The notes beneath the pieces are model-generated. The model was not told the origin of the DNA and ran no database searches. It saw only the letters and a list, made by a program, of their open reading frames with translations. 64,000 nt of DNA from Nitratireductor luteus (GTDB lineage: Bacteria > Pseudomonadota > Alphaproteobacteria > Rhizobiales > Rhizobiaceae). How positions within the stretch are numbered: position 1 is the first letter of the stretch; every line of letters begins with the position of its first letter. A program made the position numbers and the translations under genes. Of the stretch, positions 1 to 64,000 are shown one piece after another. The stretch spans positions 124,001 to 188,000 of the forward strand of contig NZ_JAOANW010000009.1 in assembly GCF_026162365.1 (NCBI RefSeq). Direction: 5' to 3'.

Positions 1-1
1 C

Positions 2-175
2 GGCAACATCAACCACGTCACCCGCGTCATGACGACAGCGATCGCGCTCGAAACCTCGAAGGGCAATCTGGCGCTGGCACTGGCGCTCGGAGCCATCCTC
101 ATGCTCATCGCTATTTCCGTAAACGCGGCGGTAGGCCTCTTGGGCGTCAGGTCGGAGCGTGTCGCTCATGCCTGA
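2..175 (+). CDS. tupB: Tungstate ABC transporter permease TupB, C-terminal end (partial)
   Basis: Only the last 57 residues lie in the window; the gene starts upstream. The fragment reads as the end of an inner-membrane permease: a polar stretch (HVTRVMTTAIALETSKG), then a hydrophobic segment (ALALALGAILMLIAISVNA) and a short tail. The name rests on position: its stop overlaps the start of an ABC ATPase, which is followed by a TupA-type binding protein. The permease would form the channel through which tungstate is imported. Identity as TupB is inferred from the operon; the fragment alone could only be called an ABC permease. Confidence 0.75.
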   Translation, partial: GNINHVTRVMTTAIALETSKGNLALALALGAILMLIAISVNAAVGLLGVRSERVAHA

Positions 176-962
176 CGCCGCCCTCGCCCATTCCCTCGAG
201 CCCCGCATCGCCCCAGCGGAAGGTTCGGCCGGAGCGGATACCGGCTCCGTCCTGCCGGTGAGCGCGGCGGGCCTGGTTTTCACCGTGAATGGCAAACGCC
301 TCGTTGATATCGACCGTCTGACGCTGCGGGCGGGCGGGCCGACCATCATCATGGGGCCGAACGGCGCCGGCAAGAGCCTGCTCTTGCGCCTTCTGCACGG
401 CCTCATCGAGGCCAGCGAAGGTACGGTGCTATTCAACACCCAACCGATGAATGCGCGGGTGCGCCGCCGGCAGGCCATGGTATTTCAGCGTCCGGTGGTC
501 CTGCGCCGCTCGGTGCAGGCCAATATTGATTATGCGCTGGCCGCCGCACAGGGATACCGCGGGCCCAGCCGGCGCGGACGGCTGCGCGAACTTCTCGAAA
601 TGGGCGGGCTGGCCGACATGGCGCGGCAGCGCGCGCGCACGCTTTCCGGCGGGGAGCAACAGCGGCTCGCCCTGGTGCGCGCAGTTGCCGCCTCACCCGA
701 TCTGCTCTTCCTGGACGAGCCGACATCGAGCCTCGATCCCGCCTCGACGCATCGGATCGAAGCCCTGATCCACCGCTTTGCGGACGAAGGCACGAAGATC
801 GTGATGGTGACGCATGATCTGGGCCAAGCGCGCCGTCTCGCCGGCGAGGTCGTGTTCATGCATCGCGGGAAAGTAACCGAGCAAACGCCGGCGAATGTCT
901 TTTTCGACGCTCCCTCATCACCGGCAGCCCGAGACTTCATCACCGGCGGGCTGCTGGTTTGA
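159..962 (+). CDS. tupC: Tungstate ABC transporter ATP-binding protein
   Basis: ABC ATPase of 267 residues that powers tungstate import. Visible motifs are Walker A GPNGAGKS (residues 66-73), Q-loop VFQRP (Q110), signature LSGGEQ (162-167), Walker B LLFLDE (182-187) and the switch histidine in VTHD (H219). The reading frame opens with GTG at 159; an ATG at 168 is an alternative start. Both overlap the stop of the permease gene, so translation is probably coupled. The roughly 35-residue N-terminal extension before the ABC fold is weakly conserved in character and may be partly untranslated. Nearest families are TupC/WtpC; specificity comes from the following TupA gene. Confidence 0.9.
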   Translation: MSLMPDAALAHSLEPRIAPAEGSAGADTGSVLPVSAAGLVFTVNGKRLVDIDRLTLRAGGPTIIMGPNGAGKSLLLRLLHGLIEASEGTVLFNTQPMNARVRRRQAMVFQRPVVLRRSVQANIDYALAAAQGYRGPSRRGRLRELLEMGGLADMARQRARTLSGGEQQRLALVRAVAASPDLLFLDEPTSSLDPASTHRIEALIHRFADEGTKIVMVTHDLGQARRLAGEVVFMHRGKVTEQTPANVFFDAPSSPAARDFITGGLLV

Positions 963-986
963 ACAAATTCAGATTTGGAGGAAACG

Positions 987-1820
987 ATGGTAAATCCGCG
1001 CCCGCTGCTCGCCTTTGCCGCCATGCTGGCCATCCACTTTATAGTGGGACCGGCCGTAAGCGTGGCGCAAGACCGCTTTATCATCGTCCAGTCGACGACA
1101 TCGACGGAGAATTCCGGCCTGTTCGATACGATCCTCCCGGCATTCGCCGATGAATCCGGCATCGAGGTGCGTGTCGTCGCGGTTGGCACGGGCCAGGCGA
1201 TCAAGAATGCTCAAAACGGCGACGGCGACGTTCTTCTGGTGCATGCCAGGCCAGCGGAGGAAAAGTTCGTCGCCGACGGGTGGGGCGTGCAACGGTTCGA
1301 CGTGATGTACAACGATTTCGTCGTGGTCGGACCGGAGGATGATCCTGCCGGCGTCGGCGGATCACGGGATGCTGTCGCCGCGCTGCGGAAAATCGGAGAA
1401 AGCAAGGCGCCCTTCGCCTCGCGCGGCGACGATTCGGGCACGCACAAGGCCGAACTGCAGCTGTGGAAGGAGACCGGGATCGATGTCGGGTCGGCGTCGG
1501 GAGAATGGTACCGCGAGACCGGCTCCGGAATGGGGGCGACGCTCAACACCGCAATTGGCATGGGCGCCTATGCGCTGACCGACCGCGCCACCTGGATCTC
1601 CTATGGGAACAAGGCCGGCCACAAAGTATTGGTCGAAGGCGATCCGAAGCTCTTCAATCAATACGGCGTCATTCTCGTCAATCCGGACAAGCACCCCAAC
1701 GTGAAGGCAGAGGAAGGGCAGGCTTTCATCGACTGGCTGACGGGTCCGGAAGGCCAGGCAGCCATCGCCGGCTTCAAGGACGGCGACCAGCAGCTCTTTT
1801 TTCCGAACGCCCGGAGATAG
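987..1820 (+). CDS. tupA: Tungstate-binding periplasmic protein TupA
   Basis: Periplasmic solute-binding protein of 277 residues that delivers tungstate to the TupBC importer. It has a signal peptide (hydrophobic LLAFAAMLAIHFIVG and a likely cleavage after VAQ), then the family hallmark VQSTTSTENSGLF near the mature N-terminus, which forms part of the oxyanion pocket. NDFVVVGP, SRGDDSGTHKAEL and a late YGVILVNPDKHP also match TupA. The start at 987 is chosen because GGAGG (977-981) sits 5 nt before it; a TTG at 975 would lie on the ribosome site. The gene is last in tupBCA, 24 nt after tupC. Family members bind tungstate tightly and discriminate against molybdate. Confidence 0.92.
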   Translation: MVNPRPLLAFAAMLAIHFIVGPAVSVAQDRFIIVQSTTSTENSGLFDTILPAFADESGIEVRVVAVGTGQAIKNAQNGDGDVLLVHARPAEEKFVADGWGVQRFDVMYNDFVVVGPEDDPAGVGGSRDAVAALRKIGESKAPFASRGDDSGTHKAELQLWKETGIDVGSASGEWYRETGSGMGATLNTAIGMGAYALTDRATWISYGNKAGHKVLVEGDPKLFNQYGVILVNPDKHPNVKAEEGQAFIDWLTGPEGQAAIAGFKDGDQQLFFPNARR

Positions 1821-1872
1821 AGCCATTCCACGAAAAGTCGAAGCCGGTTTTCCGTCCGGAGTTGCGTAGAGT
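1819..1872. repeat. Short intergenic palindromic repeat of rhizobial type
   Basis: The sequence just after the tupA stop contains ATTCCACGAAAAGTCGAAGC followed by CGGTTTTCCGTCCGGA. It resembles a small palindromic element that I recognise from intergenic regions of many rhizobia (general form GAATTCC-GAAAAGTG-GAAGCGGTTTTCC). This is recognition from memory of the family, not a database match. Confidence 0.5.
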
Positions 1873-1882
1873 GATACAGCTG

Positions 1883-1919
1883 GATCGGTTCAGCGTTTCC
1901 GTGAGACAGTGAATCGATC
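1883..1919. terminator. Possible bidirectional terminator hairpin
   Basis: GATCGGTTCA (1883-1892) can pair with TGAATCGATC (1910-1919), a 10-bp stem with one G-T pair and a 17-nt loop. It lies between the convergent tupA and regulator genes and overlaps the regulator's stop codon. There is no T-run, so the call is tentative. Confidence 0.35.
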
Positions 1920-2808
1920 ACCCTGCATCGCTGTTGAAATGGACGCGCCCAAGCCCACTGATATCGTAACCCATCAGTTCGCCGGCCCGGTCGGCAAACG
2001 GCTTTCCCGAAAGAAAGCGCATGAAAGTCTGAAACGGCGCTTCGAAATAGTCACGGCGCCAGACCAATATGTCGAACCGCTCCTCGAGAAGCGGTACGAA
2101 GCCAAGACGATAGCGCGCCGCCATCGCCGCCAGGCCGAAGGCCACATGAGCCTTGTCCTCCTGCACCTGCAGCGCGGCCTCGTCCTCCGTGAGCGCCGGA
2201 GAGGCGGGCCCCGCCAATGCTGCCACGTCGATACCCGCCTCTCCGGCTAAGGTCTCGAACAGGCGCTGGCTGGCGGCGCTCCGCTGGCGGCGCACGACAC
2301 GGAGACCGGCAATGTCGCGCAAGCCCGTCACCGCCTGAGGATTGCCCGCGGCCACGACCAGGCCACGCTGACGGCGCGCGAACTCGATCAGCACCGTTGG
2401 CCGATCGCCCACCGCGCGCCTCGCCGTGTCGGTGTTCCACGCCCCCTCACCCTCATGCACATGCATGGCGCAGGCAACCGCCTCCCCGCGGGAAAGGCGC
2501 TCCACGCCATCCAGGCTGCCGTCGAAAAAGGCTGCGATGCCGCTGCCGGATTCGCGCAACGCCCACTCGAGCAGCGGATCGTGGCTGCCGGCCAGGATCA
2601 GCGGCACGCGTGCGGTCGGTGCCGTCGGTCCGGAACGCGAGGCCGCAATCCAGGCCGCGACCTCGCCGCGCGGGAACAAGAGTTTGCCGACGACCCGGAC
2701 GCAAGGCACATCACCGCTGGCGGCAAGGTCATAGACCTTGCGCTCCTTGATGCGCAGCAGATCGGCAAGCTCGCGCGTGGTCAGGTAATCGGGTTCCGTC
2801 GCCGTCAT
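1918..2808 (-). CDS. HTH regulator with periplasmic-binding-protein-like oxyanion domain
   Basis: A 296-residue protein with an N-terminal excisionase/MerR-type helix-turn-helix (LTTRELADLLRIKERKVYDL, roughly residues 9-28, then GKLLFPRGEVAAWI) fused to a PBP-like domain of the molybdate/tungstate-binding type (PLLEERFDILVWRRDYFEAP near the C-terminus). Such fusions are found beside tungstate/molybdate transporters and are thought to sense the oxyanion and control uptake or cofactor genes; that role is inferred here. The start at 2808 is chosen because ATG and the preceding tusA stop form an ATGA overlap. The frame is open further upstream but that part lies within tusA. It converges on tupBCA. 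Confidence 0.85.
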   Translation of the reverse strand: MTATEPDYLTTRELADLLRIKERKVYDLAASGDVPCVRVVGKLLFPRGEVAAWIAASRSGPTAPTARVPLILAGSHDPLLEWALRESGSGIAAFFDGSLDGVERLSRGEAVACAMHVHEGEGAWNTDTARRAVGDRPTVLIEFARRQRGLVVAAGNPQAVTGLRDIAGLRVVRRQRSAASQRLFETLAGEAGIDVAALAGPASPALTEDEAALQVQEDKAHVAFGLAAMAARYRLGFVPLLEERFDILVWRRDYFEAPFQTFMRFLSGKPFADRAGELMGYDISGLGRVHFNSDAG

Positions 2809-3038
2809 GCCGCCCCGGCCTTCTCGATGCGGAAGATGAGGCGGTCGCCATCGCGAAGCGAGCCCTCGAGCCGGTCGCCGGTTTCGTTGAGCAGGTTGGG
2901 AATGTCGATTGCCGCCAGCGGATCGGTGCAATGGACTTCGAGCCGGCTGCCCGGCGTCAGCCGGCTCAGCGCCTTGCGCGTCTTGAGAGCTGGAAGCGGG
3001 CATTTCAGCCCCGAGAGATCGAGAATATCGGTTGTCAT
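2805..3038 (-). CDS. TusA-family sulfurtransferase-like protein
   Basis: Small cytosolic protein of 77 residues with the TusA/SirA signature: LDLSGLKCPLPALKTRKAL, where the CPLP motif (Cys13) is the persulfide-carrying cysteine in the family. Length matches TusA (about 80 residues). It sits between moeA and the HTH/PBP regulator, overlapping the latter by ATGA, in a set of molybdenum/tungsten cofactor genes. A role in sulfur transfer to cofactor biosynthesis or to FdhD is plausible, since FdhD sulfurates the formate dehydrogenase cofactor; this is inference. It could instead serve tRNA thiolation. Confidence 0.85.
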   Translation of the reverse strand: MTTDILDLSGLKCPLPALKTRKALSRLTPGSRLEVHCTDPLAAIDIPNLLNETGDRLEGSLRDGDRLIFRIEKAGAA

Positions 3039-3090
3039 GACGCGACGTTGGTCCAGCCCGGCGTGCTTGTCAATTTGCCGCCTGTCATGG

Positions 3091-4347
3091 TCAGAACATG
3101 CTCGAATATGGGAGGAACCGCACCGTATCGCCGCGGCTTACCTCGACGGTCTCTTCATCGAGCTCGATCAGCCCGTCCGTTTCGACGAGCGAGGACAGGA
3201 GACCTGCGCCTTCGCGCGGAAACTTTACCGCTTCCATAACGCCATCCTCGCCCGGTCGAAGATTGGCGCGCACATATTCCCTGCGCCCCGGCTTCTTGCG
3301 ATAGGTGAATGCTGCGCGTAGCGGCGTGAACAGCGGGGGCGGATCGATTGCGCCGGCGAGCGCCAGCACCGCCGCACGGGCAATATGGGCGAAGGTGACG
3401 AAGCTCGCCACCGGATTGCCAGGCAGTCCGATGAACGGCATGCCCCTGACCACACCCATGGCAACAGGCCGGCCGGGCTTGATCGCCACGCGCCAGAAGA
3501 CCAGGGACCCGACGCTCTCTACCGCGGCTTTCACGTAATCTGCCTCGCCGGTCGAAACGCCGCCGGACGCGAGAATAAGATCATAATCCGCCGCGGCGTT
3601 CTCCAGCGCATCGGCGATGGGCGCTTGATCATCATCCAGAATGCCGAAATCGCCGACGGCGCAGCCGAGCCGTGCGAGCATCGCCGTCAGCATGAAGCGG
3701 TTGGAATCGAAGAGCTGCGCAGGCCCGCGCGCGGCACCCGGCTCCACGATCTCGTTGCCGGTCGAAAACACGGCCACGCGGACCGGGCGGCGAACCTTCA
3801 CTGCGGTCACGCCCAGTGCGGCCGCCAGCGCAACGTCCTGCGGGCGCAGCCGCTGCCCCTGCCGCAGCACGGTCTGGCCCTGCGCGATGTCTTCGCCTTG
3901 CGGGCGCACATTAGCGCCACGGCGCAGGCCGGGCGGCAGGATCACGCGGCCCTCGCCGGCCTGTTGCACGTCCTCCTGCATGAAAACCGTGTCGGCGCCT
4001 TCGGGCATCGGCGCGCCGGTGAAGATGCGCACGGTCTGACCAGCGGCAATCCTCAAGCGCTCGGGCGAACCCGCCTGCAAACGCCCGGAAACAGCGAACG
4101 CACGCGGCGCATCCCGCGGAATCTCGCCGCCGGCCAGCGCATAGCCATCGACCGCCGAATTGGTGTAGGGCGGCAGCGCGATCGGCGCGACAATGTTTTC
4201 GGCCAGCACCCGGCCGTCGGCCGAAGCGATCGGAACGCTCTCCGTCTCCTCCACCGCGCCGAGCCGCGATCGGATCAGCGCAACGGTTTCGTCGACCGGC
4301 ATCAGCGGACCGCCGAAGGCAAAGCAGTCGTCGGAAAGTTGCGCCAT
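3091..4347 (-). CDS. moeA: Molybdopterin molybdenumtransferase MoeA
   Basis: A 418-residue enzyme that inserts molybdate into adenylylated molybdopterin. Recognisable segments are PPYTNSAVDGYAL in the N-terminal part, IFTGAPMPEGADTVFMQED, VFSTGNEIVEPG, the MPT-binding loop SGGVSTGEADYVK and GLPGNPVASFV; the C-terminal domain follows (YRKKPGRREYVRA). Length is typical (about 400). The frame is open for 46 codons upstream, but the family-like start MAQLSDDCFAFGGPLM at 4347 is chosen; AAGGAG lies 12 nt before it. The gene is divergent from fdhD and precedes tusA on the same strand, consistent with a cofactor operon. Confidence 0.95.
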   Translation of the reverse strand: MAQLSDDCFAFGGPLMPVDETVALIRSRLGAVEETESVPIASADGRVLAENIVAPIALPPYTNSAVDGYALAGGEIPRDAPRAFAVSGRLQAGSPERLRIAAGQTVRIFTGAPMPEGADTVFMQEDVQQAGEGRVILPPGLRRGANVRPQGEDIAQGQTVLRQGQRLRPQDVALAAALGVTAVKVRRPVRVAVFSTGNEIVEPGAARGPAQLFDSNRFMLTAMLARLGCAVGDFGILDDDQAPIADALENAAADYDLILASGGVSTGEADYVKAAVESVGSLVFWRVAIKPGRPVAMGVVRGMPFIGLPGNPVASFVTFAHIARAAVLALAGAIDPPPLFTPLRAAFTYRKKPGRREYVRANLRPGEDGVMEAVKFPREGAGLLSSLVETDGLIELDEETVEVSRGDTVRFLPYSSMF

Positions 4348-4543
4348 GAGGCTGTCAGTCTCCTTGCCGCGAGCTGATGGGAAGAATCGGAGTTGGAATA
4401 CCGCCCTGCATCCCCGAATCCTCCCGGACCTTGCTACAACTAGCAAATCATTTGCCGCGCCCCACATGCAATAGCGCTGCGCCAAAGCGATTTCTTTTCC
4501 CAGGCGGATGCTTTAGTTCTAAGGCGTGACTGCTGGAGAAGAC

Positions 4544-5437
4544 ATGTACGAGACAACCGCCGGAAATCAATCCCTGACGATCATGCCCCGGCCTGAAGAT
4601 CCGCGCCTGACCGAGCGCGTGGCGGGCATCGATCACACCGGCCAGCCGATCGAGGTGAACGTTCCGGTCGAGCGCGCCCTGACGCTCTATCTGAACGCCC
4701 AGGAGATCGTCACCATGATGACGATCAACGACTATCCCGAATATCTGGCGCTCGGCTATCTGCTCAACCAGAACATGCTCAAGCCGGACGACGTGGTGAC
4801 CGGCGTCGACTACGACGAGGACATCGAAACCGTCGTCGTGCGCACCGAACGCAACACCAATTACGAGCAGAAGCTGAAGAAGAAGACGCTCACCTCGGGC
4901 TGCGCCCAGGGCACCGCCTTCGGCGACCTCATGGAGGCCATCGACCACATCATGCTGCCGGAGGCGGAATTGCGCACCTCCTGGCTCTACGAGATGACCC
5001 GCACCATCAACACGACGCCTTCGCTTTATCTCGAAGCCGGCGCGATCCACGGCTGCGTGCTTTGCGTCAAGGGCGAGCCCGTCTGCTATATGGAAGATGT
5101 TGGCCGCCACAATGCCGTCGACAAGATTGCCGGCTGGATGTTCCGCCACGGCGTCGATGCCGGCGACAAGATCCTCTATACGACCGGCCGCCTCACATCC
5201 GAAATGACGATCAAGACAGTGCGCATGGGCATTCCGATCCTGGTATCCCGCTCCGGCTTCACCGCCTGGGGCGTGGCCCTTGCCCGTCAGGTCGGCCTGA
5301 CCCTGGTCGGGCGCGCGCGCGGCAAGCGCTTCACCGTTCTGTCCGGCCAGGAGCGCCTGGTCTACGACCAGGATCTTGCGGCGGTCGAAGAAGAATCTCC
5401 CCGCCACCAGCGCAAGGCTGCCGGCAATGCCGATTGA
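4544..5437 (+). CDS. fdhD: Formate dehydrogenase accessory sulfurtransferase FdhD
   Basis: FdhD passes sulfur from a cysteine desulfurase to the molybdenum cofactor of formate dehydrogenase. This 297-residue protein shows the essential CxxC motif in [10 protein letters not shown], with [17 protein letters not shown] and [11 protein letters not shown] nearby, all typical of the family. The start at 4544 has GGAG (4535-4538) 5 nt upstream; a GTG at 4526 lies too close to its own purine run. The last 11 nt overlap mobA, so the two are probably cotranslated. It indicates that the genome encodes a Mo/W-dependent formate dehydrogenase, which is not in the window. Confidence 0.95.
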
Positions 5438-6065
5438 GGGGCCGACTGAAGCGCCCGCGGTGGGCGTCGTTCTGGCCGGCGGGCTCGCCCGGCGCATGGG
5501 CGGCGGCGACAAGACCATGCGCACGATCGCCGGGCGGCCGATTCTCGACCTGATCGTCGAGCGTCTGCGGCCGCAATGCGATGCGCTGATCCTCAACGCC
5601 AATGGCGATCCGATGCGCTTCGCCGGTTTCGGCCTGCCGGTTGTCGCCGACAGCGTGGCGGATTTTCCCGGCCCCCTCGCCGGCGTGCTTGCCGCGCTCG
5701 ACTGGACTGCGAACAACCTGCCCGACAACAACTGGGTCGTCAGCGTAGCTGGCGACTGCCCGTTCCTGCCGCGCGACCTCGTCGCTGGCCTGCAGCAGGC
5801 ACGGCGGAAAGAAGGCGCCGAGCTTGCGGTGGCGGCCTCGAACGAGCGGACGCATCCCGTGATCGGATTGTGGGACGTCAAGCTTCGCCATGCCCTGCGG
5901 CAGGCGCTGGTAGAGGAGGAAATCCGCAAGATCGACCGCTGGACCGCCCGCTACCGCGTTGCCGCCGTTAACTGGCCGACCGACCCCATCGATCCCTTTT
6001 TCAACGTCAACACCGTCGATGACTGGGGCGAAGCCGAACGCGCAGCAGCGATTGCGCTGAAATAA
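5427..6065 (+). CDS. mobA: Molybdenum cofactor guanylyltransferase MobA
   Basis: A 212-residue nucleotidyltransferase that attaches GMP to molybdopterin to form the guanine dinucleotide cofactor used by DMSO-reductase-family enzymes such as formate dehydrogenase. The signature [16 protein letters not shown] (GTP-binding loop) is near the N-terminus, followed by [15 protein letters not shown] and [10 protein letters not shown] at the end. ATG 5427 overlaps the end of fdhD by 11 nt and has AAGG 9 nt upstream; a TTG at 5376 in the same frame is less likely. Confidence 0.93.
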
Positions 6066-6409
6066 AAAGCCTCAACTTCTCTCCGGCCCCTGGTTTGCAG
6101 TTCAAATGAGGTTGTCCAATCGCTGTGAGCCCACCGCGGGAACGCAGCCCGGCAGTTCCGCCTCCGGCCCCGGCAAGACATCGCAGTGTAGCGAACTGCC
6201 GCTACGGTTTTGCCGCAGAGCCTGTCAGGGTTTTAATCCTCCAAAACCATCTAATTCTCGCTTAAAATCAACGAGTTGCGCGAAATATGAGGGGACCGGC
6301 GGCGTTGGTGGCCAATCGGAAATGGAAACACCGTCGTAAACGCACCAACCAGGAAGTTCTTCCATTCGCGCACGGGAACTAGACCCCATCGCGATATTGG
6401 AGAAGCGTC
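6066..6409. promoter_or_regulatory. Intergenic region before ugd, with TGTCAGG-type motif
   Basis: No convincing gene is seen in these 344 bases, which mark the boundary between the cofactor genes and the polysaccharide locus. The stretch from 6223 to 6242 reads TGTCAGGGTTTTAATCCTCC; a near copy (18 of 20 identical) lies on the opposite strand at 37695-37676. An AT-richer stretch follows (6243-6285). The ugd promoter is expected here but no clear -35/-10 pair was found. Confidence 0.4.
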
Positions 6410-7777
6410 TTGAGACTTGCTATAATTGGTTCCGGCTATGTCGGACTTGTAACAGGCGCATGCTTGGCTGACTTCGGCCACACGGTGGTCTGCGTGGACA
6501 AGAGCGCATCCAGGATCGATACGCTGCAGCGCGGGAAAATTCCGATCTACGAGCCCGGTCTCGACGCGATTGTCGCCCAGAACATGCGTGACGGTCGTCT
6601 ATCCTTCACCACGGATATCGCCGGTTCAGTCAAGGGCGCAGATGCCGTTTTCATAGCCGTGGGAACGCCCTCCCGACGCGGCGACGGCCACGCGGATCTC
6701 TCCTACGTCTACCAGGCCGCGCGTGAAATCGCCCAGGCCTTACAGGACAATACCGTCGTCGTAACGAAGTCGACCGTTCCCGTCGGCACAGGGGACGAGG
6801 TCGAGCGTATCATCCATGAAAGACGGCAGAGCAGCGTCATCAAAGTTGCCTCCAACCCGGAGTTTCTGCGCGAAGGCTCCGCCATTCAGGACTTCAAGCA
6901 TCCCGACAGAATCGTTATCGGCGTAGAGGATGAGCACGCACGCGCGGTGATGGCGGAAATCTACCGGCCGCTGTTTCTCAACAAATCGCCAATCCTGTTC
7001 ACCTCGCGCCGCTCGGCCGAGCTGATCAAATACGCCTCCAACGCGTTTCTTGCGATGAAAGTTACTTTCATAAACGAGATCTCGGATCTGTGTGAAAAGG
7101 TTGATGCGGACGTTCAGGAGGTGGCCCTCGGATTGGGCGCGGACAACCGCATCGGCCCGAAGTTCCTCCATGCCGGGCCGGGTTTCGGCGGCTCCTGCTT
7201 CCCGAAGGATGCGGTGGCTCTCGTCAAGACGGCGCAGGATTGTGACAGTCCGCTGCGTCTGATCGAAACGACGATAGCGATCAACGATACCCGCAAGCGC
7301 GCCATGGCGCGCCGTATCATCCAAGCCGCAGGCGGCAATGTCCGCGGCAAGACGATCGCTGTATTCGGGCTGACTTTCAAACCGAATACCGATGATATGC
7401 GTGAGGCGCCGTCAATCTCCATCATACAGGCACTTCAGGATGCCGGGGCCAATGTCAGCGCCTACGATCCGAAGGGCATGGATCAGGCGCGTGCGTTGTG
7501 GTCCGATGTCGCATTCCACGCGAGCCCCTATGAAGCCGCCCGAAACGCCAGCGCCATCTGCATCCTCACAGAATGGGAGCAGTTCCGGGCCCTGGACCTG
7601 CAACGGCTCGAGAAGGTGGTCGCACAGCCGGTCCTGGTCGACCTGCGAAATATCTATTCCGAAGAGGAAGTAACCCGCTTCGGTTTCGCCTATTCCGGAA
7701 TCGGCTCGAGGCCCAGAACGCCAACGCATTTTACCGATCTGGCGGCCGCTCGCGAAAGATTGGTCGAGGCCGTGTGA
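6410..7777 (+). CDS. ugd: UDP-glucose 6-dehydrogenase
   Basis: A 455-residue enzyme oxidising UDP-glucose to UDP-glucuronic acid with two NAD. The N-terminal Rossmann motif is GSGYVGLVTG (residues 7-16); STVPVGTG, ASNPEFLREGSAI and the catalytic cysteine in GPGFGGSCFPKDA (C263) follow, then the C-terminal domain (GLTFKPNTDDMREAPS). The start codon is TTG at 6410, with GGAG (6399-6402) 7 nt upstream; no ATG fits the family start. It provides an acidic sugar precursor for the exopolysaccharide, and also the substrate for the UDP-glucuronate 4-epimerase-like gene at about 50 kb. A strong hairpin follows. Confidence 0.95.
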   Translation: MRLAIIGSGYVGLVTGACLADFGHTVVCVDKSASRIDTLQRGKIPIYEPGLDAIVAQNMRDGRLSFTTDIAGSVKGADAVFIAVGTPSRRGDGHADLSYVYQAAREIAQALQDNTVVVTKSTVPVGTGDEVERIIHERRQSSVIKVASNPEFLREGSAIQDFKHPDRIVIGVEDEHARAVMAEIYRPLFLNKSPILFTSRRSAELIKYASNAFLAMKVTFINEISDLCEKVDADVQEVALGLGADNRIGPKFLHAGPGFGGSCFPKDAVALVKTAQDCDSPLRLIETTIAINDTRKRAMARRIIQAAGGNVRGKTIAVFGLTFKPNTDDMREAPSISIIQALQDAGANVSAYDPKGMDQARALWSDVAFHASPYEAARNASAICILTEWEQFRALDLQRLEKVVAQPVLVDLRNIYSEEEVTRFGFAYSGIGSRPRTPTHFTDLAAARERLVEAV

Positions 7778-7800
7778 CCAAGAACGGGTGGACGTCCGAG

Positions 7801-7831
7801 GGCCGACATCGCTTATGCAGCGGTGTCGGCC
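7801..7831. terminator. Strong hairpin between convergent ugd and the dehydratase
   Basis: GGCCGACATCGC (7801-7812) pairs with GCGGTGTCGGCC (7820-7831): a 12-bp stem with one T-G pair and a 7-nt loop, located 24 nt past the ugd stop and 80 nt before the 3' end of the convergent gene. There is no T-run, as is common in high-GC alphaproteobacteria, so it may act as a bidirectional stop. Confidence 0.6.
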
Positions 7832-7911
7832 TAATGCCGTAGCCTTTCGGAAATTGCCTGCCGCCCAAGAGAGGTATTCGAACGGCGGCGCCGCCGAGCG
7901 CCCGGCAAGCC

Positions 7912-10023
7912 TCACATGTTTGCCGCGCGCTTGAAGTCTGCACCTGCAGCTTGCTCCACAGGGCGGGGGCCTTCACCCTGGCGTTTACCGAAGCGAGGCA
8001 GGATAGTACGGATCGAGGCGAAGAGACCGTCCGTGTCGCCATCCTGAGCGCAAGCCTGCAACTTTGCGAACACATCCTGCAGCACCGGAATCGGCACCGG
8101 CGTCGGCATCGCGCCCAGGACACGCGGAACCGGTGGCGAGACTCTCTTTTCGGCTTCGTCGAAAAGTTCCTCGAACAGCTTTTCTCCTGGCCGGCAGCCG
8201 ACAATCTGGATATGTATATCCTTGTCCGGAGTAAATCCGGCCAGTCGGATCATGCGCCGCGCTATGTCTATGATCTTGATGGGTTCGCCCATGTCGAGCA
8301 CAAAGATCTCGCCCTGTCCCAGTTCCTTTTCCAGACCGTATGCCGAGGCCTGAAGAGTAAGCTCGACCGCCTCGCGAATGGTCATGAAAAAGCGCTTCAT
8401 TTCTGGATGGGTCACCGTCAGCGGCCCGCCATGCGCCAGCTGGCGCTTGAACAGCGGTATGAGCGATCCGCTCGAGCCGAGAACATTGCCGAAGCGCACC
8501 GTCATGAAACGGGGACCGCCGGGCTGGCTCAAGCCTTCAAGATCAAGCGCCTGGCAATAAAGCTCGGCAAGCCGTTTGGTGGCGCCCATGACACTGGACG
8601 AATTCACCACCTTGTCCGTGGATATCTGCACCATACCGAGAGCGCGCCATCGCCGCACGGCATCAGCCACGTTACGGGTGCCGCAGACGTTGGTAAGCAC
8701 CCCTTCGCAGGGATTGAGCTCCACCATGGGCACATGTTTAAGGGCGGCGGCATGGAAAACGAGTTCGGGCCTATGCCTCAGGAAAACCTCGTTTACCCGG
8801 TGCTGGTCGCGCACATCGCAAAGATGCGGCGTTCTCGGCACGTGGGCGAACTGTTCGGAAAGCTCGAGATCGATCGAATAGAGATTGAACTCGCAGCTGT
8901 CGATGATGGCCAGATGCGAAGGGCCAAGCGCTGCCACCTGTTTTGTCAGCTCGCTACCGATCGATCCGCCGGCGCCGGTTACGAGCACGCGCCGGCCACG
9001 AATGAAGCGCTGGAGAGCGGCAACATCGAGTGCCGCTTGCGGCCGTTCGAGCAAATCCGTGAGTTCGATGGGCCGCAGCTCAAATTCCTTCGTGAAGCGG
9101 GTGCTGCGCAGCTCCGTTACAGGATTGAGCCGGGAAATGGCCATGCCCATGCGATCGGCCTGCTCGATCAGCCGTTCGGCCGCCTCTCCCTCGAAGGATG
9201 AAGGCGGTGAGGTGAAGATAAGGTGGCGCGGTCTTTCCCCGCGCGCCTCGCACTCGTCCATCACGGCCTCAAAGTCGTCGGTGGTGCCCAGCACGGGAAC
9301 GCCGCGAAGCGTCGTTCCGATCTCGGCCGGTGAATTATCCAGAAAGCCCACCGGCCAGTAAGTGCAATTGCGGTCGCGCTGAAGCGCCCGCAGATAGAGA
9401 TCGGCTTCATGTCCCGCACCGACAAGCAGGACGGGCAGCATGCAGTCGGAGTTTTCCGATGCCGCGCGCGCGGACGGTATCCGGAATTTAAGGTCCTCCT
9501 GGCGGAAACTGAGCCGAACCGCTGCCAGCAGCGGCACAAGCGTCACGACCTCGATGGCAATCACGGAGCCCGGCACTAGGGCCAGGCCCGAATAGAAGAA
9601 CAGGTAGGCCGTGAAGATCGCGGAAGCGAAGAGAACGGCCAGCACAAGAACGATGTAGTCCAGGATCGACGCAAATTTCCATTTCCGCTTGTAAAGACCG
9701 GCGGCCGGAAAGCTGACCGCACAAATCATCACGAACATTGCCGTTATCGAGCCGACCGACATTGCTGTCGTGGTATCAGCGAGAAGCACTTGCGACCCAA
9801 GACGGAGCCAGATCGCTAATACGATGGCTACCGCGCCCAATGCCAGATCCACCGCATAGAGGTGGCGGTTGTGAATGGTCGACTTCACCAGAGAGGTGAA
9901 CCTGGAGCGGACCCCGCGATAGAAGGAATTTCTGCTCGGAGCCGCGGCCAGCAGCGAAAGCGGTGCGGGCACCTTCTGGAAATTCCGCGAATGCGCTCCT
10001 TTGGCAGCCAGATTATTGTCCAT
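7912..10023 (-). CDS. Membrane nucleoside-diphosphate-sugar 4,6-dehydratase (WbpM/CapD type)
   Basis: A 703-residue protein of the large PglF/WbpM/CapD class that dehydrates UDP-GlcNAc-type sugars to 4-keto-6-deoxy forms. Four membrane segments lie in residues 55-173, then a CoA-binding-like domain (VLLVGAGHEADLY, 198-210) and an SDR domain with GAGGSIGSE (350-358). The catalytic region ISTDKVVNSSSVMGATK has Met479 where classical SDRs have Tyr and keeps K483, as in WbpM. The start is ATG 10023. The N-terminus MDNNLAAK is identical to that of the DegT aminotransferase at 17136. A three-copy DNA element lies upstream (10221-10288). The 4-keto product could feed that aminotransferase. Confidence 0.9.
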   Translation of the reverse strand: MDNNLAAKGAHSRNFQKVPAPLSLLAAAPSRNSFYRGVRSRFTSLVKSTIHNRHLYAVDLALGAVAIVLAIWLRLGSQVLLADTTTAMSVGSITAMFVMICAVSFPAAGLYKRKWKFASILDYIVLVLAVLFASAIFTAYLFFYSGLALVPGSVIAIEVVTLVPLLAAVRLSFRQEDLKFRIPSARAASENSDCMLPVLLVGAGHEADLYLRALQRDRNCTYWPVGFLDNSPAEIGTTLRGVPVLGTTDDFEAVMDECEARGERPRHLIFTSPPSSFEGEAAERLIEQADRMGMAISRLNPVTELRSTRFTKEFELRPIELTDLLERPQAALDVAALQRFIRGRRVLVTGAGGSIGSELTKQVAALGPSHLAIIDSCEFNLYSIDLELSEQFAHVPRTPHLCDVRDQHRVNEVFLRHRPELVFHAAALKHVPMVELNPCEGVLTNVCGTRNVADAVRRWRALGMVQISTDKVVNSSSVMGATKRLAELYCQALDLEGLSQPGGPRFMTVRFGNVLGSSGSLIPLFKRQLAHGGPLTVTHPEMKRFFMTIREAVELTLQASAYGLEKELGQGEIFVLDMGEPIKIIDIARRMIRLAGFTPDKDIHIQIVGCRPGEKLFEELFDEAEKRVSPPVPRVLGAMPTPVPIPVLQDVFAKLQACAQDGDTDGLFASIRTILPRFGKRQGEGPRPVEQAAGADFKRAANM

Positions 10024-10220
10024 GCAGACAGACCTCTAAGCGTGGAGCGAAAGAGTGCGGGCGCCTGATCAGCTATCAGACGCGCGTCGTGAAAATCTCG
10101 CTCTGCATCCGTTTCGCTTTCGGAATGCCTTCGGGTAGCTGTGTGAAACCTTCTCCACACAACGAACGGCCGTTCCGAAGCCTTTGTAACTTCTGCTATT
10201 TTGCTGCAAGTGCAGAACGC

Positions 10221-10288
10221 TGCAAAGCAGCCGGAAACGCAAGGCGTGTCAGTTAAAGCCCTGCGGCAGCTTCCGGTTTTGCGCAGTT
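10221..10288. repeat. 68-bp three-copy element, copy 1
   Basis: On the + strand: TGCAAAG (10221-10227), 19 nt, TGTCAGTTAAAGCCC (10247-10261), then CTTCCGGTTTTGCGCAGTT up to 10288. It spans the last codons and stop of the sulfotransferase gene and lies about 200 bp before the dehydratase start. Copies 2 and 3 are at 17259-17325 and 25217-25284 with the same spacing between blocks. Confidence 0.75.
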
Positions 10289-11166
10289 GCCGTTTCGGAT
10301 GTCTCCGCTCTCCTTTCCCCGTCACTTCCCGGCATTTCAAGGGACCCGCGCAGCCAATGCGACAAGTCGCGACGGAGCAGACGGCCCAGCATATCGACAT
10401 CCGGCTCGTAGTGGTCGATCAGCCGTTGACGCAGAGCGTTTGGCAATGGCGGATAGTGTATTTCCTTTGCGAACGCAGCGTGCAGGCGGCGAAACGACGT
10501 AGTCTCCCGCAGAGGTGCGACAACCGGCTTGAGCGGGCGAAACAGGCGGCGCATGGCGGGGCTCAGCATCGGAACGGTCTTGTCCTTCACCTTGCCGCGC
10601 AGCAGGTGATCCGACCCGTCGTCGGACAATCCCAGGAAATTTCTAACCCTGGCGAGTTGCTCTTTGGGGCAAGCGCCCACTGTTTCATAAAGAGTGACCA
10701 GGATGCGCTCGTCCGGGAAGCGGTCGAAATAGATCTGTAGCTGACGATAATAGAGGCCAGCGCCAATCAGGCGGGTATCGTGCGATAGGGTGGGGTCGAG
10801 ATAGCGCTCGATATCACTGCCCACCTCGCCGCGCCGGTACATCATGCAATAGTCCGAATAGGCGCGTTCAACGGGGTTGCGGAGCTGTACCACAAGCTTG
10901 GCGTTCGGCACTTTTCGGGCGATGCGGTCGGCCGCCTCGGGCCTTTCCAGGTAGGAGTTTGATTTTTCTCCGACCACGCGCTCGCCGTCATTCAACGGAA
11001 ATTGCGCTAGATACCAGTCATCGCCCCTGGCGAACTCGCGGCTGAAGTAATGCAGTTCGGGATCCGGCATCGAAACGACAGGGTCCGCCTGAAGAGATCG
11101 CTGCAGCCAAGTGGTGGCGCTCTTTGTCGCGCCGATGATCAGGAAATGGATATCGTCAAAGGTCAT
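10249..11166 (-). CDS. Sulfotransferase domain protein
   Basis: A 305-residue PAPS-dependent sulfotransferase. The 5'-phosphosulfate loop is FLIIGATKSATTWLQ near the N-terminus (residues 8-22) and the 3'-phosphate motif is RNPVERAYSDY. The family (heparan N-sulfotransferase-like, NodH-like) transfers sulfate to sugar hydroxyls or amines; in this locus the acceptor is probably the repeat unit or its lipid-linked form. The start at 11166 forms an ATGA overlap with the upstream glycosyltransferase stop; an ATG at 11178 is possible. The last codons (GFN then TGA) lie inside copy 1 of the three-copy element, so the element dictates the C-terminal residues. Confidence 0.88.
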   Translation of the reverse strand: MTFDDIHFLIIGATKSATTWLQRSLQADPVVSMPDPELHYFSREFARGDDWYLAQFPLNDGERVVGEKSNSYLERPEAADRIARKVPNAKLVVQLRNPVERAYSDYCMMYRRGEVGSDIERYLDPTLSHDTRLIGAGLYYRQLQIYFDRFPDERILVTLYETVGACPKEQLARVRNFLGLSDDGSDHLLRGKVKDKTVPMLSPAMRRLFRPLKPVVAPLRETTSFRRLHAAFAKEIHYPPLPNALRQRLIDHYEPDVDMLGRLLRRDLSHWLRGSLEMPGSDGERRAETSETATAQNRKLPQGFN

Positions 11167-12380
11167 CGAACCGTCCATTGATCGGAATTGCGCTGAATAT
11201 TGCGCGGTTGCTCTTGACCGCTGAGCAGCACGCGATAGATCGCCATGAGCTCGCGCGCATGCGTTTCCACGCCGTAGCTGGCGTAGGCGCATTCGCGTGC
11301 AGCCCGTGTGATCCGGCTTCGGTAGCCGCGGTCGGTCAGGAGCGAATGTACCGGCTCGACGAAACGCTCCGGCGCCTCGGGAGGCACGAGAAGGCCGGTG
11401 ACACCATGTTCGATGGCTTCGGGATTGCCGCCGTCATCGGTCGCCACGACCGGCGTACCAAGGAACATCGCCTCAATCAGCGTGCGCCCGAAGGGCTCGC
11501 GAACAGCGGTGATCAAAAGAATGTCGATCGCCTGCATCCACGGTTCCACCGGGCTGCGGAAACCCATCAGCCGAATCCGGCTGCCTATACCGAGTGCTTC
11601 GGCCCGCTGTGTCACCGCCTGCCCGAGTTCGGGGGATTCGGTTCCAGGAGCGCCGAACAACAACCCCATTACCGGCATCTCAGGATAGCGCCGGACATAG
11701 GCAGCAACAGCTTCGACAAAATCCAAGGGCCGCTTGCGCTCGATCAGGACGCCGAAATAGCCTAGGAACAGCGTTTCGGAAGAGCAGCCGAGCGCCTCGA
11801 TCAGCATTGCTCGGGCAGCAGACCTGTCGCAGGTTTCAGACGGTACGTCGAACGGGCTATGGATGACAGAAAGCTTCCGGCTAACGTCGACCAGCGGACG
11901 TTGCGGCCTTGCGAACCGGGAAACCGTCACGATGTGGCCTGCCACCAGAGGCGCCAGCCAGTTCACCCCGCGCGCATCCGGATCGCCACGATGATGCCAG
12001 ACCTGCCGCGCCCCGGCCAGCCGCGCCGGCAAGGCCCACACCGCATGGATACGACCATCATTAGTATGGACAAGGTCGATATCGTTCTCTTTCAGGAAAT
12101 GGGTTAACGGTGCCAGTGCACGGATTGTATAGCGCAGACCCCGCAGCGCAGCGGCGGGCTGGGAATTGCGGCCAGGAAACGGCCTGGCAGGAGCTCTGAC
12201 GAAGGGAATGCCTCGCTCGGTCAGGTAGCCCGCCAGCGGCCCGTCGACGACGTGTAGCGCCACAAGAGCCCGCACAAAGCGGCGGTCCAAAGCCTGGATA
12301 AACCGGACCGCCGAGACATGACTGCCGCCAATCTCATCGCCGACGAATGGAAAGCAAACAGAGATAGGTCGAGCAAGCAT
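11163..12380 (-). CDS. GT4-family glycosyltransferase
   Basis: A 405-residue retaining glycosyltransferase of the GT-B fold, cytosolic or peripheral to the inner membrane. The N-terminal domain opens with ISVCFPFVGDEIGGSHVSAV (glycine-rich acceptor loop); the C-terminal domain has the E-x7-E motif in EPFGRTLIEAMFLGTPVVA, the diagnostic donor-binding segment. The start at 12380 has GAGG 5 nt upstream; the frame is open 34 codons further, but those residues do not resemble the family. It overlaps the sulfotransferase by ATGA, so the two are translationally coupled. Donor and acceptor sugars cannot be told from sequence. Confidence 0.88.
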   Translation of the reverse strand: MLARPISVCFPFVGDEIGGSHVSAVRFIQALDRRFVRALVALHVVDGPLAGYLTERGIPFVRAPARPFPGRNSQPAAALRGLRYTIRALAPLTHFLKENDIDLVHTNDGRIHAVWALPARLAGARQVWHHRGDPDARGVNWLAPLVAGHIVTVSRFARPQRPLVDVSRKLSVIHSPFDVPSETCDRSAARAMLIEALGCSSETLFLGYFGVLIERKRPLDFVEAVAAYVRRYPEMPVMGLLFGAPGTESPELGQAVTQRAEALGIGSRIRLMGFRSPVEPWMQAIDILLITAVREPFGRTLIEAMFLGTPVVATDDGGNPEAIEHGVTGLLVPPEAPERFVEPVHSLLTDRGYRSRITRAARECAYASYGVETHARELMAIYRVLLSGQEQPRNIQRNSDQWTVR

Positions 12381-12498
12381 GAAATCCTCAAGAGGAGCGG
12401 CGGAACCCGAATTCGGTTTCTGGAGGCAACCGTGCCGATGCCTGAACTGAAGATACGCATAAACCTTTCTGGCTGAAACCATTGCTCCGTCAGGAAAA

Positions 12499-13956
12499 TC
12501 AGCAGCTTGTGGCCGTATTGTCAGTCAGAGATCTCCGTCGCGTCTCACCGATGCGCGGAGGCTCCTCTTTCGGCAGGGTTGCATCTGGCGCGTCCGGAGG
12601 CAGGGCGTTGGGATGCGATTTTATTTCTCCATGGAAAGCGATGAGCAATCCGGCAAGCCAAAGCCCTCCCATCACCGCATGGGCGACATTCGCCCCCATT
12701 GCGCCCAGTACGGGAATCATTGCGAGCGCCGTTGCGTGGAAGACAAGTGTTGAAACGACGACGATTTTCAGAACGACTGGTTGGCGCCCCATGGCAAGAA
12801 GTGCCGAACGCACCGCGCTGCCGCTCAGCATCATCGTCACTGCGATCAACTGCACGACGACCAGGGGACCTGCCGCCTCGAATTCGGGGCCAGCCGTCCA
12901 GTGGAGCACCGGCTCGATCCAGAGCAACGCGGCCGTGAACACCGCTACTCCGAAGGCCAGCAGGAAGATCTCGGTCTGCAGAACGATGCGGCGAAACTCC
13001 GATACCGCCCGTTGCGCCCACAGCCGGGAGATGTCGGGATAAACCACCGCCTGCACTTGAACCCCCAAATGCAGCACGAGGCGGCCGAGACGTTTGGCCA
13101 CGTGGTAAAACCCGGCCGCGGGCGCCCCAGCGAGCGCTCCAACGAGCAGAGTGTCGAACTCCGTTGTGCTTGAACGCACCGTCATTTCGACCTTGCTGCC
13201 GAGAGTGAAAGCCCATAGCCCGTTGAAACGCTTCGTCACTCCGGTCAGTGGCGCCTTCAGAAGGTTCCGGACTCCCTGGCGGCGCAGTTCGACAAAGGCC
13301 AGGGTTAGAGAGATCAGCGAACCGGCAACCTGACTCACCGCCCAAGCAACCACGAAATAGGAAAGACCGGCGCCCGCCAAAAAGCCTGCAGCACACAGAA
13401 TGAGACGCAATATCGTGCTGATCAGCGAGCCGTATGCAATCAGCCTGAATCGGCCGGCCAGACGCAGAACGGCTGTCGGAAACCCGTCGACCTGAAACAA
13501 CAGGACGGTCGAGTAGATAAGAACGTGCTGAACATTGCTATCGCTGATGCCGACAAGCGGTCCGAAGATCAGGGCGAAGCCGACTGCCATTCCGTACGCC
13601 GTCAGCGCCGCCGAAAGGTCGACGAGAAGACCGAATTTCATCAATGCCCTGTAGGCGTTTCCATCTTCCCGCCCCCGTTCCTCGGCGCCATACTTGATGA
13701 GCGGCTGCCAGGTCTGGAACGCGATCAGGAGCTGAACTGATCGGGCATAGCTGTATGTAAGAGCGAGGATGCCGAAGTCATTGGGACCGAGGGCGCGGGC
13801 CGTTACCACGAAGGCCAGGAGCCCGACGACCGAGTTCATGATGTTGCCGGTAATCAAATGACCGATGCTGACGAGCCGGGCACGCAGCGACGCCTCGTCG
13901 CGCCAGAACCTGCGGGCACGCCGACCAAGTGAGTGAACGGTGGCCGGTAAAGACAA
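12499..13956 (-). CDS. Polysaccharide flippase (Wzx-type, MATE/MOP superfamily)
   Basis: A 485-residue integral membrane protein with about 12-14 hydrophobic segments and the family pattern at the N-terminus (GHLITGNIMNSVVGLLAFVV, then ARALGPNDFGILALTYSY). Such proteins flip undecaprenyl-linked repeat units across the inner membrane. Start: TTG at 13956, with a G-run 6 nt upstream; no better-placed start exists. It is 118 nt before the GT4 gene on the same strand. Together with the Wzy-like polymerase and ExoP/ExoF-like proteins it defines a Wzx/Wzy-type pathway. Confidence 0.87.
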   Translation of the reverse strand: MSLPATVHSLGRRARRFWRDEASLRARLVSIGHLITGNIMNSVVGLLAFVVTARALGPNDFGILALTYSYARSVQLLIAFQTWQPLIKYGAEERGREDGNAYRALMKFGLLVDLSAALTAYGMAVGFALIFGPLVGISDSNVQHVLIYSTVLLFQVDGFPTAVLRLAGRFRLIAYGSLISTILRLILCAAGFLAGAGLSYFVVAWAVSQVAGSLISLTLAFVELRRQGVRNLLKAPLTGVTKRFNGLWAFTLGSKVEMTVRSSTTEFDTLLVGALAGAPAAGFYHVAKRLGRLVLHLGVQVQAVVYPDISRLWAQRAVSEFRRIVLQTEIFLLAFGVAVFTAALLWIEPVLHWTAGPEFEAAGPLVVVQLIAVTMMLSGSAVRSALLAMGRQPVVLKIVVVSTLVFHATALAMIPVLGAMGANVAHAVMGGLWLAGLLIAFHGEIKSHPNALPPDAPDATLPKEEPPRIGETRRRSLTDNTATSC

Positions 13957-14123
13957 TCGATGCCCCCCACCACAGCGCCCTGCCCTATTACGGCTGAGCA
14001 GCGATACGAAATAGCGATGCGTCGCCCCGTGAGATGGACGACACTATGCGGACGCCAGATGATCCCACCCGACGGCAAGATGCTATAAGGTCGGATGACG
14101 ACACTTCCCCGACAGGAAAAACC

Positions 14124-14849
14124 TTACATTTCCACCGCATCATGGCCGGTGCGGATGCCGCGATCGCGCTGCAGCCAGGCTAGGCACTCGTCGAGTGCAT
14201 CCAGGCTGGTGATGCGCGCATGAGGCTCATGTGCGGCACTGGGAGCCGTCAGATGATGAATCCGCGCGGGACGCGCTATCTGCACGGTATACCAGCCACG
14301 GGCGCGAGGAGTCACGAAATCCTTGACCGGATTGTCCGCCACGTAAACGAGCGGGGCGCGCGCAGGTCCGGCCCACTTCTCGACCTGTGCGAAAGCACGT
14401 GGATGCGGCTTGCCGAAGCCCTGACCGAACGCTCCGGTGCAGATGATGCAGCCGATATATTCCTCGAGCCCCAACGCAAGCGTTTTCGCGCGCTGAGTGG
14501 AGCTTGGGCCATCGGTTATCATGGCGCAAGGGATATCGCGGGAGCGCGAGACGAGATAGCGCGCCGCGTCGGCAGTCAGGTCGATATCCGGTCGATGCGA
14601 CCGATAGACCTCTACGAGTTGCTCAACCAGCCCGCGATCAGGCCCTAGGCCGAGTTTCATCAACGCCAGGTCGAAAACGTGGAGCCGTTCTCCCGCCGCA
14701 AACAACGTGAGGCACGCTTGGCCAAGCCCATCCACGCCGGCCGTCCGGCGGAGCCAAGCATCGGCGGCGGCAAAGCCGCTCAGCACGAAATCGCGTTCTA
14801 GATACAAGGTGTCGTCGAGGTCGAAAACGACCAGTGTCGGCGCGGACAT
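14124..14849 (-). CDS. HAD-superfamily hydrolase
   Basis: A 241-residue haloacid dehalogenase-type phosphatase. Motif I is VVFDLDDTLYLERDF, with the nucleophile Asp in DLDDT; motif II is MITDGPSSTQ, and the late acidic motif is VYVADNPVKDF. Length fits a subclass I or YjjG-like phosphatase. The start at 14849 lies 5 nt after the ATP-grasp stop, so both are in one transcript with the DegT gene. Its substrate could be a phosphorylated sugar or other intermediate used to decorate the polysaccharide; there is no direct evidence. Confidence 0.87.
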   Translation of the reverse strand: MSAPTLVVFDLDDTLYLERDFVLSGFAAADAWLRRTAGVDGLGQACLTLFAAGERLHVFDLALMKLGLGPDRGLVEQLVEVYRSHRPDIDLTADAARYLVSRSRDIPCAMITDGPSSTQRAKTLALGLEEYIGCIICTGAFGQGFGKPHPRAFAQVEKWAGPARAPLVYVADNPVKDFVTPRARGWYTVQIARPARIHHLTAPSAAHEPHARITSLDALDECLAWLQRDRGIRTGHDAVEM

Positions 14850-14854
14850 GACCC

Positions 14855-15817
14855 CTACCCACGGAAAATCGCCGCGTCGTAGCGCAGCATCAACGCCTCG
14901 GAGCGCCAATCGTCATGCGCAGTCGAAGGCAGGTCGACTACCTCCTCCAGCAGCCAACGCGTGTATTCAGCACCCGCGTAATGAACGAGCGGATAGCCGC
15001 CGCCAAACCGCGCATTTATATCGAAGACGCAGGGCCCGACCCTCTTGTCCACAATCACTTGGAAGCAAAGAACGCCGCGCGCAGACGGTAACGCCCGTGC
15101 GACACCTTCCGCCAGTTCGCGGAGCACCGGAACGCGCTCGGTCTGCCCTTTCTCGACCTCTCCGGCACGAACGCGCAAACGCCGATGCACCACGGCGTTG
15201 CACAACACGCCGTCCTGGTCGAGGAACATATTGACCGTGTATTCCGGCCCGATGAGCAATTGCTGCAGTATCATCGGTTCATCGGGAACTTCGGGCAGAT
15301 CCGCAGAACTGTTCGCTACCTTGATGTTTCGGCTTGCGCTGCCGCCGGTGGGCTTCAAGAACATCGGCCAGACGATCGGATAGGCGGAGGCATGCGCTGC
15401 CTCGAGCGGCACGGTCCAGGGCACAGGAACACCGGCTGCCTCCATCACCTGAGCCGTCTTGAGCTTGTCGCGGACTACGTCGATGACGCAGGGCGGACTG
15501 ACATGTACGCGTGCGCCGACGGACCTGAACCGTTCCGCAGAAGCTGCAAGCGGTGCCAGTTCCGGATCGATTGTCGGAACGACAAGCTGGACACCGCCTT
15601 CGCGCACGATATCGAGCATCGCTTCCACGAATCCCGGATCGTCGCATTTAGGCACCGCAAAGGCCCGGTCGGCCGCCTGGCAGGCTGCACTAAGCTGCGG
15701 CTCCCGATCGCAAGCGAGCACGTCCAGCTCGATTCCGAGCGTCGCCGCAGACCTGCGGAAACACTCGATGAGACCGACCCGTCGCCCTGCTGACGAAACC
15801 AGGATGGTAACGCGCAT
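14855..15817 (-). CDS. ATP-grasp ligase (carbamoyl-phosphate-synthase-like)
   Basis: A 320-residue ATP-grasp protein. The pre-grasp domain opens with VTILVSSAGRRVGLIECFRR; DKLKTAQVMEAAGVPVPWTV and MFLKPTGGSASRNI form the ATP-binding lid, and FDINARFGGGYPLVHYAGAEY carries the metal-binding Asn/Glu region. Proteins of this kind ligate carboxylates to amines or make carbamoyl-type intermediates. The genuine start is ATG 15817; the long open frame to 16189 runs antisense-free through the neighbouring aminotransferase and is ignored. Position between a DegT aminotransferase and a HAD phosphatase suggests amide formation on an amino sugar, which is inference. Confidence 0.85.
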   Translation of the reverse strand: MRVTILVSSAGRRVGLIECFRRSAATLGIELDVLACDREPQLSAACQAADRAFAVPKCDDPGFVEAMLDIVREGGVQLVVPTIDPELAPLAASAERFRSVGARVHVSPPCVIDVVRDKLKTAQVMEAAGVPVPWTVPLEAAHASAYPIVWPMFLKPTGGSASRNIKVANSSADLPEVPDEPMILQQLLIGPEYTVNMFLDQDGVLCNAVVHRRLRVRAGEVEKGQTERVPVLRELAEGVARALPSARGVLCFQVIVDKRVGPCVFDINARFGGGYPLVHYAGAEYTRWLLEEVVDLPSTAHDDWRSEALMLRYDAAIFRG

Positions 15818-15846
15818 CTGTTTCGTGCCACCCGCTCTGCAAACAG

Positions 15847-17136
15847 CTACGATACAAGTGCCGCGCGCCGTCGCGCGATGCCAGGCGTCAGATCGGCCGT
15901 AGCTTCCTGCATGACCCTGCACACAGCGCGGGCTACCTTGTGCATGGCGGCGCGGCTTTGGCAGGGGTCGACCAGAAACGCCAGACTTGTCTCTCCGAGT
16001 TCGGCGGCGACCGGAAGACGCGCCGGTGGGGCCATGCCGGAATCCGTGAAGGCTTTTTCCCGATAGATCTCCGGGCAACTCCCCGTGAAACCGACAACAC
16101 CGGATGCATTGAGTTCTGACAGTATCCGATCCCGGCTCCAGCCGTTTTTCAGCCTTTCGGGCCGCACGAATGTGTAGAAGCGATACCACGCGTGCCGCAT
16201 GTGCGGCGGCGGCTGCGGGGTTCTCAACCCCGGCAGATCGCGCAAGGCATCGATAAGAACGGCTGCATTTGCCGCGCGCTGCGATTGCCAGCCGGGCAGC
16301 CGCTCGAGCTGCCTCAGGCCGATCGCTGCTTGGATTTCCGTCATCCGGTAGTTGGAGCCAAAGCTTTCATGAAGCCAGCGGAAGCCGGGCGCATGGCCTT
16401 TCTGGAACACTGTCTCATAGGCCTTGCCATGGTCCTTTCGGCTCCAGGCCCGCCTCCAGATCACCTCGTCGTCCATTGCCAGAAGCCCGCCTTCGCCACC
16501 GGTACTCAAGATCTTGTCCTGACAGAAGGAGAAGGCCGATATGTCGCCGAAGCTTCCGACCGGGTGGCCGGCAAATGTAGCGCCATGAGCCTGAGCGCAG
16601 TCCTCGATCACGAATATCCCATGCCGGCGGGCAAGGCGCATAATCGCCGGCATGTCGGCGGGCCAGCCTGCCAGGTGAACCACGATGACGGCCTTGGTGC
16701 GCGGGGTGAGCACTTCCGCAATGGTCTCCGCGGTTATGGCCTGGCTTTCCGGGTCGACATCAGTAAAGATCGGCACGCCGCCGGCCATCGGCACGCAGGC
16801 GGCGGAAGCGACAAAGCTGCGTGGCGTGACAATGACCTCATCGCCCGGCTGAAGGCCGATCGCATGAAGCGCGACATCGAGCGCAACCGTTCCATTCGCC
16901 AGTGCGATCGCGCGGCGACGGTCGAGCAACGCTGCATAGGTATCCTCGAACTCGGTCACCTTGCCACCCGTCCACGCATTGACCTTGCCGGATCGCAGCA
17001 CGGCCATGGCGTCCTCGATCTGCTCCTCGTCATAGTAGGGCCAACGGTTCCCGACCGCCCCGTCGCGCACCGACTTCCTCGTGCGCGCGCCGAACCTGCG
17101 TGCCTGTACTTCCTTGGCGGCCAGATTGTTGTCCAT
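15847..17136 (-). CDS. DegT/DnrJ/EryC1 aminotransferase
   Basis: A 429-residue PLP-dependent sugar aminotransferase. The PLP lysine is K208 in SFCQDKILSTGGEGG; VIEDCAQAHGA (Asp179) contacts the pyridine nitrogen and SNYRMTEIQAAIG is a family hallmark. It probably aminates a keto sugar, the most likely source being the WbpM/CapD-type dehydratase. The start is ATG 17136, with GAGGAG 9 nt upstream. Residues 1-8 are MDNNLAAK, the same as in the dehydratase, with the three nucleotide differences all synonymous. The normal fold starts only near residue 30, so this is an added N-terminal arm. Confidence 0.92.
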   Translation of the reverse strand: MDNNLAAKEVQARRFGARTRKSVRDGAVGNRWPYYDEEQIEDAMAVLRSGKVNAWTGGKVTEFEDTYAALLDRRRAIALANGTVALDVALHAIGLQPGDEVIVTPRSFVASAACVPMAGGVPIFTDVDPESQAITAETIAEVLTPRTKAVIVVHLAGWPADMPAIMRLARRHGIFVIEDCAQAHGATFAGHPVGSFGDISAFSFCQDKILSTGGEGGLLAMDDEVIWRRAWSRKDHGKAYETVFQKGHAPGFRWLHESFGSNYRMTEIQAAIGLRQLERLPGWQSQRAANAAVLIDALRDLPGLRTPQPPPHMRHAWYRFYTFVRPERLKNGWSRDRILSELNASGVVGFTGSCPEIYREKAFTDSGMAPPARLPVAAELGETSLAFLVDPCQSRAAMHKVARAVCRVMQEATADLTPGIARRRAALVS

Positions 17137-17258
17137 CACGACCAGCTCCTCTGTCGAACAGCGGTAGAAACATCGGCCTGCGCTTTGACACGCAGGCTGT
17201 TGCCTAGGACGCCGACAGGCGTTCCGGCTTCCGCCATCCTTGAGAGATCGGCCAGGCT

Positions 17259-17325
17259 TGCAAAGGGGCGCGAAACCCAACGTTTGTCAGTTAAACCCCG
17301 CCACCGTTTCCGGTTTTACGCAGTT
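17259..17325. repeat. 68-bp three-copy element, copy 2
   Basis: TGCAAAG (17259-17265), 19 nt, TGTCAGTTAAACCCC (17285-17299), then GTTTCCGGTTTTACGCAGTT to 17325, one nucleotide shorter than copies 1 and 3. It covers the stop of the small hypothetical gene and lies about 150 bp before the aminotransferase start. Confidence 0.75.
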
Positions 17326-17814
17326 TCCGGCATCCCGGCTCAGGCGCTGTTCTGGTTGTGCTTTCCAGGCAGAATTGGCCGTCTGGGGATTCGTGGGGAT
17401 AGGGGCAGACGTTGCGTCGCACACACCGCTTTGACCACGGCTGTCGCCCATGCGCCTGGCAATGTCGTGGCCGTGTCGATGAGCGTGGCTGACCGGCACG
17501 ATCATCCGAGGCGCGACTCCCCACCGGCACACCATGGCGCGGAAGTCCGCGGTTGCCGCGAAAATGATTTCCGCGGAAAGAACGGCTTCACGCACGCGCG
17601 TTTCATCGTCGGCGTCAATGTAAAGGACACCCGGGATATTCAGCGGTAACGACGGAACGATTGGATCCAAGATGAGATTGACCGTTTGCGGTGAAATATC
17701 GCGCAGCACAAGAGCCACAAGGCCGTCCTGACTGGCTTGGTAGCTCGCCTCGATCAATCGCGCCGGTAGGCGGCCGTTCGATCTGCTGATTTCTACCACG
17801 TCGCGAATATGCAT
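17287..17814 (-). CDS. Hypothetical protein in polysaccharide locus
   Basis: A 175-residue protein that I do not recognise. The first 110 residues look folded (alternating hydrophobic strands and helices: DGLVALVLRDISPQTVNLIL, IPGVLYIDADD, AEIIFAATADFRAMV). The last 65 are rich in Asp, Ser, Asn and Gln and look disordered. It has no signal peptide or membrane segment. Its final residues (CVKPETVAGFN) and stop lie inside copy 2 of the three-copy DNA element. It is divergent from the lyase-like gene at 18117 and upstream of the aminotransferase. Codon use is like that of its neighbours; it may be a truncated gene. Confidence 0.6.
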   Translation of the reverse strand: MHIRDVVEISRSNGRLPARLIEASYQASQDGLVALVLRDISPQTVNLILDPIVPSLPLNIPGVLYIDADDETRVREAVLSAEIIFAATADFRAMVCRWGVAPRMIVPVSHAHRHGHDIARRMGDSRGQSGVCDATSAPIPTNPQTANSAWKAQPEQRLSRDAGNCVKPETVAGFN

Positions 17815-18116
17815 GGCCGCCTCTGTGCCGGGTTGCGCTGCATCCGACCCCCGTAGTGCTGCCCGTGCAACACCTTCGCTACCGCCCGGAAGATCGCGGC
17901 CAGACCGGGTGCACCGCTATGATAATGAAAGTGGGCAGTCCGGCCCCCATAGGATCAGCCGCGCGCCTGTCAGGTTTTTTCTCCCTCCAAGCCTGCTGAC
18001 GGCTTCATTAGAATCCGGTCGATGAGCGGTTTTTTTCACTACGAATCCCGTGGGCCGGCCGGGCCGGTCCGCGCAGATTTGACAGGCACGCAAGAAAGGC
18101 TCACCGGCAATATCCC
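17815..18116. promoter_or_regulatory. Divergent intergenic region with TGTCAGG-type motif
   Basis: About 300 bases between the divergent hypothetical gene and the lyase-like gene. TGTCAGG followed by TTTTTTCTCCCTCC is at 17968-17988, related to the motif before ugd. A second T-run (TTTTTTTC, about 18031-18038) lies nearer the lyase-like gene. No gene is seen. Confidence 0.4.
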
Positions 18117-19583
18117 ATGCGATGGATTTATGTTCCGATAGTGTTGGCTGGCCTGTCACAGCCTTCCTGGTCTCAATCGAGCTCCACGGATGACCTGGTT
18201 GCGCGTGCGGGAAATCAGATGCGGAGCGCGGCTATCTATTTTTCCGAGCAGGTCGCGCGCTACGGCAGTTATGTCTGGAACGTCTCGCCAGATCTCGAGT
18301 GGCGGTCTGGTGAAGGCGTCACGACGGACACGCAGGGCTGGGTACAGCCGCCCGGCACGCCGGCGGTGGGGCGGGCATTCCTCGCCGCATTCCACGCCAC
18401 CGGGGAGCGCCTTTATCTCGATGCGGCAATAGAAACCGCCGAAGCTCTGCGTGCCACGCAGCTCGAATCTGGCGGCTGGTGGGCGCGGCTTGAATTCGAT
18501 CCGGCATCGCGCCTGTCCTGGTGCTACCGCGATAACCACGCCGACCGTCCGCCCTGCCATGAAATGGAGGGCAACAAGGAACGCAACGCGACGATGCTCG
18601 ACGACAACATGTCCCAAAGTGCACTGGCTTTCCTGATGCTCGTGGACGGGGCGCTGGAAGGGACCCATGAGGGTGTACGCGATGCTGTCGTCTACGGCCT
18701 GCGGGCCCTGGCCCAAATGCAGCATCCCAACGGTGCATGGCCCGTGCGATCCGATCACAGGATGCCGGATGCGTTAACGACGTCGGCATGGCGTGCACGC
18801 ATGCCCGGCGACTGGGCGCGGGAGTATGTGGAGCCCGAGGGAGAGATTTACATCCTCAACGACAACCTGCAGCGGGACGTGATCAGGCTGTTCGCCCTTG
18901 CCTATCGCCTGTATGAAGAGCCGGAGTATCTGGCGGCCGCGCGACGCGGCGGCGAGTTTTTGTTGCGGGCGCAATTGCCGGGTGCCCAGTCGGGTTGGGC
19001 TCAAACCTACAATGCCGATCTCGAGCCGATCTGGGGGCGCAAGTTCGAACCCCCTTCCATCGCATCCGCGGAGACAGCAGGCGCCATCGATGCATTGCTC
19101 GATCTTTACGAACTGACAGACGAACGCCGCTATCTTGAGGGCGCGCAAAGTGCAGCCGAGTGGCTGCGCGCTGTGCAACTCCCGGATGGAGACTGGGCTC
19201 GATTCTACGAGCTTGGCTCCAACGCCCCATTATATTTCGACGCCGACTACAACCTTTCCTATTCCGCGCAAGGAGCACCGGATCACTATAACTTTAAAGG
19301 CGAATTCGACGTCGCGCATGTTCTGGAGCGCCTGGAAGATGTTAGCCGCAACGGCACGGCTACCGCCAAGACGCCGGAAGCCTGGGGCAGCGCCTGGGAA
19401 GCGGAGATTGAGGACGTCCTGGCGGCAGCCGACCGCAAAGGCCGCTGGGTCGAGGATGGGAAAATAAGCTCCGCGACGTTCGTCGAAAATCTTGGCCTCC
19501 TCGCCCAGTTCGTTGCACACGCGAGAGGTCGCCCGATACCCAACCAAACCAAGCTATTACCGTTGCCGCAAACGGGGCCATAG
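18117..19583 (+). CDS. Secreted (alpha/alpha)-barrel polysaccharide lyase-like protein
   Basis: A 488-residue protein with a signal peptide (MRWIYVPIVLAGLSQPSWSQ, cleavage likely after WSQ). The mature part has repeated helical pairs carrying GRAFLAAFHATGERLYLDAA, ALRATQLESGGWW, LRALAQMQHPNGAWPV and LRAVQLPDGDWARFYELGSN, i.e. W/G-rich turns of an (alpha/alpha) toroid. The WARFYELGSNAPLYFDADYN segment recalls PL10-type pectate lyases. A periplasmic or secreted enzyme that trims or degrades the exopolysaccharide (uronate-containing if ugd supplies it) is likely. PL10 membership is tentative; an epimerase or glycosidase of similar fold is possible. Confidence 0.65.
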   Translation: MRWIYVPIVLAGLSQPSWSQSSSTDDLVARAGNQMRSAAIYFSEQVARYGSYVWNVSPDLEWRSGEGVTTDTQGWVQPPGTPAVGRAFLAAFHATGERLYLDAAIETAEALRATQLESGGWWARLEFDPASRLSWCYRDNHADRPPCHEMEGNKERNATMLDDNMSQSALAFLMLVDGALEGTHEGVRDAVVYGLRALAQMQHPNGAWPVRSDHRMPDALTTSAWRARMPGDWAREYVEPEGEIYILNDNLQRDVIRLFALAYRLYEEPEYLAAARRGGEFLLRAQLPGAQSGWAQTYNADLEPIWGRKFEPPSIASAETAGAIDALLDLYELTDERRYLEGAQSAAEWLRAVQLPDGDWARFYELGSNAPLYFDADYNLSYSAQGAPDHYNFKGEFDVAHVLERLEDVSRNGTATAKTPEAWGSAWEAEIEDVLAAADRKGRWVEDGKISSATFVENLGLLAQFVAHARGRPIPNQTKLLPLPQTGP

Positions 19584-19667
19584 CCATTTCGAGTTCGGGC
19601 TTCGCCGCTGGAGCCCCCAAAGCTGGACTCGGTGTTTCTTCAAAGGCTGCGTGCCCAGGGAGGGAGA

Positions 19668-21092
19668 ATGTCCGGAAAGCAGGAACGCGAAGAGAGCGTA
19701 TGGCTTGCCGTTACCGCTTGCACACTCGTTGCGCTCTATTTCCTGGCCAGTACGCTCTATGCATTGGTGCATTTCGATGAGTTCGCCTCCGCCATACCGC
19801 AGTTTCTGCGTTATGTGCTTGCGCCCGCCCTATTGGGTGCGGGTTTCCTGGCAGTCGGACTGTTGGCAAAACCACGTTGGTCGAGACCGGTCGGGATCTA
19901 CGGGCTGAGCCTTCTGGCGGGGCTCTTTCTGTTCGAAGGATTTCTCACGATCCGCCAGTTGTCGGTGCACTTCGCCTTGCTCGGCAGGCTCGATGAAGAT
20001 CAGCGCGCCGTACTGTCGGACGACAAGGACTTCGTTCGCGGCTTCACCCTGCGGCAGCTTAATCTTCTTGCCGGCGTGAAAGGTTTGCCGGAAACGATGC
20101 TGTCCGGCTTTCCAAGGTCGACAACGCTGCTGTGCTCACCCCCCGGGCAGGTCATCACCTACAAGGCCGACCGCTACGGCTTCAACAATCCGGACAGCGT
20201 GTACGGAGCTTCGGTCGATCTCATGCTTCTCGGCGATTCCTTCGTAGAAGGCTTCTGCCTCAGGCCGGGCGTGGATCTGGCATCGCGGCTGCGGCAGCAT
20301 GTGCCCAATACGGTGAGTATGGGAATACGCGGCAACGGTCCTCTGATCGAACTTGCCACGCTCGGGCGATACGGACCCATCCTGAAGCCCAATCATGTCG
20401 TGATGGCTTTTTTCGAGGGGAACGACTGGGAAAATCTCCAACGGTCGCTGAACCAGCCGTGGCTCAGAATTGCACTACAGCCGGATGCGAGATTCGGTAC
20501 CCCATCCAGTGCTGTGCAAACGGTTCACAAGGCCCGCTCTGTCATGGATGAAATCAACAAGGAAGAAGTAACAATGACCGACCTGGTTGCGCGAAGATCC
20601 TTCTTGCGCAACTTCGCCGCTCTTCAGATGACAGGGACCTCCCTCGGCCTTCTTTACCCAAAGGTCTCGGGGGAGATCCCGGAGTTCCAGCAAACATTGC
20701 GACGGGCAAAGAAACTTACCGAAAGCTGGGGCGGATGCTTTTATCTTCTGTACATACCTCGGGTAGATCGCTTCGTCGGCCTGTTCCCGTCAGACCCCGG
20801 CTTTAGTCACCTCGAGGATCTGGTTCGTCAGGCGGCGGCGGCCGAAAATGTGCATGTCATCCATCTGAAGACCGCCTTCCGCCGTCATCCCGAGCCGGCG
20901 CGGCTATATGCACCGGACGCACATTTCAGTCAGGAGGGAGCCGTTCTGGCCGCCGACACGATTGCGCACGCACTATCAACAACACCAAGCTCCTCGGCCG
21001 GACGAAGCTGCGCCCCCGTCCTCGTTGACAAATCCTTTGGACCGGGGACGAATTTGCTCGGAGGAGATGAAGGACGGAAGTTCGGAGGATGA
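19668..21092 (+). CDS. Membrane-anchored SGNH-hydrolase-like protein
   Basis: A 474-residue protein with three N-terminal membrane segments (VWLAVTACTLVALYFLASTL, YVLAPALLGAGFLAVGLLA, GIYGLSLLAGLFLFEGFL), then a periplasmic SGNH domain: block I is LMLLGDSFVEGF with the nucleophile Ser, the middle block is MGIRGNGPLIEL, and the Asp-His pair is in DAHFSQEG. Enzymes of this fold in polysaccharide loci add or remove acyl groups (AlgX/AlgJ-like). The start at 19668 follows a GGGAGGGAG ribosome site. It lies 84 nt after the lyase-like gene on the same strand and is probably cotranscribed. Confidence 0.75.
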   Translation: MSGKQEREESVWLAVTACTLVALYFLASTLYALVHFDEFASAIPQFLRYVLAPALLGAGFLAVGLLAKPRWSRPVGIYGLSLLAGLFLFEGFLTIRQLSVHFALLGRLDEDQRAVLSDDKDFVRGFTLRQLNLLAGVKGLPETMLSGFPRSTTLLCSPPGQVITYKADRYGFNNPDSVYGASVDLMLLGDSFVEGFCLRPGVDLASRLRQHVPNTVSMGIRGNGPLIELATLGRYGPILKPNHVVMAFFEGNDWENLQRSLNQPWLRIALQPDARFGTPSSAVQTVHKARSVMDEINKEEVTMTDLVARRSFLRNFAALQMTGTSLGLLYPKVSGEIPEFQQTLRRAKKLTESWGGCFYLLYIPRVDRFVGLFPSDPGFSHLEDLVRQAAAAENVHVIHLKTAFRRHPEPARLYAPDAHFSQEGAVLAADTIAHALSTTPSSSAGRSCAPVLVDKSFGPGTNLLGGDEGRKFGG

Positions 21093-21117
21093 TCGCAAAG
21101 GCTCGTGGCAACAGCTG

Positions 21118-21143
21118 ATACCAAGGGCTATGGCCCTTGGTAT
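21118..21143. terminator. Perfect 11-bp hairpin between convergent SGNH genes
   Basis: ATACCAAGGGC (21118-21128) and GCCCTTGGTAT (21133-21143) form a perfect 11-bp stem with a TATG loop, located between genes ending at 21092 (+) and 21161 (-). No T-run follows on either strand. A bidirectional terminator is the simplest reading. Confidence 0.6.
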
Positions 21144-21160
21144 GGCATGCAGGTTGTACC

Positions 21161-22483
21161 TTATAGCGACTTTACCCAGTCCAGATAATCGTCCGCAAGT
21201 GTACAATCCGCGGTGACGGGTGGATACTCGACAAACTCTCTCTCTGGTCTCGTGCCTTCCGATCCGCCGCGCCAAGTCTGCCAGAGCCACTGGTCGAGGA
21301 CATCGGCGACAACGAAATGGCCATAGGGGGTCAAATGTTTGTCGATGACGCCATAGGTGCGGTCTGGATCCTCGCTCGCCAGTCGCGGCGTGACATCGAG
21401 GACGGATGCGTTCGGCGTTTGCGAAACGAAACCACGCAACATTTCACGCTGGCTTTCGGACGCCATGCCGTCGTCCCGGCCGACGATTTCCGGCCAGCCC
21501 GGAATCACCAGCACAAGCAGGTCGGCATCGTTCGCCCGCGCCTCCTCCGCCAGTCCGACAAGCAGACGCCGCGTCAACTCCAACGCATTGTCGATGTTGC
21601 GGCGCGCATCCCAGTTTTCAACTCTGGATCGAATCACCGAGGAATATATCAGCCTGTAAAGGTTGCTTGTTCTCCAGAGGGACGCATGAACCCCCAGGAG
21701 GAAAACCGTGCCCTGTGTGGTTTTGGCCGTTATCTTCGCGAAATCTATCTCGACGCCATCTCCCGCCATCCTTGTGCGCTCGACATTGTCATCGATGTCG
21801 TTGGGCAGGGTGAATTGCTGAATCACCAATCGGTGTGGAATTCGTGTTCCCTTGTCCTGGTAAATCCTCAGGGTATTTGCCTGGCCATAACCGCCGGCGC
21901 TGTAGATGCGAAACCCCGTATCGGGGTACCACTGGTTCATGAGGCTGGAAAAGGTCTCGTATTCGTTGACCAGCGTTCCCCGCGCAAAGGAATCGCCAAG
22001 GACGATAACCTGCTCCCCACCGTGGTTGTGGTTGTCGCGGAACCCTTCGTCGTTCACTTTGACATAGTACCAGGGATCGCGGCTGCTGTTTCGCTCGAAA
22101 TAGCTAGCACCGGGTGTTTCGATGTAGCCGAATTCCGGATGCTCCAGATGGCGAGAATGAGGAGGCGCACAGAATACATATTCGCCTTCACCGGCCTGTA
22201 CCTGAAGCTGTGGCACAGCCGCCAGAAAGACCTCGGCGATCCCCACTGCAAGGGCCACCGAAAAGGACAACAGAAGGAGGTTCCCCGCCATCCCGGTGCC
22301 CTTTGGCTTCGCCTTGCCGTCGGTACGGCTGATCCGTCGCGCTATGGAGGGGCCGGGTTCATGCGCTGGGGTGCCCGCAGTCGCCAAATCGGCCGATGGC
22401 TCGATGGCGTGGTCGCCTGCGACAGGGCGCTTCCTTGCCGTTCGGCGCGAACGCGCCACTGGCTTGTCGATATTCTTGCCCAT
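21161..22483 (-). CDS. SGNH-hydrolase-like protein
   Basis: A 440-residue protein with a basic, disordered N-terminal region (about 60 residues), one membrane anchor (NLLLLSFSVALAVGIAEVFLA) and a periplasmic SGNH domain: VIVLGDSFARG (Ser nucleophile), YSAGGYGQANT (Gly block) and DKHLTPYG (Asp-His). It probably acts as an acyl- or acetyl-transferase or esterase on the polysaccharide. The start at 22483 follows a G-rich ribosome site (GGGAGGGGGGGC). It lies 100 nt downstream of the carbamoyltransferase, in the same transcript. It is a different protein from the SGNH gene at 19668, sharing only the fold. Confidence 0.75.
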   Translation of the reverse strand: MGKNIDKPVARSRRTARKRPVAGDHAIEPSADLATAGTPAHEPGPSIARRISRTDGKAKPKGTGMAGNLLLLSFSVALAVGIAEVFLAAVPQLQVQAGEGEYVFCAPPHSRHLEHPEFGYIETPGASYFERNSSRDPWYYVKVNDEGFRDNHNHGGEQVIVLGDSFARGTLVNEYETFSSLMNQWYPDTGFRIYSAGGYGQANTLRIYQDKGTRIPHRLVIQQFTLPNDIDDNVERTRMAGDGVEIDFAKITAKTTQGTVFLLGVHASLWRTSNLYRLIYSSVIRSRVENWDARRNIDNALELTRRLLVGLAEEARANDADLLVLVIPGWPEIVGRDDGMASESQREMLRGFVSQTPNASVLDVTPRLASEDPDRTYGVIDKHLTPYGHFVVADVLDQWLWQTWRGGSEGTRPEREFVEYPPVTADCTLADDYLDWVKSL

Positions 22484-22583
22484 CCTGCCCCCCTCCCGCT
22501 CGGCAGCTTCGATAAGCGGCAAAAGATCGCTTTAATAGTACATCAGCGGTTCCGCTCTGCCGCAAGTTGCGCCCGGACACGCC

Positions 22584-24425
22584 TCAATCCAATTCGAATT
22601 CTTCCCTGTAGTCTCTTTTCAGCGCACAGGGCTGATCCTCCTTGCGCAGCACGGCATTGCCGATGATAAGAAGCTCGATTTCGGTGCCCATGAAGCAGCG
22701 ATAGGCGTCCTCCGGAGAACACACGATCGGCTCGCCTCGGACATTGAAACTCGTGTTGACCAGAATCGGACAGCCGGTGCGCTCCTTGAAAGCCGTCAGC
22801 AACCCCCAGTAGCGCTGATTGGTTTCACGGTGCACGGTCTGGACCCTGGCCGAATAGTCCACATGGGTCACTGCCGGCACCTTGGAGCGTGGCACATTCA
22901 GCCGCTCGATTCCGAACAATGCGTCTTCATCCTGATTGGGCGGCACGCGCTTGTCGTCGCGAACGCCGGCGACAAGCAGCATGTAAGGGCTGTCAGTGGA
23001 CAGGTCGAACCAGTCGGACAGATCCTCGCGCCGGATGGAAGGAGCGAAAGGACGGAAGCTTTCCCGGTACTTGACCTTGAGATTGAGCATCTTTTGCATT
23101 CTCGGCGAACGGGGGTCGCCCAGGATGGAGCGATTGCCCAGCGCCCGCGGGCCGAATTCCATCCGTCCCTGCATCCACCCGACGGCCTTTTCTTCCGTGA
23201 GTGCATCGACGGTCGTTGAGATCAACTCGGATTCGGGCATGATGCTATAGACGGCGCCGGCCGCGCTGAGGCGCTGTTCGATTTCCCCTTGTGAATAAGC
23301 GGGGCCAAGATAAGCCCCCCTCATCATATCGCCGCCATTTGGGGTCCGCCTTTTACCAAGATACTGATGCCAGACGGCCAGTGCGGCACCCACCGCGCCG
23401 CCAGCATCGCCCGCCGCCGGCTGAACCCAGATATCGTCGAAGGTGCCTTCTCTCAGGATCCTGCCATTGGCGACACAATTCAGTGCAACCCCGCCTGCGA
23501 GGCAAAGCTGACGCTCGCCCGTTTCCTGCCGCGCGAATTTTGCCAGCCTCAGAACAGCCTCCTCAGTGACTGCCTGGATCGAGGCGGCCAAATCCATTTC
23601 GCGTTGCGTCAAAGGCGTGTCGGGCTTGCGCGGTTCGCCGCCGAAGAGCTCATGAAAGGCTGGCGAAGTCATCGTCAGGCCCGTGCAATAATCGAAATAG
23701 CGCTGATCCAGCCAGAAGGAGCCGTCCTCTTTGAGGTCGATCAGGTGGTCGAAAATCGTTTGGGCGAAACGGGGCTGGCCGTACGGCGCCAAGCCCATGA
23801 TCTTGTACTCGCCGGAGTTGACCTTGAACCCCGTGTAGTAGGTGAAAGCCGAGTAAAGCAGCCCCAAAGAGTGCGGGAAATGGATCTCCCTGAGCAGATC
23901 GAGGCGCTCCCCGCTGCCATGGCCGAGCGATGTGGTACACCACTCGCCTACCCCATCCATCGTGAGCACCGCCGCGCTGCGATAGGGAGAGGCGAAAAAG
24001 GCGCTGGCGGCATGGGCCACGTGATGTTCGCTGAACAACAGGGAACCATCCCATGACTTGGAACCGGCAATCTCGCCCAGCTTCCGCCTCAGCCCCTTCT
24101 TCTGAAACAGCTTCTCCTTCACCCAGACCGGTATCGCGGCGCGGAAAGAGCGAAAGCCGCCGGGCACCGTCGCAAGATAGGTCTCGAGCAGCCGTTCGAA
24201 CTTGAGGAAGGGCTTGTCGTAAAAAACTACATGGTCGATGTCGGCCATCCTGCAACCGCTTTCGGTCAGGCAGTATCTCACCGCACCAGCAGGAAAGGCC
24301 GGGTCATGCTTGCGCCGCGTGAAGCGTTCTTCCTGGGCGGCGGCAACGATTTGGCCGTCTTCTACCAGTGCCGCTGCACTGTCGTGGTAGAATGCCGAAA
24401 CCCCCAAGATGCGCACGGCTTTCAC
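22584..24425 (-). CDS. Carbamoyltransferase (NodU/TobZ/CmcH family)
   Basis: A 613-residue O-carbamoyltransferase that uses carbamoyl phosphate and ATP to carbamoylate a hydroxyl. The Kae1-like N-terminal domain has LGVSAFYHDSAAALVEDG, EERFTRRKHD and the metal-binding HHVAHAASAF; GEYKIMGLAPYG and the C-terminal ILVNTSFNVRGEPIV are also hallmarks. The ORF opens with GTG at 24425; a GTG at 24416, better spaced from GGTGAGG, may be the true start. It directly follows the DUF5989 and SxtJ-like genes, a trio seen in other surface-polysaccharide and toxin clusters. The target is presumably a sugar of the repeat unit. Confidence 0.92.
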   Translation of the reverse strand: MKAVRILGVSAFYHDSAAALVEDGQIVAAAQEERFTRRKHDPAFPAGAVRYCLTESGCRMADIDHVVFYDKPFLKFERLLETYLATVPGGFRSFRAAIPVWVKEKLFQKKGLRRKLGEIAGSKSWDGSLLFSEHHVAHAASAFFASPYRSAAVLTMDGVGEWCTTSLGHGSGERLDLLREIHFPHSLGLLYSAFTYYTGFKVNSGEYKIMGLAPYGQPRFAQTIFDHLIDLKEDGSFWLDQRYFDYCTGLTMTSPAFHELFGGEPRKPDTPLTQREMDLAASIQAVTEEAVLRLAKFARQETGERQLCLAGGVALNCVANGRILREGTFDDIWVQPAAGDAGGAVGAALAVWHQYLGKRRTPNGGDMMRGAYLGPAYSQGEIEQRLSAAGAVYSIMPESELISTTVDALTEEKAVGWMQGRMEFGPRALGNRSILGDPRSPRMQKMLNLKVKYRESFRPFAPSIRREDLSDWFDLSTDSPYMLLVAGVRDDKRVPPNQDEDALFGIERLNVPRSKVPAVTHVDYSARVQTVHRETNQRYWGLLTAFKERTGCPILVNTSFNVRGEPIVCSPEDAYRCFMGTEIELLIIGNAVLRKEDQPCALKRDYREEFELD

Positions 24426-24439
24426 GCCTCACCAGAACG

Positions 24440-24589
24440 TCAAAATAAGGTGTAGATGAAAGGTGCGACAGCCGTGCCCTGCGTGAGCACTATCAGGCCG
24501 CCGAACACGCCAAGCATGAAGAAAATCGGCAGCAACCAGAACTTCCTGCGTTCGGACATATAGGACCACAATTCGCGCACCAGTTCCAT
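24440..24589 (-). CDS. DUF5989-like small membrane protein
   Basis: A 49-residue protein found by reading the minus strand: it starts MELVRELWSYMSERRKFW, has one hydrophobic segment (LLPIFFMLGVFGGLIVL) and ends VAPFIYTLF. The start is ATG 24589 and the stop TGA at 24442-24440. The pattern WxYMxERRKFWLLP, then one membrane helix, matches the small DUF5989 proteins found between SxtJ-like and carbamoyltransferase genes. It may act as a membrane partner of the carbamoyltransferase; function is unknown. Confidence 0.8.
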   Translation of the reverse strand: MELVRELWSYMSERRKFWLLPIFFMLGVFGGLIVLTQGTAVAPFIYTLF

Positions 24590-24648
24590 TTTTCAGCCTC
24601 TCTCAGCGATTAGCTCATGGCGATCGAATACGGCAGCCCGCATGTTCC

Positions 24649-25077
24649 TCAAAACTGGTTCCGCATCGCCTCAGCACCGGCCTTCGACTGCGTGCGCGAT
24701 ATCCAGTAGCTCTCACGCTTCCTGCCGGGCCTGCGCGCGAGCGGATCGTGCCCCCTCATCCGCAACACCATGCCGATCGGGACAAAGGTCGTGGCATAGA
24801 TGCCCAGCATGATGACCGGATTGATAATCCGAAATAACAGCACCCCAAGCGCTGTCCAAAGCCGGTTCGGGCGTTCCAGCACAGCCGGCGCCGTAGCGGC
24901 CAGCAACACAAGAACGGCGCCGACGACCGCCAAGCTTGCCGTTGCGACAGTCAAATGGCCGGTCCACCAAAGTCTGACCGTTACGAAGGCAAGAAGAATG
25001 CCCCCCACAGTGAAGCCGAAAGCCCGATTGGACGGGCCTTCCAACTTCTCCTCGATCAGCCTTTCGTGGGGCGCCAC
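24649..25077 (-). CDS. SxtJ-family membrane protein
   Basis: A 142-residue protein with three hydrophobic segments (FGFTVGGILLAFVTVRLWW, ATASLAVVGAVLVLLAATA, IINPVIMLGIYATTFVPIGM), then a basic tail with RMRGHDPLARR and YWISR, typical of SxtJ-like proteins. The start is GTG 25077, preceded by AGGGAG at 8-nt spacing; a TTG at 25170 in the same frame lacks a site. Neighbours are DUF5989 and the carbamoyltransferase, which is the usual family context. Copy 3 of the three-copy element lies about 165 bp upstream. Confidence 0.78.
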   Translation of the reverse strand: MAPHERLIEEKLEGPSNRAFGFTVGGILLAFVTVRLWWTGHLTVATASLAVVGAVLVLLAATAPAVLERPNRLWTALGVLLFRIINPVIMLGIYATTFVPIGMVLRMRGHDPLARRPGRKRESYWISRTQSKAGAEAMRNQF

Positions 25078-25216
25078 TATCTGCTTCTCCCTGGCGAAGC
25101 GCACTGCCGCTCTTGGCCCGTTTGACGACAAGGCCACCCTCACCTGCCGCACGTGCGGCTTCGGTGACAAGGCGGCTTACGATTGTCGCGATCATTCTGA
25201 GCCGATCGGCACGCGC

Positions 25217-25284
25217 TGCAAAGGCACGCGGAGTCCGAACCGTGTCAGTTAAATCCCTCCGGCAGCTTCTGTTTTTGCGCATTG
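25217..25284. repeat. 68-bp three-copy element, copy 3
   Basis: TGCAAAG (25217-25223), 19 nt, TGTCAGTTAAATCCC (25243-25257), then CTTCTGTTTTTGCGCATTG to 25284. It spans the 3' end of the PIG-L gene. Here the stop codon is TAA in a different frame of the element than the TGA stops of copies 1 and 2, so conservation is at the nucleic-acid level. Confidence 0.75.
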
Positions 25285-25965
25285 AACGACGTGGCGGACC
25301 AGCACGAAGGCCTCGGCGGCAGCCATGTGCATGGTGGAGCCGCGCAGCAAGGCGAGCGCCCTTAGCGCTTCCGGGGACCGCTCATGCGGGAAAGCCTTCA
25401 ATTGTGTACCGAAACTGTCCATCGCTTCCAGCTTCAGCGAAAGCGTTTCGCTGATATCGACGAACACGTTGGGGTGGAATCCCGGTGTCAGATAAGGAGC
25501 ATTCCAGTTGGTTTCCGACAGCGTCTCATATGCGAGGATCGTTACGGGGTATTCGGCCTGATGCGGTCTGGCTGCCACGAGGGCAGAGGAGAAGGTCAAC
25601 TGGTGGTCGACGTGTATATCGCCCGGGAACGGCAGGATCACGGTCGTCGGCCGCAGCTTCGCGAAGAGTTCTTGCAGCGCCGAATTGAGCTCCGAATGAG
25701 GTGTATCGGAAAGACCGGCAGCCGGAAAATCGAGCCAGTATGTCGCGCGCACGCCGAGCAACGCATGCGCTCTCTCGGCTTCCCCCCGCACCGCCGCGAT
25801 CTGGGCCGATGAAAACTTGGGTGGACGGCCGGAGGTCACAACAGCCACGAACACGTCCTCTCCGGCCTGGGCGAGCCTTGCTATGGTACCGCCCGTACCG
25901 AGCACTTCGTCATCGGGATGCGGCGCAACCACCAAGGTGCGCCCAAACGCCAGCGGATCTGTCAT
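25249..25965 (-). CDS. PIG-L family deacetylase
   Basis: A 238-residue zinc-dependent N-deacetylase. The metal motif PHPDDE is at residues 15-20 (VVAPHPDDEVLGTGGT) and the third ligand motif is DIHVDHQLT. Relatives remove acetyl groups from GlcNAc-type sugars or related small molecules. ATG 25965 overlaps the stop of the formyltransferase (ATGA). The order formyltransferase then deacetylase would allow replacement of an N-acetyl group by N-formyl, which is inference. The final codons lie in copy 3 of the repeated element. Confidence 0.9.
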   Translation of the reverse strand: MTDPLAFGRTLVVAPHPDDEVLGTGGTIARLAQAGEDVFVAVVTSGRPPKFSSAQIAAVRGEAERAHALLGVRATYWLDFPAAGLSDTPHSELNSALQELFAKLRPTTVILPFPGDIHVDHQLTFSSALVAARPHQAEYPVTILAYETLSETNWNAPYLTPGFHPNVFVDISETLSLKLEAMDSFGTQLKAFPHERSPEALRALALLRGSTMHMAAAEAFVLVRHVVQCAKTEAAGGI

Positions 25966-26879
25966 GGAGCATGTATCCCCAGCTTCGAATGGAGGCGAGG
26001 CTTGCGGGCGGCCCCGTCAAGCCTCCAGGAGGTAATGTGAACGCAGTCGCCATCGCCGCAGCGGACGACGAAGCCCTGAGGCGTGTCGCTTACGACTTGG
26101 CCAGGCAGACCGATGAAACGGCGGGATTCGGCGAATGGCTCGGCAGCATCGATGACAAGCTTGTGCGCGTTATAGGCCGTGAAGGCGCCGGGATAAGGAT
26201 CACCCGCGGCGCGGATGAGGCGGAGGGCTGACTGTGCCGGTTGGCGCCAGTCGATCAACCCATCCTCCGGTGTCCGTTTTGCGCAATAGGTGGCCCGCGC
26301 ATGATCCTGCTCGATCCGTGGCGCATTTCCGGTACGGACCAGTTCCACCGCTTCAGGTAGCATCCGCGCCAAGGCGGCAGTCTGCTTCAGGTAGAGCGTG
26401 CGGGCGGTTTCATCCTCAGCCACCTCGATCGTTTCCTGAAGGAGAAGCGGACCGGAATCGACACCCTCGTCGAGCCAGAACAACGATGCCGCGGTCGTAG
26501 TCTCTGCCAGAAGAATGGTCCAGGGGATCACCGCCCGCCCACGCATGCGCGGCAGGGGGGCCGGATGGAAACCCACGGCACCGAGGCGTGCGCTGGAACG
26601 GAAAGCTGGGCCACAGATCTGCGACCAGCCGATCACCAGTGCAAGATCCATTTCCGCCCCGAGCAACGCCTCGATCACCGGCGGTGCATTCACATCCTTG
26701 GTATAGAGAAGCTCGCTGCCGCATTTCCTGGCCAGAGGGGCAAGATCCACATAGTCGGAATGCCGATGCGCCGCATCCGGCGGCAATGTCACGACGAGCC
26801 GCGGCGCCAGACCCGCGCCTGCAAGCGCCTCCAATGCGATCGCAGACCCCTCGACCGCTCCGACGAACGCCGTTTTCAT
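25962..26879 (-). CDS. Formyltransferase family protein (sugar N-formyltransferase-like)
   Basis: A 305-residue protein related to methionyl-tRNA formyltransferase and the ArnA formyltransferase domain. The N-terminal catalytic region includes GFHPAPLPRMRGRAVIPW, with the His of the HPxxLP motif, and FWLDEGVDSGPLL with the catalytic Asp; a C-terminal OB-like domain follows (LIDWRQPAQSALRLIRAAG). It would use N10-formyl-tetrahydrofolate to formylate an amino sugar. It overlaps the sugar transferase upstream and the PIG-L gene downstream by ATGA in both cases, so all three are translationally coupled. Its locus makes a tRNA role unlikely. Confidence 0.85.
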   Translation of the reverse strand: MKTAFVGAVEGSAIALEALAGAGLAPRLVVTLPPDAAHRHSDYVDLAPLARKCGSELLYTKDVNAPPVIEALLGAEMDLALVIGWSQICGPAFRSSARLGAVGFHPAPLPRMRGRAVIPWTILLAETTTAASLFWLDEGVDSGPLLLQETIEVAEDETARTLYLKQTAALARMLPEAVELVRTGNAPRIEQDHARATYCAKRTPEDGLIDWRQPAQSALRLIRAAGDPYPGAFTAYNAHKLVIDAAEPFAESRRFIGLPGQVVSDTPQGFVVRCGDGDCVHITSWRLDGAARKPRLHSKLGIHAP

Positions 26880-27580
26880 GCTCCCCCTCCCCCAGCTGCC
26901 ACACCACCTTGAACGGCGGTGGCCAACCGCACGGCCAGCCTTTCTCGCGCCAGCGCAAGGGGCTTATTGCGAATGCGTTCACCGCGCAGCACGGTCACCA
27001 CCGTGAGAAGAATGATCCAGGCGTCGAGCGCCGCCGAATGATTGTCGATATACCAGATGTCGAGCGCCAGCTTGTCGGCATCCGAAAGGCGCGTGTTGCC
27101 GTTCACCTGCGCCCAGCCGGTCAGACCCGGGCGCACCTCGTTCCGCACGCTTCCAAAGTGACCGAACGATGCGACGATGCGAGGCGGAAGCGGACGCGGA
27201 CCGATGAAGTTCATGTCGCCGTTGAGGATCGCCAGCAGTTGCGGAATCTCGTCGAGACGCAAACGGCGAATGAGACGTGTTATCGCTGTTTCGCGCATGC
27301 AATCGGGCAGAAGCTCGCCCTCGGCATCGCGCAGGTCGTGCATCGTGCGAAACTTGATGAGGGTGAAAGCGCGCCCGCCGACACCGGACCGGACTTGGCG
27401 AAACAGGAGCGGCCGTCCGACAGAGATCCAAACCAGGGCCGCCGTCACCACGGCCGGTATCGCGACCATCGCCAGCACTATCGATGCGGCGATGCGCTGT
27501 CCCCACACCGCACTCGTCTGAGAGACGGTGGCGGCTGACTGCTTGTCGATTTCGGCCGTTTCCGTCACGTCCGGCTCCAA
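26876..27580 (-). CDS. Undecaprenyl-phosphate sugar phosphotransferase (initiating)
   Basis: A 234-residue bacterial sugar transferase of the PssY/WcaJ C-terminal class. It has one N-terminal membrane segment (RIAASIVLAMVAIPAVVTAA), then FRQVRSGVGGRAFTLIKFRT, the Asp-Glu catalytic region RRLRLDEIPQLLAILNGDM, and FIGPRPLPP and RPGLTGWAQVNG. It attaches the first sugar-phosphate to undecaprenyl phosphate, starting the repeat unit. The frame starts at TTG 27580, with AGGAG upstream; GTG 27568, with TTGGAG 6 nt before it, is equally possible. It lies just after the exporter gene. Confidence 0.93.
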   Translation of the reverse strand: MEPDVTETAEIDKQSAATVSQTSAVWGQRIAASIVLAMVAIPAVVTAALVWISVGRPLLFRQVRSGVGGRAFTLIKFRTMHDLRDAEGELLPDCMRETAITRLIRRLRLDEIPQLLAILNGDMNFIGPRPLPPRIVASFGHFGSVRNEVRPGLTGWAQVNGNTRLSDADKLALDIWYIDNHSAALDAWIILLTVVTVLRGERIRNKPLALARERLAVRLATAVQGGVAAGGGGA

Positions 27581-27587
27581 CCTTCTC

Positions 27588-28916
27588 CTACCTGCTGGCC
27601 AGGTTAGGTCTCACGGCAGAGTACACCCCTGCATCGTTGCGCGAAGCACTATCGTTCCGCGGCAGCGTTGCGGCGGTCGATCCCGCGCTTCCCCCAACCA
27701 TTCTCACCTCGATCAGATCACCGGGCGCGACAGGCGTCGTAGCAACGACGGGCAGTTCCGCGAGGCCGTTGTCGGTTTGTCGGCGGATCTTGATGTCGAG
27801 GACGATTTCCTTGTTGTTCGCCAACTCCTCCGCCGTCATGCTGGAAAGAAGAGCGAGTTGTTCCGCCGCCGCCCGGCGAGCGGCGATGGCGGTGGCGAGA
27901 TTGGTGTTCTGGGTCTGCAGGTCGACCAGAGCGCCGACGCGCCGTTGCTGCATCAAGTCCGCGAGCCTGCTCTTCAGAGTCCCGACATTTCTTCTGGCCG
28001 CCGAAAGGTCCGACAGAACCTGAAGCTGCCGGACCTCTTCCGTGGCCACCTGACGCTCTATATTGGAGACCTCGCTCAACGTCTGAACGCCGCGCCGCTG
28101 GAGTTCGCGCGCGCGTTCCAGATCGGCATGCGTCAGTTCCACGGCTCGTTCCACCTTCCGCGCAAGTTCCTCGAGCAAGGCGATCTCGTCTTTCGCATCT
28201 TCCAGGTTCGCCGTCAGAACCTCTTCCTGCGCGGCAAAGCTTTCATTGCCAGCCCTTAGAATCCGCAGCTCGACCTCGCGTAGGGAAGCCGCAACGGGCC
28301 CAGTGACGGAGGGTCGTGCTATTTCGGGAATATCCTCGTCGATAATAACGTCCCGACCGGCAAGCTGGGCAGTCAACCTGGCGAATGACAATGCCGCGCC
28401 GATAATGCCGGTCTCGATCTCTTCAAGCTCGCCGCGCATGCGCGCACGAGCAAGAACGGGATCGTCAGTGGCTGTGGCGGTCAGCTGGCCGCCGGCAAGG
28501 GCTATAGCCTTCTCCACGGTAATTTCCGGCTTGAAATCATAGGCACCCGGCTGGCGCACATCGCCCGTCACATAGACCGGACGATACGCAGCCACAGACA
28601 GCGCCAGCTTCGGCACGACAAAGATCTGATGATCGGAATAGCGTCGCACCAGCTCCTTCCGCGCATCGGAAACCGCCAGCCCGGCTACCGGCACAGCGCC
28701 GACAAAGGGCACCTGGATCGAACCGTCCGGCGCGATCGGCAGTTCGATCGGGTCCTTGTCGTCGTCCAGGATGTCGAACTTCAGCAGGTCACCGGGAGCA
28801 AGAGCGTAATCGACTTTGTCGACTGGGCCCGCCGCCGCGCTGCCGATCCAAAGGACCAAGACGTTGAAAAGGAGAAGGCGCGGCGCAATAAACAGGGACT
28901 TGCTACAAAACATCAT
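27588..28916 (-). CDS. Polysaccharide export protein (Wza/ExoF-like, OMA family)
   Basis: A 442-residue exported protein. A signal peptide (LLLFNVLVLWIGSAAAG) is followed by the Poly_export domain (YALAPGDLLKFDILD, GSIQVPFVGAVPVAG), then an SLBB-like segment (VYVTGDVRQPGAYDFKPEITV), a long coiled coil (roughly residues 220-340) and a second SLBB-like stretch (VAPGDLIEVRMV). No lipobox cysteine is seen, as in ExoF. It would form the periplasmic/outer-membrane export conduit. The start at 28916 has GGAG 6 nt upstream. It heads the operon with the initiating transferase, formyltransferase and deacetylase. Confidence 0.9.
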   Translation of the reverse strand: MMFCSKSLFIAPRLLLFNVLVLWIGSAAAGPVDKVDYALAPGDLLKFDILDDDKDPIELPIAPDGSIQVPFVGAVPVAGLAVSDARKELVRRYSDHQIFVVPKLALSVAAYRPVYVTGDVRQPGAYDFKPEITVEKAIALAGGQLTATATDDPVLARARMRGELEEIETGIIGAALSFARLTAQLAGRDVIIDEDIPEIARPSVTGPVAASLREVELRILRAGNESFAAQEEVLTANLEDAKDEIALLEELARKVERAVELTHADLERARELQRRGVQTLSEVSNIERQVATEEVRQLQVLSDLSAARRNVGTLKSRLADLMQQRRVGALVDLQTQNTNLATAIAARRAAAEQLALLSSMTAEELANNKEIVLDIKIRRQTDNGLAELPVVATTPVAPGDLIEVRMVGGSAGSTAATLPRNDSASRNDAGVYSAVRPNLASR

Positions 28917-29073
28917 AGCGCTCTCCACTTTCGATTCTTTGTCGGCCCAAGATATTTCCAGTCCAACTACTCCAAAGATATGACTTTACATCCTCTCCGC
29001 CGTCGCAAAACTGACGGCAGGTAAGTTGCCGCATGGGATCCACCCGGCTCGTTTCATCTCTGGAGAACATTTC

Positions 29074-30390
29074 ATGGATCAGTTCGTGGAATCCGCCTCT
29101 CCCCGAGCGGCGACAAAACGGTGCAAGATTGCGGTCATCTGCAGCTATACCGTCTCGCTCGCCAATTTCCGGCTCAAGCTCCTCCAAGCCCTGGTCGACA
29201 ATGGGCACGAGGTGGTGGCGCTGGGCCCTGAGCGCCATGCACCGACGATCGAGGCCCTGGCTGACATAGGCGTCGCTTTCGAGCCGATTCCCATGGCCCG
29301 GGCCGGCCTGAACCCCGTGGCGGATGTGAGGACGCTGGCCGCGCTCTGGACGACCCTTCGCCGGTTCTCGCCGGACGTCGTTCTTTGCTACACGATGAAG
29401 CCCATCATTTACGGGCTCATTGCGGCGCGGCTGGCCGGCGTAAAGCAGCGTCACGCGCTGGTCACCGGACTTGGCTATATTTTCAGTGAGGATATCAAAA
29501 ATCCTCGCCTGCCGCTCATCCGCGCCGTCGCCACCTGGCTCTACCGCGTGGCATTGCAAGGGCATGGCCGCGTGTTCGTCTACAACGAGGCCGACAGCGA
29601 CGATATCCGCGCCGGCAGGATGGTCGATGACTTCACGCGCATCGTGCCCGTACCCGGATCCGGTATCGACCTCGACCGCTTCCGCCCCGCGGCGGTGCCG
29701 GCCGGCGGTCCCGTTTTCCTGATGGTGGCGCGGCTTCTCCGCCACAAGGGAATTCTCGAGTTCGTCGAGGCCGCACGGCGATTGCGCGCACGGCATCCGA
29801 ATGCGCGTTTTCAAATCCTCGGGCGTTTCGACCCCGGTCCGCTTGCCATCACGCGGCAGGAGATTGACCGCTGGGCGGCGGAAGGGATGATCGACTATCT
29901 TGGGGAGACGGACGACGTCCGTCCCTTCCTCGCCAACTGCACCGTGTTTGTTCTGCCTTCCTACTATCGCGAGGGCATTCCGCGCAGCATTCTCGAGGCC
30001 ATGGCGACGGGACGCGCCATCATAACCGCCGATACGCCGGGTTGCCGGGACACGGTCGTCCACGGCAGGAACGGTCTCATCGTGCCGCCGCGCGATCCGG
30101 CCGAACTCGCCGCAGCGATGGAACGCTTCATCGACGATCCTCTTACGGCTCGGCAAATGGGTCGGCGCTCTTTCGAAATGGCCCGCGAACGGTTCGACGT
30201 AGATGCCGTGAACCGTCTCCTCCTGGAAAGGATGGGTCTCCTCAATGTCGACGCATCGCCGCGCCGGCATCCTTCCATCCATAGGACATGTGTCGAAACT
30301 ATCTGCCAAGATACGCCCTCGCCTGTCGTGGATAGCTCATCGCCCCCAGCAAATCGCCGCCCGTCTGCAGGCGCGGATCCACACCGTTGA
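29074..30390 (+). CDS. GT4-family glycosyltransferase
   Basis: A 438-residue GT-B enzyme. The N-terminal domain has IAVICSYTVSLANFRLKLLQ; the donor-binding region has the E-x7-E motif in REGIPRSILEAMATGRAII. It resembles the WcaI/WfgS-type transferases of capsule loci. The start at 29074 has GGAGA 7 nt before it; the frame extends 16 codons upstream without a site. The normal fold ends near LLERMGLL, but the frame continues for about 40 more residues, and the last 92 bp overlap the 3' end of the convergent ExoP-like gene. Confidence 0.88.
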   Translation: MDQFVESASPRAATKRCKIAVICSYTVSLANFRLKLLQALVDNGHEVVALGPERHAPTIEALADIGVAFEPIPMARAGLNPVADVRTLAALWTTLRRFSPDVVLCYTMKPIIYGLIAARLAGVKQRHALVTGLGYIFSEDIKNPRLPLIRAVATWLYRVALQGHGRVFVYNEADSDDIRAGRMVDDFTRIVPVPGSGIDLDRFRPAAVPAGGPVFLMVARLLRHKGILEFVEAARRLRARHPNARFQILGRFDPGPLAITRQEIDRWAAEGMIDYLGETDDVRPFLANCTVFVLPSYYREGIPRSILEAMATGRAIITADTPGCRDTVVHGRNGLIVPPRDPAELAAAMERFIDDPLTARQMGRRSFEMARERFDVDAVNRLLLERMGLLNVDASPRRHPSIHRTCVETICQDTPSPVVDSSSPPANRRPSAGADPHR

Positions 30391-32569
30391 GCACAGTGCC
30401 GAGCAGCGGTGCCCGGTTCAGGCGCAGGCGCGACACCGCGCTCGCAAGTTCCTGCTCGCTGGTACGATCGAACCGCGTCACCAGCAGCACGGCGTCGACC
30501 AGCGGCGACATCCAATTGGCATCCTCGGTCACCAGAACCGGCGCGCAGTCGATCACGACCAAGTCGTAGGCGAGGCGCAGCTCGTCGATTAGACGCTCCA
30601 TGTCCTTTGATCGCATCAGCGCCCTGACCATGCCGCAATCTAGCCTCGCTGCATCCAACCGATCCAGTCCATCGACATCAGAGACCGGACGGATGGCATT
30701 GGTGAGGCTGGGGCCTTCCTCCAGCGTGGCCGGCACGTCGGCTCCACCGGGGTCGGCTCTACCGGAAAGCGAGTTCGATACGCGGGGGTCGAAATCGACG
30801 TAGACCGTCTTCAGACCGTCGCGGGCTGCGGAGCAGGCCAGGCCGAGCGCAACCGTGCTCACCCCATCGCCGGGCAACGGCGCCGTCATAAGGACAACGG
30901 GCTTGGCAATGGCCAGTTGTGCGCGACAGGCCAGATACAGGGATCGAAACGCCTCTGCCTGGATCGAACGCGGGCGTCCCATAAGCCCGCGCGGCACCGG
31001 CATCCTTCGCCTGAGCCAGCCGCGCGTTACCATCGGTACATTCGCCAGGTTGGGAAGCTGAACGACCTGGCGGATGCGCTGCCCTGATCGAATCCGCGTG
31101 TCTCCCGCTTCAAGCAGCAGGGCCAGAATGAGTGACAGAACCGCCGCACCGCCGATCCCGCCAGCCAATATTCGACCCTTCTGCGGAAAAGAGGGCTTGG
31201 TCGGAACCTCGGCGACAGAGACGACCCGCGCGCTCGGCTTCATGATCTCGGAAAAAGGATCGAGATCGCCAAGGCGTGCAACCACTAGGTCATGCATCTT
31301 TTGATCGGCAACAAGTTCCCGCTCCAGGACGCGCAACCTGATCTCCGCCAGAGAGCGCTTGCGGACCGTTTCCTGCATTTGTGATATCTGGGCTTCGAGT
31401 TGCCGAATCCGATTGCTGGTGATCTTCTCTTCACCCGACAGATCGTCCAAGATGCGCTGGTGTTCCTGGTCTATCATGACGTCGACGCTTCTCAGTTCGG
31501 CATCGGCATCGATAACTTGCGGATGGTTGGCGCCGAGATTGGCGGCATATTGCGCGCGTTCGCGTACCAGGGTAGCTCTTTCGCTACGCAGGGTGTTCAG
31601 CAGGGCCGAATCCAGTACCGTTCCCTCGGCCGTCCGGGAGCCGGCGAGCACGCCACGTGCCTGCTCCTGGCGCGCGCGAACCGATGCCAGTTCCACGCGC
31701 GCGGCGGTAAGCTGCGTGCTCATTTCATCTATGCGCTTGCGCAGCAGGTCGTCACGTTCGTCGGAAGAAAGAGCGTTAACGCGGCTGAACTCTGCGATTG
31801 CGCGCTCGCTCTCCGCGATCTGGGTCGCGATCTTATCCGCACGCTCGCGCAGGAACGACACCGCGTCTGCCATGGCCTGCTTCTTGAGATCGCGCGACCA
31901 CTCGACATAGACGTTTGCAACAGTGTTGACCAGCATCGCTGAAAGCTCGGGCGACGGACTGCTCACACGCACGGTCACGGCAAAGCTCTCGCCGCTTCTC
32001 GACACCCTCATCCGGGAAACCAGCGACGAGATCGCGCGGTCGCGCTGCACGGATTCACTGGGTAGTGCTTCTTGCTCTGCTAAAATGTCGAAAGGAAGCA
32101 CGTTCGCCAGAACCGCCTTGGCCGCACCCATGATGCGCCCCTGAAGGGTGGTCGGCGCGTCGTCGCCTTGCGCGCGCAGATAGGTGTTGAACCACGGGTG
32201 CTCGACCAGATTGGCAGCATCCACCACGCGACCGATAAACACCCGGGAGGAAATGATGTCCATTTCCGTCTCGATTGCACTGCGATCGCGCTGCTCGCTT
32301 TCCAACTGCGTGACCGCCTCCAGCATTCTGGTATCATTGCGTTCCAGCACCAGGGTAGCGGCGGCGGTATAGGTATTGGCCATCGACATGACGGCGGCAA
32401 TCAGCAGCACGGAGGCCACAAGGACAAATGTGAGTATGAAGTACTTCCTTCGTATTATCAGATGCAGGGTATCGCGCATTCCTATTACGCCGGAAGCCTG
32501 ACCCGAGTTGTCCGGATCAAGCATGTCTATGTTTATACCTAAATCTTTTGTAGCGGTTGACTTGTTCAT
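30299..32569 (-). CDS. ExoP-like polysaccharide copolymerase/tyrosine autokinase with altered P-loop
   Basis: A 756-residue inner-membrane protein. The Wzz domain is flanked by TM1 (about 43-62) and TM2 (about 468-487), with the proline-rich SVAEVPTKPSFPQKG (451-465) before TM2 and a coiled coil between (about 230-410). The cytosolic BY-kinase-like domain follows. Its P-loop reads PLPGDGVST (564-572): the lysine of the usual GxGKST is Val570. Walker A' is VYVDFDP and Walker B is LVVIDCAPVLV. There is no C-terminal tyrosine cluster, only one Tyr near the end. It probably sets chain length and spans the export apparatus, but ATP hydrolysis may be lost. The start is ATG 32569. Confidence 0.9.
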   Translation of the reverse strand: MNKSTATKDLGINIDMLDPDNSGQASGVIGMRDTLHLIIRRKYFILTFVLVASVLLIAAVMSMANTYTAAATLVLERNDTRMLEAVTQLESEQRDRSAIETEMDIISSRVFIGRVVDAANLVEHPWFNTYLRAQGDDAPTTLQGRIMGAAKAVLANVLPFDILAEQEALPSESVQRDRAISSLVSRMRVSRSGESFAVTVRVSSPSPELSAMLVNTVANVYVEWSRDLKKQAMADAVSFLRERADKIATQIAESERAIAEFSRVNALSSDERDDLLRKRIDEMSTQLTAARVELASVRARQEQARGVLAGSRTAEGTVLDSALLNTLRSERATLVRERAQYAANLGANHPQVIDADAELRSVDVMIDQEHQRILDDLSGEEKITSNRIRQLEAQISQMQETVRKRSLAEIRLRVLERELVADQKMHDLVVARLGDLDPFSEIMKPSARVVSVAEVPTKPSFPQKGRILAGGIGGAAVLSLILALLLEAGDTRIRSGQRIRQVVQLPNLANVPMVTRGWLRRRMPVPRGLMGRPRSIQAEAFRSLYLACRAQLAIAKPVVLMTAPLPGDGVSTVALGLACSAARDGLKTVYVDFDPRVSNSLSGRADPGGADVPATLEEGPSLTNAIRPVSDVDGLDRLDAARLDCGMVRALMRSKDMERLIDELRLAYDLVVIDCAPVLVTEDANWMSPLVDAVLLVTRFDRTSEQELASAVSRLRLNRAPLLGTVLNGVDPRLQTGGDLLGAMSYPRQARAYLGR

Positions 32570-32625
32570 ATTTCGCCTGCATCGGAAACAAGTTACTATG
32601 TAAGTATCTTATAATTATTGAATTT

Positions 32626-32657
32626 ATAACAGTAATTAATTTGACTTAATCTGTTAT
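32626..32657. promoter_or_regulatory. Inverted repeat in AT-rich divergent promoter region
   Basis: ATAACAG (32626-32632) and CTGTTAT (32651-32657) form an inverted repeat with 18 nt between, in the very AT-rich 137-bp gap between the ExoP-like and Wzy-like genes. The right half lies between the -35 and -10 candidates of the Wzy promoter, so it could be an operator. Confidence 0.4.
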
Positions 32658-32669
32658 TGCAGATATCAT
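32641..32669 (+). promoter_or_regulatory. Candidate sigma-70 promoter for the Wzy-like gene
   Basis: TTGACT (32641-32646), a 17-nt spacer and TATCAT (32664-32669) give a near-consensus housekeeping promoter about 37 bp before the Wzy-like ATG. This is the best promoter match in the locus; no experimental support. Confidence 0.5.
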
Positions 32670-32706
32670 ATGACATATTGCCAAAGAACATCTTGAGCCG
32701 GCAATC

Positions 32707-33996
32707 ATGGAGCAGATCCGTCCCTGGCCGCAGACACCGTTGCCGCGGGCGATGCCTGCCCCGGTGTCTGCCGCGCGCAAGCTGGAATTCGCGCTCGCCT
32801 GCGCGGTTGTATTCCTCGCGCCCATGAACGTGCTGAAATTGCCAGCGTTCTATTTTACGCTCAGCGACGCTTTCGCTTGTCTCTGCCTCGCCACCATGGC
32901 GCTCAACGGAACCATCCGGTTGAAGCCGCTCGGCCCGGGCACGGCTTTCTGGGTCTTCGGTCTTGTGTTGATGATCGGTGCGTTGCTGGCCAGCAGCCTG
33001 CTTGCAGGCGCGGTGGACCGCGGACTGATCCTGTCTCTGCAGTACCTGTTCGCCTACTTCCTGCTGCCCATCGTTCTCCTGGCGCGTCCATGGGACCAGA
33101 CCGGCACTTTGATGAAAGTGTTCGTGGCGTCCATGACGGTTATGGTCATACACGGCATCTATGTCGTCAACATTGTCGGGGAAACAAACACCATCTTCGT
33201 CAGCGGCAGCGGTCGGCTGCAGGGATTCGTCGAACGGGAAAACGAATGCGGAGCCTTGCTCGCCCTGACCGCCCCGATGGTGCTGTCTATGACGGCGATG
33301 CGGCTGATGAAGACAGTCGTCGCGATACCCGTCCTGATCCTTCTCGGTTACGGCGTCATGTTGACTGGCTCGAATACGGCGCTCTACGGCATGCTGTTCG
33401 GATTGGGCGTCTTTAGTCTTTTCACACTCACGCCGAAGAGCATTCTCATCGGAGCGGCCAGCCTTGCCGCCATGTGGAGCTCGCTCGCTATACCGGCAGT
33501 TCGGGACGCGCTGCCGGCTGTGTTCAGGAAGCGCGTCCTCATCGGCCTTGAAAGTGGAGACCTCAGCGAGGCCGGTACATTCGCTGACCGGATGATGCTG
33601 AACGAAGAAGCGATCCGTCTCGGCGGAGAGGCACTGCTGCTTGGTCATGGTGCCGACCAGTATCGAGAGATCAGCGCGTATGGAAACCCGGTCCATAACC
33701 TCTACCTGCTCGTTTGGAATGAGGGAGGTCTTCCGGCGATGATCGGTTTCCTCATCATGCTGTCGGGAGCCGCCATTCCGGTGCTGATGGCACGGCGTCG
33801 GCGTGAAGGCCGGCACGCGGCCGTATGCGGCTTCTCCGCCGTCACTCTCTTTGCCATTCTTATCAACGCTGCCCCGCATGTTTACGGACGTTTCTGGGCG
33901 GTTCCGGTCCTACTGTCGATCGCTCCGGCCGTCGCTTTTCTCAACTTCGGCCCTCCCAAGCCGCGGCATCCCTCGATCGGAGGGAAGCCGCGCTGA
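32707..33996 (+). CDS. O-antigen polymerase/ligase-like protein (Wzy type)
   Basis: A 429-residue integral membrane protein with about 10-11 hydrophobic segments. The Wzy_C region, with LLGHGADQYREISAYGNPVH followed by NLYLLVWNEGGLPAM, is typical of polymerases and ligases in which His and Arg residues of the large periplasmic loop are needed. Next to ExoP- and ExoF-like genes it most likely polymerises the exopolysaccharide repeat units in the periplasm. A near-consensus promoter lies upstream. It ends 4 bp from the convergent lyase-like gene. Confidence 0.87.
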   Translation: MEQIRPWPQTPLPRAMPAPVSAARKLEFALACAVVFLAPMNVLKLPAFYFTLSDAFACLCLATMALNGTIRLKPLGPGTAFWVFGLVLMIGALLASSLLAGAVDRGLILSLQYLFAYFLLPIVLLARPWDQTGTLMKVFVASMTVMVIHGIYVVNIVGETNTIFVSGSGRLQGFVERENECGALLALTAPMVLSMTAMRLMKTVVAIPVLILLGYGVMLTGSNTALYGMLFGLGVFSLFTLTPKSILIGAASLAAMWSSLAIPAVRDALPAVFRKRVLIGLESGDLSEAGTFADRMMLNEEAIRLGGEALLLGHGADQYREISAYGNPVHNLYLLVWNEGGLPAMIGFLIMLSGAAIPVLMARRRREGRHAAVCGFSAVTLFAILINAAPHVYGRFWAVPVLLSIAPAVAFLNFGPPKPRHPSIGGKPR

Positions 33997-34000
33997 AGAC

Positions 34001-35545
34001 CTAGGTCGGGTCGGCACGGGCGTGGGGCCGGTCATACTGCCGATCAGCGGTGAGCTCCGCCCGCCCCATACCGACGCCGTCACCTGCAAGCTCATGGAGA
34101 TACTCCTCCAGGTTGGTCCAGCCGTCACTGTCGAGGTCAAGTTGGCCATCGCCGGGATCGCCAGGGGCCAGACCGACCGAGCGCTCCCAGACATCCGCCA
34201 TTCCGTCACGGTCTGCATCAGGCGGTGGAGGAGCCGAGACAAGCGTGGGCCATCCGCCAACCTTTTCGGGATTGGATTCCAGCAGAGTTCCGGACCGCGT
34301 GCGGACTGCGTCGATTATCCTCAAATCGACAGCATCGCGAGCCGGTTGGGTTGCCCCGGCGCCGACGAGCACATCGTCATAGGCCTCGCGCGCTGAACTG
34401 GCGCGCACGCCCGGTGTCGTGAACGGTCTGGAAACAACGTAACCGCGCAGATCCTCATCAAGCACCAGGTCCTCGGCCATTCCTGCTTCCAGGCGGTAGG
34501 TTTCGTCGATATTTCCGGAGACATGGACTGCGAACTCACCGTCTCCCTCTTCAAAGAGGTGAAGGAGGTGGTCCTCGATCTTTCGGGTCCCGGCGATCTT
34601 GTAGTTGCCGATGACGTTTGCCTGGACAGGAGCCAGTCGGTCGCTCAACCCGATCGCGTATTGCCAGACGGGCGAATAAAGGACGTTGTTGACCACCTCC
34701 GCAACGGCTCCAGGCTCGCTCATATGAATCTGCGGACTACGAAACTGGCCAAGCGCAAAAAGATTGTGGTGTATGCTGAGGTTGCCGCCCCTTGTCATCA
34801 GCATGTTGCGCGCGCGGTTGCGCTTGCCGGGCCCGCCGTCGAGCAACGGCTCGGATATGATGCTCCACTGGACCGTGACGTTGGTGGCATCTTGTGAATC
34901 AATGGTTTCGTCCGATCCCCAGCTTGCCGAAATGTGGTCGACGATGATGTCCCTCGCATCCTTGCCGTAAAAGCCAAGAGCGCCTGAGCAGCAGGCTTTT
35001 TCCTTATGTGGCCCGGGACGCAGGCGGACATGCCGGATAATGACGTCATGGGCCAGCACCTCCAGGGAAGGTCGCAATTGCAGCGGCCCGTTACGGATGG
35101 CAATCCCCCCGCCGGGTGCGGTCTCTCCCGCGATCGTCAGATACGGGTTGCGAACCACCAGCGACTGCTCCTCCAGCGTGATGGTGCCGCTAACGCGAAA
35201 TACGCATGTTCGCGGGCCCGCCCCATCGATACAGGCCCGCAGTGTGCCTTCGCCCTTTTCCTCAAGACTGGTAACGAAGATCACCTTCCCGCCGCGCCCA
35301 CCCTTGGCGGCAGCGCCGAAGCCTTCGGCGGTCGGAAAAGCCCGCTGCCTGCCATCCGGCAATCTGGGAGCAAGATGGGCAACCCCGTTCGTCGCGCCTG
35401 TGGAAATACCGAAGGCGCGCTCGGCCAACTGCGAGAGCCCGGCCATCGAGAGGTCGACAGTATAGAAAATGAAACTCGAAAGAAGGCCGAACCCGGCGAC
35501 CGCGGCCAGAATTTTAGCGTAGAAAGGACCGCCCTTTGCGCTCAT
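34001..35545 (-). CDS. Pectate-lyase-like beta-helix protein with C-terminal calcium-type repeats
   Basis: A 514-residue protein. An N-terminal hydrophobic segment (ILAAVAGFGLLSSFIFYTV) serves as signal or anchor. The beta-helix domain begins with FPTAEGFGAAAKGGRGGKV, includes RTCVFRVSGTITLEE, IRHVRLRPG and IIVDHISASWGSDETID, all typical of pectate-lyase-like proteins of the PL1 kind, and ends around residue 420. The C-terminal part has DADRDGMADVWERSVGL and LDLDSDGWTNLEEYL, which look like calcium-binding thrombospondin type 3-like repeats. It probably cleaves or processes the polysaccharide made by this locus. It follows the methyltransferase with an ATGA overlap. Confidence 0.75.
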   Translation of the reverse strand: MSAKGGPFYAKILAAVAGFGLLSSFIFYTVDLSMAGLSQLAERAFGISTGATNGVAHLAPRLPDGRQRAFPTAEGFGAAAKGGRGGKVIFVTSLEEKGEGTLRACIDGAGPRTCVFRVSGTITLEEQSLVVRNPYLTIAGETAPGGGIAIRNGPLQLRPSLEVLAHDVIIRHVRLRPGPHKEKACCSGALGFYGKDARDIIVDHISASWGSDETIDSQDATNVTVQWSIISEPLLDGGPGKRNRARNMLMTRGGNLSIHHNLFALGQFRSPQIHMSEPGAVAEVVNNVLYSPVWQYAIGLSDRLAPVQANVIGNYKIAGTRKIEDHLLHLFEEGDGEFAVHVSGNIDETYRLEAGMAEDLVLDEDLRGYVVSRPFTTPGVRASSAREAYDDVLVGAGATQPARDAVDLRIIDAVRTRSGTLLESNPEKVGGWPTLVSAPPPPDADRDGMADVWERSVGLAPGDPGDGQLDLDSDGWTNLEEYLHELAGDGVGMGRAELTADRQYDRPHARADPT

Positions 35546-36402
35546 CGCCGGCGTCCTCCGTAAGCGGTGTGGCCAAGAATCAACGACTCGATTTCAGAGC
35601 CCTCGCCTATCCGCATTCGCACCGCGACCTGTCCGCGTTCCTGAAGTTCGAACAAGGAGCCATGATGGTGCTGCCCGTGGGTCCGTACCACCAGCAGCAG
35701 GCTGCCGGGTCCACGGCAGTAAGAAAGAATATTTGCGATCGCGGTACGGATTTGACCAGTCCGGAAATAGCCCAGATTGAGAATGTTGGCCGCGCGGACG
35801 AGATCGAATTGCCCGGTGAATTCCGGCGTCGCCACCAGTATGTCGTTCTCGACGAGCCTGATATTCCGGTCGGCGAGCGCACGACATTGCATCCGCACGG
35901 GGATGCTGCGCCCTTCTGCGATCTTCCGGTACAGCCGGCTGCGCAGCACTGCGCGCCCAACGAGCAGCGGTACGAAGGTCAGAGTGAAATAGTCCAACCG
36001 TCGTATCCAGGCGCGCAGGGGTCGGCTGGCCAGCTCGTATTGCAGTGGCCATCCCTCATCGTCCGCCAACACATGCAGTCGCGGTGAGACTTCAACAAGA
36101 TGGGCCTCGATAAACAGATCGGTACCGATCACGCGGGGCGAGCCGCCTTCAGCCTGCAGGAAATCCGCCAGTTCGACCGTAGTCAGACCGCTCGAAGTTC
36201 CAACATCGAGCACCTGGCGAATGCTGCCGGCCCGTTCTCGAATGATCGGCCTTATCCCCTCTTCGACCGCAGCAAAACGCGACGGCCGCGTTAGTTTGAA
36301 AGTGCCGTTTCGCATTCTGAGGCTGGAAAAGAACGCGCATTCCGCCTCCGGATCCACGCCCCCCTCGTCGGAAAAGTAACGTCTGGCTGTCAACATCACC
36401 AT
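35542..36402 (-). CDS. Class I SAM-dependent methyltransferase-like protein
   Basis: A 286-residue protein with a Rossmann motif I (QVLDVGTSSGLTTVEL, about residues 63-78), an acidic residue at the end of strand 2 (VIGTDLF) and the CheR-like RAANILNLGYF. It probably methylates a sugar hydroxyl or carboxylate, though the acceptor is unknown. The protein has a membrane-like stretch (LDYFTLTFVPLLVGRAVL), unusual for this fold. It starts at ATG 36402 and overlaps the lyase-like gene by ATGA, so the two are coupled. Confidence 0.75.
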   Translation of the reverse strand: MVMLTARRYFSDEGGVDPEAECAFFSSLRMRNGTFKLTRPSRFAAVEEGIRPIIRERAGSIRQVLDVGTSSGLTTVELADFLQAEGGSPRVIGTDLFIEAHLVEVSPRLHVLADDEGWPLQYELASRPLRAWIRRLDYFTLTFVPLLVGRAVLRSRLYRKIAEGRSIPVRMQCRALADRNIRLVENDILVATPEFTGQFDLVRAANILNLGYFRTGQIRTAIANILSYCRGPGSLLLVVRTHGQHHHGSLFELQERGQVAVRMRIGEGSEIESLILGHTAYGGRRR

Positions 36403-36428
36403 TTGCGAACTCTCATACCCCGGTGTGG

Positions 36429-37511
36429 CTAGGCAGCAAGGCCAAGAAACGTATCGTAACGATGTGAAACCGCCGCCAGCGAGAAGTACTTCCCCACCCG
36501 GTGCCGAGCAGCCTCCGACCTGGCGGCATACGCTTCGCGACTGAGCCCGAGCATGTTATCCATTCCCTCGGCGAGAGCCTTCGGATTGCCTGGAGGAACC
36601 ACTTCACCCGTCTCGCCGACCACCATCGCCGCATCACCCACATCGGTCGTAACCACCGGCTTGCCATAGCTCATCGCCTCGGCAACGACGTTGGGGAAGC
36701 CTTCTGTACGAGACGACAGGACCAGAAGATCGATCGCCCGGTAGAAGCTGTCCATGTCGTCGGTTTCGCCCATCAGCACGATGGAACTGGCTGGAAGTCC
36801 TGAAGCAGCCATCATTTTGCGGATCGCGGCATTGCTTTCGTGGAGCCCGGCACCAACAGCCATGAACCGAACGTCCGGCCGCTTTTGCGATATAATGGCC
36901 GCTGCTCGAAAAAAGGTTTCATGGTCCTTTTGCGGGTGGAGGCGTGCCGCGATACCCACAATCTTTGGCGATCGTCCAACCGGTGGCAGTTGCGCGACAG
37001 CGTCGAAGCCGTTTGGGATAACGCTCACATTGCGGTTGGCAAACCCATATTGGCGGTGCTGTTCGAGGGCACGTGAAGAATTGTAGATAATGCCGGCCGG
37101 CAGATGCGACAGATAGCGTGCCGCGGCCAAGGCGGCGCGCGTGCTGCGGGAAAGAACATCAGGATCGTCGAGCGACTGGCGGACGTTCCAGAAGACCGGC
37201 ACCGGTCGACGCGACAGCTTTTGCGCCAGCACACCCGCAATCATCGCGTGATACATCCAGCACACGATCACGCGCGGCTGTTCGCGGACGATTAGATGCG
37301 CCAGGTCGCCGAGACCTGTTACGGCCCTTCCGATCGAGCCTATCCTGAGCGCTTCACAGCGTGCCCCTTCCCCAGCGAGAAGGCGATTGCGTTCCGACAC
37401 CTCGAACAGCGATGCCACGAGCGTACCTTCGGCAGAGACTCGCAACAGCCTCGACAGCATCGTCTCCGCTCCGGCATTCGCCTCGTAATTCGTGATGATA
37501 TGCATATTCAT
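36429..37511 (-). CDS. GT4-family glycosyltransferase
   Basis: A 360-residue GT-B enzyme. The N-terminal acceptor loop is ITNYEANAGAETMLSRLL, and the donor site E-x7-E is in TEGFPNVVAEAMSYGKPVV, preceded by VGIAARLHPQKDHETF. The start at 37511 (MNMHII) is chosen by analogy with the family; ATG 37505 is equally possible and neither has a strong ribosome site. It heads a minus-strand operon with the methyltransferase and the pectate-lyase-like gene. A TGTCAGG-type motif (37695-37676, minus) lies about 165 bp upstream. Confidence 0.87.
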   Translation of the reverse strand: MNMHIITNYEANAGAETMLSRLLRVSAEGTLVASLFEVSERNRLLAGEGARCEALRIGSIGRAVTGLGDLAHLIVREQPRVIVCWMYHAMIAGVLAQKLSRRPVPVFWNVRQSLDDPDVLSRSTRAALAAARYLSHLPAGIIYNSSRALEQHRQYGFANRNVSVIPNGFDAVAQLPPVGRSPKIVGIAARLHPQKDHETFFRAAAIISQKRPDVRFMAVGAGLHESNAAIRKMMAASGLPASSIVLMGETDDMDSFYRAIDLLVLSSRTEGFPNVVAEAMSYGKPVVTTDVGDAAMVVGETGEVVPPGNPKALAEGMDNMLGLSREAYAARSEAARHRVGKYFSLAAVSHRYDTFLGLAA

Positions 37512-38008
37512 TCGTATGCGCCCCGAATTCGGTGATGCGCACGAGACAAATACGGCAGACTGGACGCCCATATCGTCGAAGGAGTTACCCGTCTTCGTTC
37601 ACCCCGCACAACGCCCTCGCCATCCCGTTCGCCCGAGCGCAGCCTGGACAAGATAACCCGAGCCACCGGCGCTTAGGAGGATTAAAAACCTGACGAGACC
37701 GCACAGACCCTACAGGGGTGGCGTTGTCTCTACGGATGCAAGGCGGCCTGTCATGGCCCCCAAGGGAGCGGCAGGCAGCTCAAAACGCGGATATTTCGAA
37801 AAAAACCCGAAGAAAACCGCAAACCCGGAGAAACCTCGACGAAATTATTCAAGTATTAAAGCGACGTGTACTTCCAAATGGCGTGGCACTCCGATCTGCG
37901 GTACCCATTATTGCCTACCATCCGTCGCCTAATAGGCAATGGCAGTCATCAGGCCACAGGTGTAGTTTTCCTGACAGCTAGGGCACTGCGACCGGAGGGG
38001 CAGAAACC
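37512..38008. promoter_or_regulatory. Divergent intergenic region with motif copies and an inverted repeat
   Basis: About 500 bases with no convincing gene. It holds CGTCAGGTTTTTAATCCTCC (minus, 37695-37676), TGTCAGGAAAACTAC (minus, 37976-37962), an adenine-rich stretch (about 37795-37830) and an inverted repeat ATTGCCTA (37910-37917) / TAGGCAAT (37933-37940). It separates a glycosyltransferase gene (-) from the histidine kinase gene (+), so promoters for both are expected here. Confidence 0.45.
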
Positions 38009-38956
38009 ATGCGTCATTCCCCTAGAACATGCGCCGACAAATCTCGCCCGAACGGCGCAGATTCCGAAGAATTCGTCAGGCAATTCCAGTTGGCACAAGG
38101 CAAAAGCCGGACCTGCTCGCCGGCCGACTCGAAACTCGGCGGCGGAACGCAGGTCAAGGATTCTTGCAATCGGCAAGAAAAGGATCTCAGCCAATCTGGG
38201 GATATGGGCAGGATGCTTGGCGCCGCGGACGCGGAAAAGCCCCGTCAGGCCAACCCGGTCGGATTTCGAGACGGGCTCTCAACTCATTCCGACCGGCATG
38301 CCGCCGTTCGGCGTGCCATCGAGCAGGAACGCCTTCGCATCGCACGCGACATCCATGATCATGCAGGGCAACAGCTCGTAGGCATGATGCTTCGCCTTGC
38401 GGCCATGGAGTATCGCTTTGCAGACCCCTCCTTGCGCTCTTCACTTGTCGAACTTCGCTCCATCCTCGCGCAGTTCGGAGAAGAGCTCAAAGCAATCGCG
38501 GCGGGTGAACGCTGCGGAGTGCCCCAGGGCAACGAACTCATTCCTGCACTCGAAAAACTCCTCCGAGATTGGGAGCACGAAACAGGGATCCGCATTGTTT
38601 TCAAATGTAAGGTGGAAAGCGGCGCCGAACCGAGCGATGCCACGGCGGAGGTGGCATACCGGGTCGTTCAGGAAGCGCTGACCAATGTCGCCAAGCATGC
38701 TCGGGGCGCGTCACGGGTAGAGGTCGGACTCCGCCTGGGCGCCTATTCACTTCACTTACGTATCGAAGATGACGGACCCAGCCCACGGGTGATGCCGACA
38801 ATGGGACGCCGAAGCGCCAGAGGACCCAACGGCATCGCGGGAATGTGTGAGCGCTTGGCTGAAGTCGGAGGAGAATTGGAAATCCGCCGTCTTCCACGGA
38901 GGGGTACGGGCCTGCACGTCAATATCCCTATCGGGAAGGCACAAACTACGCATTAG
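38009..38956 (+). CDS. Cytosolic histidine kinase (HisKA_3, NarL/UhpB type)
   Basis: A 315-residue kinase. The phospho-acceptor site is RIARDIHDHAGQQLVG, with His116. The HATPase_c domain has VVQEALTNVAKHARG (N box), RIEDDGPSPRV (G1-like) and GPNGIAGMCERLAEVGG (G2). There is no membrane segment or signal peptide, and the first 100 residues are low in structure, so the kinase must sense a cytosolic signal or a partner. ATG 38009 follows GGAGGGG at 8-nt spacing. The stop overlaps the ribosome site of the response regulator gene. The pair probably controls the polysaccharide locus. Confidence 0.9.
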   Translation: MRHSPRTCADKSRPNGADSEEFVRQFQLAQGKSRTCSPADSKLGGGTQVKDSCNRQEKDLSQSGDMGRMLGAADAEKPRQANPVGFRDGLSTHSDRHAAVRRAIEQERLRIARDIHDHAGQQLVGMMLRLAAMEYRFADPSLRSSLVELRSILAQFGEELKAIAAGERCGVPQGNELIPALEKLLRDWEHETGIRIVFKCKVESGAEPSDATAEVAYRVVQEALTNVAKHARGASRVEVGLRLGAYSLHLRIEDDGPSPRVMPTMGRRSARGPNGIAGMCERLAEVGGELEIRRLPRRGTGLHVNIPIGKAQTTH

Positions 38957-38966
38957 GGGGGCTATG

Positions 38967-39626
38967 ATGGCCGCAGAACCAATTCGCACCTTCCTCGTCG
39001 ACGACCATCCGGTGGTTCTTGCCGGCGCGCGCGCCCTGATCGACGCATCGCCAGACATCGTTTCCGTCGGAGAGGCCCGCACCGGAAAAGAAGCCACCAC
39101 TCTTATCGAAGAGATCGAACCGGATGTCGTCATCATGGACGTGTCACTTCCCGACATCAACGGTCTGGTTCTTGCCGAGCAGCTTCTCAACAATGGGTGC
39201 CAGTCACACATTGTCATGATGACCCTTTATGAAGAGCGTACCTACGTCCAACAGGCGCTTCGGGTTGGCGTGAAGGGCTTTGTCCAGAAACGGTCTGCAG
39301 GACAGAACCTCCTCCTCGCCATACGCTCGGCGATGCTGGGCGGGCTCTTTCTCGATCCGCCGACCACATACGAAATGACGTCGTCGACGGAGCAGAGTTT
39401 GGCGCTGTCGAAATCCGGAGACAATCTGGGGCTCACCGCGCGCGAACAGGAAGTGCTGCGCATGGTGGCGCTGGGATACGCGAACAAGGAGATCGCCTGG
39501 CAGACCAAGGTCAGCGTCAAATCGATCGAAACATACAAGGCGCGCGCCGCCGAAAAGCTGAACCTGCACTCCCGGGCGCAGATCGTCCGCTTCGCGATAA
39601 CGCATGGCTGGATGAACGTCGCTTAG
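38967..39626 (+). CDS. NarL/FixJ-family response regulator
   Basis: A 219-residue regulator with a receiver domain (acidic pair D12-D13 in FLVDDHP, phospho-acceptor D58 in VVIMDVSLPD, conserved Lys in GVKGFVQK) and a C-terminal LuxR-type HTH (LTAREQEVLRMVALGYANKE, then SVKSIETYKARAAEKL). The start may be ATG 38964 or 38967; the latter has the better spacing to AGGGGGG. It lies 10 nt after the kinase gene and is surely cotranscribed. The recurrent TGTCAGG-type motif in nearby intergenic regions is a candidate binding site, which is speculation. Confidence 0.92.
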   Translation: MAAEPIRTFLVDDHPVVLAGARALIDASPDIVSVGEARTGKEATTLIEEIEPDVVIMDVSLPDINGLVLAEQLLNNGCQSHIVMMTLYEERTYVQQALRVGVKGFVQKRSAGQNLLLAIRSAMLGGLFLDPPTTYEMTSSTEQSLALSKSGDNLGLTAREQEVLRMVALGYANKEIAWQTKVSVKSIETYKARAAEKLNLHSRAQIVRFAITHGWMNVA

Positions 39627-39702
39627 GCCAGCGCCGGCAGCAGCCGCCTTTGATTTCCGGCCAGGCAGACCAGAGGCCGAAGATAAATACAACGGGGTCT
39701 TC

Positions 39703-40836
39703 GTGAAGATCGCATTCGTCCTATCGGGTCTCACCGCCGGCGGCACGGAAAAGATCGTGAACCTGCTTGCGCACCACCGCAGCGACCAGGGTGATGCGGT
39801 TAGCGTCCTCGCCATCAATGCCCCGGACACGCAGTCCTATTTCCCCTATGCGCCTCAGATCGGGATCGAGATCCTGCGCGGGCGACGGACCGGCTCTCTT
39901 GCGGCGGCGGGGCTGCAAGTGCTGCGGCTTCGCCGGAGCCTGCGGACCCTCGATCCCGACCTCGTGATAACGTTCCTGACGAAGGTCAATGCCCTGGTGG
40001 GCCTGGCCACGCTCGGACTTGGGACACCCGTCGTAATGTCCGAGCGCAACAATTTCCTCCTGCAAAGCAAGAATCCCCTCTGGCGCTTGATAGAGCCGAT
40101 CGCCGTGCGCAAAGCCACCTGCCTTGTCATGCAAACCGAAGACGCCCGTGCAGCCCTACCTGCAGCACTGAGGCCCCAGGCGGTGGTGATACCCAATCCA
40201 GTCATCCTCCCGCAGGCACTCCCCCGCGTTCTTGACGAGAAAATCAGGGTAGTGGCGGCGGGACGGCTGGACAAGCAGAAGGGGTTCGACCTCCTGCTTG
40301 AGGCTTTCCGGCTGGTTGCAGATGACTTTGCAGCCACCACTTTGACCATCTTCGGCGAAGGACCGGAGCGAGAGTCGCTCGAGCGGCGGGCGCGCGATCT
40401 CGGGTTGTGCGGGCGCGTGAGCATGCCCGGCGTGACGCCTTCTCCGGCTGGGTGGATTTCCATGGGGGATATCTTCGTTCTGAGTTCGCGCTTTGAGGGT
40501 TTCCCCAACGTCCTGTTGGAGGCGCTGGCGGGCGGGATGCCCACCATCGCATTCGACTGCCCGTGGGGACCTTCGGACATTCTGAAGAATGAAGCGGGGA
40601 TGCTCGTCCCGCGCGGCGACATCGCCCAACTGGGCAACGCGATACGCTGGCTTGTCGCGGACGCAGCTCTCAGGCGCAAACTGGCGATCGCCGGTCCCGC
40701 CGTCGCTGCGCGGTATTCCACGGCCAACGTGCTGGCACAATGGGATGCTGTGATTACTCGGGCAACGCGCTTGCGCCCGGTCGCTCCCCTTGCACCCGGC
40801 GGACATACAGAACGCCACTACCGTATCGGTTCGTGA
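39703..40836 (+). CDS. GT4-family glycosyltransferase
   Basis: A 377-residue GT-B enzyme opening with KIAFVLSGLTAGGTEKIVNL (acceptor loop), with FEGFPNVLLEALAGGMPTI (E-x7-E) and the unusual FDCPWGPSDIL that many galactosyl/N-acetylgalactosaminyl transferases show. The start is GTG 39703, with only a weak ribosome site. It is 76 nt downstream of the response regulator and may be in its transcript. Its last 83 bp overlap the 3' end of the convergent GT-C gene. Confidence 0.87.
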   Translation: MKIAFVLSGLTAGGTEKIVNLLAHHRSDQGDAVSVLAINAPDTQSYFPYAPQIGIEILRGRRTGSLAAAGLQVLRLRRSLRTLDPDLVITFLTKVNALVGLATLGLGTPVVMSERNNFLLQSKNPLWRLIEPIAVRKATCLVMQTEDARAALPAALRPQAVVIPNPVILPQALPRVLDEKIRVVAAGRLDKQKGFDLLLEAFRLVADDFAATTLTIFGEGPERESLERRARDLGLCGRVSMPGVTPSPAGWISMGDIFVLSSRFEGFPNVLLEALAGGMPTIAFDCPWGPSDILKNEAGMLVPRGDIAQLGNAIRWLVADAALRRKLAIAGPAVAARYSTANVLAQWDAVITRATRLRPVAPLAPGGHTERHYRIGS

Positions 40837-42379
40837 TACCGATATCCTCGACCCGGGCATACCCGTTGCGCTCGGCATAGGCCAACAACGACGCTTCGAG
40901 ATCGGCATCGAAGCCCAGAAGCAGCGCCGCCGGCGGGTCGGCATCGAGAATCTGCCCGACTGTCGTGGGCGAGGTCATACGATAGAACCGGGCGAGTTCG
41001 GGCGGCGTAATGTCGGCGGTGCGATAGGCGAAGGGGCCGGTCGCCAGTTCGGGATAGACCTCGAGACCGCCTTCCAGCGGATAAAGGGGCAACAGCGTGG
41101 CCACCTTTCCCTCGACGCCGGCTTCGTCAAGAAGCTGCGCGATGGCCACACCGCTTTTGTGAACGCGACTTACGAGCCAGTGTTCCGGATGAACGGCCAC
41201 ACCCATGAATTGGGAAAGTCGCGGAACGCCGATCGCCAGCACGACGATCGTCGCAGCGACAATCGCGGGCAACGCCTGTTTCCGCGCATCAGGATCGAGC
41301 CCGGCAAACAGCACCGCCAACGCCAGCGGCAGACATATAAGCGGTGGGGCAAAATATTGCGGAAATGCTGGCGTAGGGACGAAGCTCAAGAAGGCGCTGA
41401 ATGCGACCGCCGCAAAAATGACGATGAGGGGGCGGAGAGGCAGTTGCCAGCCGGGACGCCCAAGCGCCCTTCTCCACTGCACGCCTGTAAGGGCCAAGGC
41501 CAGGATGACCGCAAGCGAGACGGCAATAGCGCTGCTCAGCCAGATGTCGTAGGCAAGCAGCAATTTTTCTGCCAGCGATATCGCTGCGCCCTCGCCTCCA
41601 CCCTGCCAATAGCGGACATGCGGCCCCGTGTGATAGCCCACCACATGGGCGAGAAACCGTGCCGAGTCCGAGACGAGATAGAACAGAATGGGCAGCCCGC
41701 CGACCAGCCCACCCACCGCCAAAGGCAGAACGACCCGCTTGACGCGTTGCCGGAATCTCAACGGGTACGGGAGGAACAAGGCCGCGAGGACGACCGGCGG
41801 AATGAACGCCACCGCACTGATCTTCAGCACCGTTGCGATCGACAGGAAAAGTCCTGCCAAGCCTATCACAACAGGCTGTGCACGGTCGTGACGCATACCC
41901 AGTATGAAGAGGCCGATACCAAGGAACGAGAATGGCAGTGGCAGCAGATTGTTCGTCGCCGTCATTCCGGTCTCTGTGAGGAACAAAGGGTTGAGAAGGG
42001 ATAGGACCACGATGCACCAGCTGACCAGGCGCGAGCGCGTCAAGGCAAAGCTGACCAATCCGATCGCCGCAGCGAAGATGAGCCACCCCAGCAGAACACC
42101 GAGGCGGCCGTTCAGCAACAGGTAATCGGATCCGGTGATTTGCCGAATGGCATAGAACCACCAGGCGGAACCCGGAACGTGGTTATAGAAGAAATCTTCG
42201 TAAAGCCTGTGCTCATCCAGCAGGCGCACGGGTGGAACATAAAGCTCTTCGTCGCGCCGCAGATCATAATTCATAATCCGAATGGCAAGAGAAACGACCA
42301 GATAAGCGGAAATCGTCGCTAGCACGCCAGTCAGCAGCGCCGAACTCGTCTCGTCTCTATGCTTGACCGGCTTATGCAC
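40754..42379 (-). CDS. Membrane glycosyltransferase (GT-C fold, GT39/ArnT-like)
   Basis: A 541-residue protein with about 12 hydrophobic segments in the first 400 residues and a soluble C-terminal domain. The RRDEELYVPP loop after TM1 carries the Asp-Glu pair typical of lipid-phosphate-sugar-dependent GT-C enzymes. It probably adds a sugar from an undecaprenyl- or dolichyl-like phosphate donor on the periplasmic side. The GtrB/GtrA pair at 48-50 kb could supply such a donor. The start is GTG 42379, with GAGG 7 nt upstream. Confidence 0.8.
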   Translation of the reverse strand: MHKPVKHRDETSSALLTGVLATISAYLVVSLAIRIMNYDLRRDEELYVPPVRLLDEHRLYEDFFYNHVPGSAWWFYAIRQITGSDYLLLNGRLGVLLGWLIFAAAIGLVSFALTRSRLVSWCIVVLSLLNPLFLTETGMTATNNLLPLPFSFLGIGLFILGMRHDRAQPVVIGLAGLFLSIATVLKISAVAFIPPVVLAALFLPYPLRFRQRVKRVVLPLAVGGLVGGLPILFYLVSDSARFLAHVVGYHTGPHVRYWQGGGEGAAISLAEKLLLAYDIWLSSAIAVSLAVILALALTGVQWRRALGRPGWQLPLRPLIVIFAAVAFSAFLSFVPTPAFPQYFAPPLICLPLALAVLFAGLDPDARKQALPAIVAATIVVLAIGVPRLSQFMGVAVHPEHWLVSRVHKSGVAIAQLLDEAGVEGKVATLLPLYPLEGGLEVYPELATGPFAYRTADITPPELARFYRMTSPTTVGQILDADPPAALLLGFDADLEASLLAYAERNGYARVEDIGITNRYGSGVLYVRRVQGERPGASALPE

Positions 42380-42838
42380 GGCGGTACCTCAAATCCTGTA
42401 ACCATGGGGCGGTCCGGTCGGACCACTGTCGAAAGCCGCCCCATATTATCGGACCGGCGCAGCCCGATATGTGGACGCCGGCCATACCAACAACAATCCG
42501 CCTTCCGAGTAGCCGCAAGGTGTTCGAAAATCAGTCGGCGCTAACCCTGACAGGTAGACAGGGCTTTACCTGACGACTGCATTCCTTGCGGATTTTCATG
42601 ACATCACCTAGACTTTCCCAACATGAGACGCGCAATAATCGAAAGACTTCAAAATCATACAATAGAATTTCTATGACAGATATACCACTTTTTACTTAAG
42701 AATTACCACGAGCGCGAATGGCTTGGGGGCGGATAGAAATATGGCATCAGTCACGCCCGTTTTAGTCATGCCCTCTTGAACAAGGGCAAACCGAGTTGGC
42801 GCCTGACTTTCATTCAGGCAGACACATGCGAGGCCGTC
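42380..42838. promoter_or_regulatory. Divergent intergenic region before rfbF, with tandem TGTCAGG-type motifs
   Basis: About 460 bases without a supportable gene. Two motif copies lie on the minus strand: CGTCAGGTAAAGCCC (42575-42561) and TGTCAGGGTTAG (42552-42541), 23 nt apart. An AT-rich stretch (about 42590-42710) probably carries the rfbF promoter. The region separates the GT-C gene (-) from the CDP-sugar operon (+). Confidence 0.4.
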
Positions 42839-43681
42839 ATGAAAGTGGTACTTCTGGCAGGAGGTCTCGGCTCTCGACTGGCCGAGGAGACGCACCGGAT
42901 CCCGAAGCCGATGGTGGAAGTCGGTGGCCGCCCGATCATCCTGCATGTCATGGATATCTACAGTCATTGGGGCTTCCGCGATTTCGTCGTAGCGGGCGGC
43001 TACAAATGCATGCTGATCAAGAGCTTCTTTCACAATTTCCACCTGTCCACCGCGGACTTCACGGTAGCGCTCGGAAATGGCTCGATGATCCTGAGGCCGA
43101 CCCGACCACTGGATTGGAACGTCTCGGTTGTTGATACCGGTGTTCCGACCATGACCGGCGGCCGCCTGTTGAATCTCCGCAACTGGCTCGACCGCGACAC
43201 GTTTATGGTCACCTATTCCGATGGCCTGGGCAATATCGACCTGGAAGCGCTTCTGAATTTCCACCGTTCACACGGTCGATTGGCGACGGTGACGGCCGTG
43301 CAGCCGCCCGCGCGCTTCGGAAATCTGGAAATCGAGGGCGGACAGGTCGTCCAGTTCACCGAAAAGGTCCGCAAGCACGAGACCTGGATCAATGGCGGCT
43401 TCTTCGTCTTCGAGCCCGGTGTTCTCGACTACATCCCAGGTCCGAGCGAACCGCTCGAGAAGTCGCCACTGACGAATCTGGCCTTGGATGGCGAGCTCTT
43501 TGCCTACAAGCACAGAGGTTTTTGGCATCCGATGGATACGGTTCGCGATCGCGACGTCCTGGATGGGCTGTGCGAAACCGGCGAGCCTCCATGGCTGCAA
43601 TTCGAGAATGGCGATGCTTCGCAGCCGCACACTCCAACCCCGATGCTCGAGATTGCCGGCAATGAACGCAACTCTGGGTGA
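42839..43681 (+). CDS. rfbF: Glucose-1-phosphate cytidylyltransferase
   Basis: A 280-residue nucleotidyltransferase that makes CDP-glucose from CTP and glucose-1-phosphate. The N-terminal signature is VVLLAGGLGSRLAEETHRIP followed by KPMVEVGG; VTYSDGLGNIDL has the metal-binding Asp, and WINGGFFVFEPGVLDYI and HPMDTVRDRDVLDGL are hallmarks of RfbF/DdhA. ATG 42839 has GAGG 5 nt upstream; a TTG at 42776 in frame is rejected. It opens a plus-strand operon reaching to about 49.7 kb and supplies the CDP-sugar branch. Confidence 0.94.
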   Translation: MKVVLLAGGLGSRLAEETHRIPKPMVEVGGRPIILHVMDIYSHWGFRDFVVAGGYKCMLIKSFFHNFHLSTADFTVALGNGSMILRPTRPLDWNVSVVDTGVPTMTGGRLLNLRNWLDRDTFMVTYSDGLGNIDLEALLNFHRSHGRLATVTAVQPPARFGNLEIEGGQVVQFTEKVRKHETWINGGFFVFEPGVLDYIPGPSEPLEKSPLTNLALDGELFAYKHRGFWHPMDTVRDRDVLDGLCETGEPPWLQFENGDASQPHTPTPMLEIAGNERNSG

Positions 43682-43691
43682 AATCCGCCTC

Positions 43692-44810
43692 ATGGAAGCG
43701 TTCCGGGGCCGCCGTGTGCTCGTTACCGGTCACACCGGCTTCAAGGGTGGCTGGCTGTCTCTTTGGCTAAGGCGCCTCGGCGCAACTGTCGTGGGGGTCG
43801 CACTGCCGCCGACAACGCCATCCTTCTGCACCGCCGTCGGCATCGAAGATCTTGTCGACAGCCGCATCGGCGATATCCGCACGGAAGACGGTTTGCGCGA
43901 GGCTATCGGCGGGCTCGATTTCGACCTTGTCATTCACATGGCCGCCCAGGCGATCGTGCGCACCTCCTACGAAGCGCCTGTCGATACCTATTTGACCAAC
44001 GCCGTGGGCACCGCCGTGGTCCTGGAAACGGCACGCCGGATGCCGTCGCTGCGAGGCATAATCGTCGTCACGAGCGACAAGTGCTACGAAAACCGGGAAT
44101 GGATGTGGCCTTATCGCGAGAACGACCCGATGGGGGGCCGGGACCCCTACAGCTCTTCCAAAGGTTGTGCGGAACTGATTGCCGCCGCCTACCGCGCCTC
44201 CTTCTTCAATATTATCGGCGGCCCTCAGCTTGCGACGGTGCGCGCGGGCAATGTGATCGGCGGGGGAGATTGGGGCGTCGACCGGCTGGTTGCCGACCTC
44301 GCTCGCTCGGCAAGCACCGGCGTACCCACGCGTATTCGCAACCCGGCCAATATACGACCCTGGCAACATGTTCTCGAGCCCATCCGCGGCTATCTGATGC
44401 TTGGCGCCCGCCTCCTCAATGACGGTCACCGCGTCGCGGACGCATGGAACTTCGGCCCCGATGCCGATGCCGACGTCAATGTCGGCACACTCGCCAGCCT
44501 GGTCGTCACGAAATGGCGGGGAGAGTGCCCCCGCTATGTGGTGGACCGTCAGGAAGACGAACCGCCGGAATCGGTCGTGCTACGGCTGGACAGCACGAAA
44601 TCGCGGGTTGGGCTTGGCTGGAAGCCTTTGCTGCGCCTTGATGACGCGGTCGCGATGACCGTCGAATGGTATCGCACATTCAATCAGGAACCGTCTCGGA
44701 TACGAGCGTTCTCACATCAACAGATCAACGATTATGCCGCGCGTTGGACCATGACCGATGAAGGACAGCCCGCGCAAGGTGATCGCAAGGAGGCCGCCGC
44801 ATGCGCGTGA
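43692..44810 (+). CDS. rfbG: CDP-glucose 4,6-dehydratase
   Basis: A 372-residue extended SDR that converts CDP-glucose to CDP-4-keto-6-deoxyglucose. The NAD motif is VLVTGHTGFKGGWLSLWL, the catalytic triad lies in VVTSDKCYENREW and PYSSSKGCAELI (Tyr-x3-Lys), and RAGNVIGGGDWGVDRLV is characteristic of this enzyme. The start at 43692 is chosen by the short distance to the Rossmann motif in known RfbG; ATG 43662 overlapping rfbF is possible. It follows rfbF directly and overlaps the next gene by 10 nt. Confidence 0.93.
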   Translation: MEAFRGRRVLVTGHTGFKGGWLSLWLRRLGATVVGVALPPTTPSFCTAVGIEDLVDSRIGDIRTEDGLREAIGGLDFDLVIHMAAQAIVRTSYEAPVDTYLTNAVGTAVVLETARRMPSLRGIIVVTSDKCYENREWMWPYRENDPMGGRDPYSSSKGCAELIAAAYRASFFNIIGGPQLATVRAGNVIGGGDWGVDRLVADLARSASTGVPTRIRNPANIRPWQHVLEPIRGYLMLGARLLNDGHRVADAWNFGPDADADVNVGTLASLVVTKWRGECPRYVVDRQEDEPPESVVLRLDSTKSRVGLGWKPLLRLDDAVAMTVEWYRTFNQEPSRIRAFSHQQINDYAARWTMTDEGQPAQGDRKEAAACA

Positions 44811-46045
44811 ATTATGGCCAATCCGTCCACGGCGAGGACGAAATCGCCGCTGTCTTGGAGGTCCTGCGTTCCTCTACCCAGATGGGTGAACGGGTGCGGC
44901 AGATGGAGCAGCGCGTCGCCACACTCTTCTCCAAACGGCACGGCATTATGGTGAACTCTGGATCCTCCGCGAATTATCTAGCGATCGAACTGCTCGACCT
45001 TCCGCCTGGTGCAGAGGTGATCACGCCTGCCCTCACTTTCGCAACGACCGTCGCTCCGATCGTGCGGAAGGGCCTCGTCCCAGTCTTCGTCGATGCAGCC
45101 GAAGGCACCTACAACATCGATGTCAACGCTATCGAGCGTGCCATCTCACCCAGAACACGGGCGGTGATGATCCCCTCGCTGATTGGGAACCTGCCTGATT
45201 GGGACCGCATCAGCTCCATCGCGAAAGCACATAAGCTCATCGTCATCGAGGACAGCGCAGACACTCTCGGCGCCACGATCGATGGCATCAGTACTGGAAC
45301 CCACTCAGACATCAGCACGACCAGTTTCTACGGCTCACATGTGATCACGGCCGCCGGCAATGGCGGCATGCTTTGCGTCAATGACGATGTTCTCGCCCGC
45401 CGCGCGCTGCTCCTGCGTTCATGGGGGCGGACTTCCTCGCTTTTCGTTGAATCCGAGACGATCGAGAACCGCTTCAATGTTAAGCTTGATGACTTTGAAT
45501 ATGATGCCAAATTCGTGTTCGAGGAAATGGGATTCAACATCGAACCGTCGGAATTGGGCGCGGCATTCGGGCTGGTTCAACTCAACCGGCTGGAGCAGAA
45601 CATAGCGGCGCGTGAGCGCAATTTCGCGGCCCAGTATGCATTCTTTAAAGCCTATGAAGACTGGTTTGTACTTCCCCGACAGCTACCGGGATCGCGCACC
45701 GGCTGGCTTGCCTTTCCTCTGACAGTCAGGCGCGAGGCGCCCTTCAGCCGGCGCGAGATGCAAATATTCCTTGAAACGAAAAACATTCAGACGCGCCCTG
45801 TCTTCACCGGAAACATCCTGCGTCAACCCGCCATGGTCAATGTCGAGCACCGGGTAGAGGCGAGTGGCTATCCGGTGGCCGACGACGTGATGCGCGGAGG
45901 AGTATTGCTCGCCTGCCATCACGGCCTCACGGCCGAACAACTGGATTATGTCCATGAATGCTTCCGCGAATTCACGAAACGCTTCTCAACCACGCATCCG
46001 GTAGCAGGGGTGGCTCCTGTCCGCCCGGCTCAAATGGGAGTTTGA
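44801..46045 (+). CDS. RfbH/ColD-like PLP enzyme with His in place of Lys
   Basis: A 414-residue DegT-fold protein. At the position of the PLP-binding lysine it has His180 (SFYGSHVITAAGNGG), the substitution that defines sugar 3-dehydrases (RfbH/E1, ColD) which use PMP to remove a C3 hydroxyl. Unlike E1, it has only three cysteines, widely spaced (one in GGMLCVND, two near the C-terminus), so the [2Fe-2S] site is missing; in that it resembles ColD. Its genomic partners are CDP-glucose enzymes, so the substrate is probably CDP-4-keto-6-deoxyglucose. The N-terminal GQSVHGEDEIAAVLEVLRS is typical. No reductase partner is nearby. Confidence 0.8.
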   Translation: MRVNYGQSVHGEDEIAAVLEVLRSSTQMGERVRQMEQRVATLFSKRHGIMVNSGSSANYLAIELLDLPPGAEVITPALTFATTVAPIVRKGLVPVFVDAAEGTYNIDVNAIERAISPRTRAVMIPSLIGNLPDWDRISSIAKAHKLIVIEDSADTLGATIDGISTGTHSDISTTSFYGSHVITAAGNGGMLCVNDDVLARRALLLRSWGRTSSLFVESETIENRFNVKLDDFEYDAKFVFEEMGFNIEPSELGAAFGLVQLNRLEQNIAARERNFAAQYAFFKAYEDWFVLPRQLPGSRTGWLAFPLTVRREAPFSRREMQIFLETKNIQTRPVFTGNILRQPAMVNVEHRVEASGYPVADDVMRGGVLLACHHGLTAEQLDYVHECFREFTKRFSTTHPVAGVAPVRPAQMGV

Positions 46046-46048
46046 CGA

Positions 46049-47296
46049 ATGGCTTTGCTCACACGGTGCCGCGCCTGCCTTGCCTCCAAGCCGTATCTCT
46101 TCCTGCCAATGGGTGATCACCCACCGGCCAACGGCTTCGTGCGCGCCGAAGACATCGCAAAGGATCATCCCGCCGATCCGCTGAACTCCCAGGTGTGCCT
46201 GGGGTGCGGGCTGATACAGGTGGCCGATCAAGTTCCGGATGGGTTTTTCGAGCACTACCTTTACATGCCCTCTAGCGCGACGAGCATGCACGGTCATTTC
46301 GCGGAGCTCGCCGAGATATTGAAGCAGCAAGCCGGCACCGGGTTGATCGTTGATATCGGCTGCAATGACGGCCTGTTGCTTTCCGCCTGCAATACACTTG
46401 GCGGCACCACCCTTGGCGTGGACCCTGCCGCCAATCTGGCCGAAATCGCCCGGTCGCGCGGTGTCGAGGTAGAGGTCGGATACTTCTCCGCCGCCGCAGC
46501 ACAAGGACTGGCAGACAAGCACGGCCGCGCAAAAGCGATCGTCACGACAAACACCTTCAACCACATAGGCGACCTCCACGATTTCATGAGAGGGGTCGCC
46601 CACTGGCTCGCCGATGACGGCGTCTTCGTCATTGAGGTCCCTTGGGCGAAGGACCTTCTGGAGAAGAATGAGTTCGACACGATCTATCACGAACATGTCT
46701 CGGAATTCAGCCTTCTGTCGCTGGTCAAACTCGGCGCGTTGTTCGACCTGACGGTTGTCGACGTACACCGCCTCGGCGTGCACGGCGGGTCGATGCGGGT
46801 CTTCCTGAAGCGGGCTGCCATCGTCGAAGCGGTCGTCGCAGAGATGTTGACCGAGGAGCGGGAGGCCGGAATGTGTTCCATGGCCACCTATCAGGCTTTT
46901 TCCGACCGGATCGAGAGCGTTCGGGATGACCTGACGACCATGTTGGCGGATATGAAGGCTCAGGGGCTGCGGATTGCCGGCTATGGCGCGCCTGCTAAAG
47001 GCAACACCCTTTTGAATTTCTTCAAGATCGGTCCTGAAACACTCGACTATCTCGTTGATCGCAACCCGCTCAAGCAGGGGCTTTATTCCCCTGGAATGAA
47101 GATCCCGATCCGCCCGCCCGAAGCATTGGTAGAAGACAGGCCCGATGTACTCCTTGTTCTGGCGTGGAACTTCTTCCGCGAAATCCGTGAGCAGCAGAGC
47201 GCGTTCGAGGCAGGAGGCGGACTGTTTCTCGTGCCTTTGCCAAGCCCGGTCCTGATCCCGGACCGCACGAGCATTCGCTCGAAGCCTGCAGCGTAG
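46049..47296 (+). CDS. Sugar C-methyltransferase (TylC3/NovU-like)
   Basis: A 415-residue protein with three parts typical of NDP-sugar C-methyltransferases: an N-terminal zinc-binding domain (CRACLASKP and VCLGCGLIQVADQV, i.e. two Cys pairs), a central SAM domain (LIVDIGCNDGLLLSACNTLG), and a C-terminal domain (RIAGYGAPAKGNTLLNFF). Such enzymes methylate carbon next to a keto group, mostly C3 of 4-keto-6-deoxy sugars. YHEHVSEF is the conserved active-site region. It follows the RfbH-like gene by 3 nt, so the sugar is likely a CDP-linked branched deoxyhexose. ATG 46049 is the start. Confidence 0.88.
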   Translation: MALLTRCRACLASKPYLFLPMGDHPPANGFVRAEDIAKDHPADPLNSQVCLGCGLIQVADQVPDGFFEHYLYMPSSATSMHGHFAELAEILKQQAGTGLIVDIGCNDGLLLSACNTLGGTTLGVDPAANLAEIARSRGVEVEVGYFSAAAAQGLADKHGRAKAIVTTNTFNHIGDLHDFMRGVAHWLADDGVFVIEVPWAKDLLEKNEFDTIYHEHVSEFSLLSLVKLGALFDLTVVDVHRLGVHGGSMRVFLKRAAIVEAVVAEMLTEEREAGMCSMATYQAFSDRIESVRDDLTTMLADMKAQGLRIAGYGAPAKGNTLLNFFKIGPETLDYLVDRNPLKQGLYSPGMKIPIRPPEALVEDRPDVLLVLAWNFFREIREQQSAFEAGGGLFLVPLPSPVLIPDRTSIRSKPAA

Positions 47297-47318
47297 CCCA
47301 TTCGGATGAGGTGAAGGC

Positions 47319-48329
47319 GTGCACCGAAGGCTGCGGATATTGATCACCGGTGGGGCCGGATTTGTCGGCTCCCATCTGGCCGGTGCCTATCTTGAGAAGG
47401 GGCACGAGGTCCATGCGGTGGTTCGTGAGCCTTCACGCCAGGGCCGGCTGCGGCGCTTGGGGCGCGAGATCGTTCTACATCATTTCGATCTGCGGTCCGA
47501 TCTGGAACTGAAGCGCTGCATTCGGGATGTTGCCCCCCATGTGATCTATCATCTGGCGGCATCTCCGCGACGTCGCGAAGACACGAAGTTTAGGGACGTC
47601 ACGGATTACCTCAGTGAAGACGTTCAAATCCTGATCAATCTCTTGAGTGCCGCCGCCAATAGCGGCTTCCCGCCATCTGCCGTGGTCAGGACCGGATCGC
47701 TCGCGGAGTACGGATTGGCGCCTAGCCCCTATCGTGAGGATATGCGTGAACAGCCAATCACGGTTTATGCTGCCAGCCTCGTTGCCGCCACCCATCTTGT
47801 CGGCGCTTTGCAGCGACGGCTTCCCTTCCCCGTCGCCACCGCCCGCCTTGCCCTGGTCTACGGCCCGACACAATCGACCGAGTATTTTGTGCCGTGGCTG
47901 ATCCAAGGCTGCCTGGCCGGTGCGCGTTCAATCGTTCGTCGCCCTGATGATCGTCGAGATCTGATCCATGTCGACGACGCCGTCTCGGCGCTGATGCAGA
48001 TGGGGACGGTATCCCTGCCCAGGGCCGCCATCATCAACATCGCAACGGGCGCTGCGCCGAGCATGCGCGAGGTGGCGCGCCAGATCATCGGGACAACGGG
48101 CGCCGATCCTGGCCTCGTCGAATATGGCGACGGCAATCCGCCGCATGGCGCATCCGACCTGCGGGGCGCACCCGGTCTCGCCCGCCAGTTGCTCGGATGG
48201 AGTGCCCGTATCCCGTTGGAGGAAGGCATTTCCCGCTTGATCGCGTGGCACCGCGACGGCGCTGTCCGCGCTGTAGATCGGAGCCCCGCGCCTGGCGCTC
48301 GCGAGCACAACAGCATGGGAGCAGGATGA
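47319..48329 (+). CDS. Extended SDR (NAD-dependent epimerase/reductase) lacking the catalytic lysine
   Basis: A 336-residue protein with NAD motif ILITGGAGFVGSHLAGAYL, the Ser of VVRTGSLAEYG and Tyr150 of VYAASL. The residue four after Tyr150 is Leu154, where SDR enzymes have Lys, so ordinary redox catalysis is doubtful. RDLIHVDDAVSALMQM is typical of extended SDRs. As the last sugar enzyme of the CDP branch, it would be expected to reduce C4 of the branched sugar. The start is GTG 47319, after AAGG. Overlap with the GT2 gene (ATGA) shows coupling. Confidence 0.82.
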   Translation: MHRRLRILITGGAGFVGSHLAGAYLEKGHEVHAVVREPSRQGRLRRLGREIVLHHFDLRSDLELKRCIRDVAPHVIYHLAASPRRREDTKFRDVTDYLSEDVQILINLLSAAANSGFPPSAVVRTGSLAEYGLAPSPYREDMREQPITVYAASLVAATHLVGALQRRLPFPVATARLALVYGPTQSTEYFVPWLIQGCLAGARSIVRRPDDRRDLIHVDDAVSALMQMGTVSLPRAAIINIATGAAPSMREVARQIIGTTGADPGLVEYGDGNPPHGASDLRGAPGLARQLLGWSARIPLEEGISRLIAWHRDGAVRAVDRSPAPGAREHNSMGAG

Positions 48330-49375
48330 TGGTCGCTATGTTGCCGTTGACGGTCTCCGTTCTGGTGCCTGTCTTCAACGAGGAAGCCAATGTCCGGCGC
48401 GCATATGCGGCGATCACGAACACCTTCCAAGATCTGCCGGATTACGACTGCGAGATCATCTTCACCGATAATCATTCCACGGACGGCACATTTGAAATCC
48501 TGAAGGAGATATGCAGGTGTGACCGACGTGTTCGGGTTATCCGATTCAGCCGCAACGTCGGGTATCAGCGCTCGCTGCTGACCGCTTACAAGGCGGCGCG
48601 CGGTGCCTGCTCGGTTCAAATCGACTGCGACCTCCAGGATCCGCCGCAGCTCATCCCCCAAATGCTGACCCGGTGGCGGCAAGGCCATCAGGTCGTCTAT
48701 GGCATCCGGCGTTCACTCACTGACAATCGGTTGACGGCGCTCGCGCGGCGCATCTTCTACCGGTGTATCAACGCGCTCAGCGAGGACGAGCTGCCGCTCA
48801 ATGCCGGCGAATTCCGGCTGGTCGACCGGCGCATCCTGGATGAACTCCGCCATGTCGACGACACCTCGCCCTACCTGCGCGGCCTCATCAGTTCCATGGG
48901 CTTTTCGCAGGTCGGGTTCGAGTATGACCGGCAGGCCCGTGTGGCCGGTGAGAGCAAGTTCCCCCTCAGGGCCATGCTGTCGCTTGCGGTCGACGGCATC
49001 CTCAACCACTCGCTGATCCCGCTCAGGCTCGCTTCGATGGCGAGCCTCGTGGTCGGAACGGCAACCCTCCTGCTCCTCTTCGGCTATTTGGTCGGCAAGC
49101 TTCTGTTCGGACAGAACTGGCCGGCCGGTTTCGCCACCACGACAGCACTGCTGCTGCTTTCCATAACGCTCAATGCGATGTTCCTGGGGATCATCGGCGA
49201 GTATATCGGGCGGATTTTCATGCAGTCGAAACGGCGGCCGGTACCAATCGTGGAGGCAATGCTGAACGACAGGACCGGCCCCACGGAAGAGCCCCCATTG
49301 CCCGCATCGGAATCGATACAATGCCTGGACCGCGCAGCTTCAACCGGATCGAGAGCATCGAGCGTAGCATCGTAA
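48326..49375 (+). CDS. GT2-family glycosyltransferase (GtrB/dolichol-phosphate-mannose-synthase-like)
   Basis: A 349-residue inner-membrane enzyme. The GT-A domain starts VSVLVPVFNEEANVRRAYA, has the DxD-type QIDCDLQDPP and the acceptor region PLNAGEFRLVDRRIL; two C-terminal membrane helices (MASLVVGTATLLLLFGYLVG, TTTALLLLSITLNAMFLGII) follow. Members transfer a sugar to undecaprenyl phosphate for later use outside the membrane. The start ATG 48326 overlaps the SDR stop. The last 55 nt overlap the GtrA-like gene, the normal flippase partner. Confidence 0.9.
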   Translation: MMVAMLPLTVSVLVPVFNEEANVRRAYAAITNTFQDLPDYDCEIIFTDNHSTDGTFEILKEICRCDRRVRVIRFSRNVGYQRSLLTAYKAARGACSVQIDCDLQDPPQLIPQMLTRWRQGHQVVYGIRRSLTDNRLTALARRIFYRCINALSEDELPLNAGEFRLVDRRILDELRHVDDTSPYLRGLISSMGFSQVGFEYDRQARVAGESKFPLRAMLSLAVDGILNHSLIPLRLASMASLVVGTATLLLLFGYLVGKLLFGQNWPAGFATTTALLLLSITLNAMFLGIIGEYIGRIFMQSKRRPVPIVEAMLNDRTGPTEEPPLPASESIQCLDRAASTGSRASSVAS

Positions 49376-49728
49376 CGACAGCGCGCTTTGCCACCGTGGG
49401 TGCGATCACCACCACATTGGACGTAGCTCTTTTTACAGGGCTCATCCTCATGTCGATCGCGCCGACACTTGCCAATGTCCTTTCCTATTCCACCGGAATC
49501 CTGGTCAGCTATCAGCTCAACCGTTCATGGACCTTTCGCGCCGGCGGGAGTTATGTGCAGGCGGCAAAGTTCGTCATATCGACTTTGGCAGGCCTCCTGC
49601 TCTCTACGGTGCTTATCGCTTTTCTCGTGACCTTGATCCCTGCGCCCGCGGCAAAAATCGTGAGCGTGCCGATCGTCTTCGTCTGGAATTATGCTGTGGC
49701 TCGCCTGTGGGTGTTTCAGGTCGAGTGA
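49321..49728 (+). CDS. GtrA-like membrane protein
   Basis: A 135-residue protein with four hydrophobic segments (TARFATVGAITTTLDVALFT, VLSYSTGILVSYQLNRSW, AAKFVISTLAGLLLSTVLI, KIVSVPIVFVWNYAVARLW). The LNRSWTF and WNYAVARLWVF motifs match the GtrA family, which is thought to flip undecaprenyl-phosphate-linked sugars. It overlaps the GtrB-like gene by 55 nt, so the pair acts together, probably giving the sugar donor for a periplasmic GT-C enzyme such as that at 40754-42379. Confidence 0.88.
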   Translation: MPGPRSFNRIESIERSIVTTARFATVGAITTTLDVALFTGLILMSIAPTLANVLSYSTGILVSYQLNRSWTFRAGGSYVQAAKFVISTLAGLLLSTVLIAFLVTLIPAPAAKIVSVPIVFVWNYAVARLWVFQVE

Positions 49729-49731
49729 AGG

Positions 49732-49754
49732 GCGGTGGGGTTTCAGGCCACCGC
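49732..49754. terminator. Hairpin between convergent gtrA-like and epimerase genes
   Basis: GCGGTGG (49732-49738) pairs with CCACCGC (49748-49754), a 7-bp GC-rich stem with a 9-nt loop, overlapping the stop of the minus-strand epimerase. There is no T-run. Confidence 0.4.
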
Positions 49755-50738
49755 GGAGGCCTTGCCTTGGGTATAGCCCGCATAATCCCGATACCAGCCG
49801 ACGAACTCCTCAAGTCCATCTGACAGGCTGGTGGATGGCTGGAAGCCGTAGTCGGCCTGCATGCCATCGATGTCGGCATAGGTCGAGACGACATCCCCCG
49901 GCTGCATCGATTCGTAGCGGATAGTCGCGGAGCGTCCCGTGTAGCGCTCGATGAGTCTGACCAGTTCGATAAGCTTCGAGGGACGGTTGTTGCCGATATT
50001 ATAGACACGGTGGGGGTTTTCGCCCGGAAGGAAGACGGGGGATGTAACCGTCGAGACGACTCCCGACACGATGTCGTCCACATGCGTGAAATCACGCATC
50101 ATGTTGCCGTTGTTGAACATCCGGATCGGACGTCCTTCGAGCACCGCCTTGGTGAAGATCCAGTAGGCCATGTCCGGTCGCCCCCAGGTGCCGTACACGG
50201 TGAAGAAGCGCAGCCCGATCTGCCTCAAGCCGAAGAGGCTCGCATAGGCTTCACTCATCAATTCGTCGCTTCGCTTGGTCGCGGCATACAGGGACTTTGG
50301 ACTGTCGACGCGATCCGCTTCGCGGAAGGGCACCTTCTTGTTATCCCCATAGACGGAACTCGACGAGGCATAGACGAGATGTCTCAGACCTTCCCAATGC
50401 CGGCAGGCTTCAAGAACGGACAGGTGCCCGATCACGTTGGACCTCGCATAGGCGAAGGGATTTTCAAGTGAATAGCGGACGCCGGCCTGAGCGGCCAGAT
50501 GAACGACAACGTCCGGGCGCTCCGCCTCGACCAGGGCGCTGAGCGCCTCCGTATCAGCGACATCCATCTCCTTGAAGCGGGCGCGCTCGCCCAGGACATT
50601 CAAGCGCCCTTGCTTCAATGAAACGGGATAGTAGTCGTTGAGATTGTCGATTCCGACGACCTCGTCACCGCGCGCGGCCAATCTCAACGCGGTATGGAAT
50701 CCGATAAAGCCGGCTATGCCTGTTACGAGCACTTTCAC
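49743..50738 (-). CDS. NAD-dependent epimerase, UDP-glucuronate 4-epimerase-like
   Basis: A 331-residue extended SDR: VLVTGIAGFIGFHTALRL (NAD site), VYASSSSVYGDNKK (Ser), SLYAATKRSDELM (Tyr-x3-Lys) and RFFTVYGTWGRPDMAYW, all strongly typical of CapI/LpsL UDP-glucuronate 4-epimerases. It would make UDP-galacturonic acid from the ugd product, giving the locus a galacturonate donor. This fits the presence of a pectate-lyase-like protein. The start is GTG 50738, with AAGGG 8 nt upstream; the open frame further upstream lacks family sequence. Confidence 0.9.
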   Translation of the reverse strand: MKVLVTGIAGFIGFHTALRLAARGDEVVGIDNLNDYYPVSLKQGRLNVLGERARFKEMDVADTEALSALVEAERPDVVVHLAAQAGVRYSLENPFAYARSNVIGHLSVLEACRHWEGLRHLVYASSSSVYGDNKKVPFREADRVDSPKSLYAATKRSDELMSEAYASLFGLRQIGLRFFTVYGTWGRPDMAYWIFTKAVLEGRPIRMFNNGNMMRDFTHVDDIVSGVVSTVTSPVFLPGENPHRVYNIGNNRPSKLIELVRLIERYTGRSATIRYESMQPGDVVSTYADIDGMQADYGFQPSTSLSDGLEEFVGWYRDYAGYTQGKASAVA

Positions 50739-50787
50739 GACTTGCACCCTTTTGCAGCAGGTCGGAGGTGATCTCCGTTTCGGGCCG

Positions 50788-50808
50788 TTTCCGGCGCGCC
50801 ACCGGAAA
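50788..50808. terminator. Possible hairpin downstream of spoVR
   Basis: TTTCCGG (50788-50794) and CCGGAAA (50802-50808) form a 7-bp stem with a 7-nt loop in the gap between spoVR and the epimerase, both on the minus strand. There is no T-run; weak. A TGTCAGG-like sequence (GGTCAGGTTTTCCCC, 50834-50848) lies close by. Confidence 0.3.
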
Positions 50809-50933
50809 ATACATCGGGTGAGCAAAGGGTGACGGTCAGGTTTTCCCCGTCGCAAGGAGAGTTTTATCGTTAAGGAGACCGCGGCTGTGGCGATGGATGC
50901 CGGGGGACAAACCACCGGCCATTCCTCCCCTTT

Positions 50934-52442
50934 TCAGCGCGCCGGTTCCACCTCCTGGAGTTCGACCTTGTATCCCCAGAGCCGCTCGACATGCTTGAGC
51001 GTCGCCTCCCTGCTGGCGCTGGCCAGCGGAACGCCGTCGCGTCGCTCTGCCCGCAAGTGCAGGCAACGATCCCCCAGAAGGTCGGCATCGACGATCTGAA
51101 TGTCCGGCTCCAAGGTGGATATGTCGTGGTTACCGGCCAGCGTGTCCCGCAGATGCCGATAGCCACGCGCGTCATGTATGCCGGTCACGGTGTAATAGGG
51201 ATCGTCGGCATTGTCGGACAGCGCGAACATTCGGAACCTGCGCATCACCGTGGGACTGAGGAACTGCTGGATGAAGCTTTCGTCGCGATAGTTCGCCCAG
51301 GCATGCTTCAGCACGTTTCGCCAGTCGCCCTTGCCCGCGATATCGGGAAACCATTCGCGGTCCTCCTCGCTCGGTTCATCGCAGACGCGGCGTATGTCCT
51401 GCATCATGGCAAAGCCCAGCGCATATGGATTGATGCCGCCGAAACGGGGATCGTCGAAATCCGGCTGGGTCAGCACGTTGGTGTGGTTGTGGAGAATCTC
51501 CAGCATGGCGCCGTCGGTCAGCCGGCCGTCGGCGTGCAGGGCGTTTAAGATATGGTAGTGAACGAAGCAGGCACAGCCCTCGTTCATGACCTTGGTCTGC
51601 TTCTGCGGATAGAAATATTGGCCGACATTGCGGACGATCCTGAGGATTTCGCGCTGCCAAGACTTGAGAATGGGGCTGTAGTGCTCGAGGAAATAGAGCA
51701 GGTTCTCCTCCGGTAGCCGCATTTCCCGTTTGCGCTCCAGCATCGCAGCGTCTCTCTCCCGCTCCTCGCCGGGGCTGTTCGGGATCGTATTCCACAGATA
51801 GTAGACGTTCTCCTCCGCCGCTGCGCGCCGTTTCTCACGCTGCTCCTCCGCTTCCCGCAGGGAGGGCTGTCGCGGGCGGCGATGTTGAAAGACGCCGGAC
51901 GGCATCAGCGCGTGGGCGGCGTCGAGCACCTTCTCGACCTCGTCCATTCCGTGCTGTTCTTCGCAGCGGGCGATATAGCGGCGGGCATAGTCCAGATAGT
52001 CGAGTATGCCCTCCGCGTCGGTCCATTGCTTGAACAAATGGTTGGACTTGAAGAAGTGATTATGCCCGAACGCCGCGTGGGCCATCACCAGGGCCTGGAG
52101 CGGCATCGTGTTTTCTTCCAGACAGTAGCTGATGCACGGATCGGAATTGATGACGATCTCGTAGGCGAGCCCGCGCGCTCCCTTGCGGTAGAGCCGCTCA
52201 TGATGGAGAAAATGCTTGCCGAAGGACCAATGGCGATACATGAGCGGCATGCCGATGGAGGAATAGGCGTCGAGCATCTGTTCCGACGAGATGATCTCGA
52301 TCTGATTAGAATAGATATCCAGCCCCAGGTCTTGCCGGGCCACCTGTTCGATCGCGTCGTATGTCCGCCGCAGCGCATCGAAGTCCCAGTCGACCTGCTC
52401 GAACACCGGAGCGGATTTAGACTGCGCGGCGCCCTTAACCAT
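50934..52442 (-). CDS. SpoVR family protein
   Basis: A 502-residue cytosolic protein of the SpoVR/YcgB family, conserved across bacteria and of unknown biochemical role, usually linked to stress or starvation. Typical segments are YEIVINSDPCISYCLEENTM, AHAAFGHNHFFKSNHLFKQW, YFYPQKQTKVMNEGCACFVH and NPYALGFAMMQDIRR. The start at 52442 (MVKGAAQS) overlaps the upstream yeaH gene by 8 nt; the frame continues into yeaH but that is not family sequence. It is the third gene of the prkA-yeaH-spoVR operon. Confidence 0.93.
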   Translation of the reverse strand: MVKGAAQSKSAPVFEQVDWDFDALRRTYDAIEQVARQDLGLDIYSNQIEIISSEQMLDAYSSIGMPLMYRHWSFGKHFLHHERLYRKGARGLAYEIVINSDPCISYCLEENTMPLQALVMAHAAFGHNHFFKSNHLFKQWTDAEGILDYLDYARRYIARCEEQHGMDEVEKVLDAAHALMPSGVFQHRRPRQPSLREAEEQREKRRAAAEENVYYLWNTIPNSPGEERERDAAMLERKREMRLPEENLLYFLEHYSPILKSWQREILRIVRNVGQYFYPQKQTKVMNEGCACFVHYHILNALHADGRLTDGAMLEILHNHTNVLTQPDFDDPRFGGINPYALGFAMMQDIRRVCDEPSEEDREWFPDIAGKGDWRNVLKHAWANYRDESFIQQFLSPTVMRRFRMFALSDNADDPYYTVTGIHDARGYRHLRDTLAGNHDISTLEPDIQIVDADLLGDRCLHLRAERRDGVPLASASREATLKHVERLWGYKVELQEVEPAR

Positions 52443-53763
52443 GTTTCTCTCCGGCTCCGGCATGGCTTCGCGCGAAGAGTTCGCGAAAGACGGGATAGAT
52501 ATCGGACGCCTTGGCGACGCGCTTCCTGGCAAAATTGGGCCAGATTTCGCTCACCTGGCGATAGGCTTGCCACAGTTCCATGCCGCTCGCCTCGCTATTG
52601 ATCAGCCGGGCTTCCTCCTCGTCGACGATCTCGATATAGGCGAAATACTGGCAGATCTTCATCAGCTCCTGCGACAGAATCGTCGCGCATTTCGGAGAAT
52701 CGCCGCCGAAATTCTCGCCGTCAGATGCCTGTGCGGCATAGATGTTCCATTCCGACGGCGGATAGCGTTCGTCGATTATCTCCTTCATCTTGACAAGGGC
52801 GGAACTGACTACGGTGCCACCCGTCTGGGGTGAGTAGAAAAAGGTTTCCTCGTCCACCTCGCTCGCATCGTGGGTATGACGGATGAAGACGATATCCGTC
52901 TTTTCGTAACGGCGGCTCAAGAACAGGTGCAAGAGCACAAAAAAACGCTTGGCCAGATCCTTCTCCCGCTCTCCCATCGAGGCCGACACGTCCATGAGAC
53001 AGAACATCACCGCGGCTGCGTTCGGCTCGGGCTGCTGTTCGAAGTGGCTGTAGCGAACATCGAGCGGATCGATATAGGCGATCACCTTGCGCCGCCGCAT
53101 GATCTCGTCGCGCTCCGCCCGCAGGGCAGACAGTTCGGCGCGCTGCTCCTTCGTCGGGGAAGAGATGAGCTCCAGCAGGAAAATCCTGCGCAGAAGCTCC
53201 CGCGCCTCATCATCCTTAGGGCGCTTCAACCCGATTCTTCGACCGACCGCGTTTTGCATCGTGCGCGACACATTGATGTTTGCCGGCGATCCGGTGGTGG
53301 AGTATCCGGCGCGGCGCGGATGCGTCCTTGTAATCTCCTTCAGGCTCCGCTTGACCAGATCCGGCAGTTCGAGATCGTCGAAAAAGAGGTCGAGAAACTC
53401 CTCGCGCGACAGCACGAACAGAAAGTCGTCCTCGCCTTCTCCATCCGGGGAGCCACGCCGCCCGCCGCCGCCCGCTCCCCCGCCCAGCGGCTTCTTGACC
53501 CTGTCGCCCGCCTGAAAGGTCTTGTTGCCTGTAAAGACTCGCTCGCGCCGGCCGCCTTCCTGCGCCTGTCGAAAGCTGGGCTCGGTAACACCGTCCGTGG
53601 GAACGGAGACGCTTTCGCCGCGGTCGACGTCGGCAATGCCGCGTCTGCGCACCGCTTCGTCCACGGCCTTTTTCACCTGGCTGCGCACCCGCTTGAGAAA
53701 GCGGCGTCGATTGCCCAGGCTCTTGTCTTTCGGATTCAGGCGGCGGTCGACGAAATGGGCCAT
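52435..53763 (-). CDS. DUF444/YeaH-type von Willebrand A domain protein
   Basis: A 442-residue protein of the YeaH family. The N-terminal part is basic with a Gly-rich linker (GGGAGGGGRRG); the vWA-like domain has the metal site DVSASMGE, with FIRHTHDASEVDEETFFYSP and GGTVVSSALVKM nearby. Family members work together with the PrkA kinase (yeaG) in nutrient-stress responses. It lies 22 nt downstream of prkA and overlaps spoVR by 8 nt. The start is ATG 53763. Confidence 0.93.
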   Translation of the reverse strand: MAHFVDRRLNPKDKSLGNRRRFLKRVRSQVKKAVDEAVRRRGIADVDRGESVSVPTDGVTEPSFRQAQEGGRRERVFTGNKTFQAGDRVKKPLGGGAGGGGRRGSPDGEGEDDFLFVLSREEFLDLFFDDLELPDLVKRSLKEITRTHPRRAGYSTTGSPANINVSRTMQNAVGRRIGLKRPKDDEARELLRRIFLLELISSPTKEQRAELSALRAERDEIMRRRKVIAYIDPLDVRYSHFEQQPEPNAAAVMFCLMDVSASMGEREKDLAKRFFVLLHLFLSRRYEKTDIVFIRHTHDASEVDEETFFYSPQTGGTVVSSALVKMKEIIDERYPPSEWNIYAAQASDGENFGGDSPKCATILSQELMKICQYFAYIEIVDEEEARLINSEASGMELWQAYRQVSEIWPNFARKRVAKASDIYPVFRELFARSHAGAGEKHG

Positions 53764-53785
53764 CGCGTTCTGCCTCCTGAAGGGA

Positions 53786-55720
53786 TCATCCTGCCTTGTT
53801 CACGCGCATGTACCACTCGACCAGCCGCCGCACCTGACGCCTCGTGTAACCGTGTCCCGTCATGCGTTCGACGAACTCATGGTGCTTGGCGTCGGTCTTC
53901 TTGTCTCGCTTGGCGCCGAAGCTGATCACCGGCAACAACTCCTCGACTTGGCCGAACATGCGCTTTTCGATGACCTGGCGCAGCTTTTCATATCGGCGCC
54001 AATCGGGGTTGCGGCCATGGTTCTCGGCGCGGGCGCGCAGCACGAACTTCACCACTTCGTTACGGAAGTCCTTCGGATTGCCTACGCCAGCCGGCTTCTC
54101 GATCTTTTCGAGTTCCTTTTCCAGAACCTCGCGGTCGAAGATCTGTCCGGTGTCGGGATCTTTATAATCTTGTTCCTCGATCCAAGCATCGGCATAGGCG
54201 ATGTACCGGTCGAACAGGTTTTGGCCGTAGTCGGCATAGGATTCCAGATAGGCCTTCTGGATTTCGTTGCCGATGAACTCGGCGTAGCGCGGCGCAAGCT
54301 CCGTCTTGAGGAAATCGAGATACCGGCTTTCAGTCTCCTGGTCGAACTGCTCGCGCTTGACCGCCTGCTCGAGCACATACAGAAGGTGCACCGGATCGGC
54401 GGCGATCTCCTCGGTGTCGTGGTTGAAGGTTTCCGACAGGATCTTGAAGCCGAAGCGGGTGGAGATGCCGGTCATGCCTTCATCAACACCGGCGGCATCG
54501 CGATATTCCTGCAACGATTTCGCCTTCGGGTCGGCATCCTTCAGCGTTTCGCCGTCATAGACCCTGAGTTTGGAATAAAGCGTCGAATTCTCGTGCTCGT
54601 GCAGCCTGGTCAATACGCTGAAGCGCGCCAGAAGCGGCAATGTCTCAGGCGCGCAGGGCGCCTCCGCTAGCGCACTCTCATTCAGGAGCTTTCCGTAGAT
54701 TTCAGCCTCCTCGGTGGCACGCAGGCAATAGGGGACCTTCACGACGCTGATGCGGTCGAGAAAGGCTTCGTTGTTCTTGTTGTTCTTGAACTGGTGCCAT
54801 TCGGACTCGTTCGAATGCGCAAGAATGAGCCCTTGGTAGGGAAACGCGCCGATGTTCTCCGTGCCGACATAAGAGCCCTCCTGGGTCGCCGTCAGCAGCG
54901 GATGCAGCACCTTGATCGGCGCCTTGAACATCTCCACAAATTCCATCAGGCCCTGGGTCGTGCGATTGAGCGCGCCGGAGTAGCTATAGGCATCGGGGTC
55001 GTTCTGACTGAAATGCTCCAGCTTGCGAATGTCGAGCTTGCCGACCAGGGAGGAGACATCCTGGTTGTTCTCATCGCCCGGCTCGGTCTTGGTTACACCG
55101 ATCTGGCGCAGCCGTGAGGGATAGAGCTTGACTATGGTGAACTTCGAGATATCGCCGTCGAACTCGTCGAGACGCTTGGCCGCCCACGGCGAAATCAGGC
55201 TCGTTAGGAGCCGTCTTGGAACATTGTACTTTTCCTCGAGGAGGTCGCCCATTCGATCCGGATTGAACAGGCCGAGCGGGGATTCGAAGACCGGGCTGAT
55301 CTGGTCGCCCGCCTTGAGCGCGTAGATCGGCTCCTGCTCCATCAACTGCTTGAGAATTTCGGCTATGGTCGACTTGCCGCCGCCCACCGGTCCCAGCAGG
55401 TAGAGAATCTGCTTGCGCTCCTCAAGCCCCTGGCTGGCATGCCGGAAGAAGCCGACGATACGCTCGATCGTCGCCTCCATTCCGTAAAGGCGGCTAAAGG
55501 GGGCATACCGCTTGATCGTTCGATTCATGAATATTCGACCCAGGCGCTGGTCCTGGCTCGTATCGATCATCTCCGGCTCTCCGATCGCCGCCATCATCCG
55601 CTCCGCCGCCGTTGCGCGCATGAGTGGGTCGTCCCTGCATCCCAGCAGGTAATCCTGGATCGAAAGCTCCTCCAGGTTTCTGTGCCGGTAGTCCTCGGCG
55701 AACCGTGTATAGATCTCCAT
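53786..55720 (-). CDS. PrkA/YeaG-type serine protein kinase (AAA domain)
   Basis: A 644-residue kinase of the PrkA/YeaG family. The AAA-type P-loop is YLLGPVGGGKSTIAE (about residues 107-121), YQGLILAHSNESEWHQF and the C-terminal PrkA domain (FGFKILSETFNHDTEEIAAD) follow. In other bacteria it takes part in stress and stationary-phase control. The start is ATG 55720 with only a weak ribosome site. It heads the operon with yeaH and spoVR and is divergent from the thiamine operon. Confidence 0.94.
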   Translation of the reverse strand: MEIYTRFAEDYRHRNLEELSIQDYLLGCRDDPLMRATAAERMMAAIGEPEMIDTSQDQRLGRIFMNRTIKRYAPFSRLYGMEATIERIVGFFRHASQGLEERKQILYLLGPVGGGKSTIAEILKQLMEQEPIYALKAGDQISPVFESPLGLFNPDRMGDLLEEKYNVPRRLLTSLISPWAAKRLDEFDGDISKFTIVKLYPSRLRQIGVTKTEPGDENNQDVSSLVGKLDIRKLEHFSQNDPDAYSYSGALNRTTQGLMEFVEMFKAPIKVLHPLLTATQEGSYVGTENIGAFPYQGLILAHSNESEWHQFKNNKNNEAFLDRISVVKVPYCLRATEEAEIYGKLLNESALAEAPCAPETLPLLARFSVLTRLHEHENSTLYSKLRVYDGETLKDADPKAKSLQEYRDAAGVDEGMTGISTRFGFKILSETFNHDTEEIAADPVHLLYVLEQAVKREQFDQETESRYLDFLKTELAPRYAEFIGNEIQKAYLESYADYGQNLFDRYIAYADAWIEEQDYKDPDTGQIFDREVLEKELEKIEKPAGVGNPKDFRNEVVKFVLRARAENHGRNPDWRRYEKLRQVIEKRMFGQVEELLPVISFGAKRDKKTDAKHHEFVERMTGHGYTRRQVRRLVEWYMRVNKAG

Positions 55721-55936
55721 CTTTCGACACCCGTCTCTAGAGCCAATTCCGCAGAAGCAGCTTTTGTCTCCTAAGATGGGGTGTGAATTTGCTGTGGCAA
55801 TTCAAACTTTCACTTCTCGCGGATTTTTGTTCGTCCGTAGTGGATAATGCCACATGTTTTTCGCGAATACCCCGTCGAACCATCCCAAGATGCTCGATCC
55901 GGTCTTGACATGGACAGGAGCCTAACCCCATCCTCA

Positions 55937-56042
55937 CACCATCACCAGGGGGGTCCCGACAAGGGGCTGAGATACTGCTGGCGCGAATGCAGCGCAGTGA
56001 CCCGTTGAACCTGATCCAGTTCATACTGGCGTAGGGATGGTG
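55937..56042 (+). promoter_or_regulatory. TPP riboswitch (THI element) upstream of thiC
   Basis: The sequence has the conserved TPP aptamer parts in order: closing stem CACCATC (55937-55943) with GATGGTG (56036-56042), GGGGGTCCCGACAAGGG, the core GCTGAGATACTG, then GTGACCCGTTGAACCTGATC and CATACTGGCGTAGGGATGG. It lies 130 nt before thiC and should shut off the thi operon when thiamine pyrophosphate is plentiful. The 216 bases between it and prkA hold the promoters of both operons, but none was identified. Confidence 0.95.
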
Positions 56043-56103
56043 CGAAGGTCCTTGCGGCATCGCTTCGACGGAAATGACAAGGTTTCCCGAACGCAGACGG
56101 TAA

Positions 56104-58023
<1,920 letters not shown>

Positions 58024-58026
58024 GCC

Positions 58027-59025
58027 ATGAAAGTGCTGGTCAAGGGGGCCGGCGTTGCCGGCCTCACGCTCGCCCATGAGCTTGCCGCTCGCGCCATGGA
58101 CGTGGTCGTGACGGAGACGCGGCCCGGCCTTGCCGGCAGCGCCTCGTGGCAGGCCGGCGGCATGCTGGCGCCATGGTGCGAGCGGGAGAGCGCGGAAGAG
58201 GATGTGATCGCGCTCGGCGCTTCGGCCGCCGATTGGTGGGACGAAGCCCTTCCCGGCCATGTCGAGCGCAAGGGAACGCTGGTGCTGGCCCAGCCGCGCG
58301 ATGCGGGCGAGTTGTCCCGCTTCGCCTTGCGCACCAGCGGCTGTTCATGGCTGGATGGCGACCAGGTGGGCGAGCTTGAACCGGACCTTGCCGGACGCTT
58401 CCGCCGTGGCCTGTTCTTCGCCCGCGAAGCCCATCTCGATCCGCGCCGGGTGCTGGAGGCGCTTCACCGGAAGCTTGCCGCAACGGGCGTTGCGTTCCGC
58501 TTCAATGCCGAGGCTGATCCTGCGGAAGGCGCTGATTTCGTGGCCGACTGCACGGGCATGGCCTCGCCGCAGGCAGGCCTACGCGGCGTACGCGGCGAGA
58601 TGCTGATCCTGCACGCACCTGAAATCGCGCTGTCGCGTCCCGCAAGGCTGCTCCATCCCCGCTTCCCCGTCTATGTCGTGCCGCGCGCCGGCCATCGCTT
58701 CATGGTCGGCGCCACCATGCTTGAAAGCGATGCCTCGGGACCCGTGACCGCCCGCTCCATGATGGAGCTGCTCGCCGCCGCCTGCGGGCTGCACCCCGCT
58801 TTCGGCGAGGCCGAAGTGGTGGAAACGGCAAGCGGCGTACGCCCCGCCTACGCCGACAATCTGCCGCGCGTTCAAATGGATGGACGGACCATCCGCATCA
58901 ACGGGCTTTACCGTCATGGCTTCCTTCTGGCCCCGGCGATGGCCAGACGCGCGGCGGCGACAATGATGATGATGGCGCACGATCCTGCGGGGAAGGAGGA
59001 ATTTCTCCATGCAGCTCACGATTAA
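58027..59025 (+). CDS. thiO: Glycine oxidase ThiO
   Basis: A 332-residue FAD-dependent oxidase that forms dehydroglycine from glycine for thiazole synthesis. The dinucleotide motif is VLVKGAGVAGLTLAHELA, followed by GSASWQAGGMLAPWCE, the segment typical of ThiO, and GLYRHGFLLAPAMA at the C-terminus contacting FAD. It starts 3 nt after thiC and overlaps thiS by 17 nt, so translation is coupled. The C-terminal extension after LAPAMARRAAA is short and not conserved. Confidence 0.94.
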   Translation: MKVLVKGAGVAGLTLAHELAARAMDVVVTETRPGLAGSASWQAGGMLAPWCERESAEEDVIALGASAADWWDEALPGHVERKGTLVLAQPRDAGELSRFALRTSGCSWLDGDQVGELEPDLAGRFRRGLFFAREAHLDPRRVLEALHRKLAATGVAFRFNAEADPAEGADFVADCTGMASPQAGLRGVRGEMLILHAPEIALSRPARLLHPRFPVYVVPRAGHRFMVGATMLESDASGPVTARSMMELLAAACGLHPAFGEAEVVETASGVRPAYADNLPRVQMDGRTIRINGLYRHGFLLAPAMARRAAATMMMMAHDPAGKEEFLHAAHD

Positions 59026-59206
59026 CGACGAAAAGAGAGAAGTCTCGGCGGCCACGCTGGCGGGCTTGCTCGTGGAACTCGACTACCAGGGCGACTGGCT
59101 CGCCACCGCCCGCAACGGCGAAATCGTGCCTCGGGACCTGCGCTCCGAGTGCCGCCTCCACGAAGGCGACCGCATCGAAATCCTTTCTCCCATGCAGGGA
59201 GGCTGA
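59009..59206 (+). CDS. thiS: Sulfur carrier protein ThiS
   Basis: A 65-residue ubiquitin-like protein ending in the Gly-Gly (MQGG) that is adenylated and thiocarboxylated to donate sulfur for thiazole formation. The motif VARNGEIVPR appears as TARNGEIVPRDLRSECRL, as in ThiS. ATG 59009 has GGAGG upstream and lies in the end of thiO. The adenylating enzyme ThiF is not in this operon. Confidence 0.95.
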   Translation: MQLTINDEKREVSAATLAGLLVELDYQGDWLATARNGEIVPRDLRSECRLHEGDRIEILSPMQGG

Positions 59207-59209
59207 ACG

Positions 59210-59983
59210 ATGCTGGAGCTCTACGGAAAGACGCTGTCCTCGCGGCTGCTGCTCGGCACCGCCCAATATCCCTCGCCCGCGATCATGGCGGAAGCCATCC
59301 GGGCGAGCCGGACGGAAATCGTCACCGTTTCCCTGCGCCGCGAGACGGCGGGCGCGGGCAGCGGCGGCGGGTTCTGGTCGCTGATCCGCTCGCTGAACGT
59401 CAACGTGCTGCCCAACACCGCCGGATGCCACTCAGTCAAGGAAGCCGTCACCACAGCGCGGATGGCGCGCGAGCTGTTCGCAACGAACTGGATCAAGCTC
59501 GAAGTGATCGGCAATCCCGACACGCTGCAACCGGACGTCTTCGGGCTGGTCGAGGCCGCGCGCATCCTGTCCGACGAGGGCTTCGAAGTCTTTCCCTATA
59601 CGACCGATGATCTCATCGTCGCCGAGCGCCTGCTGGAGGCCGGCTGCCGGGTGCTGATGCCCTGGTGCGCGCCCATAGGCTCGGCGCGCGGCCCCTCGAA
59701 TCTCGACGCGCTGCGCTCCCTGCGCGGCTATTTTCCGGACACGCCGCTCATCGTTGATGCGGGGCTCGGGCGGCCCTCCCATGCGGCAATCGTCATGGAA
59801 CTCGGCTACGACGCCGTACTGCTCAATACGGCGGTGGCCAAGGCCGGCGACCCCGTCCGCATGGCCTCGGCCTTCGCGGATGCCGTGGACGCCGGCCACG
59901 CCGCGCACGAGGCCGGCCTGCTGGAGCCGCGCGACATGGCGGTTCCCTCCACGCCCATATTCGGCAAGGCGGTGCTGACATGA
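59210..59983 (+). CDS. thiG: Thiazole synthase ThiG
   Basis: A 257-residue TIM-barrel enzyme that condenses DXP, dehydroglycine and ThiS thiocarboxylate to the thiazole. [30 protein letters not shown] with the Schiff-base Lys, and [20 protein letters not shown] are characteristic; [17 protein letters not shown] closes the phosphate site. It starts 3 nt after thiS and overlaps thiE by ATGA. Confidence 0.97.
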
Positions 59984-60585
59984 AGCTCGACCCGTTCTAC
60001 CTGATCGTGGACAGCGCGGCCTGGGTCGAGCGTCTCGTGCCGCTCGGCGTCAAACTCGTGCAGCTGCGCGTCAAGGACGCCCCCGAGGACACGCTGCGCC
60101 GCGAAATCCGCCGCGCCCGCGACATCTGTTCGGCCCACCATTGCCAGCTCGTCGTCAACGATTACTGGCGCATCGCCATCGAAGAAGGCTGCGACTTCGT
60201 GCATCTGGGCCAGGAAGACCTCGCGGAAGCCGACCGGACGGCGATAGGCAGGGCCGGGGTGAAGCTGGGGCTGAGCACCCATGACCATGCCGAGCTTGAG
60301 ACCGCGCTGGCCGCCGAGCCTGATTACATCGCGCTCGGTCCCATCTACCCGACCATCCTGAAAAAGATGAAATGGGCGCCGCAAGGCCTGCCGGGCATTA
60401 CCGAATGGAAGAAGCGCGTTTCGCCTCTGCCGCTGGTCGCCATCGGCGGTCTGACGCCTGAGCGGCTTGCGGGTGTCTTCGAGCACGGCGCCGACTGCGC
60501 CGCCGTCGTCACCGACATCACGCTCAGCGCCGATCCGGAACGGCGCACCCGGCAATGGCTGACGGCGACCGCGCCATGGCGATGA
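59980..60585 (+). CDS. thiE: Thiamine-phosphate synthase ThiE
   Basis: A 201-residue TIM-barrel enzyme joining the pyrimidine and thiazole to thiamine phosphate. [39 protein letters not shown] followed by [15 protein letters not shown] and [10 protein letters not shown] match the family; [11 protein letters not shown] forms the phosphate loop. Some ThiE proteins carry a longer variable loop; here KKMKWAPQG replaces the usual TKKxxxG. ATG 59980 overlaps the thiG stop. Confidence 0.92.
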
Positions 60586-61379
60586 AGGGCGATCGCTATG
60601 TGCTGATCGTCGCCGGCTCCGACTCCTCCGGCGGCGCCGGCATCGCCCGCGACGTCGAAACCATCGCCGCATGCGGCCTGCGCTCATGCCTTGCCGTAAC
60701 GGCGGTGACCGTGCAGACCCATGAGCGGGTCGAGCATATCGAGCGCATCGCACCCGAGAATGTCGCCGCCCAGATGCGCGCTGCGCTTGCCGCCAACGAT
60801 GTTGCCGCGATCAAGATTGGCATGCTTGGCGCGGGCGGCGTGGTGGAGGCAGTCGCCGCCGTCCTGCGCGACCACACGGCCGTGCCGGTGGTTCTCGATC
60901 CCGTCATCGCCGCCTCCTCAGGCCAGCCCCTCCTCCCCCGCGGTGCGGTGGACCTCATGCGCCGGCAACTGATGCCGCTATGCACCCTGGTAACGCCGAA
61001 CCTTGTGGAACTCGCCATTCTGACCAACGAAGTTCCCGCCTACGACGAAGCCGCGATGGAGCGGCAGGCGCGCACCGTTCTGGACACCGGATGCGCCGGA
61101 GTGCTGGCCAAGGGCGGCCATATGGGCGGAACCCGTGCAACGGATATCCTGCTGCGGCGGGAACAGGCGGCGCGCCGCTTCGAGGCGCCCCGCATCGCCG
61201 GCTCCCTGCGCGGCACCGGCTGCATGCTATCCAGCGCCATAGCCGCCTGTCTGGCGCGGGGCGAGCCGATGGAAGCAAGCATCGGGGAGGCGAAGGCGAT
61301 GGTGCTGGAGCGGCTGGCCGCGATTCAGGAAACATCGCCAGGCATTAGGTCCCGTATCTCGACTTCCCGCCTCATATGA
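60582..61379 (+). CDS. thiD: Hydroxymethylpyrimidine/phosphomethylpyrimidine kinase ThiD
   Basis: A 265-residue ribokinase-fold enzyme that phosphorylates HMP twice. VLIVAGSDSSGGAGIARDVE is the substrate-binding start, VVLDPVIAASSG and VTPNLVELAIL follow, and GSLRGTGCMLSSAIAACLA carries the anion hole and catalytic Cys/Asp region (GTGC). The start at 60582 forms an ATGA overlap with thiE; ATG 60576 is also possible. It is the last gene of the thi operon. The intervening 132 bases before ureD hold nothing I can identify. Confidence 0.95.
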   Translation: MKGDRYVLIVAGSDSSGGAGIARDVETIAACGLRSCLAVTAVTVQTHERVEHIERIAPENVAAQMRAALAANDVAAIKIGMLGAGGVVEAVAAVLRDHTAVPVVLDPVIAASSGQPLLPRGAVDLMRRQLMPLCTLVTPNLVELAILTNEVPAYDEAAMERQARTVLDTGCAGVLAKGGHMGGTRATDILLRREQAARRFEAPRIAGSLRGTGCMLSSAIAACLARGEPMEASIGEAKAMVLERLAAIQETSPGIRSRISTSRLI

Positions 61380-61511
61380 CCCAAACTGCGTATTGCGCGG
61401 GGTAGCTTGAGATGGGGTAACCTCCTGAAAGGCAGGAAAGCGTTCCGGCCCGTTGCTTGGTGCGCGCTCGGGTCCATCTTCTCGTGCGAAACGGAAACTG
61501 TTCGGGGTGTA

Positions 61512-62363
61512 ATGTCTCTATCGGCGGCCAATATCCAATCTCTTGCCGAGCAGCCGCCTGCCGCCGCGATGCAGCGGGCACGGGGGCGCGGACGGATTGC
61601 GGTCAAAACGCTTCACGATAGAACTAAGCTCGACACGCTGTTTCAGGAGGGCTGCGCCAAGATCCGGCTGCCGCGCACCCACGGCAAGGCTATCGAGGCG
61701 GTTCTCATCAACACGGCCGGCGGGCTGACCGGCGGCGACGATCTGCGCTGGGAAGCGAACGCGGAGGCCGGCTCCAGGCTCGTCCTGACTACACAGGCCT
61801 GCGAACGCGTTTATAAATCCATGGGCGATGTCGCGCATATCGAATGCCGTCTGTCGGCCGGCGCCGGCGCTCATCTGGACTGGCTACCACAGGAAACGAT
61901 CCTGTTCGAGGATAGCCGTCTCGACCGCACCCTTGAAGTCGACCTGGACGAGGGCGCGACATTCACGGCGGTGGAAGCGGTGCTTCTTGGCCGCGCCGCG
62001 ATGGGAGAAGCCGCGCGCTCGGCCCGCATGTCGGACCGTTGGCGCATCCGGCGCAATGGCAGGCTCGTCCACGCCGAGGCGCTGCGATTGACAGGCTCGG
62101 ACGACGAGCGCGACGGCATTGGCCTGCTCGCCGGCAATCATGCCTTCGCTACCGTTCTGGCCATAACGCCCGACGCCGACCGGCGGCTTCACCATGTCCG
62201 CGAGATTCTCGCCGGCACCCGTTTCGCCGCCGCCAGTGCCATTGGCGAGCGGCTCGTCGTCCGCATCGCCGCGCCCTCGGGCATGGCGCTGCGGAAGTCT
62301 CTCGCGCCGGTTCTTGCACTGCTTTCAGGCACCGGCGCCCTGCCCCGCCTTTGGACGATCTAG
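61512..62363 (+). CDS. ureD: Urease accessory protein UreD
   Basis: A 283-residue urease maturation protein (UreD/UreH) that binds apo-urease together with UreF and UreG to allow nickel insertion. INTAGGLTGGDDLRWEANAE, LTTQACERVYKSMGDVAHIE, LDWLPQETILFEDSRLDRTL and VVRIAAPSGMALRKSLAPVL are characteristic. ATG 61512 is chosen; the frame is open upstream but without family sequence. It precedes ureA, as in most rhizobia. Confidence 0.95.
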   Translation: MSLSAANIQSLAEQPPAAAMQRARGRGRIAVKTLHDRTKLDTLFQEGCAKIRLPRTHGKAIEAVLINTAGGLTGGDDLRWEANAEAGSRLVLTTQACERVYKSMGDVAHIECRLSAGAGAHLDWLPQETILFEDSRLDRTLEVDLDEGATFTAVEAVLLGRAAMGEAARSARMSDRWRIRRNGRLVHAEALRLTGSDDERDGIGLLAGNHAFATVLAITPDADRRLHHVREILAGTRFAAASAIGERLVVRIAAPSGMALRKSLAPVLALLSGTGALPRLWTI

Positions 62364-62409
62364 AGCATGATCCCGAGAAGTAGACACCGGTTTTCGGAAA
62401 AGATCATCC
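62362..62409. repeat. Short intergenic palindromic repeat of rhizobial type
   Basis: The gap between ureD and ureA contains AGAGCATGATCCCGAGAAGT, then CACCGGTTTTCGGAAAAGATC and ATCC; ATGATC and GATCAT pair, with CCGA/TCGG inside. This form (GCATGATC-CCGAAAA-GTGG-ACCGGTTTTCGG-AAAAGATCATGC) is common in intergenic regions of Mesorhizobium-like genomes, from memory. Confidence 0.6.
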
Positions 62410-62437
62410 GCCAACAAGAGCTGAAAACGGACGAACG

Positions 62438-62740
62438 ATGAACCTGACGCCGCGCGAGAAAGACAAGCTGCTGATCTCCATGGCCGCGATGGTGGCCCGC
62501 CGCCGCCTGGAGCGCGGCGTAAAACTGAACCATCCGGAGGCCGTCGCGCTCATCACCGATTATGTCGTCGAGGGCGCGCGTGACGGCCGCACCGTCGCCG
62601 ATCTCATGGAAGCGGGTGCCCATGTCATTTCCCGCGATCAGGTGATGGAAGGCGTGCCCGAGATGATCCACGACATTCAGGTCGAAGCCACCTTCCCGGA
62701 CGGCACCAAGCTCGTCACCGTCCACGAACCGATCCGCTAG
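62438..62740 (+). CDS. ureA: Urease gamma subunit UreA
   Basis: A 100-residue structural subunit of urease. [39 protein letters not shown] and [20 protein letters not shown] are family-typical, and the length equals that of standalone gamma subunits. It lies 74 nt after ureD, separated from it by a small palindromic repeat, and precedes two small non-urease genes before ureB. Confidence 0.97.
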
Positions 62741-62751
62741 GGAGGACAGCG

Positions 62752-62997
62752 ATGCTCGAACTTCGGCCGAATTGCGAATGCTGCGATCGTGGTCTTCCTC
62801 CCGACGCTCCAAATGCGATGATCTGCACTTTTGAATGTACCTTTTGCGCCGAATGCGCCGACAGCCGCCTGCACAGTGTCTGCCCGAACTGTGGCGGCAA
62901 TCTTGTTGCACGCCCAATCCGACCGGCAGTGCTGCTGGCGAAATACCCCGCTTCGATGCAACGCGTATTGAAGCCGGAAGGGTGTTTGACCGCCTGA
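62752..62997 (+). CDS. DUF1272-family cysteine-rich protein
   Basis: An 81-residue protein opening MLELRPNCECCDRGLP with further Cys pairs (CTFECTFCAECAD and VCPNCGG), about nine cysteines in all, typical of the DUF1272 zinc-ribbon-like family of unknown function. It lies 11 nt after ureA, with a GGAGG site before ATG 62752, and so is part of the urease transcript. The domain ends near residue 60; the tail is variable. Metal binding is likely; a link to nickel is unproven. Confidence 0.88.
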   Translation: MLELRPNCECCDRGLPPDAPNAMICTFECTFCAECADSRLHSVCPNCGGNLVARPIRPAVLLAKYPASMQRVLKPEGCLTA

Positions 62998-63045
62998 TCG
63001 CTGAAAGCCGCACTGGACTAAAACTATAATGGGGAACAGATAGCC

Positions 63046-63261
63046 ATGAAGCAAATTCCTTACCTTCTGGCCGCGACAGTCGCCACGCCTGCCGTGGCGC
63101 ACGAGATCACGGCTGATCATACTCATGTGGGCGAGACTGTCCTTTTCCACATGTCCCCCCTCCTCGCCCTCGGTGCCGGAATCGCCGCCCTCGCGGTCTT
63201 TGTCGTCCTGCGCACCAGGGGCACTCGGAAAATGGAAGAGGATCGCCATGATCCCCGGTGA
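63046..63261 (+). CDS. Small exported or membrane protein within the urease operon
   Basis: A 71-residue protein. A signal peptide ([13 protein letters not shown]) is followed by the His-rich [17 protein letters not shown] (four His), one membrane helix ([16 protein letters not shown]) and a basic tail. I do not recognise the family by name. It overlaps ureB by 14 nt and lies 48 nt after the DUF1272 gene. The His-rich segment facing the periplasm could bind nickel or another metal; this is inference. Confidence 0.7.
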
Positions 63262-63553
63262 AGTCGTTCCGCTGGCGGGCGAAATCGAGCTGAATGCCGG
63301 CGCCGACCAGATCGTGTTGGAGGTTGCAAACACCGGAGACCGCCCCGTGCAGGTAGGCTCGCACTACCACTTCTTCGAAACCAACGAGGCGCTTTCCTTC
63401 GACCGCGACAAGGCGCGCGGCATGCGGCTCGATATCGCTTCCGGCACCGCAGTGCGCTTCGAGCCGGGCCAGACCCGCGAAGTGCGCCTCGTTCCCGTTG
63501 CCGGCTCCAGGAAAATCTTCGGCTTCCAACAGAAAATCATGGGTGAGCTCTAA
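63248..63553 (+). CDS. ureB: Urease beta subunit UreB
   Basis: A 101-residue structural subunit: [36 protein letters not shown] and [20 protein letters not shown] are strongly typical. Start ATG 63248 lies within the preceding small gene, giving a 14-nt overlap; the longer open frame from 63125 is not family sequence. The stop TAATG overlaps the ureC start. Confidence 0.97.
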
Positions 63554-64000
63554 TGCCCGCAAAAATCTCACGAGCCGCCTATGCAGACATCTACGGCCCC
63601 ACGACCGGCGACAAGGTGCGGCTGGCCGATACCGAACTCTTCATAGAGGTCGAGAAGGATTTCACCACCTATGGCGAGGAGGTGAAATTCGGCGGCGGCA
63701 AGATCATCCGCGACGGCATGGGCCAAAGCCAGGCGACGCGAACGGAGGGCGCCGTCGACACGATCATAACCAACGCGCTGGTGGTCGACGTCACCGGCAT
63801 CTACAAGGCCGACATCGGCCTGAAGAATGGCAATATCTTCGGCATCGGCAAGGCCGGAAATCCCGACACGCAGGACGGCGTGGACGTCATCATCGGCCCT
63901 TCCACGGAAGTCATCGCCGGCGAAGGCAAGATTCTGACCGCCGGCGGCTTCGACGCCCACATCCATTTCATCTGCCCCCAGCAGATCGAGGAAGCGCTGA
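63553..64000 (+). CDS. ureC: Urease alpha subunit UreC (partial, N-terminal)
   Basis: The first 149 residues of the catalytic subunit (about 570 in full), cut by the window end. [40 protein letters not shown] and the nickel-binding HIH in [14 protein letters not shown] are present. The rest of the operon (ureE, ureF, ureG) should follow downstream. Its start overlaps the ureB stop (TAATG). Confidence 0.97.

Follow-up and report, generated by a model that had tools for sequence, protein, structure and literature searches.

A conserved box with promoter-like blocks as the candidate operator of a two-component system in a mosaic surface-polysaccharide locus of Rhizobiaceae

The window analysed here, a 64,000-nucleotide stretch of contig, carries a mosaic surface-polysaccharide locus in which a short element recurs three times (Table 1). 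The meaningful strand of the element is the minus strand, and each copy lies upstream of the next co-directional transcription unit. The DegT gene behind copy 2 (c2) is followed by ATP-grasp, HAD, flippase, glycosyltransferase (GT) and sulfotransferase genes, and it shares the N-terminus MDNNLAAK with the dehydratase gene behind copy 1 (c1). On the plus strand lie a histidine kinase and response regulator (RR) pair and a cytidylyltransferase gene, the orthologue of which is annotated rfbF in S. meliloti ABS7 (tblastn 82%).

Table 1. Coordinates of the genes, element copies, boxes and promoter-like blocks in the window.
Feature	Position	Strand	Basis or context
Nucleoside-sugar dehydratase/epimerase (Polysacc_synt_2)	7912..10023	-	Pfam; downstream of c1
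DegT/DnrJ/EryC1 aminotransferase	15847..17136	-	Pfam; downstream of c2
Carbamoyltransferase	22584..24425	-	Pfam; in c3 unit
SxtJ-family ORF	24649-25170	-	Pfam; first in c3 unit
Histidine kinase, HisKA_3 + HATPase	38009..38956	+	Pfam; proposed RR partner
Response regulator, receiver + GerE (NarL/LuxR) HTH	38964..39626	+	Pfam, alignment, distribution
Nucleotidyltransferase (glucose-1-phosphate cytidylyltransferase, rfbF-type)	42776..43681	+	Pfam NTP_transferase; downstream of fourth box
Element copy 1 (c1)	10195..10292	-	cmsearch 79.4 bits; upstream of dehydratase gene
c1 box GGGCTTTAACTGACA	10247..10261	-	
c1 -35-like TTTGCA	10221..10226	-	20 nt past box; putative promoter
c1 -10-like CAAAAT	10198..10203	-	17-nt spacer; putative promoter
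Element copy 2 (c2)	17233..17329	-	cmsearch 75.7 bits; upstream of DegT gene
c2 box GGGGTTTAACTGACA	17285..17299	-	
c2 promoter-like TTTGCA; AAGGAT	17259-17264; 17236-17241	-	
Element copy 3 (c3)	25192..25288	-	cmsearch 74.9 bits; upstream of SxtJ-family ORF and carbamoyltransferase gene
c3 box GGGATTTAACTGACA	25243..25257	-	overlaps PIG-L stop codon
c3 promoter-like TTTGCA; CAGAAT	25217-25222; 25194-25199	-	
Distal partner of fourth box GCGCTAACCCTGACA	42538-42552	+	
Fourth, divergent box GGGCTTTACCTGACG	42561..42575	+	upstream of cytidylyltransferase gene (CDP-sugar operon)
Fourth-box -35-like TTGCGG; -10-like TAGACT	42586-42591; 42609-42614	+	
Weak candidate box AGAAAAAACCTGACA	17968..17982	-	upstream of ORF 17287-17814; score 9.4 only
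Weak candidate box ATTAAAAACCTGACG	37681..37695	+	upstream of kinase gene; kept in 3/3 Chelativorans

At 10221-10288, 17259-17325 and 25217-25284 the sequence reads as the first-pass annotation described it, and the three copies sharing TGCAAAG-N19-TGTCAGTTAAANCCC proved to be the only ones in the genome: the exact pattern matched three times in all 4,916,682 bases (4.9 Mb; reversed control 0), and the core at up to three mismatches returned the same three sites only (reversed control 1). Within the window, three core sites compare with 0.02 expected. The element is, however, about 98 bp long rather than about 68 bp, since it also takes in a distal block and a -10-like block.

All three boxes in this genome cover a stop codon (TGA 10249-10251, TGA 17287-17289, TAA 25249-25251), from which the copies had been described as lying at gene 3' ends. 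This framing is not supported: the box holds a stop codon at six of nine places in the three Chelativorans genomes (c1 2/3, c2 1/3, c3 3/3) and in none of the three non-Chelativorans copies checked (G170_a, G402_a, G402_b). What stays constant is the downstream unit, i.e. the dehydratase, the DegT gene or a PIG-L/DegT operon, and the SxtJ-family/carbamoyltransferase unit. As TTTAACTGACA has a stop in two of its three frames, which accounts for most of the overlap, we regard the overlap as mostly incidental. The element is indeed not conserved as protein, and we rejected a protein-coding origin since reading frames differ and the stop overlap is not maintained. An intrinsic terminator was rejected as well: 14 terminator-like sites occur in 10000-25500 (14.0 expected by shuffle), none of them inside a copy. 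PHO box, CtrA, sigma54 and ECF sites were considered by eye, against their consensus sequences.

Conservation in related genomes, which the annotation had proposed as a check, was found at orthologous places within Chelativorans and in other genera. All three copies occupy orthologous places in two other Chelativorans species (the c1 orthologues in G007 and G015), while a different genus and a Mesorhizobium each have two copies in a rearranged locus, again ahead of orthologous genes; one of these, G170_b, sits between divergent genes. These counts exclude single three-mismatch sites in four genomes (G004, G010, G012, G013), whose number is similar to the reversed control; matches at up to two mismatches in 63 of 66 family genomes (all except G000, G015 and G170), with surroundings inspected for 27 and the remainder judged by matched string only; four of eight profile genomes with E 0.003-0.007; and 15 of 19 contig-pattern stretches, which failed the profile. 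A two-mismatch box before a 42% dehydratase homologue in G250 was counted neither way.

Read on the minus strand, the element consists of the box GGGNTTTAACTGACA, 20 nt, TTTGCA, 17 nt and CARRAT, a layout that is most likely that of an operator ahead of a weak sigma70-like promoter. In all 13 elements (nine Chelativorans, two G170, two G402) the box is followed after exactly 20 nt by a TTTGCA-like hexamer, which is TTTGCA itself in 10; 17 nt further on, CARRAT is found in 10/13 and NARRAT in 11/13. G402_b, which was detected by its box alone, carries TTTGCG-N17-CAGGAT at the predicted place. A scan for consensus promoters called none of the proposed promoters of the three copies. The distal block, conserved about 23 bp upstream of the box in the three copies, may be a second, weaker site, with box-matrix scores never above 2.

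The divergent box at 42561-42575 is absent from the earlier description of the element. Before the cytidylyltransferase gene, TTGNNG lies 9-11 nt past the box in 14 of 16 regions (not in G170 or G017), and TANNNT follows 17 nt after that position in eight of the 16 (not in G402).

The pair at 38009-39626 is, from sequence, the likely regulator of the element. The RR belongs to the NarL/LuxR (GerE) type by both its receiver (Response_reg, E 5.7e-24) and its C-terminal HTH (GerE, E 1.3e-16), and the acidic pair, phospho-acceptor Asp, Thr and Lys (D52, D53, D98, T126, K148) are invariant in 12 sequences; its start was set at an internal ATG of an ORF that opens at 38847. Among the larger ORFs scanned in 6410-50915, several of them without a family, no other transcription-factor Pfam domain was seen. 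A kinase of this type was not found beside the RR in seven Sinorhizobium/Ensifer loci.

RR and box occur together. The CDP-sugar box is present in each of the 12 genomes in which an RR orthologue of at least 57% was found (six RR candidates scored per genome), although many of them are close kin, and a Mesorhizobium detected by DNA pattern alone carries the RR at 71%. The general box matrix includes CDP-sugar boxes, which makes those scores partly circular, and its null background contained real boxes; a stricter matrix built from c-type boxes only, with a null excluding the window's boxes, gave p of 0 of 20,000 in four genomes and 0.006-0.027 in seven. In G168 the best c-type score on the other strand (9.0) is slightly above that of its box (8.6); the G017 box scores 16.2 against a null maximum of 12.3. 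The CDP-sugar box is missing from three syntenic loci that lack the RR/kinase pair (G180, G239, G136; p 0.53-0.87), the only three controls that keep the GT_39703-u40754-cyt block. The box before the dehydratase is absent in six genomes positive for both RR and CDP-sugar box (G072, G382, G168, G360, G324, G229). Three of the 12 Ensifer/Sinorhizobium records are replicons of G382, G360 and G229, and four further ones were examined; surroundings of a NusG paralogue were included in the profile search, the tblastn database and the null backgrounds.

The box appears to be a one-sided version of a palindrome, TGTCRGG-N5-CCYGACA, from which the window's boxes deviate at 2-5 of 14 positions. Distant homologues of the RR, from Methylobacteriaceae and Acetobacteraceae, lie among stress genes and have perfect copies of this palindrome upstream, two to three in each of the six regions and 13 in 143,927 bases (three against 0.01 expected in region L215), versus none in 98,002 bases from two of the same replicons or in 1,621,326 other bases. 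Around intermediate RRs (36-46%) the evidence is mixed: of nine regions, G120 and G248 carry a palindrome with one mismatch at about 1.4 kb upstream of the RR, G211 carries one 11.5 kb away, G368 has two-mismatch sites only, and the other five have none within two mismatches.

Taken together, we consider it probable that the copies are activator-dependent promoters and that the box is the operator of the RR, with the neighbouring kinase phosphorylating it. What the computation shows is that the element is conserved, keeps its spacing and co-occurs with the RR, and that distant RR homologues have the palindrome beside them; from this basis we infer RR binding, phosphorylation, activation rather than repression, and the sigma factor. 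The kinase would phosphorylate the RR, and a phosphorylated RR dimer would bind the degenerate palindrome, the right half of which (CTGACA) is strong and the left half weak, assisting RNA polymerase at a poor sigma70-type promoter, TTTGCA-N17-CARRAT. As this promoter begins 20 bp downstream of the box, the box would lie near -61; in the CDP-sugar operon it sits about one helical turn nearer the -35 (N9-11). A single signal could thereby turn on at least four units, and most likely the element serves as a shared on-switch that jointly activates scattered surface-sugar gene blocks in a soil bacterium.

The element might instead be the promoter or operator of another regulator, encoded elsewhere or by an unrecognised protein of the locus, with the RR merely travelling along. 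Box and locus go together, and the genes of the locus co-occur, such that RR, box and locus may be linked, and the five intermediate regions lacking the palindrome fit this as well. We nevertheless think it unlikely, given that perfect palindromes adjoin distant RR homologues whose gene neighbourhood is unrelated, that syntenic loci without the pair are also without the box, and that the scanned larger ORFs show no other transcription-factor Pfam domain. Still less probable is a residue of recent duplication, or a mobile or repeat element, with no regulatory role. The shared MDNNLAAK suggests that part of the similarity between copies 1 and 2 may stem from duplication, yet conservation is confined to short blocks, with diverged flanks and spacers, 13 copies in three genera keep a fixed spacing and remain in orthologous places, and there are no extra genomic copies at up to three core mismatches; we give this reading very little credence.

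An RNA acting in read-through transcripts, with TTTAACTGACA in the loop of a hairpin and a role as leader, processing or antitermination (ops/JUMPstart-like) signal, is also improbable, somewhat less so than duplication. Covariance analysis, which the first-pass annotation had suggested along with motif tools, gave modest covariation: RNAalifold predicted 16 pairs, four of them changed on both sides, paired cells reached 84.7% against 82.4% in shuffles (20/500 reach 84.7%), the covariation score was reached by 7/500 shuffles, and slid partners pair at 22-51%. A second NusG-type protein (an RfaH-type paralogue) is encoded on another contig. The fold is weak, however, with a consensus energy of only -2.7 kcal/mol, related sequences may beat shuffles without structure, and the structure came from the same alignment. 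Moreover, G170_a retains TTTGCA without the 5' arm, the box reappears at a different spacing in CDP-sugar promoters, G170_b is placed between divergent genes, and Rfam has no match at the copies. Among the bipartite site, promoter and processed RNA that had been listed as options, a recognition site plus promoter acting as DNA is favoured, and processed RNA finds little support.

The operator-promoter reading has parallels in known systems. RcsB, acting at the RcsAB box, is a NarL/LuxR-type response regulator at enterobacterial capsule operon promoters. The likeness lies in a regulator of this type at polysaccharide operon promoters, whereas the RcsAB box is unlike TGTCRGG-N5-CCYGACA, and our RR scores 54.4 bits against the NCBIfam RcsB equivalog model (cut-off 235). 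JUMPstart/ops, which works with RfaH, likewise recurs as a short element immediately ahead of polysaccharide genes, but the ops sequence GGCGGTAG is absent from all three copies, promoter-like blocks here come after the element, and in our preferred reading the element acts as DNA. Among NCBIfam profiles the RR matches MctR best (141.4 bits, below the equivalog cut-off of 300), and among PDB sequences NarL (1a04); these are nearest by profile and PDB sequence, and the gene setting differs here. At envelope genes activated by another alphaproteobacterial two-component system, CenKR of Rhodobacter sphaeroides, TGA-containing sites lie upstream of the -35 (PMC9275681), a likeness to our element. 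CenR is of the OmpR family and uses TGA-N8-TGA direct repeats (PMC9275681), whereas our RR is of the NarL (GerE) type and its proposed site is a 19-bp dyad; neither the RR nor the box layout places the element in the CenR regulon as described there. Word and fixed-string searches of open-access literature brought up no description of the box or the RR among the matches listed, in the text available.

The mosaic locus of several Rhizobiaceae, including Sinorhizobium and Ensifer plasmids, now has a candidate regulator and a candidate operator, and it is linked to an RR family that, in Methylobacterium and Lichenicola, has its palindromic site beside stress-type genes. If the proposal is right, one RR family uses a common operator in stress and polysaccharide settings, RR targets in each genome can be read from sequence, and an unnamed repeat becomes a directly testable two-component circuit.

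The element may also mark where the locus is rearranged. In G170 and G402 the PIG-L and DegT genes are adjacent behind a single element, while in Chelativorans they are separated by about 8 kb of SxtJ-family, carbamoyltransferase, lyase and esterase genes, a cassette flanked by c3 on one side and c2 on the other. The Chelativorans DegT has about 31 extra N-terminal residues starting MDNNLAAK, like the dehydratase behind c1, which suggests capture of a promoter copy with its start codons. That the operator-promoter is also a joint at which the locus is reshuffled is a tentative idea, which we hold to be rather doubtful; if true, sugar-modifying modules recombining at the element would enter the regulon at once. 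Two weaker candidate boxes lie in the window: the block of that at 17968-17982 is kept in 3/3 Chelativorans, and that before the kinase gene possibly reflects autoregulation.

All three copies of the element in the polysaccharide locus read on the minus strand, each lying upstream of a unit transcribed in the same direction. From distal to proximal they comprise a block GCGCAAAACCGGAAG, a box GGGNTTTAACTGACA that we propose as an operator, 20 nt, TTTGCA, 17 nt and CARRAT. If these hexamers are the −35 and −10, the box is centred at about −61. Both match the sigma70 consensus poorly, and a consensus promoter scan did not call them in any of the three copies; such poor hexamers are expected for an activator-dependent promoter, but are no proof of one.

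Features of the window discussed in the text
Feature	Position	Strand	Assignment
Element c1	10195-10292	-	
Element c2	17233-17329	-	
Element c3	25192-25288	-	
Dehydratase behind c1	7912-10023	-	Polysacc_synt_2 (Pfam)
DegT aminotransferase operon behind c2	from 17136	-	Pfam
SxtJ-family ORF and carbamoyltransferase behind c3		-	Pfam; SxtJ is a family name only (26.9 bits, cut-off 24.4)
Histidine kinase	38009-38956	+	HisKA_3
Response regulator (RR)	38964-39626	+	receiver and GerE domains
CDP-sugar box	42561-42575	+	
TPP riboswitch	55938-56054	+	Rfam, above gathering score
5_ureB_sRNA match	63705-63994	-	Rfam, 127 bits

The sequence at each site bears out the first-pass annotation's description of three bipartite copies. 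The exact pattern occurs at three sites in 4,916,682 bases, every one in the polysaccharide locus (reversed control, 0). Allowing the core up to three mismatches recovers the same sites only (reversed control over the whole genome, 1). For the window alone, shuffling predicts 0.02 sites. The conservation in the same positions that the annotation had looked to in related genomes is present: of 16 genomes of the genus searched, three (the window's, Chelativorans salis and C. xinjiangense) carry three copies each at orthologous positions. A profile of 11 copies found a clear element in four of 394 family genomes, namely these three and G170, which belongs to another genus and is alone in having it among four genomes there. 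Its copies lie 670 kb apart, one upstream of the dehydratase orthologue and the other upstream of a PIG-L/DegT/ATP-grasp/HAD/flippase operon. A DNA pattern search of a species-genome collection returned 19 stretches, of which four pass the profile (three Chelativorans and Mesorhizobium sp. M00.F.Ca.ET.216.01.1.1, hereafter G402); G402 also has a second copy upstream of PIG-L, and a CDP-sugar box (see below). Since copies precede orthologous genes in the rearranged G170 and G402, the element tracks genes, not locus order.

The reported overlap with stop codons stands for the window's genome, where the stop of all three upstream ORFs falls within the box, but is not constant in relatives: it is kept at c3 (PIG-L) in both Chelativorans species, at c1 in C. 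xinjiangense and not C. salis, at c2 in neither, and in 0/3 non-Chelativorans copies checked. TTTAACTGACA contains stop codons in two of three reading frames. The overlap is not the element's function.

A divergent fourth box, GGGCTTTACCTGACG, lies upstream of the cytidylyltransferase operon and is conserved in C. salis and C. xinjiangense. At such CDP-sugar promoters a −35-like TTGNNG follows the box by 9–11 nt in 14 of 16 regions (10/12 RR-positive genomes, 4/4 plasmid regions), and 17 nt past it come TANNNT (eight), TATTTC (five) or neither (three). This box is about one helical turn nearer its −35-like hexamer than in c1–c3. In nine of 12 CDP-sugar promoters the box has a tandem partner 23 bp farther upstream, and by eye one is seen at 21–22 bp in G170 and G402; the distal block of c1–c3 stands at a similar distance, yet is not recognised as a box by the matrix. 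Weaker candidate boxes upstream of ORF 17287–17814 and of the kinase gene carry no weight in the argument.

The two-component pair is the sole transcription factor among the locus ORFs scanned. Orthologues of the RR at 57% or above occur in five of 24 genomes searched (the window's, both Chelativorans, G170 and G017), and the other 19 gave no match at E 1e-20 above 33%. The first four carry full elements, and G017 has GGGGTTTAACTGACG upstream of the dehydratase. Six further RR-positive genomes (58–66%; 394 searched) have the box upstream of the cytidylyltransferase and none upstream of the dehydratase, a pattern at odds with a strict one-to-one link. G402, recovered through the element alone, encodes the RR at 71%. 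The CDP-sugar box is present in 12/12 RR-positive genomes and in 4/4 Sinorhizobium/Ensifer plasmid regions examined, of 12 such records. With a matrix of boxes from c1–c3-like elements only, 11 CDP-sugar promoters reach empirical p ≤0.027 and the twelfth (G017) exceeds the null maximum. Three genomes that lack the RR but share the block of GT_39703, u40754, cytidylyltransferase and CDP-dehydratase give p 0.53–0.87, and in 40-kb stretches of these the best RR match has 20% identity and the best kinase match is 18 residues long.

The neighbouring kinase is an uncertain partner, and none of its type was found adjoining the RR in seven Sinorhizobium/Ensifer loci (G382, G168, G360, G324, G229, L204, L213). 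In that group the RR is kept with no such kinase found alongside (L168, L170–L172, L174, L175, L204, L213), and its partner may be encoded elsewhere. In S. meliloti ABS7 (L204), which has the CDP-sugar box, a group II intron reverse transcriptase gene (22903–24162) separates the RR and cytidylyltransferase genes.

Distant RR homologues (43–48%) occur in Methylobacterium, Methylorubrum and Lichenicola beside kinase, PRC-barrel, Rmf/CrpP-like and other stress-type genes, not polysaccharide genes (four annotated regions; two lack annotation). Perfect palindromes TGTCRGG-N5-CCYGACA occur two or three times in each of the six regions (13 in 143,927 bases), lying 2–6 kb before the RR gene in every case. 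Control stretches from other parts of two of the same replicons, 98,002 bases in total, lack the palindrome, as do 1,621,326 other bases; this larger total takes in the controls, and loci that overlap enter it more than once. In the Ensifer CDP-sugar promoter the 15-mer box is identical to part of one of these palindromes, TGTCGGGATAAACCTGACA, and the window's boxes read as one-sided versions with 2–5 mismatches in 14. Nine intermediate RRs are mixed: G120 and G248 have a one-mismatch palindrome ~1.4 kb upstream, G211 has one far off, G368 has two-mismatch sites only, and the other five regions have none within two mismatches. Downstream of several palindromes in L214–L219 (Methylobacteriaceae, Lichenicola) the sequences resemble one another, e.g. 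GTGAGAACGGC; a distinct stress regulon, its operator readable, may be represented here.

The box is conserved, in near-fixed geometry, confined to the polysaccharide locus and associated with a single RR family across two unrelated gene settings. We suggest that the phosphorylated RR would bind it as a dimer and, so bound, activate the promoter. An element working as RNA, through a hairpin with the box in its loop, is very improbable. An imperfect hairpin of this form can be drawn, and its pairing (84.7%) is far above that of slid-partner versions (22–51%), a contrast expected anyway since the structure was derived from the same alignment; shuffles give 82.4%, with 20/500 reaching the observed value. 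The hairpin is also weak (−2.7 kcal/mol), one G170 copy (G170_a) lacks its 5′ arm, and the box is found elsewhere at different spacing. An RR with operator and regulon, as we propose, is an already known kind of system; this box and RR are apparently undescribed, no description of either having been found in the open-access papers searched.

PIG-L and DegT are adjacent in G170 and G402, and in the window a cassette bordered on both sides by an element separates them. MDNNLAAK opens two unrelated enzymes, those behind c1 (7912–10023) and c2 (15847–17136), and is the N-terminus of both DegT and the dehydratase in Chelativorans. Most relatives lack the DegT extension to which it belongs, alignments to those outside the genus starting at residue 31–32 in 7/8 and at residue 20 in 1/8. 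Together the extension and the element-flanked cassette suggest, from sequence comparison, that promoter copies may have been captured along with gene modules. Beyond the window, a second NusG-domain protein (284-aa frame; G000:C3:62200-62496; L018, L021) is possibly a specialised NusG.
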